A DNA stretch of 64,000 nucleotides from Nocardia sp. BMG111209 (GTDB lineage Bacteria; Actinomycetota; Actinomycetes; Mycobacteriales; Mycobacteriaceae), in the NCBI RefSeq assembly GCF_000381925.1, contig NZ_KB907307.1, forward strand, positions 1,922,001 to 1,986,000, in the 5' to 3' direction. Both the position numbers and the translations under genes were made by a program. Position 1 is the stretch's first letter, and every line of letters starts with the position of its first letter. Of this stretch, positions 1 to 64,000 are shown in pieces. The notes beneath the pieces were generated by a model. It did not search any database. It was given only the letters and a program-made list of their open reading frames with translations, and had not been told where the DNA came from.

Positions 1-2
1 GC

Positions 3-1523
3 GCGGATCTGGCCACGGCCCTGGTCGGCCGGTCCGACAGCCAGCAGCTGCTGGACCAGGTCGCCGATGCCAACCTGTTCCTGCAGCGAACCGACGACAC
101 GGGAGAATGGTTCCACTATCACCGAATGTTCGCCGACCACCTGCAACGCAAACTTCAGCAGCAGGACCCCGACCGCGTGACGTTGCTGCATACGCGCGCC
201 TCAGCCTGGTTCGCCGACCATGGCATGCTCATCGAAGCCGTCGATCACGCGCTGGCTGCGGACGACCCGCATCGCGCGGTGGACCTGGTCGAGGCCCACG
301 CGATGGACCTCGTCGAGGACTTCCGTTTGGCCACCTTGCTCGGTTTGATGGCGAAGCTCCCTCGGCCACTGACCGACCTACGGCCACGGCTGCAGTTGTG
401 CGTCGGCTGGGCGAATATCGGGCTCGGCCGCGGTGAGCTTGCTCAGGCCGCACTCCGGAATGTGGTCACAGCGCTCGAGACCGGTGACATCCCCGCGGAC
501 AATCGCGCCGCATTGCAGGTCGAGGTCACCTTGGCGACGGCGATGGACCGGAACATCAGGGACCACATCGAGAGACTGCCGGATTCGGTGATCGATCGCG
601 TCGACGGTTTGGCGAGACCGATCCTGTCCGTGCTCACCTCCGATCTCTCGGCTGCCGATGCGTTGAACCGCTTCGACTACGCCGATGTGGAGCGTTGGCA
701 TCGCTCCTCGATCGGATTCGGGACCGCGGCGATGATGGCCCAGTACAGCCACTGCATTGTGGGGCTGGCCGCATGGGAACAATTCGACGCCGCGACGGCG
801 GAAAGGCATTTCACCGTCGAGCTGACGGTGCCCGACGACGCGGACATGGGAATCATCAATGCTCCGTTGCAGACCATCATCCTGCTCGGTGACCTGAGAT
901 ACCAGCAGGGTCGTCTCTCCGAGGCCGAGGCACTTCTGCAAAGAGGTGCCGCGGTACTTCCGCACGCCGCCATAGTGGATTTCCTTCTCACCATGTACGG
1001 CACTACAGCCAGGCTCGCCACCTGCCGAGGTGACCTCGCCCGGGCCGAGCAGCTACTGGCTACCGGAACACGACTCGCCGAGGAAAGGTCACTGCCCCGT
1101 CTGGCCGCTCGCATGATCAACGAACGCATTCGCGCCGGAATGCCGTTACCGGACCGCACCCGGGCCCAACTGCTGAATCTCCCTCCGTATCGGGCCTGTG
1201 CCGACAGGGTGCACGCACACACCGCCGAACTCGGACAGGATTCAGCGATCCGACTACTTCTGGCCGAGCGCGCCCCGGCAGCCACTGCGAAGGCATGTGA
1301 GCAGGCCCGGCACCTCGTTGCCGAAATCGGCCGGCAGAACCGTCTGAAGGCCCTCGTCCAGGCCCGTCTGCTGTATGCCTGCTGCCTGTGGGATGCCGGC
1401 TGGCACGACGAGGCGAGAGAGATTGCCGATCCGGCGCTGTCACTGTGCAGCGCACAAGGCGTGAGGCAATTCGCCGATGACGCCGGCCCCGGTATCGGCA
1501 AACTCGGCGCAGTCATGCACTGA
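3..1523 (+). CDS. LuxR/MalT-type (LAL) regulator, 5' end outside the window, no C-terminal HTH
   Basis: The reading frame is open from the window edge, so the start lies upstream. The visible part holds the winged-helix segment typical of the MalT/LAL family (FHYHRMFADHL followed by LHTRASAWFADHG and AIDHALAA-like text) and then a long helical TPR-like sensor region. Proteins of this family normally end with a LuxR-type helix-turn-helix of about 60 residues. Here the protein stops at GIGKLGAVMH, about where that domain would begin, and no HTH is visible in the other frames up to the next gene at 1639. It may be a truncated, non-DNA-binding paralogue. The ATPase part, if present, is outside the window. 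The family call is good; the regulated target is unknown. Confidence 0.75.
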   Translation, partial: ADLATALVGRSDSQQLLDQVADANLFLQRTDDTGEWFHYHRMFADHLQRKLQQQDPDRVTLLHTRASAWFADHGMLIEAVDHALAADDPHRAVDLVEAHAMDLVEDFRLATLLGLMAKLPRPLTDLRPRLQLCVGWANIGLGRGELAQAALRNVVTALETGDIPADNRAALQVEVTLATAMDRNIRDHIERLPDSVIDRVDGLARPILSVLTSDLSAADALNRFDYADVERWHRSSIGFGTAAMMAQYSHCIVGLAAWEQFDAATAERHFTVELTVPDDADMGIINAPLQTIILLGDLRYQQGRLSEAEALLQRGAAVLPHAAIVDFLLTMYGTTARLATCRGDLARAEQLLATGTRLAEERSLPRLAARMINERIRAGMPLPDRTRAQLLNLPPYRACADRVHAHTAELGQDSAIRLLLAERAPAATAKACEQARHLVAEIGRQNRLKALVQARLLYACCLWDAGWHDEAREIADPALSLCSAQGVRQFADDAGPGIGKLGAVMH

Positions 1524-1638
1524 CTCCCCGCCGAGAGCGGTTACCTCGGACCACGAACCCACAGCCACCGGAATACCTGCTCCGAAGTCGGTACATCCGG
1601 CCTTGCCGGGCCGCGATACAGAACAGTACAGTACAGCC

Positions 1639-2673
1639 ATGCGAGCCCTTACCTTCGCCGGCCGAGGCCGGCTCGAATGGCGCGACGTCGCAGACCCGGT
1701 GGTCACGGGTAGCGGCGAGGCCGTCGTCCGACCCCTGGCCGTGGCCACCTGCGACCTGGACATCGAGATCATCCGCGGCCGTACGCCGTTCGAGCCGCCG
1801 TTCGTCCTCGGCCACGAATGTGTCGCCGAAGTCGTGCTGGTCGGCGACGGCGTGCGCGGCGTCGAGCCCGGTGCCCGCGTGGTCGTTCCCTTCCAGATCA
1901 GCTGCGGCGCCTGCGCCGCGTGCCGGGCGGGCCGGACCGGCAACTGCCTGAGCGTGCCCCTGATGTCGACCTATGGATTCGGGCTCGGTGAGCAGGGCAC
2001 CCGGTGGGGTGGCTTCCTCGCGGATCTGATCCACGTTCCCTATGCCGACGCGATGCTCATCCCGGTCCCGGCGGGCCTGACCGCCACGGCCGCCGCCGGA
2101 GCCTCCGACAACCTCACCGACGGCTTCCGCGCCGTCGCGCCGCACCTCGCTCAGCGTCCCGCCGCACCCGTACTCGTGGTCGGTGGCGCCGGGTCCGGGT
2201 CGATCGGTCTCTACGCCGCGGCCCAAGCCGAGGCATTGGGCAGCGAACGGGTGCTCTACCTCGACACCGATCCGGCCCGCCGGGCCGTGGCCGAGAGCTA
2301 CGGCGTCGAAACCCTCGACCACATCCCGGACCGGCTCGACGCCAGGTTCCCGATCACCGTCGATGCGTCCGGAGACATCCGTGGTCTGTCCCTCGCGCTC
2401 GCGAGCCTGGACCGCGATGGGGTGTGTACCTCCACCGCCATCTACTTCGATCCGGCCGCGCAACCCCGGCTCCCGCTTCTCACGCTGTACACCATGAACT
2501 CGACCTTCATCACCGGCCGCATCCACGCGCGTCGCGACGCCCCGGCGCTGCTGGACCTGCTGGCCTCCGGACGTTTCGACCCCACACCCGTCACCACTCG
2601 CGTCGTCCCCTTCGCCGACGCCACCGACGCCCTGACCGCGCACGACTACACCAAGTTGGTGTTCACGCCGTGA
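1639..2673 (+). CDS. zinc-dependent alcohol dehydrogenase (medium-chain MDR family)
   Basis: 344 residues from the ATG at 1639; a longer frame opens upstream, but this start gives the usual family N-terminus. Cys38 and the GHE motif (His59, Glu60) fit the catalytic zinc site. Cys89, Cys92, Cys95 and Cys103 have the canonical spacing of the structural zinc lobe. A Rossmann segment follows (VLVVGGAGSGSIGLYAAAQA). It should oxidise an alcohol or reduce an aldehyde with NAD(P)H in the cytoplasm; the substrate cannot be told. Its stop overlaps the GTG of the following TetR gene (GTGA), so the two are probably co-transcribed and the TetR protein may control this enzyme. Confidence 0.9.
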   Translation: MRALTFAGRGRLEWRDVADPVVTGSGEAVVRPLAVATCDLDIEIIRGRTPFEPPFVLGHECVAEVVLVGDGVRGVEPGARVVVPFQISCGACAACRAGRTGNCLSVPLMSTYGFGLGEQGTRWGGFLADLIHVPYADAMLIPVPAGLTATAAAGASDNLTDGFRAVAPHLAQRPAAPVLVVGGAGSGSIGLYAAAQAEALGSERVLYLDTDPARRAVAESYGVETLDHIPDRLDARFPITVDASGDIRGLSLALASLDRDGVCTSTAIYFDPAAQPRLPLLTLYTMNSTFITGRIHARRDAPALLDLLASGRFDPTPVTTRVVPFADATDALTAHDYTKLVFTP

Positions 2674-3227
2674 CCCCGCGCGAGCGGGTCCTGGCGACCG
2701 CCTCGAAACTCTTCTACCGCGAAGGTATTCGCGCCGTCGGCGTCGACCGCGTCGCCACCGAGGCCAACGTCAGCAAGATGACCCTCTACCGTCATTTCCC
2801 CACCAAGGACGATCTGGTCGTGGCGGTCCTGGAAGCTCGCGACGAGCCGGCGCGAGCCATGCTGGCCGCCGCGACCGCGACCGGCACCGCCCGCGACCGC
2901 CTGCTCGGCGGCTTCACCCTGCTGGAAACCTGGTTCACCAGTAGGGGATTCCGCGGTTGTCCGTTCATGAACGCCAGCCTGGAACTCGCCGACCCCGGAC
3001 ACCCCGCGCGCGCCGTCGCCGAGCGGCACAAAACCGCCACCCGGGACCAGTTTCGGGTCCTGGCCCACGACGCCGGAATCGCCGACCCGAACGGCCTGGC
3101 CGATCAACTGGCCATCCTGTTCGACGGAGCCATCGCGCAAGCCCAGATGCGGGACTGCACGCTCGTCGCTCGCGCCGCGCTGGCCGCCGCGACCACCCTC
3201 GTCGATGCTGCCCTCGAGCGGCGGTGA
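2670..3227 (+). CDS. TetR/AcrR-family transcriptional regulator
   Basis: 185 residues from a GTG that overlaps the dehydrogenase stop by four bases. The N-terminal HTH is typical: ATASKLFYREGIRAVGVDRVA, then a recognition helix in VSKMTLYRHFPTKDDLV. The C-terminal half is helical and has the GFRGCPFMNAS segment common in one TetR subgroup of actinobacteria. It likely represses the dehydrogenase with which it overlaps; no operator was identified. It runs tail to tail with the ABC permease gene, separated by 49 bases. Confidence 0.9.
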   Translation: MTPRERVLATASKLFYREGIRAVGVDRVATEANVSKMTLYRHFPTKDDLVVAVLEARDEPARAMLAAATATGTARDRLLGGFTLLETWFTSRGFRGCPFMNASLELADPGHPARAVAERHKTATRDQFRVLAHDAGIADPNGLADQLAILFDGAIAQAQMRDCTLVARAALAAATTLVDAALERR

Positions 3228-3276
3228 ATCCGGCTCCACCGCCGCCCTGATCCCGAGACCTCCGGGCGGCGCCGGC

Positions 3277-4131
3277 TCAGACCAGGTCGCGGGTGCGGAC
3301 CAGCGTCAGGGTGCCCAGGGTGAATACCGCGAGATACACCGCGATCGTGAGGAACGCCGCCGGGCGGGACAGCGTGTCCAGTACGCCCGGCACCGATTCG
3401 CCGCCGAGGACGCGCATGGATCCGGCCAGCGATCCGGCGGCGGTGCCGGGCAGATGGTCGATGATCGGCCGGATCGGTGCGAACACCGCGGCCACTCCGC
3501 GCAACAGGTTCTCCACGACCAGCACCCACACCAGTCCCAGGCCGACGGCCAGCGCCGGCCCGCGGGCGAGCGCACCGATTGCCGCACCGGCCAGCATCCA
3601 CATGCCCAGGATCGCCATGGCCACGACCAGGCCCAGCAGTGCGCGGCCGGGCGAGGGCAGTCCGAGGTGCTCGTGTTCGACCGCGCCGATGACCGCCGCG
3701 ACGCCGGTATCCACCACGTACAGGACGAGCACCAGTGCGGCGACGATGCCGGCGAGCACTGTCAGGGTGCCGGCGAGCACCGTCACCCGTGACGGGCCCC
3801 GGGTGAACGCGGTCTTCCAGGTGCCCCAGCCGTACCCGCTGCCCACCGCCAGCGCGCCGAGCACGAGCATCAGCACGCCGGCGAACATCGCCATGCCCTG
3901 GGTGAACACCTGCGGCACCGCGGGCGGCAGCATCAGTTGCATCAGGGCCGCGCGGGGCTGTCCGGTCGAACTGCGCGGGCTGCTGCCCGTCCGGTATTCG
4001 AGAAAGGTGAACAGGTAGGTGAAGACCAGATTCAGCACGACCGCGACGGCGAGGATGATCCAGCAGGCGGACCATTTCCGCAGCCGGGTGAATTCCGCAC
4101 GGACACAATCGAAGTAGTCTCGGGTCATCAC
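3277..4131 (-). CDS. ABC-2 type transporter, membrane permease
   Basis: 284 residues with about six hydrophobic segments. The first is near residues 24-44 (IILAVAVVLNLVFTYLFTFL). Others lie around 80-100, 118-140, 163-187, 190-212 and near the C-terminus. A polar N-terminal stretch (RAEFTRLRKW) is typical of ABC-2 permeases. It should form the membrane part of an exporter with the ATPase encoded just upstream on the same strand (ATGA overlap at 4128-4131). The substrate is unknown; the neighbouring divergent two-component system is a common arrangement for stress-induced exporters. Confidence 0.85.
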   Translation of the reverse strand: MMTRDYFDCVRAEFTRLRKWSACWIILAVAVVLNLVFTYLFTFLEYRTGSSPRSSTGQPRAALMQLMLPPAVPQVFTQGMAMFAGVLMLVLGALAVGSGYGWGTWKTAFTRGPSRVTVLAGTLTVLAGIVAALVLVLYVVDTGVAAVIGAVEHEHLGLPSPGRALLGLVVAMAILGMWMLAGAAIGALARGPALAVGLGLVWVLVVENLLRGVAAVFAPIRPIIDHLPGTAAGSLAGSMRVLGGESVPGVLDTLSRPAAFLTIAVYLAVFTLGTLTLVRTRDLV

Positions 4132-5027
4132 GCCACCGCCGTTCCGGTCAGTTCGAAGAACACTTCCTCCAGGGAGCGCTCGTCGGTGCGCAACTCCAGC
4201 AGATCCGCACCCGCCTCGATCACCGCGCGCGCCACCTGCGGCGCCGCCGCCGCGCCCGCCTCGATCCGGATACCCGCCGAGGTCAGCATCGCACCGTGCT
4301 CCCCGGCCACTCGGCGGACCGCCGGGAAGGCCAGTTCCATCGGCTCGGCGCGCAGCAAAAGCGTTGCCGCGCCACGCAATTCGCCGACCGTGGCCTCGGT
4401 CAGCAGTCGGCCCCGGGCGATGATGCCGACCCGGTCGCAGATCTCCTGCACCTCGCTGAGCAGATGCGACGACAGCACGACGGTCTGCCCGTCGGCGGCG
4501 AGCGCGGTGATGAGCTCACGCATCTCGGCCATGCCCGCCGGATCGAGGCCGTTGGTCGGTTCGTCGAGGATCAGCAGGTCCGGCCGGCCCAGCAGGGCCG
4601 CGGCCACGCCGAGGCGCTGCTTCATGCCCAGCGAGTAGGCGCGGAATCGGTCGCCGGCCCGGTCGGTCAGGCCGACCCGCAGCAGCGCCTGCTCCACCTC
4701 CGCCTCGGCGCCGCCCTGATAGCGGGCCAGCACCCGCAGGTTGTCCCGGCCGGACAGGTAGGGGTAGAAGCCCGGACTCTCGATCAGGACACCGACGCGG
4801 CGCAGTGCGCCGGGATCACCCGGCGGGCGGCCCAGCACGGTCGCGGTGCCGGCACTGGGCCGGATCAGGCCCACCAGCATGCGCAGCGTGGTGGTCTTGC
4901 CCGCGCCGTTGGGGCCGAGGAATCCGTAGACCTCGCCGCGGCGGACCGTCATCGCCACGGAGTCCACGGCGAGTTGCGCCCCATAGCGTTTGGTCAGCCC
5001 GTCGGTGACCACGACAGAATCGTTCAT
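4128..5027 (-). CDS. ABC transporter ATP-binding protein (drug/ABC-2 exporter type)
   Basis: 299 residues. Walker A is GPNGAGKTT near residue 40, the signature is YSLGMKQRLG, and Walker B is LLILDEPTNGLD. The C-terminal extension (RTDERSLEEVFFELTG) is typical of DrrA/CcmA-type exporter ATPases. It energises the permease encoded immediately downstream, with which it overlaps by four bases. It is divergent from the histidine kinase gene, with about 90-127 bases between, so one control region probably serves both transcripts. Confidence 0.92.
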   Translation of the reverse strand: MNDSVVVTDGLTKRYGAQLAVDSVAMTVRRGEVYGFLGPNGAGKTTTLRMLVGLIRPSAGTATVLGRPPGDPGALRRVGVLIESPGFYPYLSGRDNLRVLARYQGGAEAEVEQALLRVGLTDRAGDRFRAYSLGMKQRLGVAAALLGRPDLLILDEPTNGLDPAGMAEMRELITALAADGQTVVLSSHLLSEVQEICDRVGIIARGRLLTEATVGELRGAATLLLRAEPMELAFPAVRRVAGEHGAMLTSAGIRIEAGAAAAPQVARAVIEAGADLLELRTDERSLEEVFFELTGTAVA

Positions 5028-5154
5028 GACCGTCAGGATCCGCCCGCGGCCGTAGCGCGCACATCCGTACCGCGGCGCGAGGTGGTGTACGTATCGACGC
5101 GTATTTCCGGCCGGTGCGGTGTCACACCCCCGACGGGCGGATTACCGTGCAGAC

Positions 5155-6465
5155 ATGGACTCGCGCGTGCGGCCCGGCGACTCCGGAATTCACGCCCGGG
5201 ACGTGCTGGTCGCCCTGGCCGTCCTCGTCGTGCAGCTGGTCGGCGGGCATCTGGCGAACGAGCACATGGCGCAGGCCATCGCCGGCGTGCGCGTGCTGGA
5301 CCGGACGGGCTGGCTGTTGCTGCTGGCCGGGCCGATACTGCTGATGTTCCGGCGGCGGTGGCCGTGGGCCGTCCTCGCCGCGACCATGGCCGTGGTCGCC
5401 GGATATCTGTTCACCGGATACGGTTACGGGCCGATCTTCGTCTCGCTGATCATCGCGTTCCTCACCGCCGCGACCAGTGGTTCGCGCTGGTTCAGCTATC
5501 CGCTGGTCCCGGCCGGCTTTCTGCTGCTGGTGTGGCCGGGCCCGCCGGTGCACACCCTGACGCTGAGCACCTGGCAGGTGGTGAGCCTACTGGTCTGGCT
5601 CGGGGTGCTGGTCGTGGTGGCCGAGGGAATCCGGCAGCGCCGGGCGATCGCGGTGGCACGCGGCCAGCGTGCGGAGGCCGCCCGGCGGCGGGAACAGGCC
5701 GACCGGGCGCGGCAGCTGGCCGAGCAGCAGCGCCTGGTCACCGAGGAGCGCCTCACCATCGCCCGGGAACTGCACGATGTTCTCGCGCACAGCCTGTCAC
5801 TGATCAACGTGCAGTCCGCGGTGGCGCTGGAACTTCTCGACCGCAAGCCCGAACAGGCGGCCACCGCTCTGGCCGCGATCAAATCGGCCAGTCGCGATGC
5901 CCTCGGCGAGGTGAACGACCTGCTGCGCTCCCTGCGCGCCGGAACGGGCACGTCGGCGACCACCGATCCGGTCCGGGCAGCGTCCGCCGGCGGCGGTGCG
6001 GACTTCTCCGATGTCGGCCGGGACCCGGCGCCGGTGACGCCGGCGGTGCGGATCACCGAGCTCGACGATCTGCTCGGCCCCGCGCGCGCCGCGGGCCTGA
6101 CGGTCCGGACGGTGGTACCGGGCACGATGCCCCGGCTGCCCGCCGTGGTGGACCTGGCGGCGGCGCGGATCGTCCAGGAGTCGCTGACCAATGTGCTGCG
6201 TCATGCCCCCGGTGCGGAAGCCCTTGTCACCGTGCGCTGTTCGGTGTCCGGTATCGACCTCACCGTCGACGACACCGGACCCCGTACCCCGCCCGCGATA
6301 CCGCCGCAGCGGCCGATCGGGCACGGCGGCAACGGAATAGCCGGAATGCGGGAGCGCGCGCACATCCTCGGCGGAGAATTCACCGCCGGACCCCGGCCCG
6401 GCGGCGGCTTCCGGGTACACGCCCGGCTTCCGGTCCCCGGCCATCCGGCGCAGGAGGAGCAATGA
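5155..6465 (+). CDS. two-component sensor histidine kinase (NarL/DesK family)
   Basis: 436 residues from the ATG at 5155; an in-frame GTG at 5119 would add 12 residues, and neither start has a strong ribosome site. The N-terminus has several membrane helices. A charged coiled stretch leads to the HisKA_3 box with the phospho-histidine in IARELHDVLAHSL. The ATPase domain shows ESLTNVLRHAPG (N box), VDDTGP and GHGGNGIAGMRERA. It should phosphorylate the response regulator encoded 67 bases downstream. It is divergent from the ABC exporter pair, the likely regulatory target. The signal is unknown. Confidence 0.9.
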   Translation: MDSRVRPGDSGIHARDVLVALAVLVVQLVGGHLANEHMAQAIAGVRVLDRTGWLLLLAGPILLMFRRRWPWAVLAATMAVVAGYLFTGYGYGPIFVSLIIAFLTAATSGSRWFSYPLVPAGFLLLVWPGPPVHTLTLSTWQVVSLLVWLGVLVVVAEGIRQRRAIAVARGQRAEAARRREQADRARQLAEQQRLVTEERLTIARELHDVLAHSLSLINVQSAVALELLDRKPEQAATALAAIKSASRDALGEVNDLLRSLRAGTGTSATTDPVRAASAGGGADFSDVGRDPAPVTPAVRITELDDLLGPARAAGLTVRTVVPGTMPRLPAVVDLAAARIVQESLTNVLRHAPGAEALVTVRCSVSGIDLTVDDTGPRTPPAIPPQRPIGHGGNGIAGMRERAHILGGEFTAGPRPGGGFRVHARLPVPGHPAQEEQ

Positions 6466-6532
6466 ACCCGCACGCCTGCCCGAATCGTCGCCTCGCACTT
6501 CGCATGTGGTGCCACGGAGAGGAGGCGCGGCG

Positions 6533-7195
6533 GTGAGTGTCCGGGTACTGGTCGCCGATGATCAGGCCCTCGTCCGGGCCGGGTTCGTGGCGTTGCTGGA
6601 TGCGCAGGACGGGATCGAGGTGATCGGGGAGGCCGGGGACGGGGAACAGGCCGTGCGGCTGGCCCGGGAGCTGGTGCCCGATGTGGTGCTGATGGATATC
6701 CGGATGCCGGTCCTGGACGGGCTGGCAGCCACCCGGGCCATCGTGGCGGAGGCGCGACTGTCGCAAGTGCGGGTGGTCGTACTGACCACCTTCGAACTGG
6801 ACGAATACGTGTTCGACGCGCTGCGCGCCGGCGCGACGGGCTTCCTCGTCAAGCACACCGAGCCCGCCGACCTGGTGAAGGCGGTGCGAGTGGTGGCGGC
6901 GGGTGAGGCGCTGCTGTCGCCGAGCGTCACCCGCCGCCTGGTGGCCGAATTCGCTTCGCGCGCAAAGCCGATGCCAATCGGTGTGCTGTCCGAGCTCACC
7001 GACCGGGAACGCGAGGTGATGACGCTGGTTGCCGAGGGGCTGACCAATGCGGAGATCGCCGAGCGACTGTTCCTCAGCCCCGCCACCGTCCGCACCCACG
7101 TCAGCCGGATCCTGCTGAAACTGGGTGCCCGCGACCGCACCCAACTGGTGGTCATGGCCTACGAATCCGGTCTGGTCCGGCCCGGCTGGCAGTGA
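6533..7195 (+). CDS. response regulator, NarL/LuxR family
   Basis: 220 residues from the GTG at 6533, chosen because GGAGAGGAGG (6516-6525) sits seven bases upstream. The receiver domain has the acidic pair Asp9-Asp10, phospho-acceptor Asp55 (VVLMDIRMP) and the conserved Lys in GFLVKH. The C-terminal LuxR HTH reads LTDREREVMTLVAEGLTNAEI followed by TVRTHVSRIL. It is the partner of the preceding kinase and probably controls the divergent ABC exporter genes (inference from position). Confidence 0.93.
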   Translation: MSVRVLVADDQALVRAGFVALLDAQDGIEVIGEAGDGEQAVRLARELVPDVVLMDIRMPVLDGLAATRAIVAEARLSQVRVVVLTTFELDEYVFDALRAGATGFLVKHTEPADLVKAVRVVAAGEALLSPSVTRRLVAEFASRAKPMPIGVLSELTDREREVMTLVAEGLTNAEIAERLFLSPATVRTHVSRILLKLGARDRTQLVVMAYESGLVRPGWQ

Positions 7196-7278
7196 AACGG
7201 GTCACTGTGGCGTCCGGGTCATGGCGTCGGTCACAACGAATCGCCGCGGACACGGCAACCCGTACCGGTCCCGACGAA

Positions 7279-7312
7279 AAGAGCTTCGCACCGAAGACGG
7301 TGCGAAGCTCTT
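7279..7312 (-). terminator. intrinsic terminator after the cold-shock gene
   Basis: Perfect 14-bp stem (AAGAGCTTCGCACC and its complement) around a 6-base loop. On the minus strand it lies 18 bases after the cspA stop and ends in CTTTTC. It could also block readthrough from the response regulator gene on the plus strand. Confidence 0.85.
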
Positions 7313-7330
7313 CAACGAAGTCGCGCTGAA

Positions 7331-7534
7331 TCAGATCGCGCGGACGTCCTGGGCTTGGGGACCCTTCTGGCCCTGCTCCACCGAGAACTCGACACGCTGA
7401 CCCTCGTCCAGGGATCTGTAACCCGCGCCGCTCACGGCCGAGTAATGCACGAAGACGTCCGGGCCGCCTCCGTCCTGAGCGATGAAGCCGAAGCCTTTTT
7501 CACCGTTGAACCACTTCACACTGCCTTGAGCCAT
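7331..7534 (-). CDS. cspA: cold-shock protein, CspA family
   Basis: 67 residues, the usual CspA length. It has both RNA-binding motifs: [12 protein letters not shown] (RNP1 region) and DVFVHYSAV (RNP2 region). It is a single-stranded nucleic acid chaperone acting in the cytoplasm. The frame stays open upstream, but the ATG at 7534 gives the canonical N-terminus (MAQGSVKWF) and AGAGAAGAAG lies just upstream. A strong terminator follows at 7279-7312, so it is probably monocistronic. Confidence 0.96.
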
Positions 7535-7799
7535 GCTGTAAACAACTTCTTCTCTGTAGTGAGCCGGGCAAATTCTTGATAAGGAGCCCGTTCTCGACCT
7601 CCACTCTGCCACAACCGGCAGCGATCTCTCGCATCGCGCTGCGACGAGGGGCCCGGCCCATCGGGTCCGAGGCGGTGCGGCCCCGGCCGAGGGTGCGGTA
7701 TGGTCGGGACGTTGTGTAGGACGCACAAAAAATCTGCCGAGGATGGTGTTTCCGGCGGCGCGCGCTCGTCGCGTGTGTAACCCACGGGTTCCGGTGCTT

Positions 7800-7820
7800 C
7801 CTTCGTTCCTTTGACGAAGG
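7800..7820 (+). promoter_or_regulatory. hairpin covering the ribosome site of the FAD monooxygenase gene
   Basis: CCTTCGT (7800-7806) pairs with ACGAAGG (7814-7820) around a 7-base loop. The second arm contains GAAGG, the best Shine-Dalgarno candidate for the GTG at 7830, nine bases away. If formed, the hairpin would hide the ribosome site. Translational control is inference only. Confidence 0.4.
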
Positions 7821-7829
7821 CAGTGAACC

Positions 7830-8993
7830 GTGAGTTTTCGTGTTGTCATCATCGGTGCCGGTCTCGGTGGTCTGGCCTGCGCGCACGGCTTGGCGCGACT
7901 GGGCGCCGAGGTCGTTGTGTACGAGAAGGACCCGTCGCCGACGGCCCGGCCGCAGGGCTACCGCATCCAGCTCGACCCGCCCGGCCTGAACGGACTGCGG
8001 CAGTGCCTGCCGCCGGAGGTGTTGCGGCGGTGCCTGGCCACCGCGGGCATTCCGTTGTCGCCACCGCGGGTGCGTGATCATCGGCTGAATGCCGTCAGCG
8101 AACAGGCGGGTCTGCCGTCGGCCTATACCGCGCAGACCCAGGCCTACCCGTTCCATCGCGCCGCGCTCCGCGAGGTCCTGCTGTCCACGCTGCCCTGTGC
8201 CACCGAATTCGGTTGCGAGTGCACCGGATTCGACAGTCGCGCGGACGGTCGGGTGACGGTCCGGTTCGCCGACGGCCGCACCGATGTCGCCGATCTGCTC
8301 GTCGGCGCCGACGGGGTGGGCTCGGCCGTCCGCGACGCACTGCTCCCCCATGCGCGCGTGGACGATGCCGGGCTGCGGCTGATCTACGGCCGCGTCCCCC
8401 TCCCGAACCGGAGTGCGCTCCCGGGCTGGGTGCTGGACACCATGTTCACCGTCGCCACCGGCCCTCGCCACACCCACATCGGGCTCGGGCCGGTCCTGTT
8501 CGGCGCGCGGGGCCGAACCGAGCCGGGGGGCTTCACCCCGGTCGCCGACTACGTGGCCACGATGGTCGGCGCCCGCACCGACCATCCCGCTCTGCCCTCG
8601 TTCACCGACCTGCGTCGTCTCGACGGCGACGCGCTCGCCCGCGTGGCCCGCGATCTGCTCGGCGACGGCTGGCATCCCGACCTGTACGACATCCTCGACC
8701 GATGGGACACCACGACCCTGTTCCCGTTGCGCATCTCCACCGCCGCACCGGTGCAGGCGTGGCCCGGTGGCGCGGTCACCCTGCTCGGCGACGCCGTCCA
8801 CGCGATGAGCCCGGTCCTGGCCATGGGGGCCAACACCGCCCTGCGCGACGCCGGCGAACTCACCACCGCGGTCACCACCGCTCGAACACTGCGCGACGCG
8901 GTAACCGACTACCAACACCGCATGCTCGCGTACTCCCAGCCCCTGGTGAGCGCGTCGCAGAGAATCGGCCGACGGCGAGTCGGCCAGCACTGA
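7830..8993 (+). CDS. FAD-dependent monooxygenase (UbiH/PHBH-like)
   Basis: 387 residues from a GTG. The dinucleotide fold is at the N-terminus ([12 protein letters not shown], Gly9-x-Gly11-x-x-Gly14). The DG motif is [10 protein letters not shown], and the second FAD motif is [21 protein letters not shown]. These three motifs define group A flavoprotein hydroxylases, which use NAD(P)H and O2 to hydroxylate or epoxidise a substrate. It stands alone, and nothing nearby suggests a pathway. The substrate is unknown. Confidence 0.9.
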
Positions 8994-9004
8994 CGACACC
9001 TCGC

Positions 9005-9046
9005 GGCGTCCCGGAGCTCAGCACCACACGTACGCTCCGGGACGCC
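9005..9046 (+). terminator. possible terminator after the FAD monooxygenase gene
   Basis: A 12-bp perfect inverted repeat (GCGTCCCGGAG core at 9006-9016 with its complement at 9035-9045) has an 18-base loop and starts 12 bases after the monooxygenase stop. There is no T-tract. The rest of 9047-9195, up to the VOC stop, holds nothing recognisable. Confidence 0.45.
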
Positions 9047-9195
9047 TGCGCCGAGCAGGCGGCACCACTCGGGAGGCCGGTCGGCGACCCGGAACGACGG
9101 AGACCTCGCACCGACCCGGCCGACGGAACTTCCCGGGCCCGGCAGGCACGACCATCGCTCACGAGTCGACCGGTGCCGCAAGCGATCTCGATCCC

Positions 9196-9564
9196 TCAGG
9201 CGCGGTCGTGGAGCGTGATCTGATACCCGTCGGGGTCGGCGAAGGTGAACGTGCGGCCGAACGGGCCGTCGATCGGCGCGGAGACGATGGGGTGACCGTC
9301 GGCGACGAGAGCGTCGTGGATGGCCTGGACGTCCGTGGCGTGGAGCCAGATCGCGGCGCCGATGCCGGGCTGGGCGACGGAGGCGAGGTCCGTGCCGGGA
9401 ACGATGTCGCGCAGCGCGAACGCGATCGGCTTCGTCTCGAAGACGACGGCGTGCGGAGGTCCGGCCTGCGAGCGGACGAGGCCGAGGTACTGCTCGTAGA
9501 ACGCCTGCGAGGCATCGAGATCGCGCGTTTGGAGCGAGACGAAGTCGGGACCGGTGACGGGCAT
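9196..9564 (-). CDS. VOC-family protein (glyoxalase/bleomycin resistance/dioxygenase fold)
   Basis: 122 residues, a single VOC module pair. The opening (FVSLQTRDLDASQAFYEQYLGL) and ending (GRTFTFADPDGYQITLHD) are classic for the family. Members bind a metal or sequester small molecules; the substrate cannot be told. It is divergent from a MarR regulator 63 bases away, and the space between holds two copies of one palindrome, so it is very likely the MarR target. Confidence 0.9.
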   Translation of the reverse strand: MPVTGPDFVSLQTRDLDASQAFYEQYLGLVRSQAGPPHAVVFETKPIAFALRDIVPGTDLASVAQPGIGAAIWLHATDVQAIHDALVADGHPIVSAPIDGPFGRTFTFADPDGYQITLHDRA

Positions 9565-9584
9565 GGTGATGCTCCTTCCTGATA

Positions 9585-9629
9585 TGTCAGTTTTCTGACA
9601 CAGACCATCCTATGTCAGAATACTGACAT
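9585..9629. promoter_or_regulatory. two matching palindromes, probable MarR operators
   Basis: TGTCAG-TTTT-CTGACA at 9585-9600 and ATGTCAG-AATA-CTGACAT at 9612-9629 share TGTCAGnnnnCTGACA. Their centres are 28 bp apart. The second overlaps the ATG of the MarR gene. Binding there would repress both divergent genes. Confidence 0.75.
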
Positions 9630-10086
9630 GAGTCGAGACGGTGCCGGCGTCGACCTGGAGACGTCACTGGGCTATCTGCTGAAGGAGGCGTCGAGCGCCC
9701 TCCGCGCGGCCATGGAGGAGGTGCTGCGGCCGCTCGGGATGAGCGTGACGCACTACTCCTGCCTCGAGCTGCTGGCTCAACGACCGGGTTTGTCGAACTC
9801 CGAGCTCGCGCGGGGCGCGTTCGTGACCCGGCAGACGATGAACGTGCTGCTCCAGGCCCTGGAACGCGACGGCTACGTGACCAGGCCCGCGGCGGCGCCC
9901 GTCGGGAAGGTTCTACCCACCCGGCTCACGCCGCGCGGCCGCCGCAGCCTCGAGAAGGCGACCGCAGCGGTCCGATCCGTCGAGGACAAGATGCTGGCCG
10001 GCCTGACCGGGCCCGAGCAGTCGGAGGCGTTCCGGATCCTGCGGAGCATGGTCGATTCCCTGCGCGAGGGTGCACAGCGCGGGTGA
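9628..10086 (+). CDS. MarR-family transcriptional regulator
   Basis: 152 residues with the winged-helix fold: YSCLELLAQRPGLSNSELARG, then FVTRQTMNVLLQALERDGYVTRP, and a wing in VLPTRLTPRGR. The ATG at 9628 lies inside a palindrome. No Shine-Dalgarno sequence is seen in the 15 bases before it, so the mRNA may be leaderless or nearly so. It probably represses itself and the divergent VOC gene and is released by a small ligand. It runs tail to tail with the next gene, five bases apart. Confidence 0.92.
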   Translation: MSRDGAGVDLETSLGYLLKEASSALRAAMEEVLRPLGMSVTHYSCLELLAQRPGLSNSELARGAFVTRQTMNVLLQALERDGYVTRPAAAPVGKVLPTRLTPRGRRSLEKATAAVRSVEDKMLAGLTGPEQSEAFRILRSMVDSLREGAQRG

Positions 10087-10091
10087 TCAGT

Positions 10092-10529
10092 TCACGAGGG
10101 CAGGCGGGAGGTCTGGACGTAGAAGTCGTCGATGCTCTTGATCGTGGACAGGTAGCTGACCAGATCGGTCGGCTTGGTGACGTAGGCGTTCGCGTGGCGG
10201 CGGTAACTGCTGAGGATGTCCTCCTCCGCCGCGGAGGTGGTGAGCACGACCACCGGTATCGACGACAGGTCCGGATCGGATTTGATCCGGTCGAGGACCT
10301 GACGGCCGTCGTATTTCGGCAGATTCAGATCCAGCAGGATCAATGCCGGCCGGGGTGCGGCGGCGTGAGCGCCGTCGCGGTAGAGGAATTCCAGCGCTTC
10401 CTGCCCGTCACGCACCACATACAGGGTGTTGCCGAGCCCGTTTTCCTCGAGGGCTTCGCGGACCATGAGCTCGTCACCGGCGTCGTCTTCCACCAGCAGA
10501 ATATCGATGGGTTCGCCGAGTACACGCAT
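10092..10529 (-). CDS. single-domain response regulator (Rcp1-like)
   Basis: 145 residues, a receiver domain only. Acidic residues are in ILLVEDDAGDE, the phospho-acceptor is Asp67 in LLDLNLPKYDG, and the conserved Lys is in YVTKPTDLVSYL. The DDAGDELMVREAL and LDLNLPKYDGRQVL text is typical of Rcp1-type regulators that serve phytochrome-like or orphan kinases. A longer frame opens upstream, but the ATG at 10529 has AGGAGC in front and gives the family N-terminus. No kinase is adjacent, so it is an orphan here. Confidence 0.88.
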   Translation of the reverse strand: MRVLGEPIDILLVEDDAGDELMVREALEENGLGNTLYVVRDGQEALEFLYRDGAHAAAPRPALILLDLNLPKYDGRQVLDRIKSDPDLSSIPVVVLTTSAAEEDILSSYRRHANAYVTKPTDLVSYLSTIKSIDDFYVQTSRLPS

Positions 10530-10952
10530 GCCTGGGCTCCTGGGGTTTGTGGCAGCGATCGAAGTATCGCTCACCTGCCTCACCGGCCGGCGCCGACTCG
10601 ATTCTAGCCTCCGCAGGCGCAGTGGGCGTTTCGGACTGTGCGGTCCGGACCCCGGCGAAGACCGAAACCCCACACCGCTGCCGGTGCGGCGACCGAAGAA
10701 AGCCGGGCGGGCTGCTCTCTCAACCCGTCCGGCGAGCTGCGTATAACCCGCCTGTCCGACCTCAAACCGTCGATGCGTCCGGCGGCCGCGAACCACCGGT
10801 GCCGCATACTCATCCACCCGCCCCGCTTATCTTGTAAGTATTGCAATCATAACGTTCGTGGCGTTATGTTGACTCGGCAGGCGAAGGCTGCTCGCCGGCG
10901 ACGGCCGGGGCGGACCGGGCACGTGGAACACTGTGAGCGCAGGAGGGTTTCG
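10530..10952. promoter_or_regulatory. 423-base divergent intergenic region with an inverted repeat
   Basis: No gene is recognised. The region lies between two divergent genes and must hold their promoters. Near 10825-10870 the base composition becomes AT-richer than its surroundings. An inverted repeat, CATAACG (10848-10854) and CGTTATG (10862-10868) around 7 bases, is a candidate operator or hairpin. Confidence 0.4.
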
Positions 10953-11525
10953 ATGTCGGTGACCTCGATCGCCGTCGTGCGGGCCCGGGCCCGTGAACAC
11001 GCGTTGCGGTACCGGCTACTGGTGATGACACCCACTGCGGCACAGGCAGTTTGCGAGGCCGGTGGCTGGCTCTTCGATCGGGTCATGGCCGGCTGGGATG
11101 TCACGGTGCTGACGGCCGCGGCCGCCGATCCCGGCGCGATGCCGATCCGGATCCTCGGCGCGGATGTGGTCCGGCTGGCCGATTTCGTCCGCATCCATCG
11201 ATCGGCGCCCGCGCCACAGGGGATCGCGGTGATCGGAGACGTGTGCGGGTCCTCCGCACCGGCCGGGCGGATGGTGGCCGAGCGGCTCGACGCCGGGGAC
11301 TGCGAGATCACCGTCATCGGCGGCGGCGACGCACGGCTGGACCACCTGAGCGACACCATCGACTACCGGCCGAGCGCGGCGGCGCAGGCGTTCAAGCGGT
11401 ACGCCCTCGCGCAGAGCACACAGCCGCGCGAAGCACCCCTCGATCGGGAACAGTTGCGCCGCACCGGAACTGCGGTACCCACCATCCTTCCCGCCGAGCG
11501 GACCCGGCGCGCCCGCGTCCGCTGA
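10953..11525 (+). CDS. hypothetical protein, function unknown
   Basis: 190 residues. The ATG at 10953 is supported by AGGAGGG at 10941-10947. The family is not recognised. The protein is soluble-looking with alternating hydrophobic strands and helices (LLVMTPTAAQAVCEAGGWLF, ITVIGGG), which suggests a small alpha/beta domain of about 130 residues. A basic, disordered C-terminal tail ends in RTRRARVR. It is followed after 129 bases by the STAND/TPR gene on the same strand; co-transcription is possible but not shown. Confidence 0.65.
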   Translation: MSVTSIAVVRARAREHALRYRLLVMTPTAAQAVCEAGGWLFDRVMAGWDVTVLTAAAADPGAMPIRILGADVVRLADFVRIHRSAPAPQGIAVIGDVCGSSAPAGRMVAERLDAGDCEITVIGGGDARLDHLSDTIDYRPSAAAQAFKRYALAQSTQPREAPLDREQLRRTGTAVPTILPAERTRRARVR

Positions 11526-11654
11526 CGATCGCGTCCGCGGTCCGAACGTCCCGGCAGTTCCGGTGCGGCAGGCGACCGACCGCCCCACCGACTCGGCGGA
11601 TCCTTAAAGCGTGCTGGCGCAAGGGAAATGGCGGTGGCTGTGTAGCCTGGCAGC

Positions 11655-14600
11655 GTGGCAGCAAGATCCGGCGCGGACATTGGTCGGGGCAGTGAATCGG
11701 CCAGGGAGAGGTTCGCCCGGCACCTGCGGGAACTGTTCGTCCCGGCCCCGAAGAAGCCCACGCTCGAGCAGATCGTGCGGGCCACCCAGGATCGGCTCGG
11801 CCCGAAGCGGACGGTCGCCAGTATCCAGCGGCTCAGCGATTGGCGGACGGGTAAGAACGTGCCCGATCGCTTCGACGTCTTCGAGCCGCATCTGTCGACC
11901 CTGATCTTCCGGGCCCGCGCGCAGCGAGCGCCGGTGCCGCCGGATCTGCTGAATGTCGCCACCTGGCGCAAACTCTGGCAGGAGGCCCGGCACGAGGAGG
12001 CCGCCGAGCAGGAGACCGTCGCCGCGTACAGCGGCACTCCCCTGCCGGCGCGGCCCGCCGTCACCGACACCCTGCCCCGGGATGTCGAGACGCTGATCGG
12101 CCGCGACACCGAACTCGCGCACTTCCTGGGGATGGCGGGCAGCCGACGCCCGGTGTCGGTCTACACCATCGACGGGATGCCGGGCGTCGGCAAGACCGCG
12201 CTGGCGACGCGGGCCGCGCACGAGCTCACCGACCAGTTCCCCGACGGCCGGTTCTTCGTCAACCTGCACGCCCACTCCTCGGGACGGTCGGCCGCGCGAC
12301 CGGAGGATGTGCTCGGCGGACTGCTCACCGATCTCGGGGTCGATCCACGCGTGCTGCCGCCCACGTTGGAGAGCCGGCGCGCGTTGTGGCGAGATCGGCT
12401 GGCGGACAAGCGGATTCTGCTGGTCCTCGACGACGCGCACGATCACGCGCAGGTCGAGCCGTTGCTGCCGAACCATCCGAATTGCCTGACCATCATCACC
12501 AGTCGCAAGCGCATGGTGGCCCTGGACGGGTCGCAATCCTTCGCACTCGCCACCCTCGAGCCGGACAAGGCCGCCGAATTGTTCCGGGCGGTCTCCCGCC
12601 GCGGCGGAACCGACGATGCCGCGGCGGTGGCCGAGATCGTCGCACTGTGCGGATATCTGCCGCTGGCCGTGGTGCTGGTGGGTGGCCGGCTGGCCCACCA
12701 CCCCATGTGGACCGTCGAACAGCTCGCGGCGGATCTGGCGTCCGCGCAGGATCGGCTCGGCGAGATGGAGGCCGGTGAGCGCGCGGTGCAGGCGGCGTTC
12801 ACGATGTCCTATCAGGATCTGACCCCGCAGAGCCGGCAACTGTTCCGTCGCCTCGCCCTGCATCCCGGTCCCGACATCGACCGATACGCCGCCGCGGCGC
12901 TCGGCGGTGTGAGTGTCGCCGAGGCCCGCACCCGGCTCGAGGGGCTGTTCACCGACCATCTGCTCGACGAGCCGAGCGCCGGCCGGTTCCGGATGCACGA
13001 TCTGCTGCGGGAATTCGGGCTCGTGCTGTCCGCCGCCGACCCCGCCGAGGAACGCACCGAGGCCGTCGACCGGCTCCTCGACTTCTATCAGGACCTCGGC
13101 AACCACGCCGATCGGCAACTCACCGCGGCGCCGAACGTGTCGCCGGTGGCGTCCGGTCCCGCCCTCTCGTCCCGCAGCGACGCCGTGCACTGGCTGCGCC
13201 GCGAACGCGCCAACCTGACGTCCTGCCTGGAATACGCGGCGACTACCCACCGGCCCGCGCGGGTGGTGGGACTCACCGGCGCCGTCGCGGGACTGCTCCG
13301 ACTGGACGGACCCTGGGATCAGGCCGTCGACCTGCATCGGCGTGCCGCGGCGACGGCCGAACGCCTCGGCGACGGTGTCGGCGCCGCGGACGCGTTCTGC
13401 GATCTGAGCGCGGTCCGCTACGCCACCGGCGACTATCCCGCCACCACCGAGGCCCTGCGCCGCGCGCTGACCCTCTATCAGGAGTCTGGCGACCGGATCG
13501 GCGAGGCCTATGCACTGGGCAACCTGGCCAGGCTCGGGTACGCCACCGGCGACTATCCCGGCACCGCGGACCTGATGCGGCGGGCCCTGATGATCTACCG
13601 CGACGGCGGCGATCACGCCGGCGAGGCCTACGCTCGCACCGGCCTCGGCGTCGTGCGGTACGCCACCGGCGACTACTCCGCTGCCACGGATCTGATGAGC
13701 GAGGCGCTGCGCAGCTTCCAGCACATCGAGGACCGCGAAGGAGAAGCGTACGCCCGCAACGAACTCGGCGTGGTCCGCTACGCCGTCGGCGACTACGCCG
13801 GCGCCGCCGACGCGGTCGAGGCGGCGCTGACGATCTACCGCGACACCGGCGACCGGTTCAGCGAGGCCTACGCCCTCACCGACCTCGCCTGGGTGCGGTT
13901 CGCGACCGGTGACTATCCGGGTGCGGAGCGACTGTTGCAGGCCGCGTTGGCGATTCACCGCGAGACCGGCGACCGCCTCGGCGAGGCCTACGGACTGAGC
14001 AGCCTGGGCCGGTTGTCGTACGCGACCGGCGACACCGCCGGCGCCACGGACCAGATCCACCGAGCGCTGGCGATCTTCGAGGAACTCGGTGACCGGCTCG
14101 GCCGGGCCTACACCCACGGCGACCTCAGCCTGATCCACTACGCCACCGCCGACTATGTAGGCGCCGGAACACAATTGGAGTCCGCACTCACCACGTTCAC
14201 CGAGATCGGCGATCGGATGGGCGAGGCGTACACCCTCATCGGACTCGGCCTGGCGCGCTATGCGGCCGCCGAGCACGATCGAGCGGAAGAGGTTCTGCTG
14301 CGGGCACTTTCGATATTCGGCGATATCGGCGACCGGGTCGGCCGGGCCTACACGCTGGCCAGCCTGGGCCGGCTGAGTTACGCCGCGGGCGACTGCGATA
14401 CGGGTATCGATCGGGTGACCCGGTCCCTGGACGTGTTCACCGACATCGGGGACCGGGTCGGCCGGGCCTACGCGCTGAGCTCCCTGGGCCGCCTGCGGTT
14501 CGCCGCGGGTGATGTCACCGGCGCCGAAGATCTCACCCAGCAGGCGATTTCGATCTACGCCGAGATCGGGGACCGGTTCGGCCACGCCTTCGCCCTCGGC

Positions 14601-15110
14601 GGCCTGAGCATCCTGCGGTTCTCCACCGACCGGATCGCCGACGCCCCCGCCCTGGCCGAGCAGGCCCTCGCGATCTTCACCGAGATCGGCGACCGGGTGA
14701 GCCAGGCCTACACCTTCATCGGCCTGGGCCTGTTGCGGTACAAGGCCGGCGACTACCCCGGCGCTCTGGCGATGACCGAGCAGGCGCCGGCGATCTTCCA
14801 CGAGATCGGCGACCGGCTCGGCGAGGTGTACGCCTTCATCGGCCTGGCCCTGGTCCGCTACAAGACCGGGGACATCTCCGCGACAGCGGATCTCGCCCAG
14901 CGGGTACTGGCGGTGTTCCGCGAGATCGGCGAACGCCCCGGCCAGGCCGAGATGCTCGACCGCATCGCGGCGGTGTGGGACGAGCACAGCGAACCGCACA
15001 ACGCGGTCGTGTCCTATATCGACGCGCTGCGACTGGTCCGGGAGATCCACGTCCGCTGGAAGAAACGCCGCGTCTGGCGGGATCTCCCGGTACCCGACGT
15101 GCACCGCTGA
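11655..15110 (+). CDS. STAND (NB-ARC-like) NTPase with long TPR array
   Basis: 1151 residues from a GTG. The N-terminal ~90 residues (QRLSDWRTGKNVPDRF) match a small helical domain often found in front of actinobacterial STAND NTPases, resembling an HTH. The NTPase has Walker A GMPGVGKTALA near residue 175, Walker B RILLVLDD, ITSRKRM, GYLPLAVVLVG and the MHD-like RMHDLLREF near 445. About 14 TPR units of exactly 40 residues follow (residues ~550-1140), each near GDRxGEAYxxxxLGxxRYATGDY. STAND proteins are ATP-driven switches used in transcription control (AfsR, MalT) or in anti-phage defence; no effector such as a SARP or nuclease is visible. The role is undecided. Confidence 0.85.
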   Translation: MAARSGADIGRGSESARERFARHLRELFVPAPKKPTLEQIVRATQDRLGPKRTVASIQRLSDWRTGKNVPDRFDVFEPHLSTLIFRARAQRAPVPPDLLNVATWRKLWQEARHEEAAEQETVAAYSGTPLPARPAVTDTLPRDVETLIGRDTELAHFLGMAGSRRPVSVYTIDGMPGVGKTALATRAAHELTDQFPDGRFFVNLHAHSSGRSAARPEDVLGGLLTDLGVDPRVLPPTLESRRALWRDRLADKRILLVLDDAHDHAQVEPLLPNHPNCLTIITSRKRMVALDGSQSFALATLEPDKAAELFRAVSRRGGTDDAAAVAEIVALCGYLPLAVVLVGGRLAHHPMWTVEQLAADLASAQDRLGEMEAGERAVQAAFTMSYQDLTPQSRQLFRRLALHPGPDIDRYAAAALGGVSVAEARTRLEGLFTDHLLDEPSAGRFRMHDLLREFGLVLSAADPAEERTEAVDRLLDFYQDLGNHADRQLTAAPNVSPVASGPALSSRSDAVHWLRRERANLTSCLEYAATTHRPARVVGLTGAVAGLLRLDGPWDQAVDLHRRAAATAERLGDGVGAADAFCDLSAVRYATGDYPATTEALRRALTLYQESGDRIGEAYALGNLARLGYATGDYPGTADLMRRALMIYRDGGDHAGEAYARTGLGVVRYATGDYSAATDLMSEALRSFQHIEDREGEAYARNELGVVRYAVGDYAGAADAVEAALTIYRDTGDRFSEAYALTDLAWVRFATGDYPGAERLLQAALAIHRETGDRLGEAYGLSSLGRLSYATGDTAGATDQIHRALAIFEELGDRLGRAYTHGDLSLIHYATADYVGAGTQLESALTTFTEIGDRMGEAYTLIGLGLARYAAAEHDRAEEVLLRALSIFGDIGDRVGRAYTLASLGRLSYAAGDCDTGIDRVTRSLDVFTDIGDRVGRAYALSSLGRLRFAAGDVTGAEDLTQQAISIYAEIGDRFGHAFALGGLSILRFSTDRIADAPALAEQALAIFTEIGDRVSQAYTFIGLGLLRYKAGDYPGALAMTEQAPAIFHEIGDRLGEVYAFIGLALVRYKTGDISATADLAQRVLAVFREIGERPGQAEMLDRIAAVWDEHSEPHNAVVSYIDALRLVREIHVRWKKRRVWRDLPVPDVHR
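13420..15010 (+). repeat. 120-bp tandem repeat array encoding TPR units
   Basis: The block beginning GGCGAGGCCTA (or a close variant) recurs every 120 bases at 13501, 13621, 13741, 13861, 13981, 14101, 14221, 14341, 14461, 14581, 14701, 14821 and 14941, with no length change. Each block codes one 40-residue TPR of the preceding gene. Units differ by point changes, so the array is amplified but diverged. Confidence 0.9.
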
Positions 15111-15312
15111 TCCCGTCACCGCCCACCGTCCATGACAACCCCTCCCGTCGTCGTCCATTACGCCGCGAACCCGGCGCTCGAGCCAGCCCGGCATCGCCGG
15201 GAGCGCCGAAACGGGCTGGTGACAGCACATTTCACCGAATTCCGGACCGGAGAAGTCACTACCGGAACCGACCGGGCGGACAGCACGGCGGAGCGCAGTA
15301 TCATCGGTCGCT

Positions 15313-15900
15313 ATGGGGAGGATTCACCTGTTCGGAGCAGTCGCGGTGACGGCTGTCCTGGCGGCTACGGGATGCGGCCGGCTCACCGACACGTCCCACC
15401 GCGACGCGCAACCCACCACCGTCGCGGTCGTCCACCATATCGAAGGACCACTGTCTCCCTCGATTCCAGCTTGCCGGACAACGGATCTCACCATCCGGGC
15501 GCGACGTGATGCGAACGGATCCGGCATGAGCCATGCCGGATTCGCGGTGGAGCTGACTAATCACACCGAGAACGACTGCGCCATCGCGGATCCCGGTCCG
15601 AACCTGCAACCGCTGGACGAGAACCACGAGTTGCAATACCCGGGAACCACCTCGCCGAGCGCACCCACGACTGCCGCGGGCAACACCGTCCTACCCGCCG
15701 CTGCCACCGGCATCATCCACGGCCGATACGTCGATGGCCCGGTCTGCGGTGCCCAGGACGGCCCCGATGTCGAGAAGCCGAGGCCGACGGCCTACCTGCG
15801 AGTCACCCTGCCGGACGACCCGAACCCGGTGGATGTCCCGTTCAGCGCAATCATCTACTGCCACGGCTCGATCCAGCAGAATCCGCTCGAGGTCGGTTGA
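15313..15900 (+). CDS. secreted lipoprotein, DUF4232-like
   Basis: 195 residues. The signal peptide ends in a lipobox (VLAATGC, lipidated Cys21), so the mature protein should be anchored to the outer face of the membrane. The body (FAVELTNHTENDCAIADPGPNLQPL) resembles the DUF4232 fold of actinobacterial exported proteins, with paired cysteines. The function is unknown. It stands alone, 202 bases after the STAND gene; that gap shows nothing recognisable. Confidence 0.75.
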   Translation: MGRIHLFGAVAVTAVLAATGCGRLTDTSHRDAQPTTVAVVHHIEGPLSPSIPACRTTDLTIRARRDANGSGMSHAGFAVELTNHTENDCAIADPGPNLQPLDENHELQYPGTTSPSAPTTAAGNTVLPAAATGIIHGRYVDGPVCGAQDGPDVEKPRPTAYLRVTLPDDPNPVDVPFSAIIYCHGSIQQNPLEVG

Positions 15901-16028
15901 CGCGCTACCCGACGGCGAGTGCCGCCCGGATCCGTCCGATCGCTGAACGCTGGAGAGGGCGAGCACTTCTCGTTCCGCGGCGCGCGGTGCCTGGTTCTCG
16001 GGGACGCGGCGGCCTCGGCCATCGAACC

Positions 16029-16065
16029 AGTGCCCCGCCGGACCTCTGCGGTCCGGCGGGGCACT
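16029..16065. terminator. bidirectional terminator hairpin
   Basis: Perfect 16-bp stem (AGTGCCCCGCCGGACC and complement) with a 5-base loop. It lies between the convergent lipoprotein (stop 15900) and PKS (stop 16076) genes. There is no T-tract, as is common in actinomycetes. Confidence 0.8.
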
Positions 16066-16075
16066 CTCGATCCCG

Positions 16076-19000
16076 TCAGTGGGTCGCCGAGCCGATCCGG
16101 TCGCTGAGCTCGGAGAGCAGCAGTGCCGCGAGCGCCGTTGGGGTGTCGGCGTCGAAGATCGTGGTGAGTGGCAGGGACAGGCCGGTGATCCGGTTGATCG
16201 AATCGTGTAGTTCCATCGCGGTCAGGGAGTCGAAGCCGAGTTCGCCGAAACGGTGGCCGGGGGCGATCGCGGTGGGGTCCGGGTAGCCGAGCAGGGTGGC
16301 GGCGCGGGCGCGGATCAGGTCCTCCAGCAGGCCCCGGCGGTCGGTGACGTCGAGTTGCGCGAACTCGGCCAGGAATGCTCCCGGTGCGCCTTCGGTGGTG
16401 GTGGCCGCAGACGGGCCGGGAACTGGTTGTGCGGTCGATCGTGTGGTTCGCGGTGGGGTGAGCCAGTACCGGTCGCGCTGGAACGGGTACGTGGGCAGGT
16501 CGATCGTTCGGGCGGAGCCGAAGCAGCGGTCCCAGCGTACCGGCAGGCCACGGACGTATCCGCGGGCCAGGCCGGTGGCGAACTGGTCGAGGCCACCTCG
16601 GCGGCGGCGCAGTGTCGGCAGCACCTGGGCGGATTCGCCGGCTGTCTCCGCGATCGCGGTGGACAGCACCGGATGTGGGCTCACCTCGACGAAGAAGCGG
16701 AAACCGCCGGCTGCCAACGTGTCCACGGTGTCCGCGAAGCGGACGGGATCGCGGAGATTGTCGTACCAGTATCCGGCGTCGGCTTCCGGGCCGTTCAGTG
16801 CGGCCGCGGTCACGGTGGAATACCACGGGATTCGGGCCGCACGCGGGTGCAGGACGGACAGGTGCTCGGTCAAGGCGGCGCGCGCGGGCTCGACATGTGG
16901 TGAGTGGGAGGCGAAGTCGATGGCCACCGGGTGAGCGACGACACCCGCCTTGCGGTATTCGGCGAGCAGTTCCTCGATCTCGCGGTCCGGTCCGGACACC
17001 ACCGTGACTCGCGCGCTGTTGCGAGCGGCGACGGTGATACCGGGTCGGCCGGCGAGTCGTTCCTCGACCTCGGCCGCGGGCGACTGTATCGACAGCATCC
17101 GGCCGGACAGGGCAGCGCAGGCGGCGCCGCGGTGCACCACCACCTCGATCGCCTCGCGCAGGGACAGCACCCCCGCGAGGTGCGCGGCGGCGATCTCACC
17201 GAAGGAGTGGCCGATCACCGCGTCGGGTTCGACGCCGTACCACTGCCACAGTCGGGCCAGCGCCACCGTGGTCGCGAAGACCGCCGGTTGCACGAATTCC
17301 GTGCGCCGGAGGGCGGATTCGTCGTTCGAGACGGCCGTCAGGGACCAGCCCGCGATCTCGCGGATCGCGGCTTCACAGTCGGCCAGCACCGCCGCGAAGA
17401 CCGGCGATGTCTCCGACAGCGCCGAAGCCATTCCCGCCCATTGGGTTCCGTGGCCGGGGAAGACGAATACGGTGCCGCCCCGCACATCCGCGCGGCCGGT
17501 GACGGCGTAACCGGGCTGGCCCGACGCGAGTGCGGCCAGGTCGGCGCGGTCGGCGCCGAAGACCACGGCGCGATGTTCGAGCCGCGCCCGGGTGGTGGCC
17601 AGTGACCAGCCGACGTCCGTGGCGGCCGCACCGCCGTCGAGTACCGCCTGCAGGCGCTCGGCCTGGGCGGCCAGGGCGGCGGGTGTCGCGGCCGAAAGGA
17701 TCAGCGGTAACAGTGCGTTCGTCTCGCCCGGTGCGGGTTCGGTTGCGCCGGAATGCGATCCGGCGGGGGCCGCCTCCAGTATCACGTGGGCATTGGTGCC
17801 GCTGATGCCGAAGGCCGAGACGCTCGCACGGGCCGGGCGATCGGACTCGGGGCAGGGGGTCGCGGCGGTGGCCAGGCGCACCGATCCGGCGGCCCAGTCG
17901 GCATGCGGTGTCGCGGTGTCGACGTGCAGCGTGGACGGGACGACCCGATGGTGCAGTGCGAGCAGCATTTTGATGGTGCCGAGAATTCCGGCGGCGGCCT
18001 GGGTGTGGCCGATGTTGGATTTCAGCGAGCCGAGCAGCAGTGGTTGCGCGCGGTCGTGGCCGTAGGTCGCGAGCACCGCGTTGGCCTCGATGGGATCGCC
18101 GAGGGTGGTGCCGGTGCCGTGCGCCTCCAGGACGTCCACGTCGGCGGGGCCCAGGCCGGCGTCGGCCAGTGCGCGGCGGATCACTCGTTGCTGGGCGGGT
18201 CCGCTCGGTGCGGTCAGCCCGTTCGAGGTGCCGTCGGAGTTGACGGCGCTGCCCCGGACGATGCCGAGAATTCGGTGCCCGGCCCGCTGCGCCGCCGAGA
18301 GTCGTTCCAGGACCAGGACTCCCACGCCCTCCCCCCAGCCGGTGCCGTCGGCCGCCGCGGCGAACGGTTTGCAACGGCCGTCGGCCGCGAGCCCGTTCTG
18401 CTGGGCGAATTCGGCGAAGGCGACGGGGGTGGAGAGCACCGCGGCCCCGGCGGCCAGCGCCAGCGTGCATTCGCCGTATCGCAGCGAGCGCACCGCCAGA
18501 TGCAGCGCCACCAGGCCGGACGAGCAGGCGGTGTCCACGGTGATCGCCGGGCCGTGCAGGTCCAGCACGTAGGCGATGCGGCCGGAGGCGACTCCGCCGG
18601 CGTTGCCGGTCATCATCGCGGCATCCGAGGCCGTGACGACCTCGTAGCTGCGTGGCAGGTAGTCCGAGGCCATCACTCCGGCGAACACCCCGGTATCGCT
18701 GCCGCGCAGCGTTTCCGGGTCGATGCGTGCGTGTTCGATTGCCTCCCAGGCGGTTTCCAGCAGCAGACGCTGCTGGGGATCCATCGTGGCGGCCTCGCGC
18801 GGCGAGATCCCGAAGAAGGCCGGGTCGAAACGGGTGGCGTCCAGGAAGCTGCCGCGCCGGGCATAGCCGGCGTCGGGATCGACGGTCCAGCCGCGGTCGT
18901 CGGGGAAATCGCCGATCGTGTCCCGTCCGGCGGCCAGCAGTTCCCAGAACTCGTCCGGGGACGAGACGCCGCCGGGCACCCGGCAGCCGATCCCGATCAC

Positions 19001-21037
19001 CACGACCGGATCGTCCGCCCGCGCGCTCGTGTTCGCCCCCGAAATCGGGCCCGCTGCGGGCTCCGCACCCGCGTCCCTGATCCCCTCCGAACCTGCGCCT
19101 CCTGCGGACTCCGCACCCGTGCGCGAAGGCGATGCCGCACCGTCCGAAACACGCACGCCTGCCACTGCTTTCGAGTCGAGCAGCGTCGTCAGATGCGCGG
19201 CGAGCAGGGCCGGGGTGGGCAGGTCGTAGGCGGCCGTGGTGGCGACAGGAAGCCCGGTTGCCTCGGCGAGCTGAGTGCTCAGCCGTACCGCGCCGGAGGA
19301 GGTGAGCCCGTAGTCGGTGAACACCTGATCCGGACCGATGGGTTCGGTCGCGCCGACCACCGTAAGTACCTGCGCCCGCACCAGTTCCAGTGCCCGGGCC
19401 CGCTGTTCGGTGGCCGGGAGACCCGACACCGCACGCGTCCAGACCGGATCCGGCTCGGCGGCACGGCGATCCAGCAGTTCGGCCAGCCTGACCCGCGCGA
19501 CCTTGCCCGTGGCCGTGTACGGCAGCCGGTCCAGGATCACCAGCTCCGCCGGAATCCGATACGGTGCTACACCTTTCGCGGTCAGATGCGCAGCGATCCC
19601 GGACAGGGTGATCGAGGCGCCGGGTGAGCGCAGCGTCGCGACCAGGCACGGATATTCGCCCAGCCGCTCGTCCGGGCGGCCGATCACCGCGACGCGGTCC
19701 AGGCCCGGGAGATCATCCAGCAGCGTCTCCACCTCGGGCGCAACGAATTTCAGGCCACCGACATTGATCACCTCGGCGTCCCGCCCGCGCAGCGTGATAC
19801 TGCCGTCGGGGTGCGCCGCGGCTCGATCGCCGGTGCGCAGCCAGCCGTCCGCGGTCAGCGCCGCCCGGGTGAGCTCCGGGTCCCCGAGGTATTCCCGGCA
19901 TCGGAAGTCGCTGCGGAACTGCAACTCTCCGGTCTCACCGGGAGCGCATTCGGCGCCGTCCGCAGTGACCACCCGGGCCCGCGCGCCGGTGACCGGACGG
20001 CCCACGCCCCGGGCGGCGGCATCGTCCGGGTCGTCCGGGCGGGTGAACAGCCCTGCGCCGACCTCGGACATCCCCCACTGCGCGATCACCGCGGTGCCGA
20101 ACACCCGGCGCGCGTCGGCGACCAGGGAGGCGGGTACCGCGGCGCCGCTCACGCGGATCTCACGCAGCTGCAGTCCGGTCCCGCTCTCCTTCTCGCGCAA
20201 CAGGTCCCGGATCTGCGCGGGCGCGGCGAACAGGACGGTGGCGGCGCTGTCCCGGGCCAGTCGCGCCGCGACGCGCGGGTCCCATTCGGGCAGCAGGGCC
20301 TGGCGGCCACCGGTCACCAGGCTCAGATGGACCGACAGCAGACCGAACAGGTGCGTGAGCGGGCCCGCCGCGATCAGGGTGTCGTCGGCCCGCGCCGCGG
20401 CGTCCGCGGCCACCGCGACCGCGTTCGCGATCAGGCTCTCGTGGGTGTGCACGCAGATCTTGGGACGCAACGACGTCGTTCCCGACGACGGCACGAGTAC
20501 GAAGCGGTCGTCCGGCGAGACCTCTACGGGCAGTGGCGCGGTACCGGTCCAGCGGCGCACCGCATGGTCGATCGCACAGTGGCCGCCGGTGCTCTCGTCG
20601 TCGCCACCCACCACCAGAGTCGGCCGCAGCGTGGCGAATTCGGCGCCGAGCGCGGGCAGCAGCGCACGGTACCGGTCCGCGCCCACCGCCAGCGCGACCG
20701 CGCCGGTACGCGCCAGCAGTGCGCGGATCTCGTACGCGCCCAGCGCCATCGGCAGCGGCAGCAGCACCGCTCCGGCGGCGGCGACCGCGACGTGGAGGGT
20801 CAGGAATTCCCAGCAGTTCGGCAGGTGGACGGCGACGACATCGCCGGGTCCGACACCCGATTCCTGGAGGAATCGAGTCAACGCGTCCGATTCGGTACGC
20901 CAGCGGTCCCACGACCGCAATTCGTCGCCGACCCACACCGCGCCGGTGGTCCCGCCCGCGGCCGCGGCGGCCCGGAACAGCGCGGGGAGGGTGCGCGGTC
21001 CGGCGGTTCCGAGCGCGGTCACGGCAGCGGTGTCCAT
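16076..21037 (-). CDS. type I PKS with CoA-ligase loading: CoL-ACP-KS-AT-ACP
   Basis: 1653 residues from the ATG at 21037, which lies inside the end of the upstream ketosynthase gene (19-base overlap, translational coupling). Domains: acyl-CoA ligase/adenylation (res. ~1-540; SSGTTSLRPK, RTGDRAA, TATGKVAR), ACP with Ser in GLTSS (~576), KS (~677-1085; active Cys838 in DTACSS, EAHGTGT, KSNIGHT), AT (~1190-1500) and ACP with LGFDSL (~1600). There are no KR, DH or TE domains and no docking helices at either end. It should activate a free carboxylic acid, load it and extend it once to an unreduced beta-ketoacyl-ACP. AT motifs RTEFVQ, GHSFGE and FASH lean towards methylmalonyl but are not canonical. 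The starter acid is unknown. Confidence 0.92.
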   Translation of the reverse strand: MDTAAVTALGTAGPRTLPALFRAAAAAGGTTGAVWVGDELRSWDRWRTESDALTRFLQESGVGPGDVVAVHLPNCWEFLTLHVAVAAAGAVLLPLPMALGAYEIRALLARTGAVALAVGADRYRALLPALGAEFATLRPTLVVGGDDESTGGHCAIDHAVRRWTGTAPLPVEVSPDDRFVLVPSSGTTSLRPKICVHTHESLIANAVAVAADAAARADDTLIAAGPLTHLFGLLSVHLSLVTGGRQALLPEWDPRVAARLARDSAATVLFAAPAQIRDLLREKESGTGLQLREIRVSGAAVPASLVADARRVFGTAVIAQWGMSEVGAGLFTRPDDPDDAAARGVGRPVTGARARVVTADGAECAPGETGELQFRSDFRCREYLGDPELTRAALTADGWLRTGDRAAAHPDGSITLRGRDAEVINVGGLKFVAPEVETLLDDLPGLDRVAVIGRPDERLGEYPCLVATLRSPGASITLSGIAAHLTAKGVAPYRIPAELVILDRLPYTATGKVARVRLAELLDRRAAEPDPVWTRAVSGLPATEQRARALELVRAQVLTVVGATEPIGPDQVFTDYGLTSSGAVRLSTQLAEATGLPVATTAAYDLPTPALLAAHLTTLLDSKAVAGVRVSDGAASPSRTGAESAGGAGSEGIRDAGAEPAAGPISGANTSARADDPVVVIGIGCRVPGGVSSPDEFWELLAAGRDTIGDFPDDRGWTVDPDAGYARRGSFLDATRFDPAFFGISPREAATMDPQQRLLLETAWEAIEHARIDPETLRGSDTGVFAGVMASDYLPRSYEVVTASDAAMMTGNAGGVASGRIAYVLDLHGPAITVDTACSSGLVALHLAVRSLRYGECTLALAAGAAVLSTPVAFAEFAQQNGLAADGRCKPFAAAADGTGWGEGVGVLVLERLSAAQRAGHRILGIVRGSAVNSDGTSNGLTAPSGPAQQRVIRRALADAGLGPADVDVLEAHGTGTTLGDPIEANAVLATYGHDRAQPLLLGSLKSNIGHTQAAAGILGTIKMLLALHHRVVPSTLHVDTATPHADWAAGSVRLATAATPCPESDRPARASVSAFGISGTNAHVILEAAPAGSHSGATEPAPGETNALLPLILSAATPAALAAQAERLQAVLDGGAAATDVGWSLATTRARLEHRAVVFGADRADLAALASGQPGYAVTGRADVRGGTVFVFPGHGTQWAGMASALSETSPVFAAVLADCEAAIREIAGWSLTAVSNDESALRRTEFVQPAVFATTVALARLWQWYGVEPDAVIGHSFGEIAAAHLAGVLSLREAIEVVVHRGAACAALSGRMLSIQSPAAEVEERLAGRPGITVAARNSARVTVVSGPDREIEELLAEYRKAGVVAHPVAIDFASHSPHVEPARAALTEHLSVLHPRAARIPWYSTVTAAALNGPEADAGYWYDNLRDPVRFADTVDTLAAGGFRFFVEVSPHPVLSTAIAETAGESAQVLPTLRRRRGGLDQFATGLARGYVRGLPVRWDRCFGSARTIDLPTYPFQRDRYWLTPPRTTRSTAQPVPGPSAATTTEGAPGAFLAEFAQLDVTDRRGLLEDLIRARAATLLGYPDPTAIAPGHRFGELGFDSLTAMELHDSINRITGLSLPLTTIFDADTPTALAALLLSELSDRIGSATH

Positions 21038-22158
21038 CCGCCGTCCGGCACGGTCATGGTGAAAACGCCGCAGCCGAAACTCAATCCGAAGGCGACCAGC
21101 AGGCCCTGACCGGCGGGCCGGTGTACCGGCTCGGTCAGCATGAGCGGTACCGAGCAGCCCAGGGTGTTGCCGTAGTCGCGCAGTACCCGATACGAGGACA
21201 CGACCGTCTCGTCGCCGGGTGCGACACCGAATTCCGTGCACAACGCGTCCAGGATCCGGACGCTGCCGGTGTGCACGAGCAACGCCGCCGCCTCGGCAGG
21301 GGTGGCGAGCTTGCACGCCTCGTCGGCCAGTGCCATTTTCACCGTCTCCCGCGCGTAGTAGGCGCCGCGCGGGGTGACCAGAGGGCTGAGGGTGTACCCG
21401 CGCCGCCCGTCGACCACCGGGATATCGGATCCGCCGTCGGGCACCGTGCCGAGTTCGGCGTCCTCCGGCAGGGCGTTGGTCAGATTCGACACCGGGCCGA
21501 ACCGGGGTCCGTCGCCCTCGCCGCCGAGCAGCATGGCCACCGCGGCATCGGCGAACAGGAAGCCGTGCAGCGCGTTCACCGCCTCCTGCCGCTCCTCCGG
21601 CGCCAATTCGAGGAAGTGCCGGTGGAATCCGGGCAGCGGCGGCGACAGCGGGGTGGTCGCCTCGGCGAAACAGACCAGCACCGTCCTACCGGGATGACAG
21701 GCCAGGTACCACCGCGCCGTATCGATGGCCTTCGCCATGGCCGAGCAGCCCATGTACTCGATGCTGAGATTCTGTGCGGTGCGGGGCAATTCCGGCATCC
21801 GCGCGAACATGTCGCAGACCAGGCTCGGCACCAGCCGGCCCGGACTGCTGGAGACGCCGAGCACCAGGCCGATCGACTCCACCTGCTCCGGTGTCCCGGC
21901 GAGACAGCGGCGCGCGGCGCGGACGGCGAGATCGACGACGGGGATACCGATCTCGGGCTCCGCGCCGCGGAACAGGACGTCCGGATAGTTGGTCAGGATC
22001 GAGTGCCGGTTGTCGACGCCGAGGCTGCCCAGCATCTCCTCGAGCCGGTCGGACAGATGTCCCTGCCCGGCGTCGAGCAGTTCATCGGTGGAGTACGCGG
22101 ACCGCGGCAGTTCGGCGGCGATGCCGAGCAGAGACGGGTCGATCATCGTGACGGTCAC
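21019..22158 (-). CDS. thiolase-fold ketosynthase, chalcone-synthase/type III PKS-like
   Basis: 379 residues. The GTG at 22158 is preferred because GAGGTG lies seven bases upstream (an in-frame ATG is at 22146). The catalytic triad of the CHS/KAS III superfamily is visible: Cys in IEYMGCSAMAKAID, His in LVHTGSVRILDAL and Asn in LRDYGNTLGC. The GN motif and FADAAVAMLL fit type III PKS/FAE1-like enzymes more than FabH. It is coupled to the CoA-ligase PKS, so it may build that line's starter or take its product off the carrier. CerJ-like acyl transfer is another option. Enzyme class is sure, reaction is not. Confidence 0.8.
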   Translation of the reverse strand: MTVTMIDPSLLGIAAELPRSAYSTDELLDAGQGHLSDRLEEMLGSLGVDNRHSILTNYPDVLFRGAEPEIGIPVVDLAVRAARRCLAGTPEQVESIGLVLGVSSSPGRLVPSLVCDMFARMPELPRTAQNLSIEYMGCSAMAKAIDTARWYLACHPGRTVLVCFAEATTPLSPPLPGFHRHFLELAPEERQEAVNALHGFLFADAAVAMLLGGEGDGPRFGPVSNLTNALPEDAELGTVPDGGSDIPVVDGRRGYTLSPLVTPRGAYYARETVKMALADEACKLATPAEAAALLVHTGSVRILDALCTEFGVAPGDETVVSSYRVLRDYGNTLGCSVPLMLTEPVHRPAGQGLLVAFGLSFGCGVFTMTVPDGGWTPLP

Positions 22159-22207
22159 AGGTTTTCACCTCGGAATGCGAGCTGGATGTGGGGTGCGGGC
22201 GGTCGCA

Positions 22208-23341
22208 TCAGAGGATCCGATCCGCGACCGGCAGGCCGAGCGCGCCCTGCCCGAAGTTGATCAGCGGCCGTTCCGCGGAGTTCGCGCGGTGCAGGCTGCC
22301 GGTGGTCACGTCACGCCAATGCCGTTCCAGCACATCGGGACTGCGCGCGGCCCGGCCGCCGGCCAGCCGGAACAGGGCCGTGGTCGCGTCCACCGCGCGC
22401 TCGACCGCCCGCACCTGATCGCGGCGGGCCCGCAGGCGCAGATCGAGCGGGATCTCCTCGCCCGCTTCGGCGCAGCGCAACGCGGCGGCGAGATTGTGCT
22501 CCAGTTGCAGTATTCCGGCGTCGATCTCGGCGGCCACGCGGCTGACCCGCTCCGCGACACCGGGGCCGGATTCCCGGCCCCGCATCCGATCGAGGAATGC
22601 CGCGTACGCGCCCTCGGCGGCGCCGAGCAGCGGTGCGGTCACCCCGCCGGGCAGGATGCTGGTGAACGGAAGGCGGTACAGGGCAGGCAGTTCCGAATCG
22701 GGACCGTCCTCGGCATTGTGCTGCTCGGCGTCGTGGACGCGATGCGCGGGCACGAAGGCAGCATCGACGACGAGATCGTGACTACCGGTTCCCGCCAGGC
22801 CCACCGCCTGCCACACCTCGTCGATGGTGCAGTCGGCGCGCGGCAGCAGCAGCGTGAGGTGGGCGCCGGGGGCCGGGTCGTCGGCCGTGGTCAGCGCGCC
22901 CACCATGATCCAACCGGCGTGCTGGCAGCCGGAGGAGAAACTCCAGCGTCCGGACAGTTCGAAGCCACCCGGAACCCGCGTCACCCGGCCCGAGGGCACA
23001 TACGAGGTCGCGATCACCGAATCCGGATCCGCACCCCACACGTCGTGCTGCGCGGCGGCGGAAAACAACGCCAATTGCCATGCGTGCGTGCCGAATACCG
23101 ATGTCACCCAGCCCGTCGACGGGCATCCGGCGGCGAGCGCGCGGACCACGGCGAAGAACTCCACCGGCGAGGCCTCGGCCCCACCGAACTCCCGGGGTTG
23201 CAACATCCGGAACACGCCGGCGTCGGTCAACTCGCGCACGGTGCGATCGGGCACCCGGCGTTCACGTTCGGTGTCCACGGCGCGCGCCGCGATGTCCGGG
23301 ACGAGGTCCCGGATCCGGTCCAGCATCTTGGTATCGGTCAT
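22208..23341 (-). CDS. acyl-CoA dehydrogenase-fold flavin-dependent monooxygenase (HsaA/NcnH-like)
   Basis: 377 residues from the ATG at 23341; an in-frame GTG at 23353 would add four, and neither has a clear ribosome site. The sequence follows the group D two-component monooxygenases: REFGGAEASPVEFF, LAAGCPSTGWV, GRWSFSSGCQHAGWIMVG and the C-terminal HRDV-like stretch HWRDVTTGSLHRA. The catalytic Glu region of true acyl-CoA dehydrogenases is not evident. It would hydroxylate a substrate with reduced flavin supplied by a separate reductase, which is not in the window. It begins the operon with the ketosynthase and the CoA-ligase PKS and likely tailors their product or starter. Confidence 0.8.
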   Translation of the reverse strand: MTDTKMLDRIRDLVPDIAARAVDTERERRVPDRTVRELTDAGVFRMLQPREFGGAEASPVEFFAVVRALAAGCPSTGWVTSVFGTHAWQLALFSAAAQHDVWGADPDSVIATSYVPSGRVTRVPGGFELSGRWSFSSGCQHAGWIMVGALTTADDPAPGAHLTLLLPRADCTIDEVWQAVGLAGTGSHDLVVDAAFVPAHRVHDAEQHNAEDGPDSELPALYRLPFTSILPGGVTAPLLGAAEGAYAAFLDRMRGRESGPGVAERVSRVAAEIDAGILQLEHNLAAALRCAEAGEEIPLDLRLRARRDQVRAVERAVDATTALFRLAGGRAARSPDVLERHWRDVTTGSLHRANSAERPLINFGQGALGLPVADRIL

Positions 23342-23527
23342 CGGCCAATCCACTACGGTTTCGATGTTTTCGGGGGCGCCGGCCGTCGTCGGCCCGATGC
23401 GCCCGGCACGGCAGAGCCTAGAACCGCGGCGAATTCGGAAACAGCGGCGAAAACGACAGATTCGGTACCGGATACGACATTTGCGGCCGGGTCGCGGAAA
23501 TACGTTGCGCGACTTAGGGTGTCTCGC

Positions 23528-24280
23528 GTGATCGACTTACCGGAAACACGCTCCGGCACTGTGTCCGATCCCGGATCCGACCTGTGCGATACCGAGGACG
23601 ACACCCGGCTGGGGCAACTCACAGACTATCTGGCACACCATTGTTCGCGTGCCGTTCTGACCGGACTGCTGGCCGGGCGGGACAGCGGCGATCCGATCGG
23701 CGACCGCCTGGTCCTGGACCATGCCGCGGCGCTGGTGTTCCCGCCCTCGGTGGCCGCGCTGCACCACCGGCTCGTCGCCGCCGGCTTCCGGATCCTGGAC
23801 ACCGTTCCCAGTGTCATTGTGCAGCAACGACTTTGCCAGCGCTACGAGCTCGACCCGGCGCACTGCGCGGTCTCCATCCTGTTCGCCTCCCGCGATCGCG
23901 ACGGCGCGGCGGCACCGCAGCGACTGGAACTGTTCTACCCGGCGCCCACCGCATCGGCCGGCCCCGCGTTGCGACGGGCCCGCGCCGACGAACGTATCCA
24001 CAATCGGGAGACCCATTTCGCCTTCACCGTCCGCGAATTCGATTCGGACACTTATCGTTCGATCCGCGCATATCTCGCCGAATCGGGCGGGCTGCACCCC
24101 GACGGCGGCGGCTGGAATCCGCACGAGCGCAGTCACGGAACAGGTTGCTCGACATTCTATTTCGCGGGTCCGGGGACCGTTCCCGGCAAGCCGTGGCCCC
24201 GGCGCCTGGAAATCATCTGCGGCGGACTGCACGCCGCGGAACTCACCGCGCACGGGGTATTCCCGCCGGGCCGCGACTGA
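23528..24280 (+). CDS. hypothetical protein divergent from the PKS operon
   Basis: About 250 residues from the GTG at 23528. The frame is open far upstream, but that part is antisense to the monooxygenase and ketosynthase genes. The family is not recognised. No signal peptide or membrane helix is seen. The C-terminal half (THFAFTVREFDSDTYRSIRA, then GGWNPHERSHGTGCSTFYF and RRLEIICGG) reads like a soluble alpha/beta barrel with possible ligand residues. It is divergent from the monooxygenase gene with 186 bases between, and its stop is four bases from the AraC-type gene. Its position suggests a role in the cluster, but no function can be given. Confidence 0.65.
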   Translation: MIDLPETRSGTVSDPGSDLCDTEDDTRLGQLTDYLAHHCSRAVLTGLLAGRDSGDPIGDRLVLDHAAALVFPPSVAALHHRLVAAGFRILDTVPSVIVQQRLCQRYELDPAHCAVSILFASRDRDGAAAPQRLELFYPAPTASAGPALRRARADERIHNRETHFAFTVREFDSDTYRSIRAYLAESGGLHPDGGGWNPHERSHGTGCSTFYFAGPGTVPGKPWPRRLEIICGGLHAAELTAHGVFPPGRD

Positions 24281-24284
24281 CCCT

Positions 24285-25259
24285 TCACCAGGCGGAGCGA
24301 GCGGCACGGATCTCCGCGACCGTGACGCCACGCCGCCGCCGGATCAGGGTCCGCAGTGTGCTCGCGTTCTGATAGCCCACCCGCCCGGCCACCGCGTCCA
24401 CCGTCAGCGCGGTGGTGCGCAGCAGTTCGACGGCGCGCTCCAGCCGGATGTCGTGCACGAATTCCTGTGGCGACTTGCCCAATTCGGCCTGCATGGCACG
24501 TTGCAGACCGCGCTCGGAGGCGCCGAGCATCCGGGACACGTCGGCGAGCCGCATCGGCTCGGACAGATTCGTCCGCACCCACCGCTCGAAATCGGCGACC
24601 AGTACGTTACCCCGCGCGACGACCTCCGGAATCACATGCGCCGCTTGGGATTTCCGATTGCCGACCGCCATGTACCGGCTGGTCAGCGTCGCCAAGGCCG
24701 GGCTCTGCGCCTGCACCAGCGACAGCGCCAGATCCAGATGCGACAGCGACGCACCCGCCGTGGTCACCTGGTCTCCCCGGCACAGCGTGCGGCCCTCGTC
24801 GAGTTCCGCCTTCGGATACCGGCGCCGGAACACCGGCCCCAGCCACCAACTCGTCGTCGCGGGCTGCCCGTCCAGCACCCCCGCCTCCGCGAGGAAGAAG
24901 GTACCGGTGCAGGCCCCGGCCAGATGCACGCCCCGCGCGCGCGAGCACGCGATGAGGTCCAGCACCGCGCGGCTCTCGGGCGCCGACACCAATCCGATGA
25001 GCGCCTCGGCCTCCAGCGCCGCGACCGCCGGCACGATCATCACGTCCGCGTCACCGTCGCACTCCGCCAGCGGCACGGTCGGAATGAGATGGCCGTATCC
25101 GGAGCGGACCCCGGCGCCGAACGACACACAGCGCACCGACCACGGCGGTGACGCGTTATCCAGTTCGGTACGAAGCGAATTCGCCGTGTTCAGGGTCTCC
25201 AGCAGCGCGGCCAGCCCGAAGTCGGCAACGCCCTCCACAACGAGAATGACGACGTTCAT
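24285..25259 (-). CDS. GlxA-type transcriptional regulator (DJ-1/PfpI domain + AraC HTH)
   Basis: 324 residues from the ATG at 25259, which gives the usual family N-terminus (MNVVILVVEGVADFG); the frame could extend to 25340. Residues ~1-170 form the amidotransferase-like DJ-1/PfpI domain with the nucleophile-elbow Cys in LAGACTGTFFLAEAG. The C-terminal AraC domain has two HTHs: MRLADVSRMLGASERGLQRA and VDAVAGRVGYQNASTLRTLI. GlxA proteins sense small amide- or amine-like ligands and usually activate nearby genes. It could control the PKS1 operon or the small divergent-region genes. Confidence 0.9.
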   Translation of the reverse strand: MNVVILVVEGVADFGLAALLETLNTANSLRTELDNASPPWSVRCVSFGAGVRSGYGHLIPTVPLAECDGDADVMIVPAVAALEAEALIGLVSAPESRAVLDLIACSRARGVHLAGACTGTFFLAEAGVLDGQPATTSWWLGPVFRRRYPKAELDEGRTLCRGDQVTTAGASLSHLDLALSLVQAQSPALATLTSRYMAVGNRKSQAAHVIPEVVARGNVLVADFERWVRTNLSEPMRLADVSRMLGASERGLQRAMQAELGKSPQEFVHDIRLERAVELLRTTALTVDAVAGRVGYQNASTLRTLIRRRRGVTVAEIRAARSAW

Positions 25260-25455
25260 GTCGGGTACAGTATCCAAAACACCGATCCCGACAACTCCGG
25301 TGAGCCGATCCGGGCGGGATATCGGCAACATCACACGCACCGCGCGGCCGGTATCACCGGCCCGGCCGGGAATTCGACCCCGCTACCGGCCCTGCCCGGC
25401 CGATCGGCCCGCGCAACGGCGCACCCGACGACCGAGCTCGGCGACGAACAGGCTG

Positions 25456-25599
25456 CTACTTGTGCTTCTTGACCTTGTTCTCCAGGGCCTCGACACCGGA
25501 TTGAGCGGTCGCCGACTTGGCCTTCTTCTCCGCTCGCTTCTCCTTGATGGATTTTCCCTGCTTTTTGGACATCGTGCTGCGCGGAGATTTATCGGACAA
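25456..25599 (-). CDS. small lysine-rich protein, 47 residues
   Basis: Reading from a TTG at 25599 gives MSDKSPRSTMSKKQGKSIKE and a Lys/Ala/Glu-rich helix ending in NKVKKHK. AAAGGA lies eight bases before the TTG, while the internal ATG at 25572 (38 residues) has no ribosome site, so the TTG is preferred. The SKKxGKSxKEKRAxKKAK core resembles short conserved actinobacterial proteins of unknown function. It is highly basic and may bind nucleic acid or the ribosome; that is inference. Confidence 0.7.
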   Translation of the reverse strand: MSDKSPRSTMSKKQGKSIKEKRAEKKAKSATAQSGVEALENKVKKHK

Positions 25600-26078
25600 C
25601 GGGAACGTCCTTTATTTGCAAGGCCTCAGTGGTCTTGATGCCCCGACAGTACACCACCCGGAACGCCCGCCCGGCCGCCGCGCCGCCCCGCCGAACCCGG
25701 TGCCACGCCCCCGCTCCCGGGCCGCCGCGCACCCGCGCTCGCGGGCGACGGACGTCGCGAACGCGCCGATACCCGATTCCGCTGTCACAGAGGACAATCG
25801 GACCGGACGGTATGCGCGGAGCGCGCCACGGCCGGCCGGTCGCAGGCACTCCGGCCACCGCCGTCAATATCCCGGACGGGAATTCTCGTTCGAAATCACG
25901 ATACATTTCCATGACCGAACGTGATCGATCGAATTGAATTCACGCCGTACCGAAATCATTGACCTGGGTATATTCGCGTGTTGAAGTCTTGATGGCCGCC
26001 GGGACGGGCATCCGGGGTCCACGACAGGGTGGTCACAACCATTGCCCGATTCCGGTCTCACTTCGACGAACGGGTGAA
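25600..26078. promoter_or_regulatory. 479-base divergent intergenic region
   Basis: No gene is recognised between the small basic protein and the ABC importer operon. From about 25860 the sequence is clearly more AT-rich than its surroundings (for example GATCGATCGAATTGAATTC at 25922-25940 and TATATT at 25969-25974). It probably holds the importer operon promoter; no full -35/-10 pair is convincing. Confidence 0.45.
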
Positions 26079-27761
26079 ATGTCTACACATGATGGGGGCG
26101 GCGGCGCGTCCGGCCGGCGCGGAATACGTGCGCGCCGGCGGCGGGCCGCGTGGATCGCCGCCGGCGCGGTGCTCGCGGTGGTGGTCGTGGCCGGTGTCGT
26201 CGCCGGGTTCGCCGGATCGAATTCCCGCGGCCCGGACGCCGCGGCACCGGACGGCACGCTGGTGTACGGGATCTCGGGCACCCAGGTGTCGCTGGACCCC
26301 GCCGTCGCGGCCACCGCGGTGACCAGTGTGATCAACCGCAACATCTTCGATTCCCTGGTGGCGCAGACCGGGCCGGACACGTTCACCCCCTGGTTGGCGT
26401 CGTCGTGGACGATCTCCGGCGACGGCCGGACCTATCGGTTCGCCCTGCGCGACGGGGTGACCTTCCACGACGGCACGCCGTTCACCGCCGACGCCGTGCG
26501 GGCCAGCCTGGATCACGTCGTCGACCCGAACACCAAATCGGCGTACGCGGCGTCGCTGATCAGTGCCTATCAGGAAACGCGGATCGTCGATCCGCACACG
26601 GTGGAAATCGTCCTGAAGCAGCCGTTCACGCCATTCCTGCAGGCATTGTCGACGCCGAGCCTGGGAATTCAGAGCCCCGCGGCGCTCACCGCAGCGAATT
26701 ACCGGCCGGTCGGTACCGGTCCGTTCGCATTCGAGCAGTGGGATCAGGGCAAGAGCGAGTCGCTGACCCGCTTCGACGGATACGATTCGCCACCGCCGGG
26801 CGCCCGCCATTCCGGGCCCGCGCGGTTCGGCAAGCTCGTCTTCCGGTTCATCAACGAGGACGCGACCCGGTACGGGGCGCTGACCAGCGGGCAGGTGCAG
26901 GCGATCGCGGGTGTGCCGCCGGTGTCGGCGGGCGATCTCGCCGGCCGCGACGGATTCACCCTGCGCGCCGATCAGACGCCGGGGCTCAACTACAACGTCT
27001 ACCTCAACCAGTCGCGGGGGCCACTGGCCGATCAGGTTGTGCGCAAGGCACTCTCGGCCTCGGTGGATGTCGCGAAGCTGGTGGACAACATCTACTTCGG
27101 CCGGTATCCGGTGGCGGACAACCCGATCAGCAAGGTGACCGCCGACTACGATGCCTCGGCTCGCAACGATCTGACCGGATACGACCCGGAGAACGCGAAG
27201 CGGCTGCTCGATCAGGCGGGGTGGAATCGCCTCGGCCCCGACGGTATCCGGGTGAAGGACGGTGCGCGGCTGTCGCTGGTGTGGCCGTACTGGCCCGACG
27301 GCACGCGGGAGCAGCGCGATGTCGTCGCCGACGGTATCCGGGCGCAGGCTCGCGCGGTCGGGATCGAGATCCAGCGGCCGACGGTCGATACCGGCACCTA
27401 CGTCGACAAGTATCTGATCGGTGGCGGTTACGATCTCGTCGACGTCAGCTTCGCCCGGCCCACTCCGGATGTGCTGCGGTTCGCCTTCTACTCCGCCAAC
27501 ACCTACGCCAAGGCGGGCGGCAATGTGGCACTGGTGAATTCGCCGCAGCTCGACGCACAGGTGACCGAGGCGGCGGCCACCGGGGACGCGGGGCGTGCCG
27601 CCGCGAACTACGCCGCGGTGCAGCACGATGTGCTGAAGCAGGCCTACATCATCCCGATCTACACGCCGGTGAGTCTGACCGGTGTGTCGAAATCCGTGCG
27701 GGACTTGACCTTCGACGTGCAGACCTATCCGCGGTTCTACGACGCCTGGCTCGCGGCATGA
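26079..27761 (+). CDS. ABC importer substrate-binding protein, family 5 (DppA/OppA/NikA type)
   Basis: 560 residues from the ATG at 26079. An arginine-rich N-terminus (IRARRRR) precedes one hydrophobic helix (WIAAGAVLAVVVVAGVVAG) with no lipobox Cys, so it seems to be anchored by an uncleaved helix rather than lipid. The family 5 body is clear: TWxISGDGRTYRFALRDGVTFHDGTPF-like text, YRPVGTGPFAFEQW, and RFYDAWLAA at the end. It should capture a peptide, metal chelate or similar ligand outside the cell for the DppB/C/DF proteins that follow. Its stop overlaps the next start (ATGA). Confidence 0.92.
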   Translation: MSTHDGGGGASGRRGIRARRRRAAWIAAGAVLAVVVVAGVVAGFAGSNSRGPDAAAPDGTLVYGISGTQVSLDPAVAATAVTSVINRNIFDSLVAQTGPDTFTPWLASSWTISGDGRTYRFALRDGVTFHDGTPFTADAVRASLDHVVDPNTKSAYAASLISAYQETRIVDPHTVEIVLKQPFTPFLQALSTPSLGIQSPAALTAANYRPVGTGPFAFEQWDQGKSESLTRFDGYDSPPPGARHSGPARFGKLVFRFINEDATRYGALTSGQVQAIAGVPPVSAGDLAGRDGFTLRADQTPGLNYNVYLNQSRGPLADQVVRKALSASVDVAKLVDNIYFGRYPVADNPISKVTADYDASARNDLTGYDPENAKRLLDQAGWNRLGPDGIRVKDGARLSLVWPYWPDGTREQRDVVADGIRAQARAVGIEIQRPTVDTGTYVDKYLIGGGYDLVDVSFARPTPDVLRFAFYSANTYAKAGGNVALVNSPQLDAQVTEAAATGDAGRAAANYAAVQHDVLKQAYIIPIYTPVSLTGVSKSVRDLTFDVQTYPRFYDAWLAA

Positions 27762-28696
27762 CCGAACGGCTGCGCCGGGCAGGGGGGCGGGCCGCCGCGG
27801 CGGTTCTGGTGATCTGGGCGGCGGCCACCCTCACTTTCGCCGGGCTGCAGGCGATTCCGGGCGATCCGGCGCGAGCCATCGCCGGGGGTGTCGCGGCGAC
27901 CAGCTCACCGCAGGTGCTCGCGCAGATTCGCCGGGAGTACGGCTTCGACGCGCCGCTGTACGTGCAGTACGGCCGCTTCCTGGCGCGATTGTCGCGCGGG
28001 GATCTCGGCACGTCGTATCAGCAGCATCGGGCGGTCCGGTCGATCATCGCCGAACAGCTGTGGCCCACACTGTCGCTCGCGGTCGGCGGGCTGTTGCTCG
28101 GGCTGGGGCTGTCGGTGACGGTCGCGGTGTTCACCGCGCAGCGGCGCCGGGTGCGGGCGGTGGCGCGCGCGGCGGAGTTCACCGCGCTGTCGATGCCCAC
28201 CTATTGGGTGGGATTTCTGCTGCTGGCGCTGTTCTCGTTCCGGTGGCGGCTGTTCCCGGTGATCGGCGAGACCGGGTGGCGCGGATCGGTGCTGCCGGTG
28301 GTGACCCTCGCCGTCGCGGTCGCCGGGGTGTTGTCCCAGGTGACCCGGGACGGACTCGAGGATGCCCTGAATCAACCGTTCGCGTTGACCGTTCGCGCGC
28401 GCGGCGCCTCCGAGCTGCGGGTGCGGTCGCGACATGCGTTGCGGCATGCGGCGGCGCCGGTGCTGACGCTGTCGGGATGGATGCTGGGCAATCTGCTCGG
28501 TGGTGTGGTGGTCGTCGAAACCGTCTTCGCGCGTAAGGGTTTGGGGCAGGTCCTGGTGACCGCCGTGCGCGGCCGCGACTATCCGGTGGTGACCGCGCTG
28601 GTGATACTCACGGCGGCGGCCTTCTCGCTGATCTCCCTCGTACTCGATCTGCTGTACCGGCTGGTGGACCCGCGGATCCGGGAGGCCGTCCGGTGA
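27758..28696 (+). CDS. ABC importer permease, DppB type
   Basis: 312 residues with about six membrane helices. The N-terminus (TLTFAGLQAIPGDPAR) and IRREYGFDAPLYVQYGRFLARLSRGDLGTS-like loop are signatures of the DppB/OppB subfamily. The EAA loop (VRARGASELRVRSRHALRHA) contacts the ATPase. It starts within the stop of the binding-protein gene (ATGA) and overlaps the DppC-type gene by four bases. Confidence 0.93.
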   Translation: MTERLRRAGGRAAAAVLVIWAAATLTFAGLQAIPGDPARAIAGGVAATSSPQVLAQIRREYGFDAPLYVQYGRFLARLSRGDLGTSYQQHRAVRSIIAEQLWPTLSLAVGGLLLGLGLSVTVAVFTAQRRRVRAVARAAEFTALSMPTYWVGFLLLALFSFRWRLFPVIGETGWRGSVLPVVTLAVAVAGVLSQVTRDGLEDALNQPFALTVRARGASELRVRSRHALRHAAAPVLTLSGWMLGNLLGGVVVVETVFARKGLGQVLVTAVRGRDYPVVTALVILTAAAFSLISLVLDLLYRLVDPRIREAVR

Positions 28697-29550
28697 CCGC
28701 GGCATTCGCCGCCGTGCCGGGGGTGGTGCGGGTCCGAGCGGTGCTGCGGCGGCCGGGCCGGATCGTGGCCGCGCTGACAGTCCTCGCGGTGGCGGTGGCG
28801 GTCGTCGCGCCCGGGTTGCTCGCGGGCTCGCCGGAGTCGATCGATCCCGGTGTCGCACTGCGCGCGCCGAGTGCGGCGCATCCGTTCGGCACCGATTGGC
28901 TGGGCCGAGACGAGTACGCGCGCGTGGTCTACGGTGCGCGGACATCGCTGCTGGTCGGTATCGGCTCGACGGTGCTGTCGACGGTGGCGGGGACGCTGTG
29001 GGGGCTGGCCGCGGCGCTGGGCGGCCGGCTGGCCGATCGGATCGCGATGCGGGCGGCAGACGTGCTGCTGGCCTTTCCGACGATTCTGATGGCGTTGCTG
29101 GTGGTGGCGGTGCTGGGGCCGGGCACCGGCAATGTCGTGCTCGCCATCACCATCGCGCTGACACCGGGTTTCGCCCGACTGGTCCGCATCCGTACCCATC
29201 TGGTCCGGCACTTCGCCTATGTCCGTGCGGCGTTGGATCTGGGCACCGCGCCCTGGCGGGTGACGTTGCGGCACATCGTGCCGAATGTGCTGCTGCCCTT
29301 GGGGGTTCTCGTGGTGATCAACATCGGGACCGCGATCATCATCGGTTCGTCGCTGAGTTTCCTCGGGCTCGGCCCGGATTCGGAGATACCGGAGTGGGGG
29401 GCGATGCTCGCGCAGTCACGCAACTATCTCGGCGCCGCGTGGACGCTGGCGCTGTTCCCCGGACTGGCGGTCACGGTGACGGTCATGGCGATCAGCGTGC
29501 TCGGCCGCGCCCTGCGGGCCGGGGTGGACGGGGAGTCACCCGATGAGTGA
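28693..29550 (+). CDS. ABC importer permease, DppC type
   Basis: 285 residues from a GTG. The HPFGTDWLGRDEYARVVYGARTSLLVG-type segment and the periplasmic-to-membrane start are typical of DppC/OppC. The EAA loop is AALDLGTAPWRVTLRHIVPN, and the C-terminus has SLSFLGLGPDSEIPEWGAM. It pairs with the preceding permease. It overlaps the ATPase gene by eight bases. Confidence 0.93.
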   Translation: MTAAFAAVPGVVRVRAVLRRPGRIVAALTVLAVAVAVVAPGLLAGSPESIDPGVALRAPSAAHPFGTDWLGRDEYARVVYGARTSLLVGIGSTVLSTVAGTLWGLAAALGGRLADRIAMRAADVLLAFPTILMALLVVAVLGPGTGNVVLAITIALTPGFARLVRIRTHLVRHFAYVRAALDLGTAPWRVTLRHIVPNVLLPLGVLVVINIGTAIIIGSSLSFLGLGPDSEIPEWGAMLAQSRNYLGAAWTLALFPGLAVTVTVMAISVLGRALRAGVDGESPDE

Positions 29551-31327
29551 CCCGCTGCTGGAAGTACGTGGCCTGTCGGTCGATTTCGGTCCCACCCGCG
29601 CCGTGGCCGAGGTCGATCTCGAGCTGGCGGCCGGCGGTTGCCTGGCGATCGTCGGTGAATCGGGTTCCGGCAAGAGCGTGACCGCGCGCACGCTGCTCGG
29701 CCTCGCCGGTCCGGGGGCGCGGGTGCGGGCCGAGACCCTCACGCTCGGCGGGACGGACCTGCGCCGCGCGAGTGCCGCGCAGTGGCGGCGCATCCGGGGC
29801 CGGCGGGTGGGGTTCGTGTTGCAGGATGCCCTGACCTCGCTGGATCCGTTGCGCCGCATCGGTTACGAGGTCGCCGAGCCGCTGGAGATCCATCGGCTGG
29901 CATCCGGCGACGGACTCGACGACGCCGTGTTCGGGCTGCTGCGGCGGGCCGGCATCCCGGACCCCGATCACCGGTGGCACCAGTACCCCCACGAATTGTC
30001 CGGTGGCCTGCGTCAGCGGGCGCTCATCGCATCGGCCATCGCGGCGGAACCCGAATTGCTGATCGCGGACGAGCCGACCACCGCACTGGATGTCGTGGTG
30101 CAGCAGCAGATCCTGGCACTGCTACGGGAACTGCGGGCCGCCGGTACGGCGGTGCTGCTGATCAGTCACGACCTGGCCGTGGTGGCCGAATCCGCCGACG
30201 ACGTCGCGGTCATGTACGCGGGCAGCGTGGTCGAGCAGGGTCCCGCGGCCGCGGTCCTCACCGCTCCGGCGCACCCGTACACGGCCGAATTGCTCGCGGC
30301 CACACCGCGTATCGACGGACCGATCGCCGCGGCGCCGCGCCGGTGGGCGCCACCGGCCGCGGACGGCTGCCCGTACGCGCCGCGGTGCCCGGCGGCCGAC
30401 GCGCACTGCCGGACGCGGCGTCCGCCACCGGTGACGTTGCCGGACGGGCGCCGGGTGCGTTGCCTGTACCCGTCCCGCACCGTGGTGCCGACGACGCCGA
30501 TACCCGCCCCGCCGGTCGCGCCACCCACGCCGAATCGGCCGCCGTTGCTGGAGTTCCGGGAGGTCACCCGGCATTTCCGCCTGCCCGGCGGCAGCCGCAA
30601 CCTCGCCCTCGACTCGGTCTCGCTCACACTGCATCCGGGCGAGGCGCTCGGCGTGGTGGGCGAATCCGGTTCCGGGAAAAGCACACTCGCCCGGCTGGCC
30701 CTGGCCCACCTGGCGCCCGACGCGGGTGCGGTGCTGCTCGACGGGCAGCCGTGGTCGGAGCTGCGCGAATCCGCCCGCCGGCCGTCGCGGCACCGGGTGC
30801 AACTCATCGATCAGGACCCGTTGAGCGCCTTCGATCCCCGCGATTCGACGGCGGCGATCATCGGGGCGGCGCTGCGCCGGATCCGGTCCCGCGCGGCGCG
30901 ATCCGAGCGCATCGACGAATTGCTGCGCGATGTCGGACTAGAGCCGTCGGTGCGCGACAGCCGTCCGGCCCAGCTGTCGGGCGGGCAGCGGCAGCGGGTC
31001 GCCATCGCGCGAGCACTGGCCGCCGCACCCGACTTGCTCGTCGCCGACGAGCCGGTGTCCGCGCTGGACATCACGATTGCGGCCCAGATACTGGACCTGT
31101 TCGACCGGGTCCGGCACGACAGCGGTGCGGCCCTGTTGTTCATCTCGCACGATCTGGCCGTGGTGCGCCGGCTGTGCCGCCGGATCGCCGTGATCCGGCA
31201 CGGCCGGATCGTCGAAACCGGTCTTACCGCAGAGGTTTTCGCTTCACCCCAGCACGAATACACCCGTCGTCTGCTGGCCGCGGTGCCGCGTGCGGCAGGC
31301 GCGGCTCTCGCGAAAGGAACCATATGA
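29543..31327 (+). CDS. fused dual ABC ATPase (DppD-DppF type)
   Basis: 594 residues with two complete ATP-binding cassettes in one chain. The first (res. ~1-270) has GESGSGKSVTA, LSGGLRQRA and LLIADEPTTALD. It is followed by the oligopeptide-type Cys-rich tail (CPYAPRCPAADAHC). The second (~330-594) has GESGSGKSTLA, LSGGQRQRV and LLVADEPVSALD. Both cassettes look active. In many bacteria these are separate genes; here one protein drives the importer. Its stop overlaps the SDR start (ATGA), tying transport to the metabolic genes that follow. Confidence 0.94.
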   Translation: MSDPLLEVRGLSVDFGPTRAVAEVDLELAAGGCLAIVGESGSGKSVTARTLLGLAGPGARVRAETLTLGGTDLRRASAAQWRRIRGRRVGFVLQDALTSLDPLRRIGYEVAEPLEIHRLASGDGLDDAVFGLLRRAGIPDPDHRWHQYPHELSGGLRQRALIASAIAAEPELLIADEPTTALDVVVQQQILALLRELRAAGTAVLLISHDLAVVAESADDVAVMYAGSVVEQGPAAAVLTAPAHPYTAELLAATPRIDGPIAAAPRRWAPPAADGCPYAPRCPAADAHCRTRRPPPVTLPDGRRVRCLYPSRTVVPTTPIPAPPVAPPTPNRPPLLEFREVTRHFRLPGGSRNLALDSVSLTLHPGEALGVVGESGSGKSTLARLALAHLAPDAGAVLLDGQPWSELRESARRPSRHRVQLIDQDPLSAFDPRDSTAAIIGAALRRIRSRAARSERIDELLRDVGLEPSVRDSRPAQLSGGQRQRVAIARALAAAPDLLVADEPVSALDITIAAQILDLFDRVRHDSGAALLFISHDLAVVRRLCRRIAVIRHGRIVETGLTAEVFASPQHEYTRRLLAAVPRAAGAALAKGTI

Positions 31328-32091
31328 CCTCGACCGCCGGCCAGCGGGTCGCGATCGTCACCGGCGCGGCCTCCGGCATCGGCCGGGCCACGGCCGAACT
31401 GTTCGCCGAACGCGGTGAGCACGTGCTCGCCGTCGATGTCGACGAACGCGGCCTCGCCGAATTGACCGGCGGGCAGGTGACTCTGGTCGGCGACGTCGCC
31501 ACCGAGCCCGCCAACCGGGCCGCCGTGCAGACCGCGCTGGATCTGTTCGGCCGCATCGACACCATCGTGCTCAACGCCGGCATCGGCGGCACTCCGCCGC
31601 TGGAGGCGCCCGGCGCCGTCGACCGGGCCGACCGGATCTTCGGCGTGAATCTGCGCGGGCCGATTCACGGTCTGCGCGCGGCGATTCCGGCGCTGCGCGC
31701 GTCGCGGGGATCGGCCGTACTCACCTCGTCGGTGGCCGGTCTGCGCGGTGACCCGGGCAACTGGGCGTACAACGCCTCGAAGGGCGCACTGGTCAATCTG
31801 GTCCGGGCGTTCGCGATCGACTATGCCGGGGACGGGGTCCGGGTCAACGCGCTCGCGCCGGGACTGACCCGGACCGGCATCACCGCGAACGTGCATCAGG
31901 ATCCGCGCGTACTGGCGGCGATCGAACGCCGGATCCCGTTGGGCCGCTTCGCCGAACCGATCGAACAGGCGGAGGCCGTCTGGTTCCTCGCCTCCCCCGC
32001 CGCCGGTTACATCACCGGTACCACCCTGGTCGTGGACGGCGGCCTGGACGCCAACCTCGGCATCCTGCCGCTGCCCGGCCAGGGGTTCTGA
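31324..32091 (+). CDS. short-chain dehydrogenase/reductase (SDR)
   Basis: 255 residues. The cofactor motif is TGAASGIG, the NAG motif is NAGIGG, catalytic Ser is in TSSVAGLRG, and Tyr and Lys are in WAYNASKGAL. The C-terminus (GYITGTTLVVDGG) is classical. The ATG at 31324 has AAAGGA before it and overlaps the ATPase stop. It should oxidise or reduce a hydroxyl/keto group with NAD(P)(H). Its place between the importer and a SnoaL-like gene inside the PKS cluster suggests a tailoring step, or processing of the imported compound. Confidence 0.9.
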   Translation: MTSTAGQRVAIVTGAASGIGRATAELFAERGEHVLAVDVDERGLAELTGGQVTLVGDVATEPANRAAVQTALDLFGRIDTIVLNAGIGGTPPLEAPGAVDRADRIFGVNLRGPIHGLRAAIPALRASRGSAVLTSSVAGLRGDPGNWAYNASKGALVNLVRAFAIDYAGDGVRVNALAPGLTRTGITANVHQDPRVLAAIERRIPLGRFAEPIEQAEAVWFLASPAAGYITGTTLVVDGGLDANLGILPLPGQGF

Positions 32092-32145
32092 ACACCTCGC
32101 TCCACCAACCGATTCCGACGTTCCATCTCATCGAGGAGGCACATC

Positions 32146-32571
32146 ATGACGACCATTTCCGCGGTCGAGGTCAACAAGGCCGCCGCGCGCCGGTTCTACG
32201 AGGAGGCGATCACCCAGGGCAAGCTGGAGGTGCTCGACGAGATCATCGCCGACGACGGACGCGACACCGCGTCCCCGGCCGCCGACATCACCGGCCGCCA
32301 GGGTTTCGTCGAGCACATCACCTGGCTGCGTGCCAATGTCGAGGGCGTGACCGCCACGGTGGACGATCTCATCGCCGAGGGTGATCGCGTCGTCGTCTAC
32401 TGGACCATCGACGGGGTGCAGCGCGGTGAGCTGTTCGGCGTGCCCGATTCGGGTGCGGGGCGCCGCTTCACCGGGGTCAGCATCAGCACCATCCGATTCC
32501 GGGACGGGCGCATCGTCGAATACGCCGTGCTGCCCGACCGTTTCGGCATCGTGTCCCAACTGCTCCGGTGA
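32146..32571 (+). CDS. SnoaL-like polyketide cyclase / ester-hydrolase-like protein
   Basis: 141 residues, the length of a one-domain SnoaL/NTF2-like protein. The start is supported by GAGGAGG about 8 bases upstream of the ATG. Family features are NKAAARRFYEEAITQGKLEVLDEI, the central HITWLRANVEGVTATVDDLI and VSISTIRFRDGRIVEY. SnoaL-type proteins catalyse aldol cyclisation or act as isomerases, hydroxylase partners or hydrolases. It ends the importer-SDR operon and is convergent with the terminal PKS gene, so a tailoring or cyclisation role is plausible. Confidence 0.85.
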   Translation: MTTISAVEVNKAAARRFYEEAITQGKLEVLDEIIADDGRDTASPAADITGRQGFVEHITWLRANVEGVTATVDDLIAEGDRVVVYWTIDGVQRGELFGVPDSGAGRRFTGVSISTIRFRDGRIVEYAVLPDRFGIVSQLLR

Positions 32572-32598
32572 GCACACCCACCCGGGACTGATCCGGGA

Positions 32599-32642
32599 AA
32601 CGCCGTCGGCCGGCACGGATTTCCGTGCCGGCCGACGGCGTT
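32599..32642. terminator. strong bidirectional terminator hairpin
   Basis: A 21-bp perfect inverted repeat (AACGCCGTCGGCCGGCACGG... with its complement) is separated by two bases. It sits between the convergent SnoaL-like gene (stop 32571) and the PKS with TE (stop 32651). No T-tract is present. Confidence 0.85.
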
Positions 32643-32650
32643 CACCCGGC

Positions 32651-35600
32651 TCACGGCGTGGCGCGCTCCAGGGATTCGATCCACTCCCGCAGGGCCGCAG
32701 CGGTTGTCGGGGCGTCCTCCTCCAATACCGTGAAATGGTCGCCCGGGATGTCGGTGGTGTCGTGCGGGACGGGCCAGAACGCACGCCAGTCGCGTGGGCC
32801 GTCGAGCCGGGTGCCCGGCAACGGTGTCGACGACCGGAGCAGCCGGATCGGCGCCCGCACCGGCGCGGCCCGCCAGTCGAGGAAGATCCGGTTGTAGGTG
32901 CCCATCGTGGTCAGGCGCTCGTCCTGCACGGACATGTCGAATCGGTCGACGCGGGCGAGCATTCCGCCGATCATCGCGCCGGTCCACCATTCCATGCCGG
33001 GTTCGAGGGCGGCCTCGATCGGGTAGCTGTCGATGAGCAGCAGTCCGCGCGGCCGCAGCCCCTCGGCCTCCACGGCCGCCGTGACCGCATGCGCGACACA
33101 CCCACCCATCGAACGTCCGAGCACCACGAAGGGCCGATCACCGACGACATCGGTGAGCGCTTCGACCCCCAGCCGCACCAGCGTCTGCACCGAGTCCGGC
33201 AGATCCTGGCTGCCCGCGGTGAAACCCGGTGCGGGGATGACGACGACATCGCGCTCGCCGCGCAATTCCTGTGCCATCCGGGAGTATTCGTGCGGCCCGG
33301 AGATCGCGCTGACCGCCGGGAAGGCCACCACCACCGTGTCACCGGATCCCTCGGCCAGCCGGATCGGTGGCGGTGCGTGCCGGGCACGGTCGGCCACCTC
33401 GAAGGTGGTCCGCGCGTGGGAGGCCGCGACGAGCAGTTGCGCGGCCTCGAAATGCTTACCCGCGTCGTGCATTCGGCGATGAATGGCCGCCAGCCCGGTC
33501 GCCGGAGGCGCGGCGGCCGCCGGTGCCGCGGCACCGATCAGCCCGTCGAGGAATTCCGCGATCGCGTCCGGCGTGGGGTGATCGAAGGTGAGCGTGGCGG
33601 GCAACCGCAGCCCCGTGGCCCGGCCCAGCCCGTTGCGCAGTTCCACCGCGCTGAGCGAATCGAGGCCGAGTTCGATCAGTGCCCGATCACCGGCGATGGT
33701 GTCGGCCGCGGGATGCGCCAGCGCCACACCGACCGCGGTGCGCACCAGATCCAGCAGTGCCGTGCGGCGATCGGCGCCTTCGAGGCCCGCGATATCGCGC
33801 AGCGCCGAGCCCGGCGCCTCACCGGTCGCGGTGCGCCGCGGTGGGGGCACCAGCGAGCGCAGTACCGGCGGCAGCGCATCGGTGCGCCGGCCCAGCGCCC
33901 GGGGATCGAATCCGGCGGCCACGATCACCGGTCCCCCGGCCACGGCGGTATCGAGCAGCGCGAGCGCGGTTTTCGTAGGCAGCGAGCGCAACCCGGTCCT
34001 GGCGATGCGGGCGCGGTCCGCGCCGGACAGCCCGGCGGTCGTGCCGCTCTCGCGTTCCCACAGGCCCCAGGAGATCGAGACCGCCGGTAGCCCTCGCGCA
34101 TGCCGTTGTGCCGCAATGGCATCCAGCTCCGCATTGGCCGCCGTGTAGGTGGTCTGCCCCGGCCCGCCGAGCTGCGCGGACACGGAGGAGAACAGCACGA
34201 ACCGGGTCACAGTGCCTGCGGCATCGGCGAGTTCGTCCAGTGCCCGTGCCCCACCGGACTTCGGTCGCGCCACCGCGGCGACACGTTCGGCGGTGACCGT
34301 GCCGAACAGGCCGTCGTCGACCAGCGCCGCGGCGTGGATCACCGTGGTCAGCGGCCGATCCACCGGCACGACTTCGAGCGCACCCGCCAGCGCGGCCCGG
34401 TCCGCGACATCGGCCGCGACGAGAGCAACTGTGGCACCGGCGGATTCGAGCTCGGCGGCCAGTTCCGCGGTGCCGGGTGTCGTGGCACCACGACGGCCGG
34501 CCAGCACCAGCGACCGTACCCCGTGCGTGTGCACCAGATGCCGGGCCACCTCCGCGCCCAGCCCACCCAGCCCCCCGGTGATCAGCGTCGTACCCACCGT
34601 GTCCCAAGGGCTTTCCGCATCAGCGGGCGGATCCCAACGCCGCAGCCGGGGTACCGACACCCGCCCTGCCCGCACGGCCGTCTGAATGTCCCCGTTCGCG
34701 GCGGCGACGAGCACCCCCGCGACGGCCGCCCAGGACTCCGGGTGATCGTCGACATCAGTGAGCAGCAACCGATCCGGCTGCTCGGCCTGCACCGAACGGA
34801 CCAGCCCCCACACCGCCGCCGCGACCGGGTCGGGCACCTCGCCATCGCCCACGGCGACCGCTCCCCGGGTGCACACCACCAGCGGCACCGTCTCCACCGC
34901 CGGTTCCGCCAGCCAGCGCTGCAACACCGGAAGCAGGTCGCCGACCGAGGTAGCCGAAACGATGGCCGCGGCAGGCGAGACGCCGCCGGCATCGGGTGAG
35001 GCAGCAGCGCCGAAGACTTTGCTCGCGCTGGAGGGCAGCCCGTTCGCGCCGGTCGAGGACGCGTCTGCGGTGACCGGGACAACGTCTGCGGTGGGCAGAT
35101 ACTCCGCTGCGGCGGCCGGGACATCGGCTGTGGTGGCCGCGACTTCGGCTGTGGCGGAGACGGTGTCGCCTGTGCTCGGCTGGATTGTGCTCGCGGTGAA
35201 TACTTCGTCGGCACGGATTGCTCGGTGGCCGGCCGCGCGCAATGCGTCAATGAGCGGGTCGTGTGGGTTGGTGGTGATGACGGCCCATTCGGCCGGGTCG
35301 GTCGGTGCGGCGGACTCGGTCCAATCCACCGTGAACAGGGCGTCGCGCAATTCCGGTCGGGCCGACTGTAATTGGGTGCTCGATACGCGGCGGGCGACGA
35401 GGCTGTCGATGGTGAGAACCGGGGTGCCGGAGGGGTCAGTGGCGTCGATGGTGACGGTGTCCGGGCCGCTGGGGCGAATGCGTACGCGCAGTGCGGACGC
35501 GCCGCCCGTGGAGAGCCGGACTCCGCTCCAGGCGAACGGTAGCCGGTTCTGGCCCGCCGGTACGTCGGCCAGGGCGCGCAGGGCCGGGAGGTGTACGGCG

Positions 35601-38600
35601 GCGTCGAGCAATGCCGGGTGCACGGTGTATTCGGCGGCTCGTTGTGCTTCGGGGTCGGACAAGGCCACTTCGACGAACAGGTCCTCCGCGCGCTGCCAGG
35701 CGCGGCGCAGGCCCTGGAACGCGGGGCCGTACGTGAGGCCCGTCGCCAGCAGCGCGGGGTAGACGTCGTCGATGTCCACGGGCTCGGCGCCGGGGGGCGG
35801 CCAAGTGGTGAAATCGGCTGCCGGTGCGTCGGTCTCGGGGCCGAGGACCGCGCGTGCGTGCCGGGTCCACACCGCGTCGGCGGTATTCGCCGGGCGCGAA
35901 TGGATTGTCGCCGTACTGGTCCCGTCCTCGTTCGCGGTGACAGCGACCTGAATGTCGACCGTGTTGTCGCCGAGCACCAGTGGTGACTCGACGATCAACT
36001 CCTCCAACACGGGCAGGCCCGCCTCGGCGCCCGCGCGGGCCGCCAGTTCCAGCAGGGCCGTGCCGGGCACGATCACCGTGCCCAGCACGGCGTGATCGGC
36101 GAGCCACGGATGTGTGCGCAGTGACCATTGCCCGCTGAGTAGAAGGTGACCACCCTCGGCTGCGGCGGTCACCGCGGTGAGCAGGGGGTGGTCGATCGAT
36201 GTCGCACCGGCGGCCGAGGTCCGGCGGCCGACGGGTTCGGCCCAGAAACGTTGCGGTCGAAAGGCATACGTGGGGAGGGCCAGGTGCGGGGCCGGGGGCA
36301 CGATCGCGGGCCAGTCGACGCTGTGGCCGCGGGTGAAGACCGCCGCCGCTGCGGCGAGGGCCGTAACGGTCTCGGATCGCCCGGCGCGCAGTACGGGTGC
36401 CACGGTCACCTCGTCCGATGCCAGGGTCGCCGAGATCATCGGGGCGAGTACGGCATCCGCGCCGATCTCGACGAATACCCCGGCGCCCCGGTCGCGCAGT
36501 GTCCGTACGGTATCGGCGAACCGGACCGTGCCGAGCAGATGACGTACCCAGTAGCCGGGGTCGGCCAGTTCCCGCCCGTTCACCACGGCACCTGTGGTGT
36601 CGGACACCAGGATCGGCCCGTCGGGTTCGGCGAAGGCGAGGTCGGCGACGACACTCTCGAATTCGGTGGTCACGGGTTCCATCAACGGTGAGTGGAAGGC
36701 GTGGGATACCGTGAGCCGCTTCACTCGTCGGCCGAGGCCCGCCAGCTCAGCAGTCACCACCAGTACCGCGTCCTCGCTGCCGGATACGACGACCGCGCGC
36801 GGCGCGTTCACCGCGGCGATCGACACCTGCGGCGCATCCTCCAGCGCCACCACCGATGCCTCGGCCGGATGTCCGGTGCTGCCCGCGGCGACGCTCGTCC
36901 GGTCGATGACCTCGCGCACCTCGGCCTCGGTGGCCTCGACGGCGACCATGGAACCCCCGGCGGGCAGCGCTCCCATCAATCGCCCGCGGGCGGCGACGAG
37001 CCGGGCCGCATCGTCGAGCGACAACGCGCCGGCGACGTGCGCGGCCACCACCCCGCCGATGGAATGGCCTGCCACCGCGGCGATTTCGATCCCCCACGAC
37101 ACGAGCAGCCGATACAGCGCGGTCTCCAGGGCGAAGATCACCGACTGGGTGTAGATCGTGGCGTCGAGCAGCCCCTCGGTTCCGGGAGCGCCGAAGGCGA
37201 CGTCGCGGACCGGATGTGCGACGGCCGCACCGAGATTCCGGTCCAGGGCCGTCGCCGCCGCATCGAAGGCCGCCGCGAAGGCCGGGAACCGTTCGTACAG
37301 TTCGGCTCCCGCACCGACCCGCTGGCTGCCCTGCCCGGCGAACACGACGGCCACCGCGCCGGCGCCGGGCGAGGTCGCCAGATGTGCTGTGGGCGTATGT
37401 CGTTGTGCGGCAACGGACTCCAGGGCCGCCGTCAACTCGGCGGCATCGGCGGCCAGGATCACCGCACGGGTGTCGTGATGTACCCGGGTGCGCACGAGTG
37501 CCGAAGCGACTGCCGCCGGGTCCGCGCCGGTCGCCGTGACGAATTCGGCGAGGCGCTGTGCCTGTGCCGACAGCCCGGTCGCACCGGCACCGGACAGCAC
37601 GAACGGCCGCACCCCCGCCGCCACGATCGGGTCCACAAGGTCCGCCGCCGCGATCGACTCAACGGGGGACGCCGCCACGATCGGCCCCACATCGGACGCC
37701 GCCACGATCGACTCCACAGAGGAGGCCGCCGCGATCGGATGCACAGGGGACGCCGCCGCGATCGGCTCCACGGAACCCGTTGTCGCGGAGTCGTTCTCGG
37801 GAACGGCCTGTTCGACGATCACGTGCGCGTTGGTGCCGGACACACCGAACGCCGAGACGCCCGCCCGGCGCGGCCGGCCGGTCTCCGGCCAGTCCCGGGC
37901 CTCGGTCAGCAACTCGACCCGGCCGGAGTTCCAATCCACCAGTGCCGACGGGGTTTCCAGATGCAGCGAGGCGGGCAGGCGGCCGTGCCGGATCGCTTCG
38001 ACGAGTTTGATCACCCCCGCCACCCCTGCCGCGGCCTGGGCGTGACCGATATTGGATTTGAGCGAACCGAGCCACAGCGGTTCGCCCTCGGTGCGCGACC
38101 CGTAGGTGGCCAGGATCGCCTGCGCCTCGATCGGATCCCCCAGCACGGTGCCCGTGCCGTGCCCCTCGACGGCGTCGACGTCCGCCACACCCAGCCCCGC
38201 ATCGGCGAGCGCGTCGCGGATCACCCGCTGCTGGGCGGGACCGTTGGGGGCGGTGAGGCCGTTGGAGGCGCCGTCCTGGTTGATCGCGCTGCCGCGCACC
38301 ACCGCCAGTACCTCGTGCCCGAGCCGCCGCGCATCCGACAATCGTTCCAGCAGTACGGTTCCCACGCCCTCGGCCCAGCCGGTGCCGTCGGCCGCGTCCG
38401 CGAACGCCTTGCACCGCCCATCGGGGGCCAGACCGCGCTGCCGCGAGAATTCGGTGAATCCGATCGGCGTGGACATCACCGAGGCGCCACCGGCGACGGC
38501 GAAATCCACCTCGCCCCCGCGCAATGCCCGCACCGCGAGGTGCAGCGCCACCAGCGAGGACGAGCAGGCGGTGTCGACGGTGACGGCCGGTCCCGCGAAC

Positions 38601-39181
38601 CCGAAGGTGTAGGCGACGCGGCCCGACACCACGCTGCCGAGATTGTTGATGGCCAGATACCCCTCGAGTTCCTCGGGAATCGGATCGAGCCGGGATCCGT
38701 AGTCGTGCCCGGCCAGCCCGGCGTAGACCCCGGTGCGACTGCCCTTGAACGCGTACGGATCCAGGCCGGCGCGTTCGAAGGCCTCCCAGGTGACGCGCAG
38801 CAGCAGTCGCTGCTGCGGGTCCATCGCCAGCGCCTCCCGATGCGAGATCCCGAAGAAGTCGGGGTCGAATTCGGCTGCGCCGGTGAGAAATCCGCCATGG
38901 CGCGCATACGAGGTGCCGGGCGCGCCGGGATCCGGATCGTAGAGCGCCGCCAGATCCCAGCCGCGGTCGCCGGGGAACGGGCCGACCGCGTCCCGGCCTT
39001 GGGACACCAACTCCCACAGCTCATCCGGTGAGGACACCCCGCCGGGCAGCAGGCATGCCGTGCCGACGATGGCGATCGGCTCCCGGGCCCGCGCCTGCAC
39101 TTCGTCGAGGCGCTGCTGTAGCCGCTGCTCCTTCGCGATCGACCGTTTCAGATATTCCCGGAGTTGCGTTTCGGTGGCCAT
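32651..39181 (-). CDS. type I PKS, terminal module: KS-AT-DH-KR-ACP-TE
   Basis: 2176 residues. The N-terminus is a docking-type coiled coil ([19 protein letters not shown]). KS (~34-455): Cys206 in [14 protein letters not shown] and KSNIGH. AT (~617-984): GHSIGG and HAFH, so malonyl-CoA. DH (~997-1264): [10 protein letters not shown] and DAAVH, intact. KR (~1534-1707): GGLGGLG, LVDD (B-type), FSSVSA and YTAAN, intact. ACP: LGLDSL near 1839. TE (~1930-2174): Ser2024 in GRSMGG, Asp in LLLIDSY, His in [10 protein letters not shown]. It adds malonate, reduces and dehydrates to an enoyl ester, then releases the chain by hydrolysis or macrolactonisation. Linker repeats are annotated separately. Confidence 0.95.
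34950..35215 (-). repeat. low-complexity Ala/Thr/Ser/Val-rich insertion before the KR
   Basis: Between the DH and catalytic KR of the terminal PKS, about 88 residues repeat words such as TAEVA, TTADVP and PVTADA with no domain match. They sit inside the structural half of the KR and look like an expanded, imperfect repeat. Confidence 0.6.
37613..37774 (-). repeat. 27-bp tandem repeat in the KS-AT linker of the terminal PKS
   Basis: Six 9-residue units ([54 protein letters not shown]; residues 470-523) encoded by a 27-bp period built on GCCGCCACGATCGG. The frame is kept throughout. Confidence 0.88.
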
Positions 39182-39186
39182 ATCGG

Positions 39187-40738
39187 TCAGTTCCTGTCTA
39201 CCAGCTCGAACAATTCGTCGTCGGAGGCGCCGTCGAGGTCCGGCCTCGCCTCGGGCCCGGCGAGCCGGTCCGCGAGCGCGCGCAATCGCTGCGCGAGCGC
39301 GTCGGTTTCCGGGTCGCCGTCGCCGGTGATCAGCTCCTCGAGCGCCCCGAGGGCCGCGTCGGCATCGATCCGGCCGCGGACGCCGCCCGCTTCGTCGCCG
39401 GGCAGCGCCGCGGCGAGGTAGCCGGCCACCGCTTCCGGCGCCGGGTGGTCGAAGATGAGGGTCGCGGGCAGCGTGAGTCCGGTCGCCGCCCGCAGCCGGT
39501 TGCGCAGATCCACCGCGGTGAGCGAGTCCAGTCCGAGTTCACGGAAGGCCCGCGACGGCGGAACATCCTCGGCGCCACCGTGTTTGAGCACCGCCGCGGT
39601 TTCGGAACGGACCAGCTCGAGCAGCGCCGCCTGCCGCTGCCCGGCGGACAGTCCGGCGAAACGATCCACCACCGCCGGGACCGTGGCCTCGGGAACGACG
39701 GCGACCGCGCGGCCGGCGCGATCGTCGCGCCGCGACGCCGAACGGTCGGCGTCGATCCAGTACCGGCTGCGCTGGAACGCGTACGTGGGCAGGTCGATGT
39801 GGCGGCCGCGATCACCCAGCAGCGCTTGCGGATCCACGTCGACGCCGCGGCTGAACGCGGTGGCCACCGACAGGGCGAAGCGCTGCAGACCGCCCTCGTC
39901 GCGGCGCAGGGTGCCGACGACCGCCGTGGCGGGCGCCGCGACCGCGGCGATGGTCTCCTCGATCGCCGCGGTCAGCACCGGATGGGGACCGACCTCGATG
40001 AACGCGCGGTATCCCGCGTCCAGCAGCGACCGGGTCGCGTCCTCGAATCGTACTGTCCCGCTGAGGTTCTCGAACCAGTACGTCCCGGTCAGCTCGGGAC
40101 CGTCGAGCCACGCGCCGGTGACCGTCGACAGCATCGGCACCGCCGCGGGGTCCGGCCGCACCGGTTCCAGCGCCACCGCCAATTCCGCCTGCAGTTCGCG
40201 CATCTGGGCCGAATGCGAGGCGTAGTCGACCGCCACCCGCCGGTTTCGTACCTCCGCCGCCGTCAGCCGGGCCAGGACCTCCTCGATCGCCTCGACCGCG
40301 CCGGACAACACGACCGAGGTGGGCGAGTTCACCACGGCCACCGCAAGCCGGTCACCGTATCCGCGCACCAGTTCGGCCGCGGCGTCGGCGGACAACGTGA
40401 CCGCCGCCATCGCGCCGTGACCGGCATGTGCGGCGATCGCCTTGCTGCGCAGAGCGACAACACGGGCGCCGTCCCGCAGCGACAGCGCCCCGGCCACCAC
40501 CGCTGCGGCGATCTCGCCCTGCGAATGCCCGGTCACCGCATCGGGTCGCACGCCGTGCGCGGCCCACAGTTCGGCGAGCGCGACCATGACGGCCCACAGT
40601 GTCGGCTGTACGACGTCGACGCGCTCGGCGTCGATCTCGGCACGGCCGAGCAGCACGTCGAGCACCGGCCAGTCGACCCATTCGCTCAGCGCCGCCGCGC
40701 ATTCCGTCAGCCGGCGAGCGAAAACCGGTGCGGTCCGT
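39187..40738 (-). CDS. type I PKS, C-terminal part beyond the frameshift: AT-ACP-docking
   Basis: About 517 residues continuing the same protein in a different frame from about 40738; it has no start of its own, and the open frame further upstream is antisense-like noise over the KS. AT motifs RVDVVQ, GHSQGE and YASH are the canonical methylmalonyl-CoA set. It is followed by the post-AT linker, an ACP with [11 protein letters not shown], and a C-terminal docking region with acidic end ([12 protein letters not shown]). No KR or DH is present. Six bases separate its stop from the start of the terminal PKS gene, so coupling is expected. Confidence 0.82.
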
Positions 40739-43700
40739 ACAACTCGGCGGCCATGCCGTCCCACTGCCCGCCCTGGCCGGGGAAGACGAGGACGGTCCGG
40801 CCGGTGAGGTCGGCCGTACCCGTCACGATGTTCGCGGGCAGCGCACGGCCGGAGGTCAGCGCCTCCAGGCCGTCGCGCAGCTGCGCCTCGTCCTCGCCGA
40901 CCACCACGGCACGCTCGGTGAGGGCGGCCCGCCCCGCCCACAGCGTGCGGGCGACGTCCGCGGCCGCGACCCCGGGACGGGTCCGCAGGTAGGTCGCCAG
41001 CGTCACCGCCTGTCCGCGCAGTGCCACCGGATCGCGGCCGGACACCACCCAGGCCAGCGGCCCGGACGGATCCGGCGCCACCGCGGCCTCGACCGCGGGC
41101 GGCTCCTCGATGACGACGTGCGCATTGGTGCCGCTGACACCGAAGGAGGAGATACCGGCCCGGCGCGGCGAGCCGTTCGGCTCCCACGGCTGCGCGTCGG
41201 TGAGCAGGCGCACCGTGCCCGCCGACCAGTCCACGTGCGGTGTCGGCGCGTCGACGTGCAACGTCCTCGGCAGCGTCCGATTCTGCAGTGCCAGAATCAT
41301 CTTGATGATCCCGGCGCCGCCGGCGGCCGCCTGGGTGTGACCCACGTTCGATTTGAGCGATCCCAGCCACAGCGGCCGATCCGGCGAATGCTCCGCGCCG
41401 TAGGTCGCGATGATCGCCTCGGCCTCGATGGGGTCGCCGAGCCGGGTGCCGGTGCCGTGCGCCTCCACCACGTCGACGGCCGCCGCGGGCAGGCCCGCGT
41501 TGGCCAGGGCCTGCCGGATCACCCGCTGCTGCGCGGGCCCGTTCGGTGCGGTGAGCCCGCTCGACGCGCCGTCCTGGTTGACGGCCGTGCCACGCACCAC
41601 GGCCAGCACGGTGTGCCCGGACCGCCGGGCGTCCGAAAGCCGTTCCAGCACAAGCATGCTCACCCCCTCGGCCCAGCCGGTGCCGTCCGCGGCCGCCGCG
41701 AACGCCTTGCACCGGCCGTCGGCCGACAGCGCGCGCTGCCGCGAGAACTCCACGAAGGTGGCCGGTCCGGCCATGATCGCGACCCCGCCCGCCAGCGCCA
41801 GATCGCTCTCGCCCGAGCGCAGCGATTGCGCCGCCAGATGCAGCGCCACCAGCGAGGACGAGCAGGCGGTGTCGACGCTGAGCGCGGGCCCCTCGAATCC
41901 GAAGGTGTAGGCGATCCGGCCACTGGCGATGCTGCCGGCGCTGCCGTTGACCAGATACCCCTCCAGATCGGCCGGGGCGTCCTGCAGATGCGGGGCGTAG
42001 TCGTGGTACATGGTGCCGGCGAACACGCCGGTTCGGCTGCCGCGCAACGAGGTCGGGTCGATGCCCGCCCGCTCGAGCGCCTCCCAGGTGGTCTCCAGCA
42101 GCAACCGCTGCTGTGGATCGGTGGCCAGCGCCTCACGCGGTGCGATCCCGAACAGTCCGGCGTCGAAATCGGCTGCGTTGGTGAGGAATCCACCGTGTCG
42201 GGTGTAGGAGGTTCCCACCCGGTCGGGGTCGGCGTCGTAGAGCGCCGCGAGATCCCAGCCGCGGTCGGCCGGGAATTCGCCGATGGCGTCCCCGCCGATG
42301 TCGAGCAGGCGCCACAGCGCACCGGGTGTCTCGATACCACCGGGCAGGCGCAGCGACATCCCCACGATGACGACAGGGTCGTCCGCGGCGGTGTTCCCGG
42401 TGGCGGCCGCCACCGCCACGGGTGCGGTGTCCGGGGACAACCGGGTGCGGAGCAGTGCGGCGATGGCCTGCGGCGTCGGATGGTCGAAGGTGAGGGTGGC
42501 CGGCAGCCGCACACCCGTCACGGCCGCCAGGCGGTTGCGCAGTTCCACCGCCGTGAGCGAATCCAGGCCGAGTTCGGTCAGCGCGCGATCGGCGGGGATC
42601 GCGATCGGGTCGGGATGATCCAGTGCGGCGGCCGCCTCGCGGCGCACCAGATCCAGCAGCGCGGCCTCCTGATCCGCGGCCGACCGGCCGCGCAGCGCGG
42701 CGGACACCGTCGAATCGGCCTCGGGGGCAGCGTCTTCCGACTGCCGCCGCGCGGGCCGGACCAGGCCGCGCAGCAGTGGCGGCACCACGGCGCCCGGCTC
42801 GGTGAACGCCGCCAGGTCCAGTGGCGCGGGGGCCAGCAGTGCCCGGTCCCGATGGAACACCGCGGCATCGAACAGGTCCAGGCCGTGCTCGGCGGACAGT
42901 GCGCGCACCCCCTGGCGGGCCAGCCGGGCGCGATCGGTGGCGGTGAGATGTGCTGTCACACCGGTGGTCTCGGCCCACAGTCCCCAGGCCAGCGATACCG
43001 CGGGCAGTCCCTCGGCCCGCCGCCGCGCGGCCAGCGCGTCCAGACCGGTGTTCGCGGCGGCGTAGGCGGCCTGTCCCGCCGTGCCCAGCAGGCCGGCGAT
43101 CGAGGAGTACAGCACGAATTCCGCGAGCGGCAGTTCCCGGGTCAGCTCGTCGAGCAGGCGCGCGGCGCCGAGTTTCGGTGCCAGCACCGCGGCCAGCCGG
43201 TCCTCGGTCAGCGTGTCGACCAGGCCGTCGTCGACGATTCCGGCGGTGTGCACGATCGCGGTCAGCGGATGCGCCGGCGCGACGGCCGCGAGCAGGCGCG
43301 CGACCGTGTCACGATCGGTGAGATCCGCGGACACCAGCAGTACCCGGGCATCGAGTGCGCGCAGTTCCGCGGCCAGTTCCGCGGCGCCGGGCGCGCTCGC
43401 GCCGCGGCGGCTGGCCAGCAAAAGATGCCGCACCCCGTGCCGGCGAACCAGATGGCGGGCCAGCAGCGCCCCGAGACCGCCGGTGCCGCCGGTGATCAGG
43501 ACCGTGCCGTCGGGATCCCAGGCCCGTGGCGCGGCCTCCGCAGGGCCACCGCCGGCCAGCCGCGGCACATAGGCGCGGCCGGCCCGCACGGCCAGCTGCG
43601 GTTCGGCCGCGGCCAGCGCACGGCCCAGCACCGCGGCGGAGGCCGGATCGTCGTCGGTGTCGACGATCACGACCTCGCCGGGCCGTTCCGTCGCGGCCAC

Positions 43701-46700
43701 CCGGGCCAGCCCCCAGATCGGCGCGGCGCCGACATCAGGCCGGTCGCCGTCCAGCACGCCGATCGCGTTGTGGGTGAGCAGGATCCGGCCGGTGTCCGCC
43801 GAGTCCCGCAGTGCCGCAAGGGCCGCCGTCACCGGCTCCCCCGCCTCGGCCGAATCCCAGATCACCGGAACCGTATCGGCGGCCGCGGGCAGGGGGTGTT
43901 CGACCCAGACCGGTGCGTACAGTCCGTCCCGGACCGGTGCGCCGCTCCCGGCGGCGGGCCGCAGCACCAGGGTGTCGACGGTGAGGACGGGCGCGCCGGC
44001 GGTGTCGGCGGCGAGCAGATCCCGCAGTCCGTTGCCGGTGCGGGTGACCGACACCCGCAGCACGCCGGCGCCGGTGGCGTGGGCACGAATACCGCTCCAG
44101 GCGAAGGGGATTCGCGGTGCGTCCGCATCCGGATCGGCCATCGCCACCGGATGCAGCGCGGCGTCGAACAGCGCCGGATGCACCACGTATCCGGCCGGGC
44201 TCACCGCCGCGGAATCGGGCAGCACGACCTCGGCGTACAGTCGCTCGCCGTCCTGCCAGATCGCCCGCACGCCCCGGAAATTCGGGCCGTAGTCCAGCCC
44301 TCGTGCCCGCAACCGCTCGTAGGCGCCGGTGAGATCCGCGGCCACCGCGCCCGCCGGCGGCCACGCCGACCGCGACGCGACCGGCGGCGCCGCGCTGCGC
44401 ACCAGGCGGCCGGTGGCGTGGCGCGTCCACGGCGCCTGCGGATCCGCCGCGGATCGCGCGTGTACCTCCACGAGCCACTGCGCATCCGAACGATGCGCGC
44501 GCACCTGCACTTCCGCCGCCGGTTCGGCGTCGAGCACGAGCGGTGTCTCGATCACCAGTTCCTCGACGGTGTCGGCTCCCACCTCGTCCGCCACGTGCAC
44601 CGCCAGCTCCGCCAGGGCGGTACCGGGCAGGTAGACGCGCCCGGCGACGACATGTTCGGCCAGCCACGGATGCGCCCGCGTCGACAGCCGCCCGGTCGCG
44701 ACCACGCCGTCACCGGAGGCGAATCGGACCGTCGTGCCGAGCAGCGGATGCGTGCCGCGGCCGGTTTCGGTTGCCGCGGTGACCGTGGCCCAGAAGGGCT
44801 CGTATCGGAACGCGTAGGTGGGCAACGCGATTCGCCGCTGTTCCGGGACGATCGCGGCCCAGTCCACTCGGCGACCGTTGACGTGGACGGCCGCCGCGGC
44901 GGCCAGTACGGTGGCGACCTCGTCCCGCCCGGTCCGCAGTGCGGCCACCGCGACGGACGGCTGTGGGTCGTCGGCGAGGACGGCCGAAACCATCGGGGTG
45001 AGAACGGCATCCGCGCCGAGCTCGAGGAAGATACCGGCCCCGGTGCCGCGCGCGGCGCGTACGGCGTCGGCGAACCGGACCGTGCCGCGCAGGTGCCGGA
45101 CCCAGTAGGCGGGATCGGCGAGCTCCGCCCGCGACACCGGGGCCCCGGTGGCATCCGAGACGAGGGTGCACGCCCGCGGCTCCGTCACGGTCAATTCCGC
45201 GACCACGCGCCCGAATTCGCCGAGTACCGGATCCATGGCCGCGGAGTGGAAGGCATGGGAGACCACCAGGCGCTTCACCCGCCGCCCGGTACCGGCCAGT
45301 CGCGCGGCCACCGCGAGTACGCGGTCCTCGGGGCCCGAGATCACCACCGCCCGTGGGCCGTTCACTGCGGCCAGGGCCACCGCCGGCTCGTCGTCCCCGG
45401 CGAGCGCCTCGCGAATCTCCGCTTCGGAGGCCTCCACGGCGACCATCGCACCGCCGCGCGGCAGCGCACCCATCAGGCGGCCGCGGGCGGCCACCAGCCG
45501 TGCGGCGTCCGCCAGTGACAACGCACCGGCCACATGGGCGGCCGTCACGCCGCCGATGGAATGGCCTGCGACGACGGCGATCTCGATGCCCCACGATTCG
45601 AGCAGCCGGAACAGCGCCACCTCGAGCGCGAACACCACCGCCTGGGTGTACACGGTCTCGTCGATCAGCCCCTCGGTGCCGGGCGCCCCGAAGGCCACCT
45701 CGCGCACCGGGTGCCGGACCGCGGTACCGAGATATCCGTCCAGCAGCCCGACCGTCGCGTCGAAGGACTCCCGGAACGCCGGAAACCGCTCGTACAGTTG
45801 CCGGCCCGCGCCGGCCCGCTGGCTGCCCTGACCGCCGAACACCACACCGACGGTGCCCGGCGCCGCGGTCTCCCCGACGACGACACCGGGCGCGGAGATG
45901 CCGTCGGCCAGGCTCGACAGTGCCCCGAGCAGGTGCGCGCGATCGGCGGCGACCACGACGGCACGCGCCGCGAAGTCGACCCGATCGCGAATCAGGGCCG
46001 AGGCGATCGGGCCGAGATCGGCGTCGGCGGCCTCGGATACCCGCCGCGCCAGCGCGCCGGCCTGTCCACGCAGTGCCGCCGCGGACCCCCCGGAGATCGG
46101 AAACGGCAGTGGGACAACGGCCTCGGACCGCGGCGGGTGCGCGGCTCCGGAATCCGACGCCGATCCGGCGTCCGGCTCCGGGGCCTGTTCGAGAACCACA
46201 TGGGCGTTGGTGCCGGACACCCCGAACGCCGATACCCCGGCGCGCAACGGCCGGCCCGGCCGCGGCCACGGCCGGGACTCGGTGAGGAGCTCGACCCGAC
46301 CGGCGTCCCAATCCACCAGGGACGTAGGACTTTCCACGTGCAGGGTGGCCGGCAGCACCCCGTGCCGCAGCGCCAGCACCATCTTGATGACCCCGGCCAC
46401 CCCCGCCGCCGCCTGGGTGTGCCCGATATTGGATTTCACCGAGCCGAGCAGCAGCGGTTCGGCCCGGTTCCCGCCGTAGGCGGCCAGCAGCGCCTGCGCC
46501 TCGATCGGATCGCCCAATTCGGTTCCCGTGCCGTGCGCTTCGACCGCGTCCACCTCGGCGGCGCTCACCCCGGCGTCGGCGAGCGCGTCCCGGATGACCC
46601 GCTGCTGAGCGGGTCCGTTCGGTGCGGTGAGACCGTTGGAGGTGCCGTCCTGGTTGACCGCGCTCCCGCGGATCACCGCCAGCACCTCGTGACCGTTGCG

Positions 46701-47573
46701 CTGCGCGTCCGAAAGACGTTCCAGCAGAATCACTCCCGCACCCTCGCCCCAGCCCGTGCCGTCGGCGCCGGCCGCGAACGCCTTGCAGCGCCCGTCCACC
46801 GACAGTCCCCGCTGCCGGGAGAACTCGACGAAGATGCGGGGTCCGGACAGGACGGTCGCGCCCCCGGCGATCGCGAAGTCCACCTCACCGGCGCGCAGTG
46901 CGCGGACCGCCAGGTGCAGCGAAACCAGTGACGACGAGCAGGCCGTGTCGACGGTCAGCGCGGGACCGGTGAATCCGAAGGTGTAGGCGATCCGCCCGGA
47001 CAGCACACTCGCGGCGGTACCCGTGACCAGGTAGCCCTCCACCGCGGGCGGGACATGACCGGGACCGGTCACGTAATCCTGACCGTTGGTGCCGACATAC
47101 ACCCCGGTTCGGCTGCCGCGCAACGTCTCCGGATCGATCCCGGCCCGTTCGAAGGCCTCCCACGTGGTGTGCAGCAGCAGTCGCTGCTGCGGATCCATGG
47201 CGAGGGCCTCGCGGCGGGAGATGCCGAAGAAGCCGGGATCGAAATCGGCGGCGTGGTCGAGGAATCCGCCCCGGCGGGTGTAGGTGGTTCCCGGATGGTC
47301 GGGATCGGGATGGTAGAGACCGTCGAGGTCCCAGCCGCGATCGGCGGGGAATTCGGTGAGGACGTCGCGGCCCTCGGACAGCAACTCCCAGAACTGTTCC
47401 GGGGTATCCGCGCCACCGGGGAACCGGCAGCCGAGCGCCACGACGGCGATCGGTTCCCGACCGGCGTCGGTCACCTCCTGCAGTTGCTGCCGCGTCCGGT
47501 AGAGTTCTTCACTCACCCGCCGCAGCAGATGCCGGATCTTGTCCTCGCCGGCGGTGTCGTCCACAGCGTTCAC
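40707..47573 (-). CDS. type I PKS, N-terminal part: KS-AT-DH-KR-ACP-KS-AT(start)
   Basis: 2288 residues as read. The N-terminal coiled coil ([20 protein letters not shown]) is a docking element. First module: KS with Cys212, AT with GHSIGG and HAFH (malonyl), DH with [10 protein letters not shown] and DAALH, KR with [11 protein letters not shown] (B-type), YSSIAG and YAAAN, and ACP with LGLDSL near 1671. Second module: KS with Cys1904, VEAHGTGT and KSNVGHT, then the first ~20 residues of an AT ([18 protein letters not shown]) before the frame is lost. The first module should give an E-enoyl intermediate; the second should add an alpha-methyl beta-keto unit if the AT in the other frame is made. 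Confidence 0.9.
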
Positions 47574-47598
47574 AGCAATGCCTTTCACGATTCGCGGG

Positions 47599-50500
47599 TC
47601 AGGAGATGCCGAATTCGGAGCCGATGAACTCGATGAGATCGGCGTCGGAGAGTGCGGCGGTGCGCTCGGTCGCGGGCTCATCGGGTGCGGGGGCGGCGAG
47701 TTCGTGCAGCCGCTCGAGCACCACCGCCCGATCGGCGTCGGCCAGGTCGGCGGCCGCCAGTCCGGCGGCGATCCGCTCGAGGTCGCCGAGCAGGCCGTCA
47801 AGCGGGGATCGGCTTGCGGGAGTGACGAGTTCGAGGATGAATTCGGTCAGCGCGGCGACCGTGGGCCGGTCGAACACCAGGGTGGCGGGCAGTTCGAGCC
47901 CGGTCCGCTGCCGCAGTCGATTTCGCAGTTCCACCGACGACAGCGAGGTGAATCCCTGGTCGCGCAGACCGCGGTCGTCGTCGACCGCGTGCTGGTCGGC
48001 GTGGCCGAGCGCCGCCGCCGTCTCCTCCCGGACGAGCGCGCGCACCGCGGTCCGGCGCTCGGAATCGTCCAGTGCGGCAAGCTGTTCGACCGTGCTCACG
48101 GCCGGCTCGGACCGCTGCTGCGGCGGCAGCAGCTCGGTCAGCAGGTGCGCGTGGACGCGGTCCGCGGCGGTCCAGTCCACGTCGGCGACGACGAGGTGTG
48201 TCTCGCCGCCGACCACCGCGCGTTCCAGTGCGGTCAGCGCGGCCTCGGGATCCATCGGCCGTAATCCACTGCGCCGCAACTGTTCCGCCGCGTGCCCGGC
48301 GATCCCGGCACCCGCCCAGTGACCCCAGACGATCGAGGTCGCGGGCAGGCCGAGCCGCCGCCGGTGCCCGGCGAGCGCGTCGAGCGCCGCGTTGCCGGGC
48401 GCGTAATTGGTTTGTCCCGGTGCCGGAATCACCCCCGTGACGGAGGAGAACAGCACGAACGAGGACAGCGCGCGGTCCCGGGTCAGCTCGTGCAGGTGTA
48501 GCGCGGCACCGGTTTTCACCCGGTACACCCGCTCGATCCGGTCCCGATCGAGACCGCCGACCAGGTCGTCGTCCAGTATCGCGGCGGCATGCACCACATC
48601 CGTCAGCGGCCGGTCGACCGGAATATCGGCCAGCACCGCCGCGAGCGCGGCCCGGTCCCCCACATCGCAGGCGACCACGACCGGGCGCGCCCCGGCAGCG
48701 GACAACTCGGCGATCAGCTCCGTCGCACCCGGCGCGTCCGGCCCCCGACGGCTGAGCAGCAGCAGATCCGTGACGCCGTTGCCGGCCAGCCGGCGAGCGA
48801 TCCGCGCCCCGAGCGCACCGGTGCCGCCGGTGACGAGCACCGTCCCGGCCGGCCGCCACCGGCCGGCGACCGCCGGCAGATCGCCCGGCCGCAGCCGCCG
48901 GGTCCAGATCCGGGCGGCGCGTACCGCGAATTCGCGCTCACCGTCCGGCGCACGCAAGGCCGACAGAACCCGTTCGGCGGCACTGCCGTCGGGCTGGGCG
49001 GCTACGTCCACGACGATGCCCGGCCCGAGGCCCCCTTCGGTGACGGCCGCGCCGGTGAACGCCGCGTGCCAGGCGCCCCGGACCGCGACGGGATCGTCGC
49101 CGTCCACCGGTGCGTCGCCGGGGACTTCCGTACCGGTGGTCAGCACACCCAGGGCGGCGACTCGCGGTGCGGCCGCGACCGCCCGGGTGAGTGCCGCAGT
49201 GGCAGCCCGCAGGTCGGCGTCCGCCGCCCCTACTGCGAGCGGCAGCAGGGAGACCACCGTGCTCGCATCGCCGGGCACCCCGGCCAGCCCGGCGGCCAGT
49301 GCCGCTCCGGTGACGGTCGCGGGATCGACACTCAGATCGCGCACGACCGCGCCGCGGCGGGTGAGTTCGGTGCGCAGGGCCGCCGCCCATTCGCCGGCGC
49401 CGTCGGGCACCACCAGCACCCAGGACCGACCGTCCTCGGAGGCGGGGTCGGCGAGCGCACGCGGCTCCCAGTGCGCGCGGTGGATCCACCCGTCCGTACG
49501 CCGTTCGGCGGCGGGTGCGTGCACCCAATACCGTTGGCGCTGAAAGGCATAGGTGGGCAGGTCGGTCCGGGGCGCCGCGGGCACGAGCGCGGTCCAGTCC
49601 ACATGGTGCCCGTGGGTGAACAAGGTGGCGGCGGCCGCGATCAGGCCCGTGACCTCGTCGCGGTCGCGGCGCAGGGTCACGACGACGGCACTCCCGTCGA
49701 GCGTGCCGGACAACGCGGGAGCCAGCACGGCGTCGGCGCTCAGTTCGACGAATGTGCCGACCCCCGCATCCGCCATCGCGCGGGCGGCGTCGGCGAACCG
49801 AACAGTCCCACGCAGGTGGCGCACCCAATGGTCGGGGTCGGCCAGTTCCACACCGGTCGTCTCGCGACCGGTGTGATCGGAGAAGATCCGCGGACCACCG
49901 ACATCACTGAAGGCCGATTCCGCTGCGATGGAACGGAATTCGTCGAGAATCGGATCCATCGCCGCGGAATGGAAGGCATGCGAGACGGTCAGCCGCCGCG
50001 TCCGCCGGCCCGCCGCCGACAGTGCGTCGGACACCGCCGCCACGGCAGCATCGGGACCCGAGATCACCACTGCCCGTGGACCGTTCACCGCCGCGACGGA
50101 CACTGTATCCGCCGATCCACCGGCGATGATCGCCGCGCGCACCTCGTCCTCGGTGGCCTCGACGGCCGTCATCGCCCCACCCGCGGGCAGCGAATCCATC
50201 AACCGTCCGCGGGCGGCGACCAGACGCGCAGCCTCCGCCAGCGGAAGTGCCCCGGCCACATGCGCGGCCACCACACCACCGATCGAATGACCTGCGACCG
50301 CGGCGATCTCGATACCCCAGGACTCCAGCAGCCGGTACAGCGCCACCCCCACCGCGAAGATCACCGGCTGGGTGTAGAGCGTCCGGTCGATCAGCCCCTC
50401 GGTGCCCGCCACGCCGAAGGCGATGTCCCGCACCGAGAACCGGGTCGTATCCCCCAACTGCCGATCCAGGAGTGCGACCGTTGCGTCGAACGATTCCCGG

Positions 50501-53500
50501 AACACCGTGAAGCGCTCGTACAACCGGCGCCCGGCACCGGCCCGCTGACTGCCCTGCCCCCCGAAAACCACACCCACGCTGCCGGATCGGGGCGCCGCGG
50601 CGCTGACAATGTTCGCCGCCGCACCCCCCGCGGCCAATGTTCGCAATCCGGCGCTCAGCGCCGCCGCGTCCTCCGCGATCACCACCGCGCGGGTGGCGAA
50701 GCTCGCGCGATCACGAACCAGCGCCGAGGCGACGGCCGCCGGAGCGGCGCCTGTCGCCGGATGACCGGCCAGCCGGTCGGCCTGAGCGCGCAACGCGGCC
50801 GGCGTGCGGCCAGACAGCACGTACGGCACCGGGCCGACCGGATCCGCCGACACCAGCGCGACCAGCTCCCCCGAAACCTGCTCGGCCGGACCCCCCGGCA
50901 CCCGCTCGGCCCGACCCACCGACACCTGCTCAGCCCGACCCACCGACAGCTGCTCGGCCCGACCTCCCGGCAGCTGCTCGGCTCGCCCCGGCGGCACCTG
51001 CCTGGCCCGGCCCGGCGGCAGCTGCACGGCCCGACCCACCGGCAGCTGCACGGCCTGACCCAGCGGCACCTGCCCGGCCAGATCTCCCAGCACCTGCCCG
51101 GCAGAACCCGCCGGTACCTGCCCGGCCGCGTCCCCCGGGACCTGCTCGGCCGGATCCCCCAGCGCCCGCACCGCCGGGATCAGCGGCGGCGCCTCCTCGA
51201 TGATCACGTGCGCGTTGGTCCCACTGATCCCGAACGACGAGACGGCGGCACGCCGAGGCCGAGCCTCCCCTACCCATCGCTGCGGCGCGGTGACCGGACG
51301 CAGCGCGCCCGCGGACCAATCCACGTGTGGCGAGGGCGGTTCCGCGTACAGCGTGGCCGGGATGAGCTGATGACGCAGGGCGAGAACGACTTTCGTGATA
51401 CCGGCAGCCCCGGCAGCGGCCTGGGTGTGGCCGATGTTCGATTTCAGCGACCCCAGCCATACCGGTTCGGCGCGGTCGCGTCCGTAGATGTCCTGCAAGG
51501 CCTGCGCCTCGATCGGATCCCCGAGCGCGGTCCCGGTGCCGTGCGCCTCGATCGCGTCCACCGCCGTGGCGTCCAGCCCGGCGTCGGCGAGGGCCTCCCG
51601 GATGACCCGCCGCTGCGCGAGGCCGTTGGGCGCGGTCAGCCCGTTGGACGCGCCGTCCTGGTTGACGGCGGTACCGCGCACCACAGCCAGCACCTCGTGC
51701 CCGAGCCGGCGCGCATCCGACAATCTCTCCACCAGCAGCAGACTCACGGCCTCCGACCAGCCGGTGCCGTCGGCGGCGGCGCCGAACGCCTTGCACCGCC
51801 CGTCCCCCGCCAGCCCGCCCTGCCGCGCGAACTCGGTGAACATGCCGGGGTTCGCCATCACCGTCACACCTCCGGCGACCGCGAGATCGGCCTCCCCCGA
51901 CCGCAGCGCCCGCACCGCCAGATGCAGCGCCACCAGCGACGACGAGCAGGCGGTGTCCACGGTCAGCGCCGGCCCGGACAATCCGAACGTATAGGCGATC
52001 CGCCCGGACAGCACACTCGGCGAGGTACCGGTCAGCCCGAATCCCGCAGCGGCAGCGCCCAACTCGTGCAAGCGGGGCCCGTACTCCGAAGGCCCCGCAC
52101 CCAGATACACCGCCGTGCGACTGCCGGCGAGCGAGGTCGCGACGATACCGGCACGCTCGAACAGCTCCCACGCCGATTCCAGCACCAACCGCTGCTGGGG
52201 ATCCATCGCCGCCGCTTCCCGAGGCGAGATGCCGAAGAACTCGGCATCGAAATCCGCTGCCTCGCTGAGGAATCCACCGCCATACGTCAACCCACCGGCC
52301 GAGTCCAGCAGCGCACCGAGGTCCCAGCCCCGATCGACCGGCAGCGCGCCGATCGCCTCTCCACCGGCGACGAGCAGATCCCACAGCCGCTCCGGCGAAT
52401 CGTGCCCACCCGGGAAACGCCCGCTCATGGCCACGATTGCGATCGGTTCCGCAGCGGAACCGGACAACCGCGCGGCAACCGCAACCGAATCCCCCTCCAG
52501 CACAGAGTCTTCCGAACCCGGCCCCACCCCCAGCAGATCGGCGAGATGAGCCGCGAGCGCCGCCGGGGTCGGATGGTCGTAGACCACGGTCGCCGCGACC
52601 GCGACACCCAGCCGACGGGTCAACGCAGTGGCGAGCTCACTCGCACCGAGCGAGTCCAGCCCGAGATCGCGATAGGTACTACCGAAGTCGAGTTGCCGCG
52701 GATCGGAATGACCCAGCACGGCCGCAGTCACGGCCCGCACGACCTCCGGAAGAGCCCCGGGACGCGCTGCAGCCGAGGGGATCTCGGCTACCGACTCGCC
52801 CGGCCGGGGTGAGACGTGAGACCCGTCCAACCGGGGCGGGATACCCGACTCGTTCGACCGGGATGCGATCGGCGGCCCGTCCGGCCGAGGTGGGATCACC
52901 GATTCATCCAACCCGAGTGCGATCGGCGGCTCGGCCGACCGGGGTGGGATCGTCGGCTCGGTCAACCCGAGTGCGATCGGCGACCCGTCCGGTCCGGCTG
53001 GGACCGGCAACCCGTCCGACCGGGGCGCGACCGGCGACCCGGCCGACCAGGGCGGGATCGGCGGCCCGGCCGGGTTGATCGGGGTCTGACCGTCCGGGCG
53101 GCTCGGGGTCTCGATCCACAACCGCTCCCGCTGGAAGGCGTAGGTGGGCAGGTCCAGGCGGGCCGATGGCGGCACGATTGCGGTCCAGTCGACGTGATGA
53201 CCGTTGGTGTAGGCCACGGCCGCCGCGGTCAGAACCCCGGCGATCTCGTCGCGGCCCGTGCGGAGAGTCGCGCCGACTGCCACCTCGGTGTCATCGCGCA
53301 GGGTGGCGGCGACCATCGGTGTCAGGACGGCGTCGGGACTCAGTTCGAGGAAGACACCGACCCCCTCCGCGCGGAGGGTGCGCACGGCGTCGGCGAAGCG
53401 GACCGTGCCGCGCAGGTGCGCGGACCAGTACCGCGGATCGACCGCCTCCGCCGGGGTCAGCCGGGCGCCGGTTGCGTCGGAGATCACGACCGATTGCGGT

Positions 53501-55971
53501 GCGGTGAAGGACAATTCGGCGATCGATGCCTCGAAGTCACCGAGGATGGGCTCCATCGCGGCCGAATGGAACGCATGCGACACCGTCAGCCGCTTCACGC
53601 GCCGACCGGCCGCGGTCAGTTCCCCGGCGAGCTGCGACACCTCCGGCTCGGGGCCCGAAACCACCACTGCCCGAGGGCCGTTCACCGCTGCCACGGAGAG
53701 CGGCGATCCGATGTGCGCGACGGCGGTGCGGATCTCGGTCTCGTCGGCTTCGACGGCGAGCATGGCGCCGCCCTCGGGCAGCGAGTCCATCAGTTTCCCG
53801 CGCGCCGCGACCAGGCGCGCGGCATCCGGCAGGGGCAGCACCCCGGCCAGATGCGCGGCGACCACGCCACCGATGGAATGCCCGGCGAGGGCGGCGATCC
53901 GCAGCCCCCACGATTCGAGCAATCGGTAGAGCGCGACCTCCACGGTGAAGATCACCGCCTGCGCGTAGACCGTCCGGTCGATCAGCCCCTCGGTGCCCGC
54001 CGCGCCGAAGGCCACGTCCCGCACCGAATGATCCACCGCCCCTTCGAGATACCGATCGAGCAGGTCGGCCGAGGCGTCGAAGGACTGGCGGAACACCGCG
54101 AACCGCTCGTACAACTGCCGGCCCGCACCGGCGCGCTGGCTGCCCTGCCCGCCGAAGACGATCCCGATACCGCCGCGCGCCCCCGAGCCCGTGATCACGC
54201 CGGCCGTCGCGGCACCGTCCGGCAGACCGGCCGCGCGGGCCGCAAAGGTTGCGTGATCGGCGGCCAATACTACTGCGCGATGGCCGAATTCGGCACGACC
54301 GCGGACGAGGGTGGAAGCCAACGCCGGCAGCGCTGGCCCGGACCCGCCGACGAAGTCCGCCAGCCGCGCCGCCTGCGCGACCAGAGCCGGGACAGTGTGC
54401 GCCGACACCACGAACGGGAGCACCTCGTCGCCGCTCGCCCCCTCATCGCCGATCGCCCGCTCGTCGCGGTTCGCCCCCTCATCGCCGTTTACCCCGTCGC
54501 CACGGTTCGCCCCGCCATCGCGGTTCGCCCCGCCATCGCGGTTCTCCCCGCCATCGCGGTTCGCCCCGTCATCGCCGATCGCCCGCTCGTCGCCTATCAC
54601 CCGCTCGCCACGGTTCGCCACCTCGTCGCGGTTCGCCTCCTCATCGCGGTTCCCCTCGCCGCCGACGGCCGATTGCGCCCCCGGCCCGCCCGGTCCCTCC
54701 TCGACGATCACATGCACATTCGTCCCACCCATGCCGAACGAACTGACCCCCGCCACGAGCGGCCGATCCGGATGCGGCCACGGTCCGGTCGCGGCCACCA
54801 CACGCAGGTTGGCGCCGGTCAGATCCAGTGCCGGAGCGGGGTTGTCGTGCCCGAGCGTGGCCGGGATCTGCCGATGCCGCAGGCCGAGTACGACTTTCAG
54901 CAGCCCGACCAGGCCGGCCGCGCCTTCCAGGTGACCGACGCTCGGCTTCACCGATCCGACCGGTAGCGGGTCGCCCGGCCGGCGCGCCCGGCCCACGGCG
55001 TCGCCGAGCGCCGCCGCCTCGACCGGATCGCCGATGCGGGTTCCGGTGCCGTGCAACTCCACGTACTGCAGGTCGGCCGGATCCACTCCGGCGCGGCGCA
55101 GAGCCCGCCGGATCGCCGCCGCCTGCCCGGCGGCGTCGGGCACCGTCAGCGCGGGGCCGGCACCGTCGTTGGTGATCGCGGTCGACCGGAGCACGGCGTG
55201 GATGCGATCGCCGGCGGCGACGGCCCGGTCCAGCGGTTTCAGCAGCAGCACGACCGCGCCCTCGCCGCGCACGTATCCGTCGCCGGCGGCGTCGAACACC
55301 GAGGCGTGCCCGGTTTCGGAGACGCCGCCGAAACGTTCCGCGATCAGCGCGCCGCCACGGGTCAGATTCAGGTTCACCGCGCCGACGAAGGCGGCATCGG
55401 ATTCCCCGGCGGCGATGCTCGCGCACGCCAGATGAACGGCGGTCAGGCCCGACGACTGGCCGGAATCGACGGTGAAGCTCACGCCGTGCAGGTCGAACGC
55501 GTAGGAGACGCGGTTGGCGAGCATGCCGCGACTCGTCCCGGTCAGCGTGTGCCTGGTCACGGCCGCGTCGCCGGCTTCCTGCAGGACCGCGGCGTAGTCC
55601 GCCGCCATCGCCGCGGCGAACACACCCGTGCCCGTACCCCGCAGGCCGGTCATCGGGATGTTCGCGTCTTCGGCTGCCTCCCAGGCCAATTCGAGCAGCA
55701 GGCGTTGTTGCGGGTCCATCGCGCGCGCCTCCCGCGGCGAGATGCCGAAGAACCCGGCGTCGAACTCGTCGATCCGGTCGAGGAAGCCGCCGTACAGGCC
55801 GGCGATCCGCGGGTCCGCGCGCCACCGGGTGGCCGCCGGCGCACCCAGCGAATTTCCGCCCGTTGTCAGGAGATTCCAGAATTCACCGGGATCACGAGCG
55901 CCGGGAAGTCGGCACGAAACTCCGACGACCGCCACCGCGAGTGGTTTCTCTGCATACCGAAAATCGTTCAC
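47599..55971 (-). CDS. type I PKS, loading and first module: KSQ-AT-ACP-KS-AT-KR-ACP
   Basis: 2790 residues from a GTG with GGGAG upstream. The first KS (~12-430) has Gln172 in DSGQSS where the active Cys should be, while HGTGT and VGH histidines remain; this is a KSQ that decarboxylates malonyl-ACP to make an acetyl starter. Loading AT (~607-953): GHSIGG and HAFH, malonyl. ACP: LGLDSL near 1107. Module 1: KS with Cys1342, AT with HAFH (malonyl), no DH, KR (~2380) with [11 protein letters not shown] (B-type), FSSVTG and YAPGN, and ACP with GFTSLSS near 2674. The C-terminus looks like a docking region ([12 protein letters not shown] ... FIGSEFGIS). There is no N-terminal docking helix, as expected for the first protein. 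Confidence 0.95.
50830..51165 (-). repeat. 24-bp tandem repeat in the module-1 KS-AT linker
   Basis: Fourteen 8-residue units (residues 1603-1714), for example [24 protein letters not shown] and VSVGRAER, with a 24-bp DNA period. The ends are more diverged than the middle, as in arrays grown from the centre. Confidence 0.9.
52771..53067 (-). repeat. 27-bp tandem repeat between loading AT and ACP
   Basis: Eleven 9-residue Pro-rich units (residues 969-1067), for example [27 protein letters not shown] and GPPIASRSN. The 27-bp period is kept in frame. Confidence 0.85.
54421..54654 (-). repeat. 18-bp tandem repeat in the KSQ-AT linker
   Basis: Thirteen 6-residue units (residues 440-517), consensus ANRDGG/ANRDEx, with three adjacent near-identical copies of the 18-mer ATCGCGGTTCGCCCCGCC around 54508-54562 on the plus strand. 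The segment is polar and probably disordered. Confidence 0.92.
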
Positions 55972-56398
55972 AGCAGATCAGATCTCCCTTGCTGCGGGAA
56001 ACATTGGCGCGCCCTCCTCCCGGGCGCTCCGAGCCAAACAATTGTGCGATTATCCGGCAGCCGCCGCCAACTCGAGGTGACCGACGTCACATCGGGTTTA
56101 CGACCACGTAATATCCTGCGCTACAAGCCTTTTGCCGGGTGATTGGCTTTGCCTATACAGGGCTATTCCCGAGTCCGATCACTGCCCCGCATATGTGTGG
56201 CACACCACGGCAGGCGCCGATTCGAATTCGGATCGCCGGCCGGTTCCACTATTTTCCGCGGCGCGGTGGGGTAGCGATCGCGCGGGCACCGAGTTCGGAA
56301 TACATTCCAATCTTGAAGATTCAAATCCTGGCACGCCGATTTGTGTTCCCATTGAATGAATGACCAGTGTCGGACGACCGAAGGTGGCTGTGTACCGT
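55972..56398. promoter_or_regulatory. 427-base divergent region between the PKS operon and the LysR gene
   Basis: No gene is recognised. It is AT-richer than its surroundings. It holds three palindromes: GTGAC-CGAC-GTCAC (56077-56090), GGAAT-AC-ATTCC (56297-56308) and AATCTT-G-AAGATT (56309-56321). The last two abut and are candidate regulator sites. A promoter-like pair on the plus strand is listed separately. Confidence 0.5.
56132..56159 (+). promoter_or_regulatory. candidate promoter towards the LysR gene
   Basis: TTGCCG (56132-56137) and TATACA (56154-56159) are separated by 16 bases, a reasonable housekeeping-sigma match. It would give a leader of about 230 bases before the LysR start. 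Confidence 0.4.
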
Positions 56399-57283
56399 AT
56401 GCCGGACCCGCTGGATTTGCTGCACTTGCGCACGCTCGTGACCATCGCGGAGACCGGGGGCTTCCGCCGCGCCGCCGATGCCCTGCACCTGAGCCAGCCC
56501 ACGGTGAGCCAGCACATCCGCATGCTCGAGCGGCGACTCGGCTGCGTACTCATCGAAAAGCGAAGCCGCACCGCACGATTCACCCCTTCCGGGGAATGGC
56601 TCGTGGTGGAGGCGCGCCGGCTGCTCGCCGCGCAGGGGGAGGTCCTCGCCCGCTTCGCCCGGTCACCCGAACTGCGGATGACCATCGGCTCCACCGAACA
56701 CGCCGCCGCCGGATTGCTGAGCGACCTGCTGAACGTGTTGCGCACCGCCTACCCGGAGGCGAACCTGCACTTCCGCATCGACCGATCCGCCGCCCTGACC
56801 GACGCGGTACTCAAGGGCGCCGTGGATCTCGCACTCGTACTGGGCGGCAACACCGCCGAGCCGATGGGGACGGAGGTGGGCCTGCTGACCCTGCGCTGGT
56901 TCGCCGCCCGGGGGTGGCGGGTGCCGCCGCCGCCCGGGCCGATCTCCCTGGTGGCGTTCGCCGAACCCTGCGGCCTGCGCAGACAGGCCGTGCGAACGCT
57001 CGGCGAGCAGGGCTACGAGGTGCTGGTCACCGCCGAATCCGGCAACCTCGACGGGTTGCTCGCCGCCGCCGCGGCAGGTCTCGGGGTGGCCCTGCTGCCG
57101 TACCTGTCGGTGTTCCCGTGCGAGCTCGACCGCATCGCCACGCTCCCGGACGTCGGCGCGATCGATGTCCGGCTGATCGCCCGCCGCGGCCTCGAGGACC
57201 ATATCGAGGGCACCGCGGTCCGGGCGATCACCGCGCACTACCGCTCGATCGCCACCGCCGACGGCCTGTCCGCGGCGCTGTAG
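56399..57283 (+). CDS. LysR-family transcriptional regulator
   Basis: 294 residues from the ATG at 56399, preferred because GAAGGTGG lies about ten bases upstream and the HTH then starts at the usual distance; an ATG at 56360 would add 13 residues. The winged HTH reads FRRAADALHLSQPTVSQHIR, then LERRLGCVLIEK. The rest is the two-lobed effector domain (LRMTIGSTEHAAAG, DLALVLGG, GLGVALLPYLSV). It is divergent from the first PKS gene with a 427-base space that carries palindromes, so it is the best candidate for a cluster-specific regulator. Confidence 0.9.
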   Translation: MPDPLDLLHLRTLVTIAETGGFRRAADALHLSQPTVSQHIRMLERRLGCVLIEKRSRTARFTPSGEWLVVEARRLLAAQGEVLARFARSPELRMTIGSTEHAAAGLLSDLLNVLRTAYPEANLHFRIDRSAALTDAVLKGAVDLALVLGGNTAEPMGTEVGLLTLRWFAARGWRVPPPPGPISLVAFAEPCGLRRQAVRTLGEQGYEVLVTAESGNLDGLLAAAAAGLGVALLPYLSVFPCELDRIATLPDVGAIDVRLIARRGLEDHIEGTAVRAITAHYRSIATADGLSAAL

Positions 57284-57286
57284 CGC

Positions 57287-57305
57287 GCGGCGGCCGGCCC
57301 GCCGC
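57287..57305. terminator. possible bidirectional terminator
   Basis: GCGGCGG and CCGCCGC pair around a five-base loop in the 22 bases between the convergent LysR and GGDEF genes. The stem is short and has no T-tract. Confidence 0.45.
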
Positions 57306-58583
57306 TCACGACCGCGGACGCTCGGTCGGAGCCGGCTGGTCCGGAGCGGCGTCGAGGACGTGCAGCACCCACTGGTCACGGCCGCCGATCTTCGCGCGGT
57401 AGAGGCCGCGGTCCGCGGCGTCGAGCAGTTCCTCCGGCTGGGCGCCGGCGCACGGCTCGATCACCGCGCCGATGCTGACCGACATCTGCACCCGGTGCTC
57501 GTCGACCACGATCGCCTCGGACAGGGCCGACAGCATCCGCTCGGCCACATCGGTCACCCGGGTCTCCGCGTCCGGCGGCGGGACCAGCGCCACGAATTCG
57601 TCGCCGCCGAGGCGGGCCAGCAGGCAGTCCAGATCGGCGAGCGCCTCGCTCAGGCGGGTCGCGACCGTGGTCAGCACCCGGTCCCCGAAACCGTGCCCGT
57701 ACCGGTCGTTGATCTCCTTGAACCGGTCCAGGTCGGCGAAGCACAGGCCGACCCGGTCGTCGGCGGGCGCGCCCTCGATCACCGCGCCGATGGCGTCGAG
57801 CAGCTGCCAGCGGTTGGGCAGCCCGGTCAGCGCGTCCTGCCTTGCCTGCCGGTGCAACTCCTCCTCGAGCAGGTGCCGTTCGGTGACGTCCTTGCCGAAG
57901 GAGATGAGGTAGTCCCGGTGCCCGTGGGCGCCCGGTACGTAGGTGATCGAGAATGTGGCCCAGCCCGACGAGCCGTCGCTGCGGATCGTCCGTCGTTCCA
58001 TGCGGATCGTTCCCTGCTTGTCGCTCAGCAAGCCGAGGATCCGGGCCGCGATCTCCTCCCGCTCGTCCGGGTGCGAGAAGTGCAGCGAACTGCTGGCCGG
58101 GATGCGATACAGATCCTCGAGCGGCATGCCGAGCAGGTCCGCGAACGGCTGGTTGGCGTCGAGCAGATTGCCGTGATCGTCGCTGATCGCGATGGCGACC
58201 GTCGCGTTGTCGAAGACCATCCGGAACCGATCCTCCCGCCCCGCGGCCGATTCCGATCGGTCCAGTACCGCCTGATGGCCCTGACCGATCCCGACCGCGA
58301 GCGCGGCCACCCGGCGATCGACCTCGGCCCGGTCGGCACCCTCCGCCGCACCGCACAGGACCTGCGCGGACACCACCGCCACCGCCGGATCGTCGAGCCC
58401 GGCCCGGGCCAGCGCCGCGCCGACGCGGACGCCGACGGCGGAGTCGCCCGCGCGCAGCCCGGCGGCGAACTCGCTCGCCAGCGATTCGAGCAGGTCACGC
58501 GGTTCCGGCATGGTCACCGAGCAGGCGTTGCGCAACGCCTGCCACCACTGTGTGACGAGCTCGGTACGATCCCCGACGGCCAT
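57306..58583 (-). CDS. PAS-GGDEF diguanylate cyclase
   Basis: 425 residues from the ATG at 58583; the frame extends upstream, but only with low-quality Arg-rich text. The N-terminal ~130 residues (WWQALRNACSVTMPEPRDLL) form a helical domain common in front of actinobacterial GGDEF proteins. A PAS domain follows (FRMVFDNATVAIAISDDHGNLL, DYLISFGKDVTER). The GGDEF domain (~260-420) has DALTGLPNRW, FADLDRFKEIND and the intact active site RLGGDEFVAL. It should make cyclic di-GMP from two GTP in response to a signal sensed by PAS. No EAL domain is present. Confidence 0.93.
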   Translation of the reverse strand: MAVGDRTELVTQWWQALRNACSVTMPEPRDLLESLASEFAAGLRAGDSAVGVRVGAALARAGLDDPAVAVVSAQVLCGAAEGADRAEVDRRVAALAVGIGQGHQAVLDRSESAAGREDRFRMVFDNATVAIAISDDHGNLLDANQPFADLLGMPLEDLYRIPASSSLHFSHPDEREEIAARILGLLSDKQGTIRMERRTIRSDGSSGWATFSITYVPGAHGHRDYLISFGKDVTERHLLEEELHRQARQDALTGLPNRWQLLDAIGAVIEGAPADDRVGLCFADLDRFKEINDRYGHGFGDRVLTTVATRLSEALADLDCLLARLGGDEFVALVPPPDAETRVTDVAERMLSALSEAIVVDEHRVQMSVSIGAVIEPCAGAQPEELLDAADRGLYRAKIGGRDQWVLHVLDAAPDQPAPTERPRS

Positions 58584-58663
58584 CGCCCACCACGATAACC
58601 GCTGGCCGTCCGGCCGCCGTGTGCCGGATGGGCACCGCCGCCGAGTGTCGGCGCGCGTCCGGC

Positions 58664-59007
58664 TCAGTTCGTCCCGCCCAGCGCGACGCCCGCGCCCACC
58701 CCGATGATCATCAGCCCGCCCGCGCTGCCGACCGCCTCGAGCCGCCGCGGCGACCGCGCGAACCATGAGCGACCGCACCCACGACCTTCACGATCACGAA
58801 CGCCACCGCCGACGCCGTCAGCAACGCCCCGAGACCCAGCGCGACCGCCGGCAACGGCACCACCGACCCCGCGGTCGTCCCCAGCACCGCCGGCCGCCGG
58901 CCCAGCACCAGGGCCCGCCCGATCGCGAACAGCACGTTCGGCCCGGGGATCACGATGCTGACGAACGCCGCCACCGCGAAGGTCGCGAGCTGGGAAAGAG
59001 GCACCAT
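58664..59007 (-). pseudogene. LysE/RhtB-family exporter remnant with internal deletion
   Basis: The first ~75 residues from 59007 (ATFAVAAFVSIVIPGPNVLF, LGLGALLTASAVAFVIVKVV) are a normal LysE N-terminus with the PGP motif. The frame then runs into Arg/Gly-rich noise and stops at 58711. In another frame the typical C-terminal helix appears (WFARSPRRLEAVGSAGGLMI to GVALGGTN) and ends at 58664. Family members have about 205-215 residues; roughly 90-100 from the middle are missing. It is most likely a dead gene made by an out-of-frame deletion. Confidence 0.75.
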
Positions 59008-59023
59008 GCCGAGGAAGCCTGGG

Positions 59024-60073
59024 CTAGCGACCGGGCCGCCGCGGCGGCGCGCAGCAGCCGGGTGCGCAGAGCTCCCCGTTGCGGGTGCAGCCGTAACCGG
59101 GTACCGATCCCAGCCGGCGCGGCGGTGCGGCGGCGCGCTGCTCGGCGACCAGTTCGGCGATCAGTGCGGCGAATCGCGGATCGGTGCCGGGGGTGGCGGC
59201 GCGGGCGAACGCGATGCCGAGTTCGGCGGCCTTCTCCGCCGCCTCGTTGTCGAGATCCCACACCACCTCGAGATGGTCCGAGACGAAGCCCACCGGGCAG
59301 ACCACGACCGCCTCGATCCCCTTCGCGGACAACGCATCCAGGTGATCGGTGATATCGGGCTCGAGCCACGGCACCTGCGGCGGCCCGGAGCGGGACTGCC
59401 ACACCACGTCGAAGTCGTCGAAACCCGTTGCCGCGGCGCACAATCGGGCCGCCTCGGTCACCTGACGGCTGTAGAGCCGGCCGCCGTCGGCCGGCGGTCC
59501 CGCCGCGGCGTCGGCGGCCACGGGTATGGAGTGGGCGGTGAACACCAGCCGCGCCGCGTCCCGCCGCTCGGCCGGAAGTTGTTGCCGCGCAGTACGAACG
59601 GCGTCGGCGAAGGCGTCGATCAACAGGGGGTGGTCGAAGTACTGGCGCAGTTTCACCAGATCCGGGGCATCGGGGCCGGCGGCCACCCGCGCTCGCGTGA
59701 TGTCCTCGTCGTACTGACGGCACCCGGAGTATCCGCCCCACGCCGAGGTCGGGAAGACCAGTGCCGAACGCACCCCGTCGGCCCGCATCCGCGCGACGGT
59801 GTCCTCCACCATCGGATGCCAGTTGCGGTTGCCGAAATACACCGGCAGCGCGAGATCCCGTGCGGCGAACTCCGTCTCGACCGCGGCGATGATCGCCCGG
59901 TTGCACGCGTTGATCGGCGAGACCCCGCCGAAGTGCAGATAGTGCCGGGCCACCTCGGCCAGCCGCTCCGGTGGCACACCCCGGCCGCGAGTCACGTTCT
60001 CCAGGAACGGCATCACGTCCTCGGGCCGTTCCGGGCCGCCGAACGACAGCAGCAGCAGCGCGTCGAATTGCAT
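59024..60073 (-). CDS. hemH: ferrochelatase (coproporphyrin/protoporphyrin type)
   Basis: 349 residues. GGAGG lies five bases before the ATG. The family text is clear: [40 protein letters not shown], and [21 protein letters not shown] with the metal-site Glu. Cysteines in YSGCRQY and in the C-terminal tail ([14 protein letters not shown]) match the [2Fe-2S] ligands known in actinobacterial ferrochelatases. It inserts iron into the porphyrin; in actinobacteria the usual substrate is coproporphyrin III. It follows inhA as in Mycobacterium, with 111 bases between. Confidence 0.96.
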
Positions 60074-60184
60074 TGCCTACCTCCGTGAGCCGGCCGATCC
60101 GGATACGCGCGACCGTCCCCCGGTCCGGATGGACCGGAACACGCCGGGGCGGACCGTGATCCGGCCCGCCCCGCGACACGGTAC

Positions 60185-61024
60185 TCAGCCCTCGGTGAGG
60201 TCCTTCTCCGGGAACCAGGTGTTGTGGCTGGCGCCACCGTCGACGTAGATGATCGAACCGGTGGTGCCGGGCAGCCAATCCGAGAGCAGGGTCACGATCG
60301 ACCGCGCGACCACGGTCGGATCGTCCACGTCCCAGCCGATCGGCGAGGCGCCGTCCCAGTAGCGGTTGAGCATGCTCAGCTGCTTGGCGTCGTCGGTGGC
60401 GGTGCCGGCGATGGCCTTGGCGGCCAGTGTCTTGATCGGGCCCGCGGCGACCAGGTTGGAGCGAATCTTCTTGGCGTAGCCCACTTCTCGCGCCACGTAC
60501 CGGTTAACCGACTCCAGCGCGGCCTTCGCCACACCCATCCAGTTGTAGTACGGCATCGCCGTGCGGGGATCGAAGTCCATCCCGACGATGGATCCGCCCG
60601 GATTCATCACCGGCAGCACCGCGCGCGCGAGCGACGCGTAGCTCCACGCGGAGATCTCGAACGCCTTCGACGCGTCGGCGCCGGGGCCCTCGAGGAAGCC
60701 GAATGCCTCGGGGCCCATCAGGGTCCGGGGCGCGAAGGCGATCGAGTGCAGGACACCGTCGAGACCCTCCGGCGCCAGCTCCTGCACCTTCTCCGCCAGC
60801 GCGGCGAGATCGGTCTCGCTGGTGACGTCGAGCCCGATGGCCGGCGGCACCTCCTGCGGCAGCCGCTTGGCGATCCGGTCGATGAGCCGCAGCCGTTCCG
60901 GAATCCCGGTGATGATCACCTTCGCACCCTGCTCCTGCGCGACCTTGGCCGCGTGGAAGGCGATCGAGGAGTCGGTGATGATGCCGGTGATGAGGACGGT
61001 CTTGCCTGTGAGCAATCCGCTCAT
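60185..61024 (-). CDS. inhA: NADH-dependent enoyl-ACP reductase InhA
   Basis: 279 residues. It makes the last reduction of FAS-II chain elongation for mycolic acids. The mycobacterial InhA pattern is visible: [11 protein letters not shown] with Ile21, Ser94 in HSIAF (the residue position linked to isoniazid response in M. tuberculosis), GMDFDP with Phe151, and the active pair Tyr160 and Lys167 in YNWMGVAK (Tyr158/Lys165 in the mycobacterial enzyme). AAGGAGAA precedes the ATG. It lies 79 bases after fabG on the same strand, the standard fabG-inhA operon. Confidence 0.97.
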
Positions 61025-61103
61025 TGTGGGTGGATTCTCCTTGCTGGGTTCGTGGTTCCGGCCTGCGCCGGAACGGCTGACAGCGGGCGGGGACGCGACG
61101 AGA

Positions 61104-61901
<798 letters not shown>

Positions 61902-62912
61902 TCATGGCAGGCGTTGACGATAAACCAGACCGCTGATGACACCGGCCGCCGTGATGAGAAGTCCCAACAGCAGCCAGGGCCGACTGGCATCGCCCATCTG
62001 CATCTCGAAACCGATCTGCTTGTCGAGCGTCTTGTAGACCGAGCTCAATTCCTCGAGCGTGGAGGCGGTGAAGAAGTCGCCGCCGGAGATCTTGGCGATC
62101 TCGCGCAGCGCGTCGTCGTCGACCGGGACCCGCACCCGCTGGGTGCCCTTGCCGTCCTGGTCCGGGATCTCCACGGTGCCCCACGTGGTGCCGAACGAGA
62201 TCGTCGACACCGGAATGCCCTTCTGTTTGGCCACCCGGGCCGCGACGAAGCCGTGCCGCGGATTGTCCACGTCCTTGTCGTCCGGCACAGTCTGCTTACC
62301 GTCGGACATCAGCACGATCCGGGCCGGCGGCGGGGTCTCCGCGCCGCCGAGCACCGACGCCAGCGTGTCGATGGCCTGTAATCCGCTGAAGATGCCCTCG
62401 CCGGTGGCGGTGCGCTCGGCCAGCTTCATGTTCTGGATGGCCGCCTTCACCGCCTCGCGATTCGTGGTCGGCGACACCTGCACCGACGCGGTACCGGCGA
62501 AGGTGACCAGCCCGAGGTTGATACCCGGGGTGAGGCCGTCGACGAATTCGCTGGCCGCCTTCTTCGCGACCTGGATCCGCGACGGCGGCACATCGGTGGC
62601 CTCCATCGACAGCGAGACGTCGATGACCAGCATGACCGTGGCCCGGTTGCGCGGCACCCGCTTCGCCGCCTGCGGCCCGGCCGCCGCGATGGTCAGCAGC
62701 ACCAGCCCGACCAGCATCAGCGCCACCGGCGCGTGCCGCCACGCGCTCGGGCGTTTCGGCGCAACCTGTTCCAGCACCTCCATATTGGAGAAGCGGAGCA
62801 TGTGCCGCTTGCGGCGGCGCTGCACGATCACGTACAGCAGCGCGATCGCCGCGACCACCAGGAGGAACGCCAGCCAGACGGCGGCGGTGAAATTCGAGAT
62901 GGAGAAGTTCAC
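61902..62912 (-). CDS. VWA-domain membrane protein (BatA-like)
   Basis: 336 residues. An N-terminal BatA-type membrane segment (FLLVVAAIALLYVIVQRRRK) and a second helix at ~62-82 precede the von Willebrand A domain. The MIDAS motif is complete: DVSLS near residue 100, a Thr in the middle loop and MSDGKQT. A C-terminal helix (LLLGLLITAAGVISGLVY) ends the protein. It should be anchored in the membrane with the VWA domain binding a metal and a partner. It is part of the MoxR-DUF58-VWA set, linked to chaperone-like maturation of enzymes. It overlaps the DUF58 gene by four bases. Confidence 0.94.
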   Translation of the reverse strand: MNFSISNFTAAVWLAFLLVVAAIALLYVIVQRRRKRHMLRFSNMEVLEQVAPKRPSAWRHAPVALMLVGLVLLTIAAAGPQAAKRVPRNRATVMLVIDVSLSMEATDVPPSRIQVAKKAASEFVDGLTPGINLGLVTFAGTASVQVSPTTNREAVKAAIQNMKLAERTATGEGIFSGLQAIDTLASVLGGAETPPPARIVLMSDGKQTVPDDKDVDNPRHGFVAARVAKQKGIPVSTISFGTTWGTVEIPDQDGKGTQRVRVPVDDDALREIAKISGGDFFTASTLEELSSVYKTLDKQIGFEMQMGDASRPWLLLGLLITAAGVISGLVYRQRLP

Positions 62913-63907
62913 TGTCGGGGCACCCGCCCGCTCGGGGCGCCGAAGGTGTGGCGCCGGGTGGAGACGAAACGGACCACGTCGGCGATCCAGTCCCGATCGG
63001 TTCGCAACGTCATCACCGGTGCGCCGGCGCCGCGCAGCGCCTGCTCCACATCCTCCCGGTGCCGTTGCGCGGCCCGCGCGAAATCGCTTCGCAGCGTGGC
63101 GGTCACGGTGAACTCGCGGGTGCGGCCGGTCTCCGGATCGTGCAGCACCACATCGCCGACGTCCGGTAGATCGAGATCCAGCGGATCGATCGCCTCCACC
63201 GCGAGCAGATCGTGCCGGCCCGCGATGGCGCGCAGCGAACGCTGCCAGTCGATGGCGCCGAGGAAGTCCGAAAGGACAACGGCCAGACCGCGTTTGCGCT
63301 GCGGCCGGCGCAGCGACTCGATCGCGCCGCGCAGATCGCCGCGGACGCCGTCGGCGGCGTGCGGCGTGGTGGCGATGCGGCGCAGCATGGCCTGGGCGTG
63401 CACCCGCCCGCTGCGGGCCGGAATCCGGTACAGCCGTTCGCCGTTCGCGACCACCGCGCCGATCCGGTTACCGCCGCCACTGGTGAGGTGGGTGACCGCG
63501 GCGGCCGCCGCGACGACCAGATCGCGCTTCTGGCACAACGCCGAACCGAAATCCAGGCTCGCGGACAGGTCGACCACCAGCCAGGTCTCCAGCTCCCGGT
63601 CGGCGATCATCTGCCGCACGTGCGGATGCGTGGTCCGGGCGGTGACCGACCAATCCATCTGGCGCACATCGTCACCGGGCTGGTACAGCCGGGCGTCGCC
63701 GGGTTCGGAACCGGGCCCGGGGATCAGGCCGAGGTGGTCACCGTGCAGCACGCCGTCCAGGCGGCGCCGGACCGTCAGTTCCAGAGTCCGCAGGGCGGCA
63801 GTGAGTTTCGGGTCGGTGAGCTCACCGGCCCGGAACGACGGCGGGGCATGTGTCGGGGAATTCGCTGGGTTCGTCACCGGCGCAACCGAATCCGACGCTC
63901 CGCTCAC
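62909..63907 (-). CDS. DUF58 family protein
   Basis: 332 residues from a GTG. The DUF58 core is clear: GDARLYQPGDDVRQMDWSVTART, followed by a degenerate VWA-like fold with DLSASLDFG in place of a full MIDAS. It is cytoplasmic. It works with the MoxR ATPase and the VWA proteins in an assembly module; the substrate in this lineage is not established. Its start overlaps the upstream stop (GTGA) and its stop overlaps the VWA start (ATGA), so all three are co-translated. Confidence 0.93.
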   Translation of the reverse strand: MSGASDSVAPVTNPANSPTHAPPSFRAGELTDPKLTAALRTLELTVRRRLDGVLHGDHLGLIPGPGSEPGDARLYQPGDDVRQMDWSVTARTTHPHVRQMIADRELETWLVVDLSASLDFGSALCQKRDLVVAAAAAVTHLTSGGGNRIGAVVANGERLYRIPARSGRVHAQAMLRRIATTPHAADGVRGDLRGAIESLRRPQRKRGLAVVLSDFLGAIDWQRSLRAIAGRHDLLAVEAIDPLDLDLPDVGDVVLHDPETGRTREFTVTATLRSDFARAAQRHREDVEQALRGAGAPVMTLRTDRDWIADVVRFVSTRRHTFGAPSGRVPRQ

Positions 63908-64000
63908 TGACGGGGCGGTTGCGGGACGGGCTGGCCGCCGTTGGCCGGCGGCACGGGCGGCACCGGCACGGCGCCGGACGACGTGGGCGCACCGGTGGGC
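63904..64000 (-). CDS. C-terminal end of a probable MoxR-family ATPase (partial)
   Basis: Only the last 32 residues are in the window: a Pro/Gly-rich tail (VPVPPVPPANGGQPVPQPPR) ending at the TGA that overlaps the DUF58 start. The AAA+ core is outside. The identification rests on gene order (MoxR precedes DUF58 and VWA genes in this locus) and on the Pro-rich tails seen in actinobacterial MoxR proteins. Confidence 0.6.
   Translation of the reverse strand, partial: PTGAPTSSGAVPVPPVPPANGGQPVPQPPRQ

Follow-up and report, generated by a model that had tools for sequence, protein, structure and literature searches.

A single cluster that brings together KSIII genes and both types of line, one started by a KSQ and one loaded by a CoA ligase, is already published for PM100117: according to the available part of the report, the PM100117/PM100118 (gon) cluster of Streptomyces caniferus contains two KSIII genes besides a KSQ line and proteins of the CoA-ligase-ACP type (PMC4763440). 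A longer KSQ-to-TE cluster than the one discussed here has been described in N. asteroides (PMC4035055, available in part). The present analysis concerns a stretch of 64,000 nucleotides from Nocardia sp. BMG111209, referred to throughout as the window, in which two polyketide synthase (PKS) lines lie side by side. An earlier note on this DNA held that few such pairings are known, a statement that is weakened by the gon cluster as it appears in the available part of PMC4763440.

Two self-contained biosynthetic clusters, and not one, very probably adjoin in this strain. Block A (16.1-25.3 kb) comprises an AraC-type regulator, an HsaA-like enzyme, KSIII and PKS1, while block B (25.9-57.3 kb) comprises an importer, a short-chain dehydrogenase (SDR), a SnoaL-like protein, PKS4, PKS3, PKS2 and a LysR-type regulator. 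They are read as separate because relatives possess either block whole, without the other. Comparison with these relatives places the border at about 25.4-25.9 kb, which allows each half to be studied on its own. Cluster-calling tools would probably draw the stretch as one hybrid cluster, and one molecule would then be sought. Neither block was reported in the titles and abstract beginnings listed for literature on Nocardia clusters with KSIII and a CoA ligase, on KSIII with an ammonia lyase and a type I PKS, or on KSQ with SnoaL-like or importer genes; the accessible part of PMC7413640 held nothing relevant to either block.

Architecture of block B

Block B opens on the plus strand with a four-gene importer of the peptide/nickel class (26073-31327), consisting of a substrate-binding protein (26073-27761), two permeases (27758-28696 and 28693-29550) and a double ATPase (29543-31327). 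The start of the SDR gene (31324-32091, plus strand) overlaps the ATPase stop, and a SnoaL-like protein, whose NCBIfam match lies below its cut-off, is encoded downstream (32146-32571, plus strand). Three PKS genes follow on the minus strand: PKS4 (32651-39181; KS-AT-DH-KR-ACP-TE), PKS3 (39187-47588, with its start at about 47573-47588; docking-KS-AT-DH-KR-ACP-KS-AT-ACP) and PKS2 (47599-55971; KSQ-AT-ACP-KS-AT-KR-ACP). The LysR-type regulator (56360-57283, plus strand) completes the block.

The first KS of PKS2 reads VDSGQSSG, with Gln replacing the active Cys, and the second reads VDTACSSS; the Gln of the loading KS is kept in the window and in all five relatives that carry this cluster (G021-G024 and G104). 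The first AT of PKS2 in the window contains GHSIG/HAFHS, and we take the GHSIG/HAFH combination to mark a malonyl-type AT. The N-terminus of PKS3 matches the Pfam Docking family PF08990 (22.8 bits; cut-off 20.9), and docking-like ends are recognizable by eye at the C-termini of PKS2 and PKS3 and the N-terminus of PKS4. These docking ends are conserved among relatives, and PKS4 terminates in ACP-TE.

PKS3 occupies two overlapping frames in the window (40707-47801 and 39187-41712); the break falls within the second module's AT, near 40.7-40.8 kb. It is a single frame in five of five relatives, but in the window the KSQ-to-TE frames are not all complete. The split may mean that the block B line is silent in this strain, or it may be a sequencing error. 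Block B is best described as an orphan modular PKS with the PKS3 frame broken here. This break, the KSIII and HsaA-like genes of block A, and the importer/SDR/SnoaL-like operon on the KSQ side (26.1-32.6 kb) had escaped the earlier note.

Architecture of block A

PKS1 (16076-21037, minus strand) has the order CoA ligase (AMP-binding)-ACP-KS-AT-ACP, deduced from matches to AMP-binding, AMP-binding_C, KS, AT and two PP-binding stretches; KR, DH and TE were not matched in the domain search of this protein. In all three PKS1 proteins compared (the window, G110 and G141) the chain stops directly after its ACP, and by sequence none has a docking end. The missing TE of PKS1 leaves room for a partner elsewhere, which counts against the two-cluster reading. 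A second PKS of this kind, ligase-ACP-KS-AT-ACP-TE, is encoded elsewhere in the strain's own genome (L003), and PKS1 relatives in G114 and L021 end in a TE; together these indicate that a PKS1-type PKS can stand alone. The domain and motif reading upholds three points of the earlier note: two assembly lines are loaded differently, by the KSQ of PKS2 and the CoA ligase-ACP of PKS1; PKS2, PKS3 and PKS4 are docking-linked in order, by the Pfam match on PKS3 and by eye at the other ends; and PKS1 has neither docking end nor TE.

The KSIII gene (21019-22158, minus strand), type III PKS-like, overlaps the PKS1 start by 19 nt and encodes a condensing enzyme that falls between KAS III and type III PKS. 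Its residues C138, H296 and N331 are invariant in 48 aligned sequences and presumably form the Cys-His-Asn triad. Fold comparison gives a thiolase fold whose nearest neighbors are type III PKSs, with CylI at rank 5; triad and fold are common to KAS III too, and hence are not decisive for a type III PKS. A Pfam search at 1e-6 returned no match for KSIII, the Chal_sti_synt families included, and its NCBIfam scores are far below cut-offs. Its relatives match PF08541, with PF00195 or PF08392 present only in part. In relative loci, KSIII is accompanied by PKS1, ligases or ammonia lyases. Upstream of KSIII on the same strand lies the gene for the oxygenase component of an HsaA-like two-component flavin monooxygenase (22208-23353, minus strand), which passes the NCBIfam HsaA equivalog cut-off of 450 bits only marginally (452.5 bits), without a steroid-degradation function being implied. 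An AraC-type regulator (24285-25340, minus strand) completes block A; its homologue adjoins the block in G110 (87%) and lies about 12 kb off in G114 (64%).

Distribution of the blocks in the genus

A close relative, Nocardia sp. alder85J (G110), aligns at the same location to window positions 16076-25358 and 57339-63977, but has about 5.1 kb of other genes in place of the 31,980 nt between them (25359-57338), KSQ cluster included. Block A is therefore present and block B absent at this position, and the difference may reflect insertion of block B at this site, not its loss from G110. A tRNA-borne insertion was looked for, and the window contains no tRNA. The HsaA-KSIII-PKS1 arrangement of block A recurs in G110, G114 and G141.

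Conversely, the whole KSQ cluster occurs in the same gene order in five of five genomes (G021, G022, G023, G024 and G104), which share the importer, SDR, SnoaL-like, three PKS and LysR genes and whose cluster TE is 71-91% identical to that of the window; importer, SDR and SnoaL-like genes thus accompany the cluster in all six carriers, window included. The G022 alignment, in pieces, spans 31,407 nt (25879-57285) of the 31,980. KSIII has no match in these five genomes and full-length PKS1 was not found in them: their 56 PKS1 matches (E<=1e-200) all begin at residue 656 or later and, judged from these alignments, represent KS-AT paralogs lacking the ligase.

Across 150 genomes of the genus, the TE served as marker for the KSQ cluster and KSIII for block A, so that KSQ clusters lacking this TE escape detection. 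The PKS1-side KSIII gene is found in nine genomes and the TE, at >=70% identity, in six; both occur in one, the window's own, where the blocks are adjacent, an observation that counts against two separate clusters. That no other genome carries both markers is unsurprising by number (0.27 expected, P(0)=0.76), and co-occurrence statistics alone are therefore uninformative. A further 14 genomes have TE matches of only 37-45%, and G104 has an additional one of 38%; all of these were regarded as paralogs. In G117 such a match and KSIII lie about 2.16 Mb apart on the same contig.

Against this background, it is highly improbable that both lines serve one pathway resembling that of PM100117, in which KSIII would move the PKS1 acyl chain onto a hydroxyl of the KSQ product. 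The adjacency of the blocks, the position of KSIII beside a TE-less PKS1, and the precedent of a KSQ line with CoA-ligase-ACP proteins and KSIII genes (PMC4763440, in whose available part the joining itself is only proposed) speak for it. Yet each block is complete in genomes without the other, KSIII accompanies KSQ-cluster genes in none of 11 relative loci, and the sole match above 60% in those loci (61%, G118) sits in the locus' own CoA-ligase PKS; moreover, the blocks have separate regulators and PKS3 is broken in the window. An ancestral single cluster whose halves were lost in different lineages could likewise yield genomes with one block each, but is scarcely credible, since the surroundings in the five KSQ genomes (55 kb each) match neither block A nor the hemH-inhA flank, the alignment of block B gives out near the block's outermost genes (25879, 57285), and Streptomyces too has relatives of block A, where the 21 kb examined contain no gene of the KSQ cluster.

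Joined products from one cluster were rejected on co-occurrence and synteny. The earlier note's single PKS cluster is contradicted by G110, with A but not B in place, and by the five genomes with B but neither KSIII nor full-length PKS1; a relative with one block at the same place had been named beforehand as a refuting result. Nor does any docking end pair PKS1 with the KSQ protein, as far as primary structure tells: PKS1 ends after its ACP and PKS2 begins with a KS. Of the two outcomes that the note had offered, joined products are disfavored by relatives with one block only, and two unrelated compounds are favored by the separate occurrence of the blocks.

Proposed chemistry

In block B, the KSQ would decarboxylate a malonyl unit to an acetyl starter, PKS2, PKS3 and PKS4, joined in order by their docking ends, would carry out four extensions, and the PKS4 TE would free the product; the importer, SDR, SnoaL-like and LysR genes travel along. 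Colinearity predicts an 11-carbon chain, 9-hydroxy-4-methyl-5-oxo-deca-2,6-dienoic acid (C11H16O4), or its lactone (C11H14O3).

Block A is probably a separate, small aryl-acid pathway. Its ligase domain would activate an acid, probably aromatic, which the ligase-side ACP would pass to the single KS-AT-ACP module to give a beta-ketoacyl-ACP2; the presumably co-transcribed KSIII probably takes this chain off ACP2, and the HsaA-like enzyme may hydroxylate a phenol. A more specific proposal, offered tentatively and with considerable doubt, would make block A an actinobacterial type I/type III-like hybrid, in which PKS1 loads the aryl acid and performs one non-reducing extension, its last ACP hands the beta-ketoacyl chain directly to KSIII, KSIII both extends this chain and cyclizes it into a phenol or pyrone, and the HsaA-like enzyme hydroxylates the product. 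Whether a type I PKS can be unloaded by an actinobacterial KSIII or type III PKS-like enzyme is a question for which block A provides a compact test case.

Comparison with known systems

The gon cluster resembles the window in combining KSQ loading on the main line with a CoA-ligase-ACP-loaded PKS (GonP8) and KSIII genes. In the available part of its description, however, a line of 20 modules and a side unit of the naphthoquinone type make up one compound, whereas the blocks of the window occur apart in relatives, and GonP8 contains the KR and DH that PKS1 lacks (PMC4763440). For block A, a further parallel is the cyanobacterial cylindrocyclophane (cyl) type I/III hybrid, whose CylI ranks fifth among the folds most similar to that of the window's KSIII. 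The two proteins are only about 20% identical, KSIII is by sequence not a canonical type III PKS, and the type III PKS cyclization loop is not recognizable in it by eye. Block B is similar to short modular type I PKS clusters that run from KSQ to TE in Nocardia and Streptomyces in its KSQ start, docking-linked proteins and TE release, and differs from them in having four extension modules only and in its peptide/nickel-class importer, SDR and SnoaL-like genes.

Organization of the Polyketide Synthase Genes

The genome that contains the window (G000:C1:1922001-1986000) consists of 9.14 Mb in five contigs. PKS1, the CoA-ligase-loaded PKS (16076-21037, minus strand), contains AMP-binding, ACP, KS, AT, and ACP domains and terminates at the last ACP; its start is overlapped by 19 nt by the stop of the adjacent condensing-enzyme gene, KSIII (21019-22158). 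The docking-linked line comprises PKS2 (47599-55971; KSQ-AT-ACP-KS-AT-KR-ACP), PKS3 (39187 to about 47588; KS-AT-DH-KR-ACP-KS-AT-ACP), and PKS4 (32651-39181; KS-AT-DH-KR-ACP-TE). Domain calls upheld the observation of an earlier note that PKS1 and the KSQ line are loaded differently. The note had overlooked a break in PKS3, which is carried here by two frames that overlap each other (40707-47801 and 39187-41712); the break falls within the second AT near 40.7-40.8 kb. PKS3 is a single open frame in all five relatives that carry this line, indicating that the break represents either a strain lesion or a sequencing error. The same genome encodes a second CoA-ligase PKS (L003, G000:C1:289447-295242), which is 50-52% identical to PKS1 and has ACP-TE at its end.

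Two Clusters Lying Side by Side

PKS1, KSIII, and their neighbors (block A, 16.1-25.3 kb) and the KSQ cluster (block B, 25.9-57.3 kb) are separate clusters placed side by side, an arrangement that is ordinary in kind. Comparison with the near relative Nocardia sp. alder85J (G110) is decisive on this point. Window positions 16076-25358 aligned with G110 in four pieces (81-89%), and positions 57339-63977, which take in a gene judged GGDEF-like by eye as well as hemH, inhA, and the sequence past them, aligned in three (77-90%). Both flanks fall within one 23 kb stretch of G110, where the interval between them is about 5.1 kb, versus 31,980 nt in the window, and is filled with other genes, by eye secreted lipase-like, SDR, and MarR-like ORFs. 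The PKS4 TE had no match anywhere in G110 at 1e-40, and the other G110 matches above 100 bits inside 25.4-57.3 kb were four KS-length pieces (70-75%), all to the KS of G110 PKS1, which indicates paralogy. The GGDEF-type protein (57306-58778, by eye), located between hemH and the KSQ cluster, lies in a stretch that aligns with G110 at 77%, versus 90% for hemH-inhA.

The reciprocal arrangement was found in 55 kb examined around the TE in each of five relatives (G021, G022, G023, G024, and G104). The genes for a substrate-binding protein, two permeases, a double ATPase, SDR, SnoaL-like protein, PKS4, PKS3, PKS2, and LysR retain the window order in all five, with accessory genes at 64-91%. In a loose motif scan, the order of KS, AT, DH, ACP, and TE matched the window, apart from both KS of G104 PKS2 and several HAFH motifs missed by the pattern, and stray extra matches. 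The PKS4 stretch of G104 and G021 had another window KS as its top match, yet the ORF has a TE at its end. The loading KS contains Gln in 6/6 genomes (LDSAQSSG in G104, by eye), the C-terminal end of PKS2 and both ends of PKS3 are alike in all six, and the PKS4 N-terminal ends are alike in four of six, G024 and G104 being left out where the pattern failed. KSIII had no match in the five relatives (E<=1e-40), and PKS1 gave 56 matches at E<=1e-200 (46-55%), all of which begin at residue 656 or later, so that the ligase-ACP part was never covered. G022 aligned in pieces to window positions 25879-57285, i.e., 31,407 of the 31,980 nt missing from G110. We infer that block B arrived beside block A as one unit; the alternative is that block B was lost from G110 instead of gained in the window genome.

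Marker counts across 150 genus genomes (E<=1e-40) used KSIII for block A and the PKS4 TE for block B. KSIII matched in nine genomes, including its own, and the TE in 20, six of which carry orthologs (71-100%: own, G022 91%, G023 85%, G024 73%, G104 72%, and G021 71%); the remaining 14 matched at 37-45%. The window genome is the sole member of both the KSIII and TE-ortholog sets, the 45% TE match of the KSIII genome G117, distant on the same contig, being counted as a paralog. The overlap expected by numbers alone is 0.27, and its absence by itself therefore means little. What counts toward separateness is that G110 has an intact block A and no block B, and the five relatives the converse. A joining of the products of the two lines, one of the two outcomes that the earlier note had raised for a single cluster with two loading systems, is very improbable.

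Predicted Chemistry of Block B

By colinearity rules, KSQ with a malonyl-type AT supplies an acetyl starter. Judged by AT motif, the extenders are presumably malonyl for PKS2, malonyl and methylmalonyl for PKS3 (GHSQGE/YASH in the methylmalonyl-type module), and malonyl for PKS4. The acetyl starter from KSQ loading would undergo four extensions by PKS2, PKS3, and PKS4, with reductive steps in the order KR; DH-KR; none; DH-KR. The predicted chain, drawn mostly from colinearity rules, is 9-hydroxy-4-methyl-5-oxo-deca-2,6-dienoic acid (C11H16O4), which the PKS4 TE would free or close into a ring.

Genes for a peptide/nickel-class importer, an SDR, and a SnoaL-like protein (26073-32571) accompany the KSQ PKS cluster in 6/6 genomes, a combination that is, to our knowledge, unusual for a polyketide cluster. 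The importer ATPase passes the nikD and nikE cut-offs, and the substrate-binding protein and the permeases fall short of the thresholds of the named families. The presence of the importer in all six genomes suggests that it may take up the product or a complex containing it, perhaps as product re-uptake.

Block A and Its Likeness to Known Systems

The closest solved structures to the PKS1 ligase part are salicylate- and dihydroxybenzoate-AMP ligases, and no NCBIfam equivalog scored above its cut-off for this part. The AT motif is GHSFGE/FASHS. From the parts tested, PKS1 would extend the loaded acid once, yielding a beta-ketoacyl-ACP. In KSIII, C138-H296-N331 is invariant among 48 aligned sequences, and sequence profiles place the protein between type III PKS and KAS III. 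Its predicted model (mean pLDDT 87) is nearest, among the 50 matches listed, to type III PKSs, including CylI (TM about 0.67-0.75).

KSIII relatives at 11 loci are accompanied by a CoA-ligase PKS (6/11), a separate ligase-like gene (7/11, some with both), or an HsaA-like gene (3/11). Four Nocardia loci (G088, G106, G117, and G148) share an ORF of one cluster, the G148 member of which is an aromatic amino acid lyase. At L043:8362-11331 and related loci of several Nocardia genomes, the genes found near KSIII relatives encode an aromatic amino acid lyase, a stand-alone CoA ligase, and an FAD oxidoreductase, a gene set that looks phenylpropanoid-like from sequence. This company of ligases and lyase points to aryl or cinnamoyl-type acids as block A substrates.

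The most interesting remainder of the analysis is block A as a possible type I/type III-like hybrid in an actinobacterium, a reading that we consider tentative and rather unlikely. PKS1 relatives in G114 and in a Streptomyces locus (L021, additionally with DH-KR) end in a TE, as does the paralog L003; PKS1 of G141 and G110 has none, as in the window. The G114 TE speaks against KSIII as the sole release route. This argument is tempered by the cyanobacterial systems, in which MerD likewise bears a TE at the position taken by an ACP in CylD (PMC8086630).
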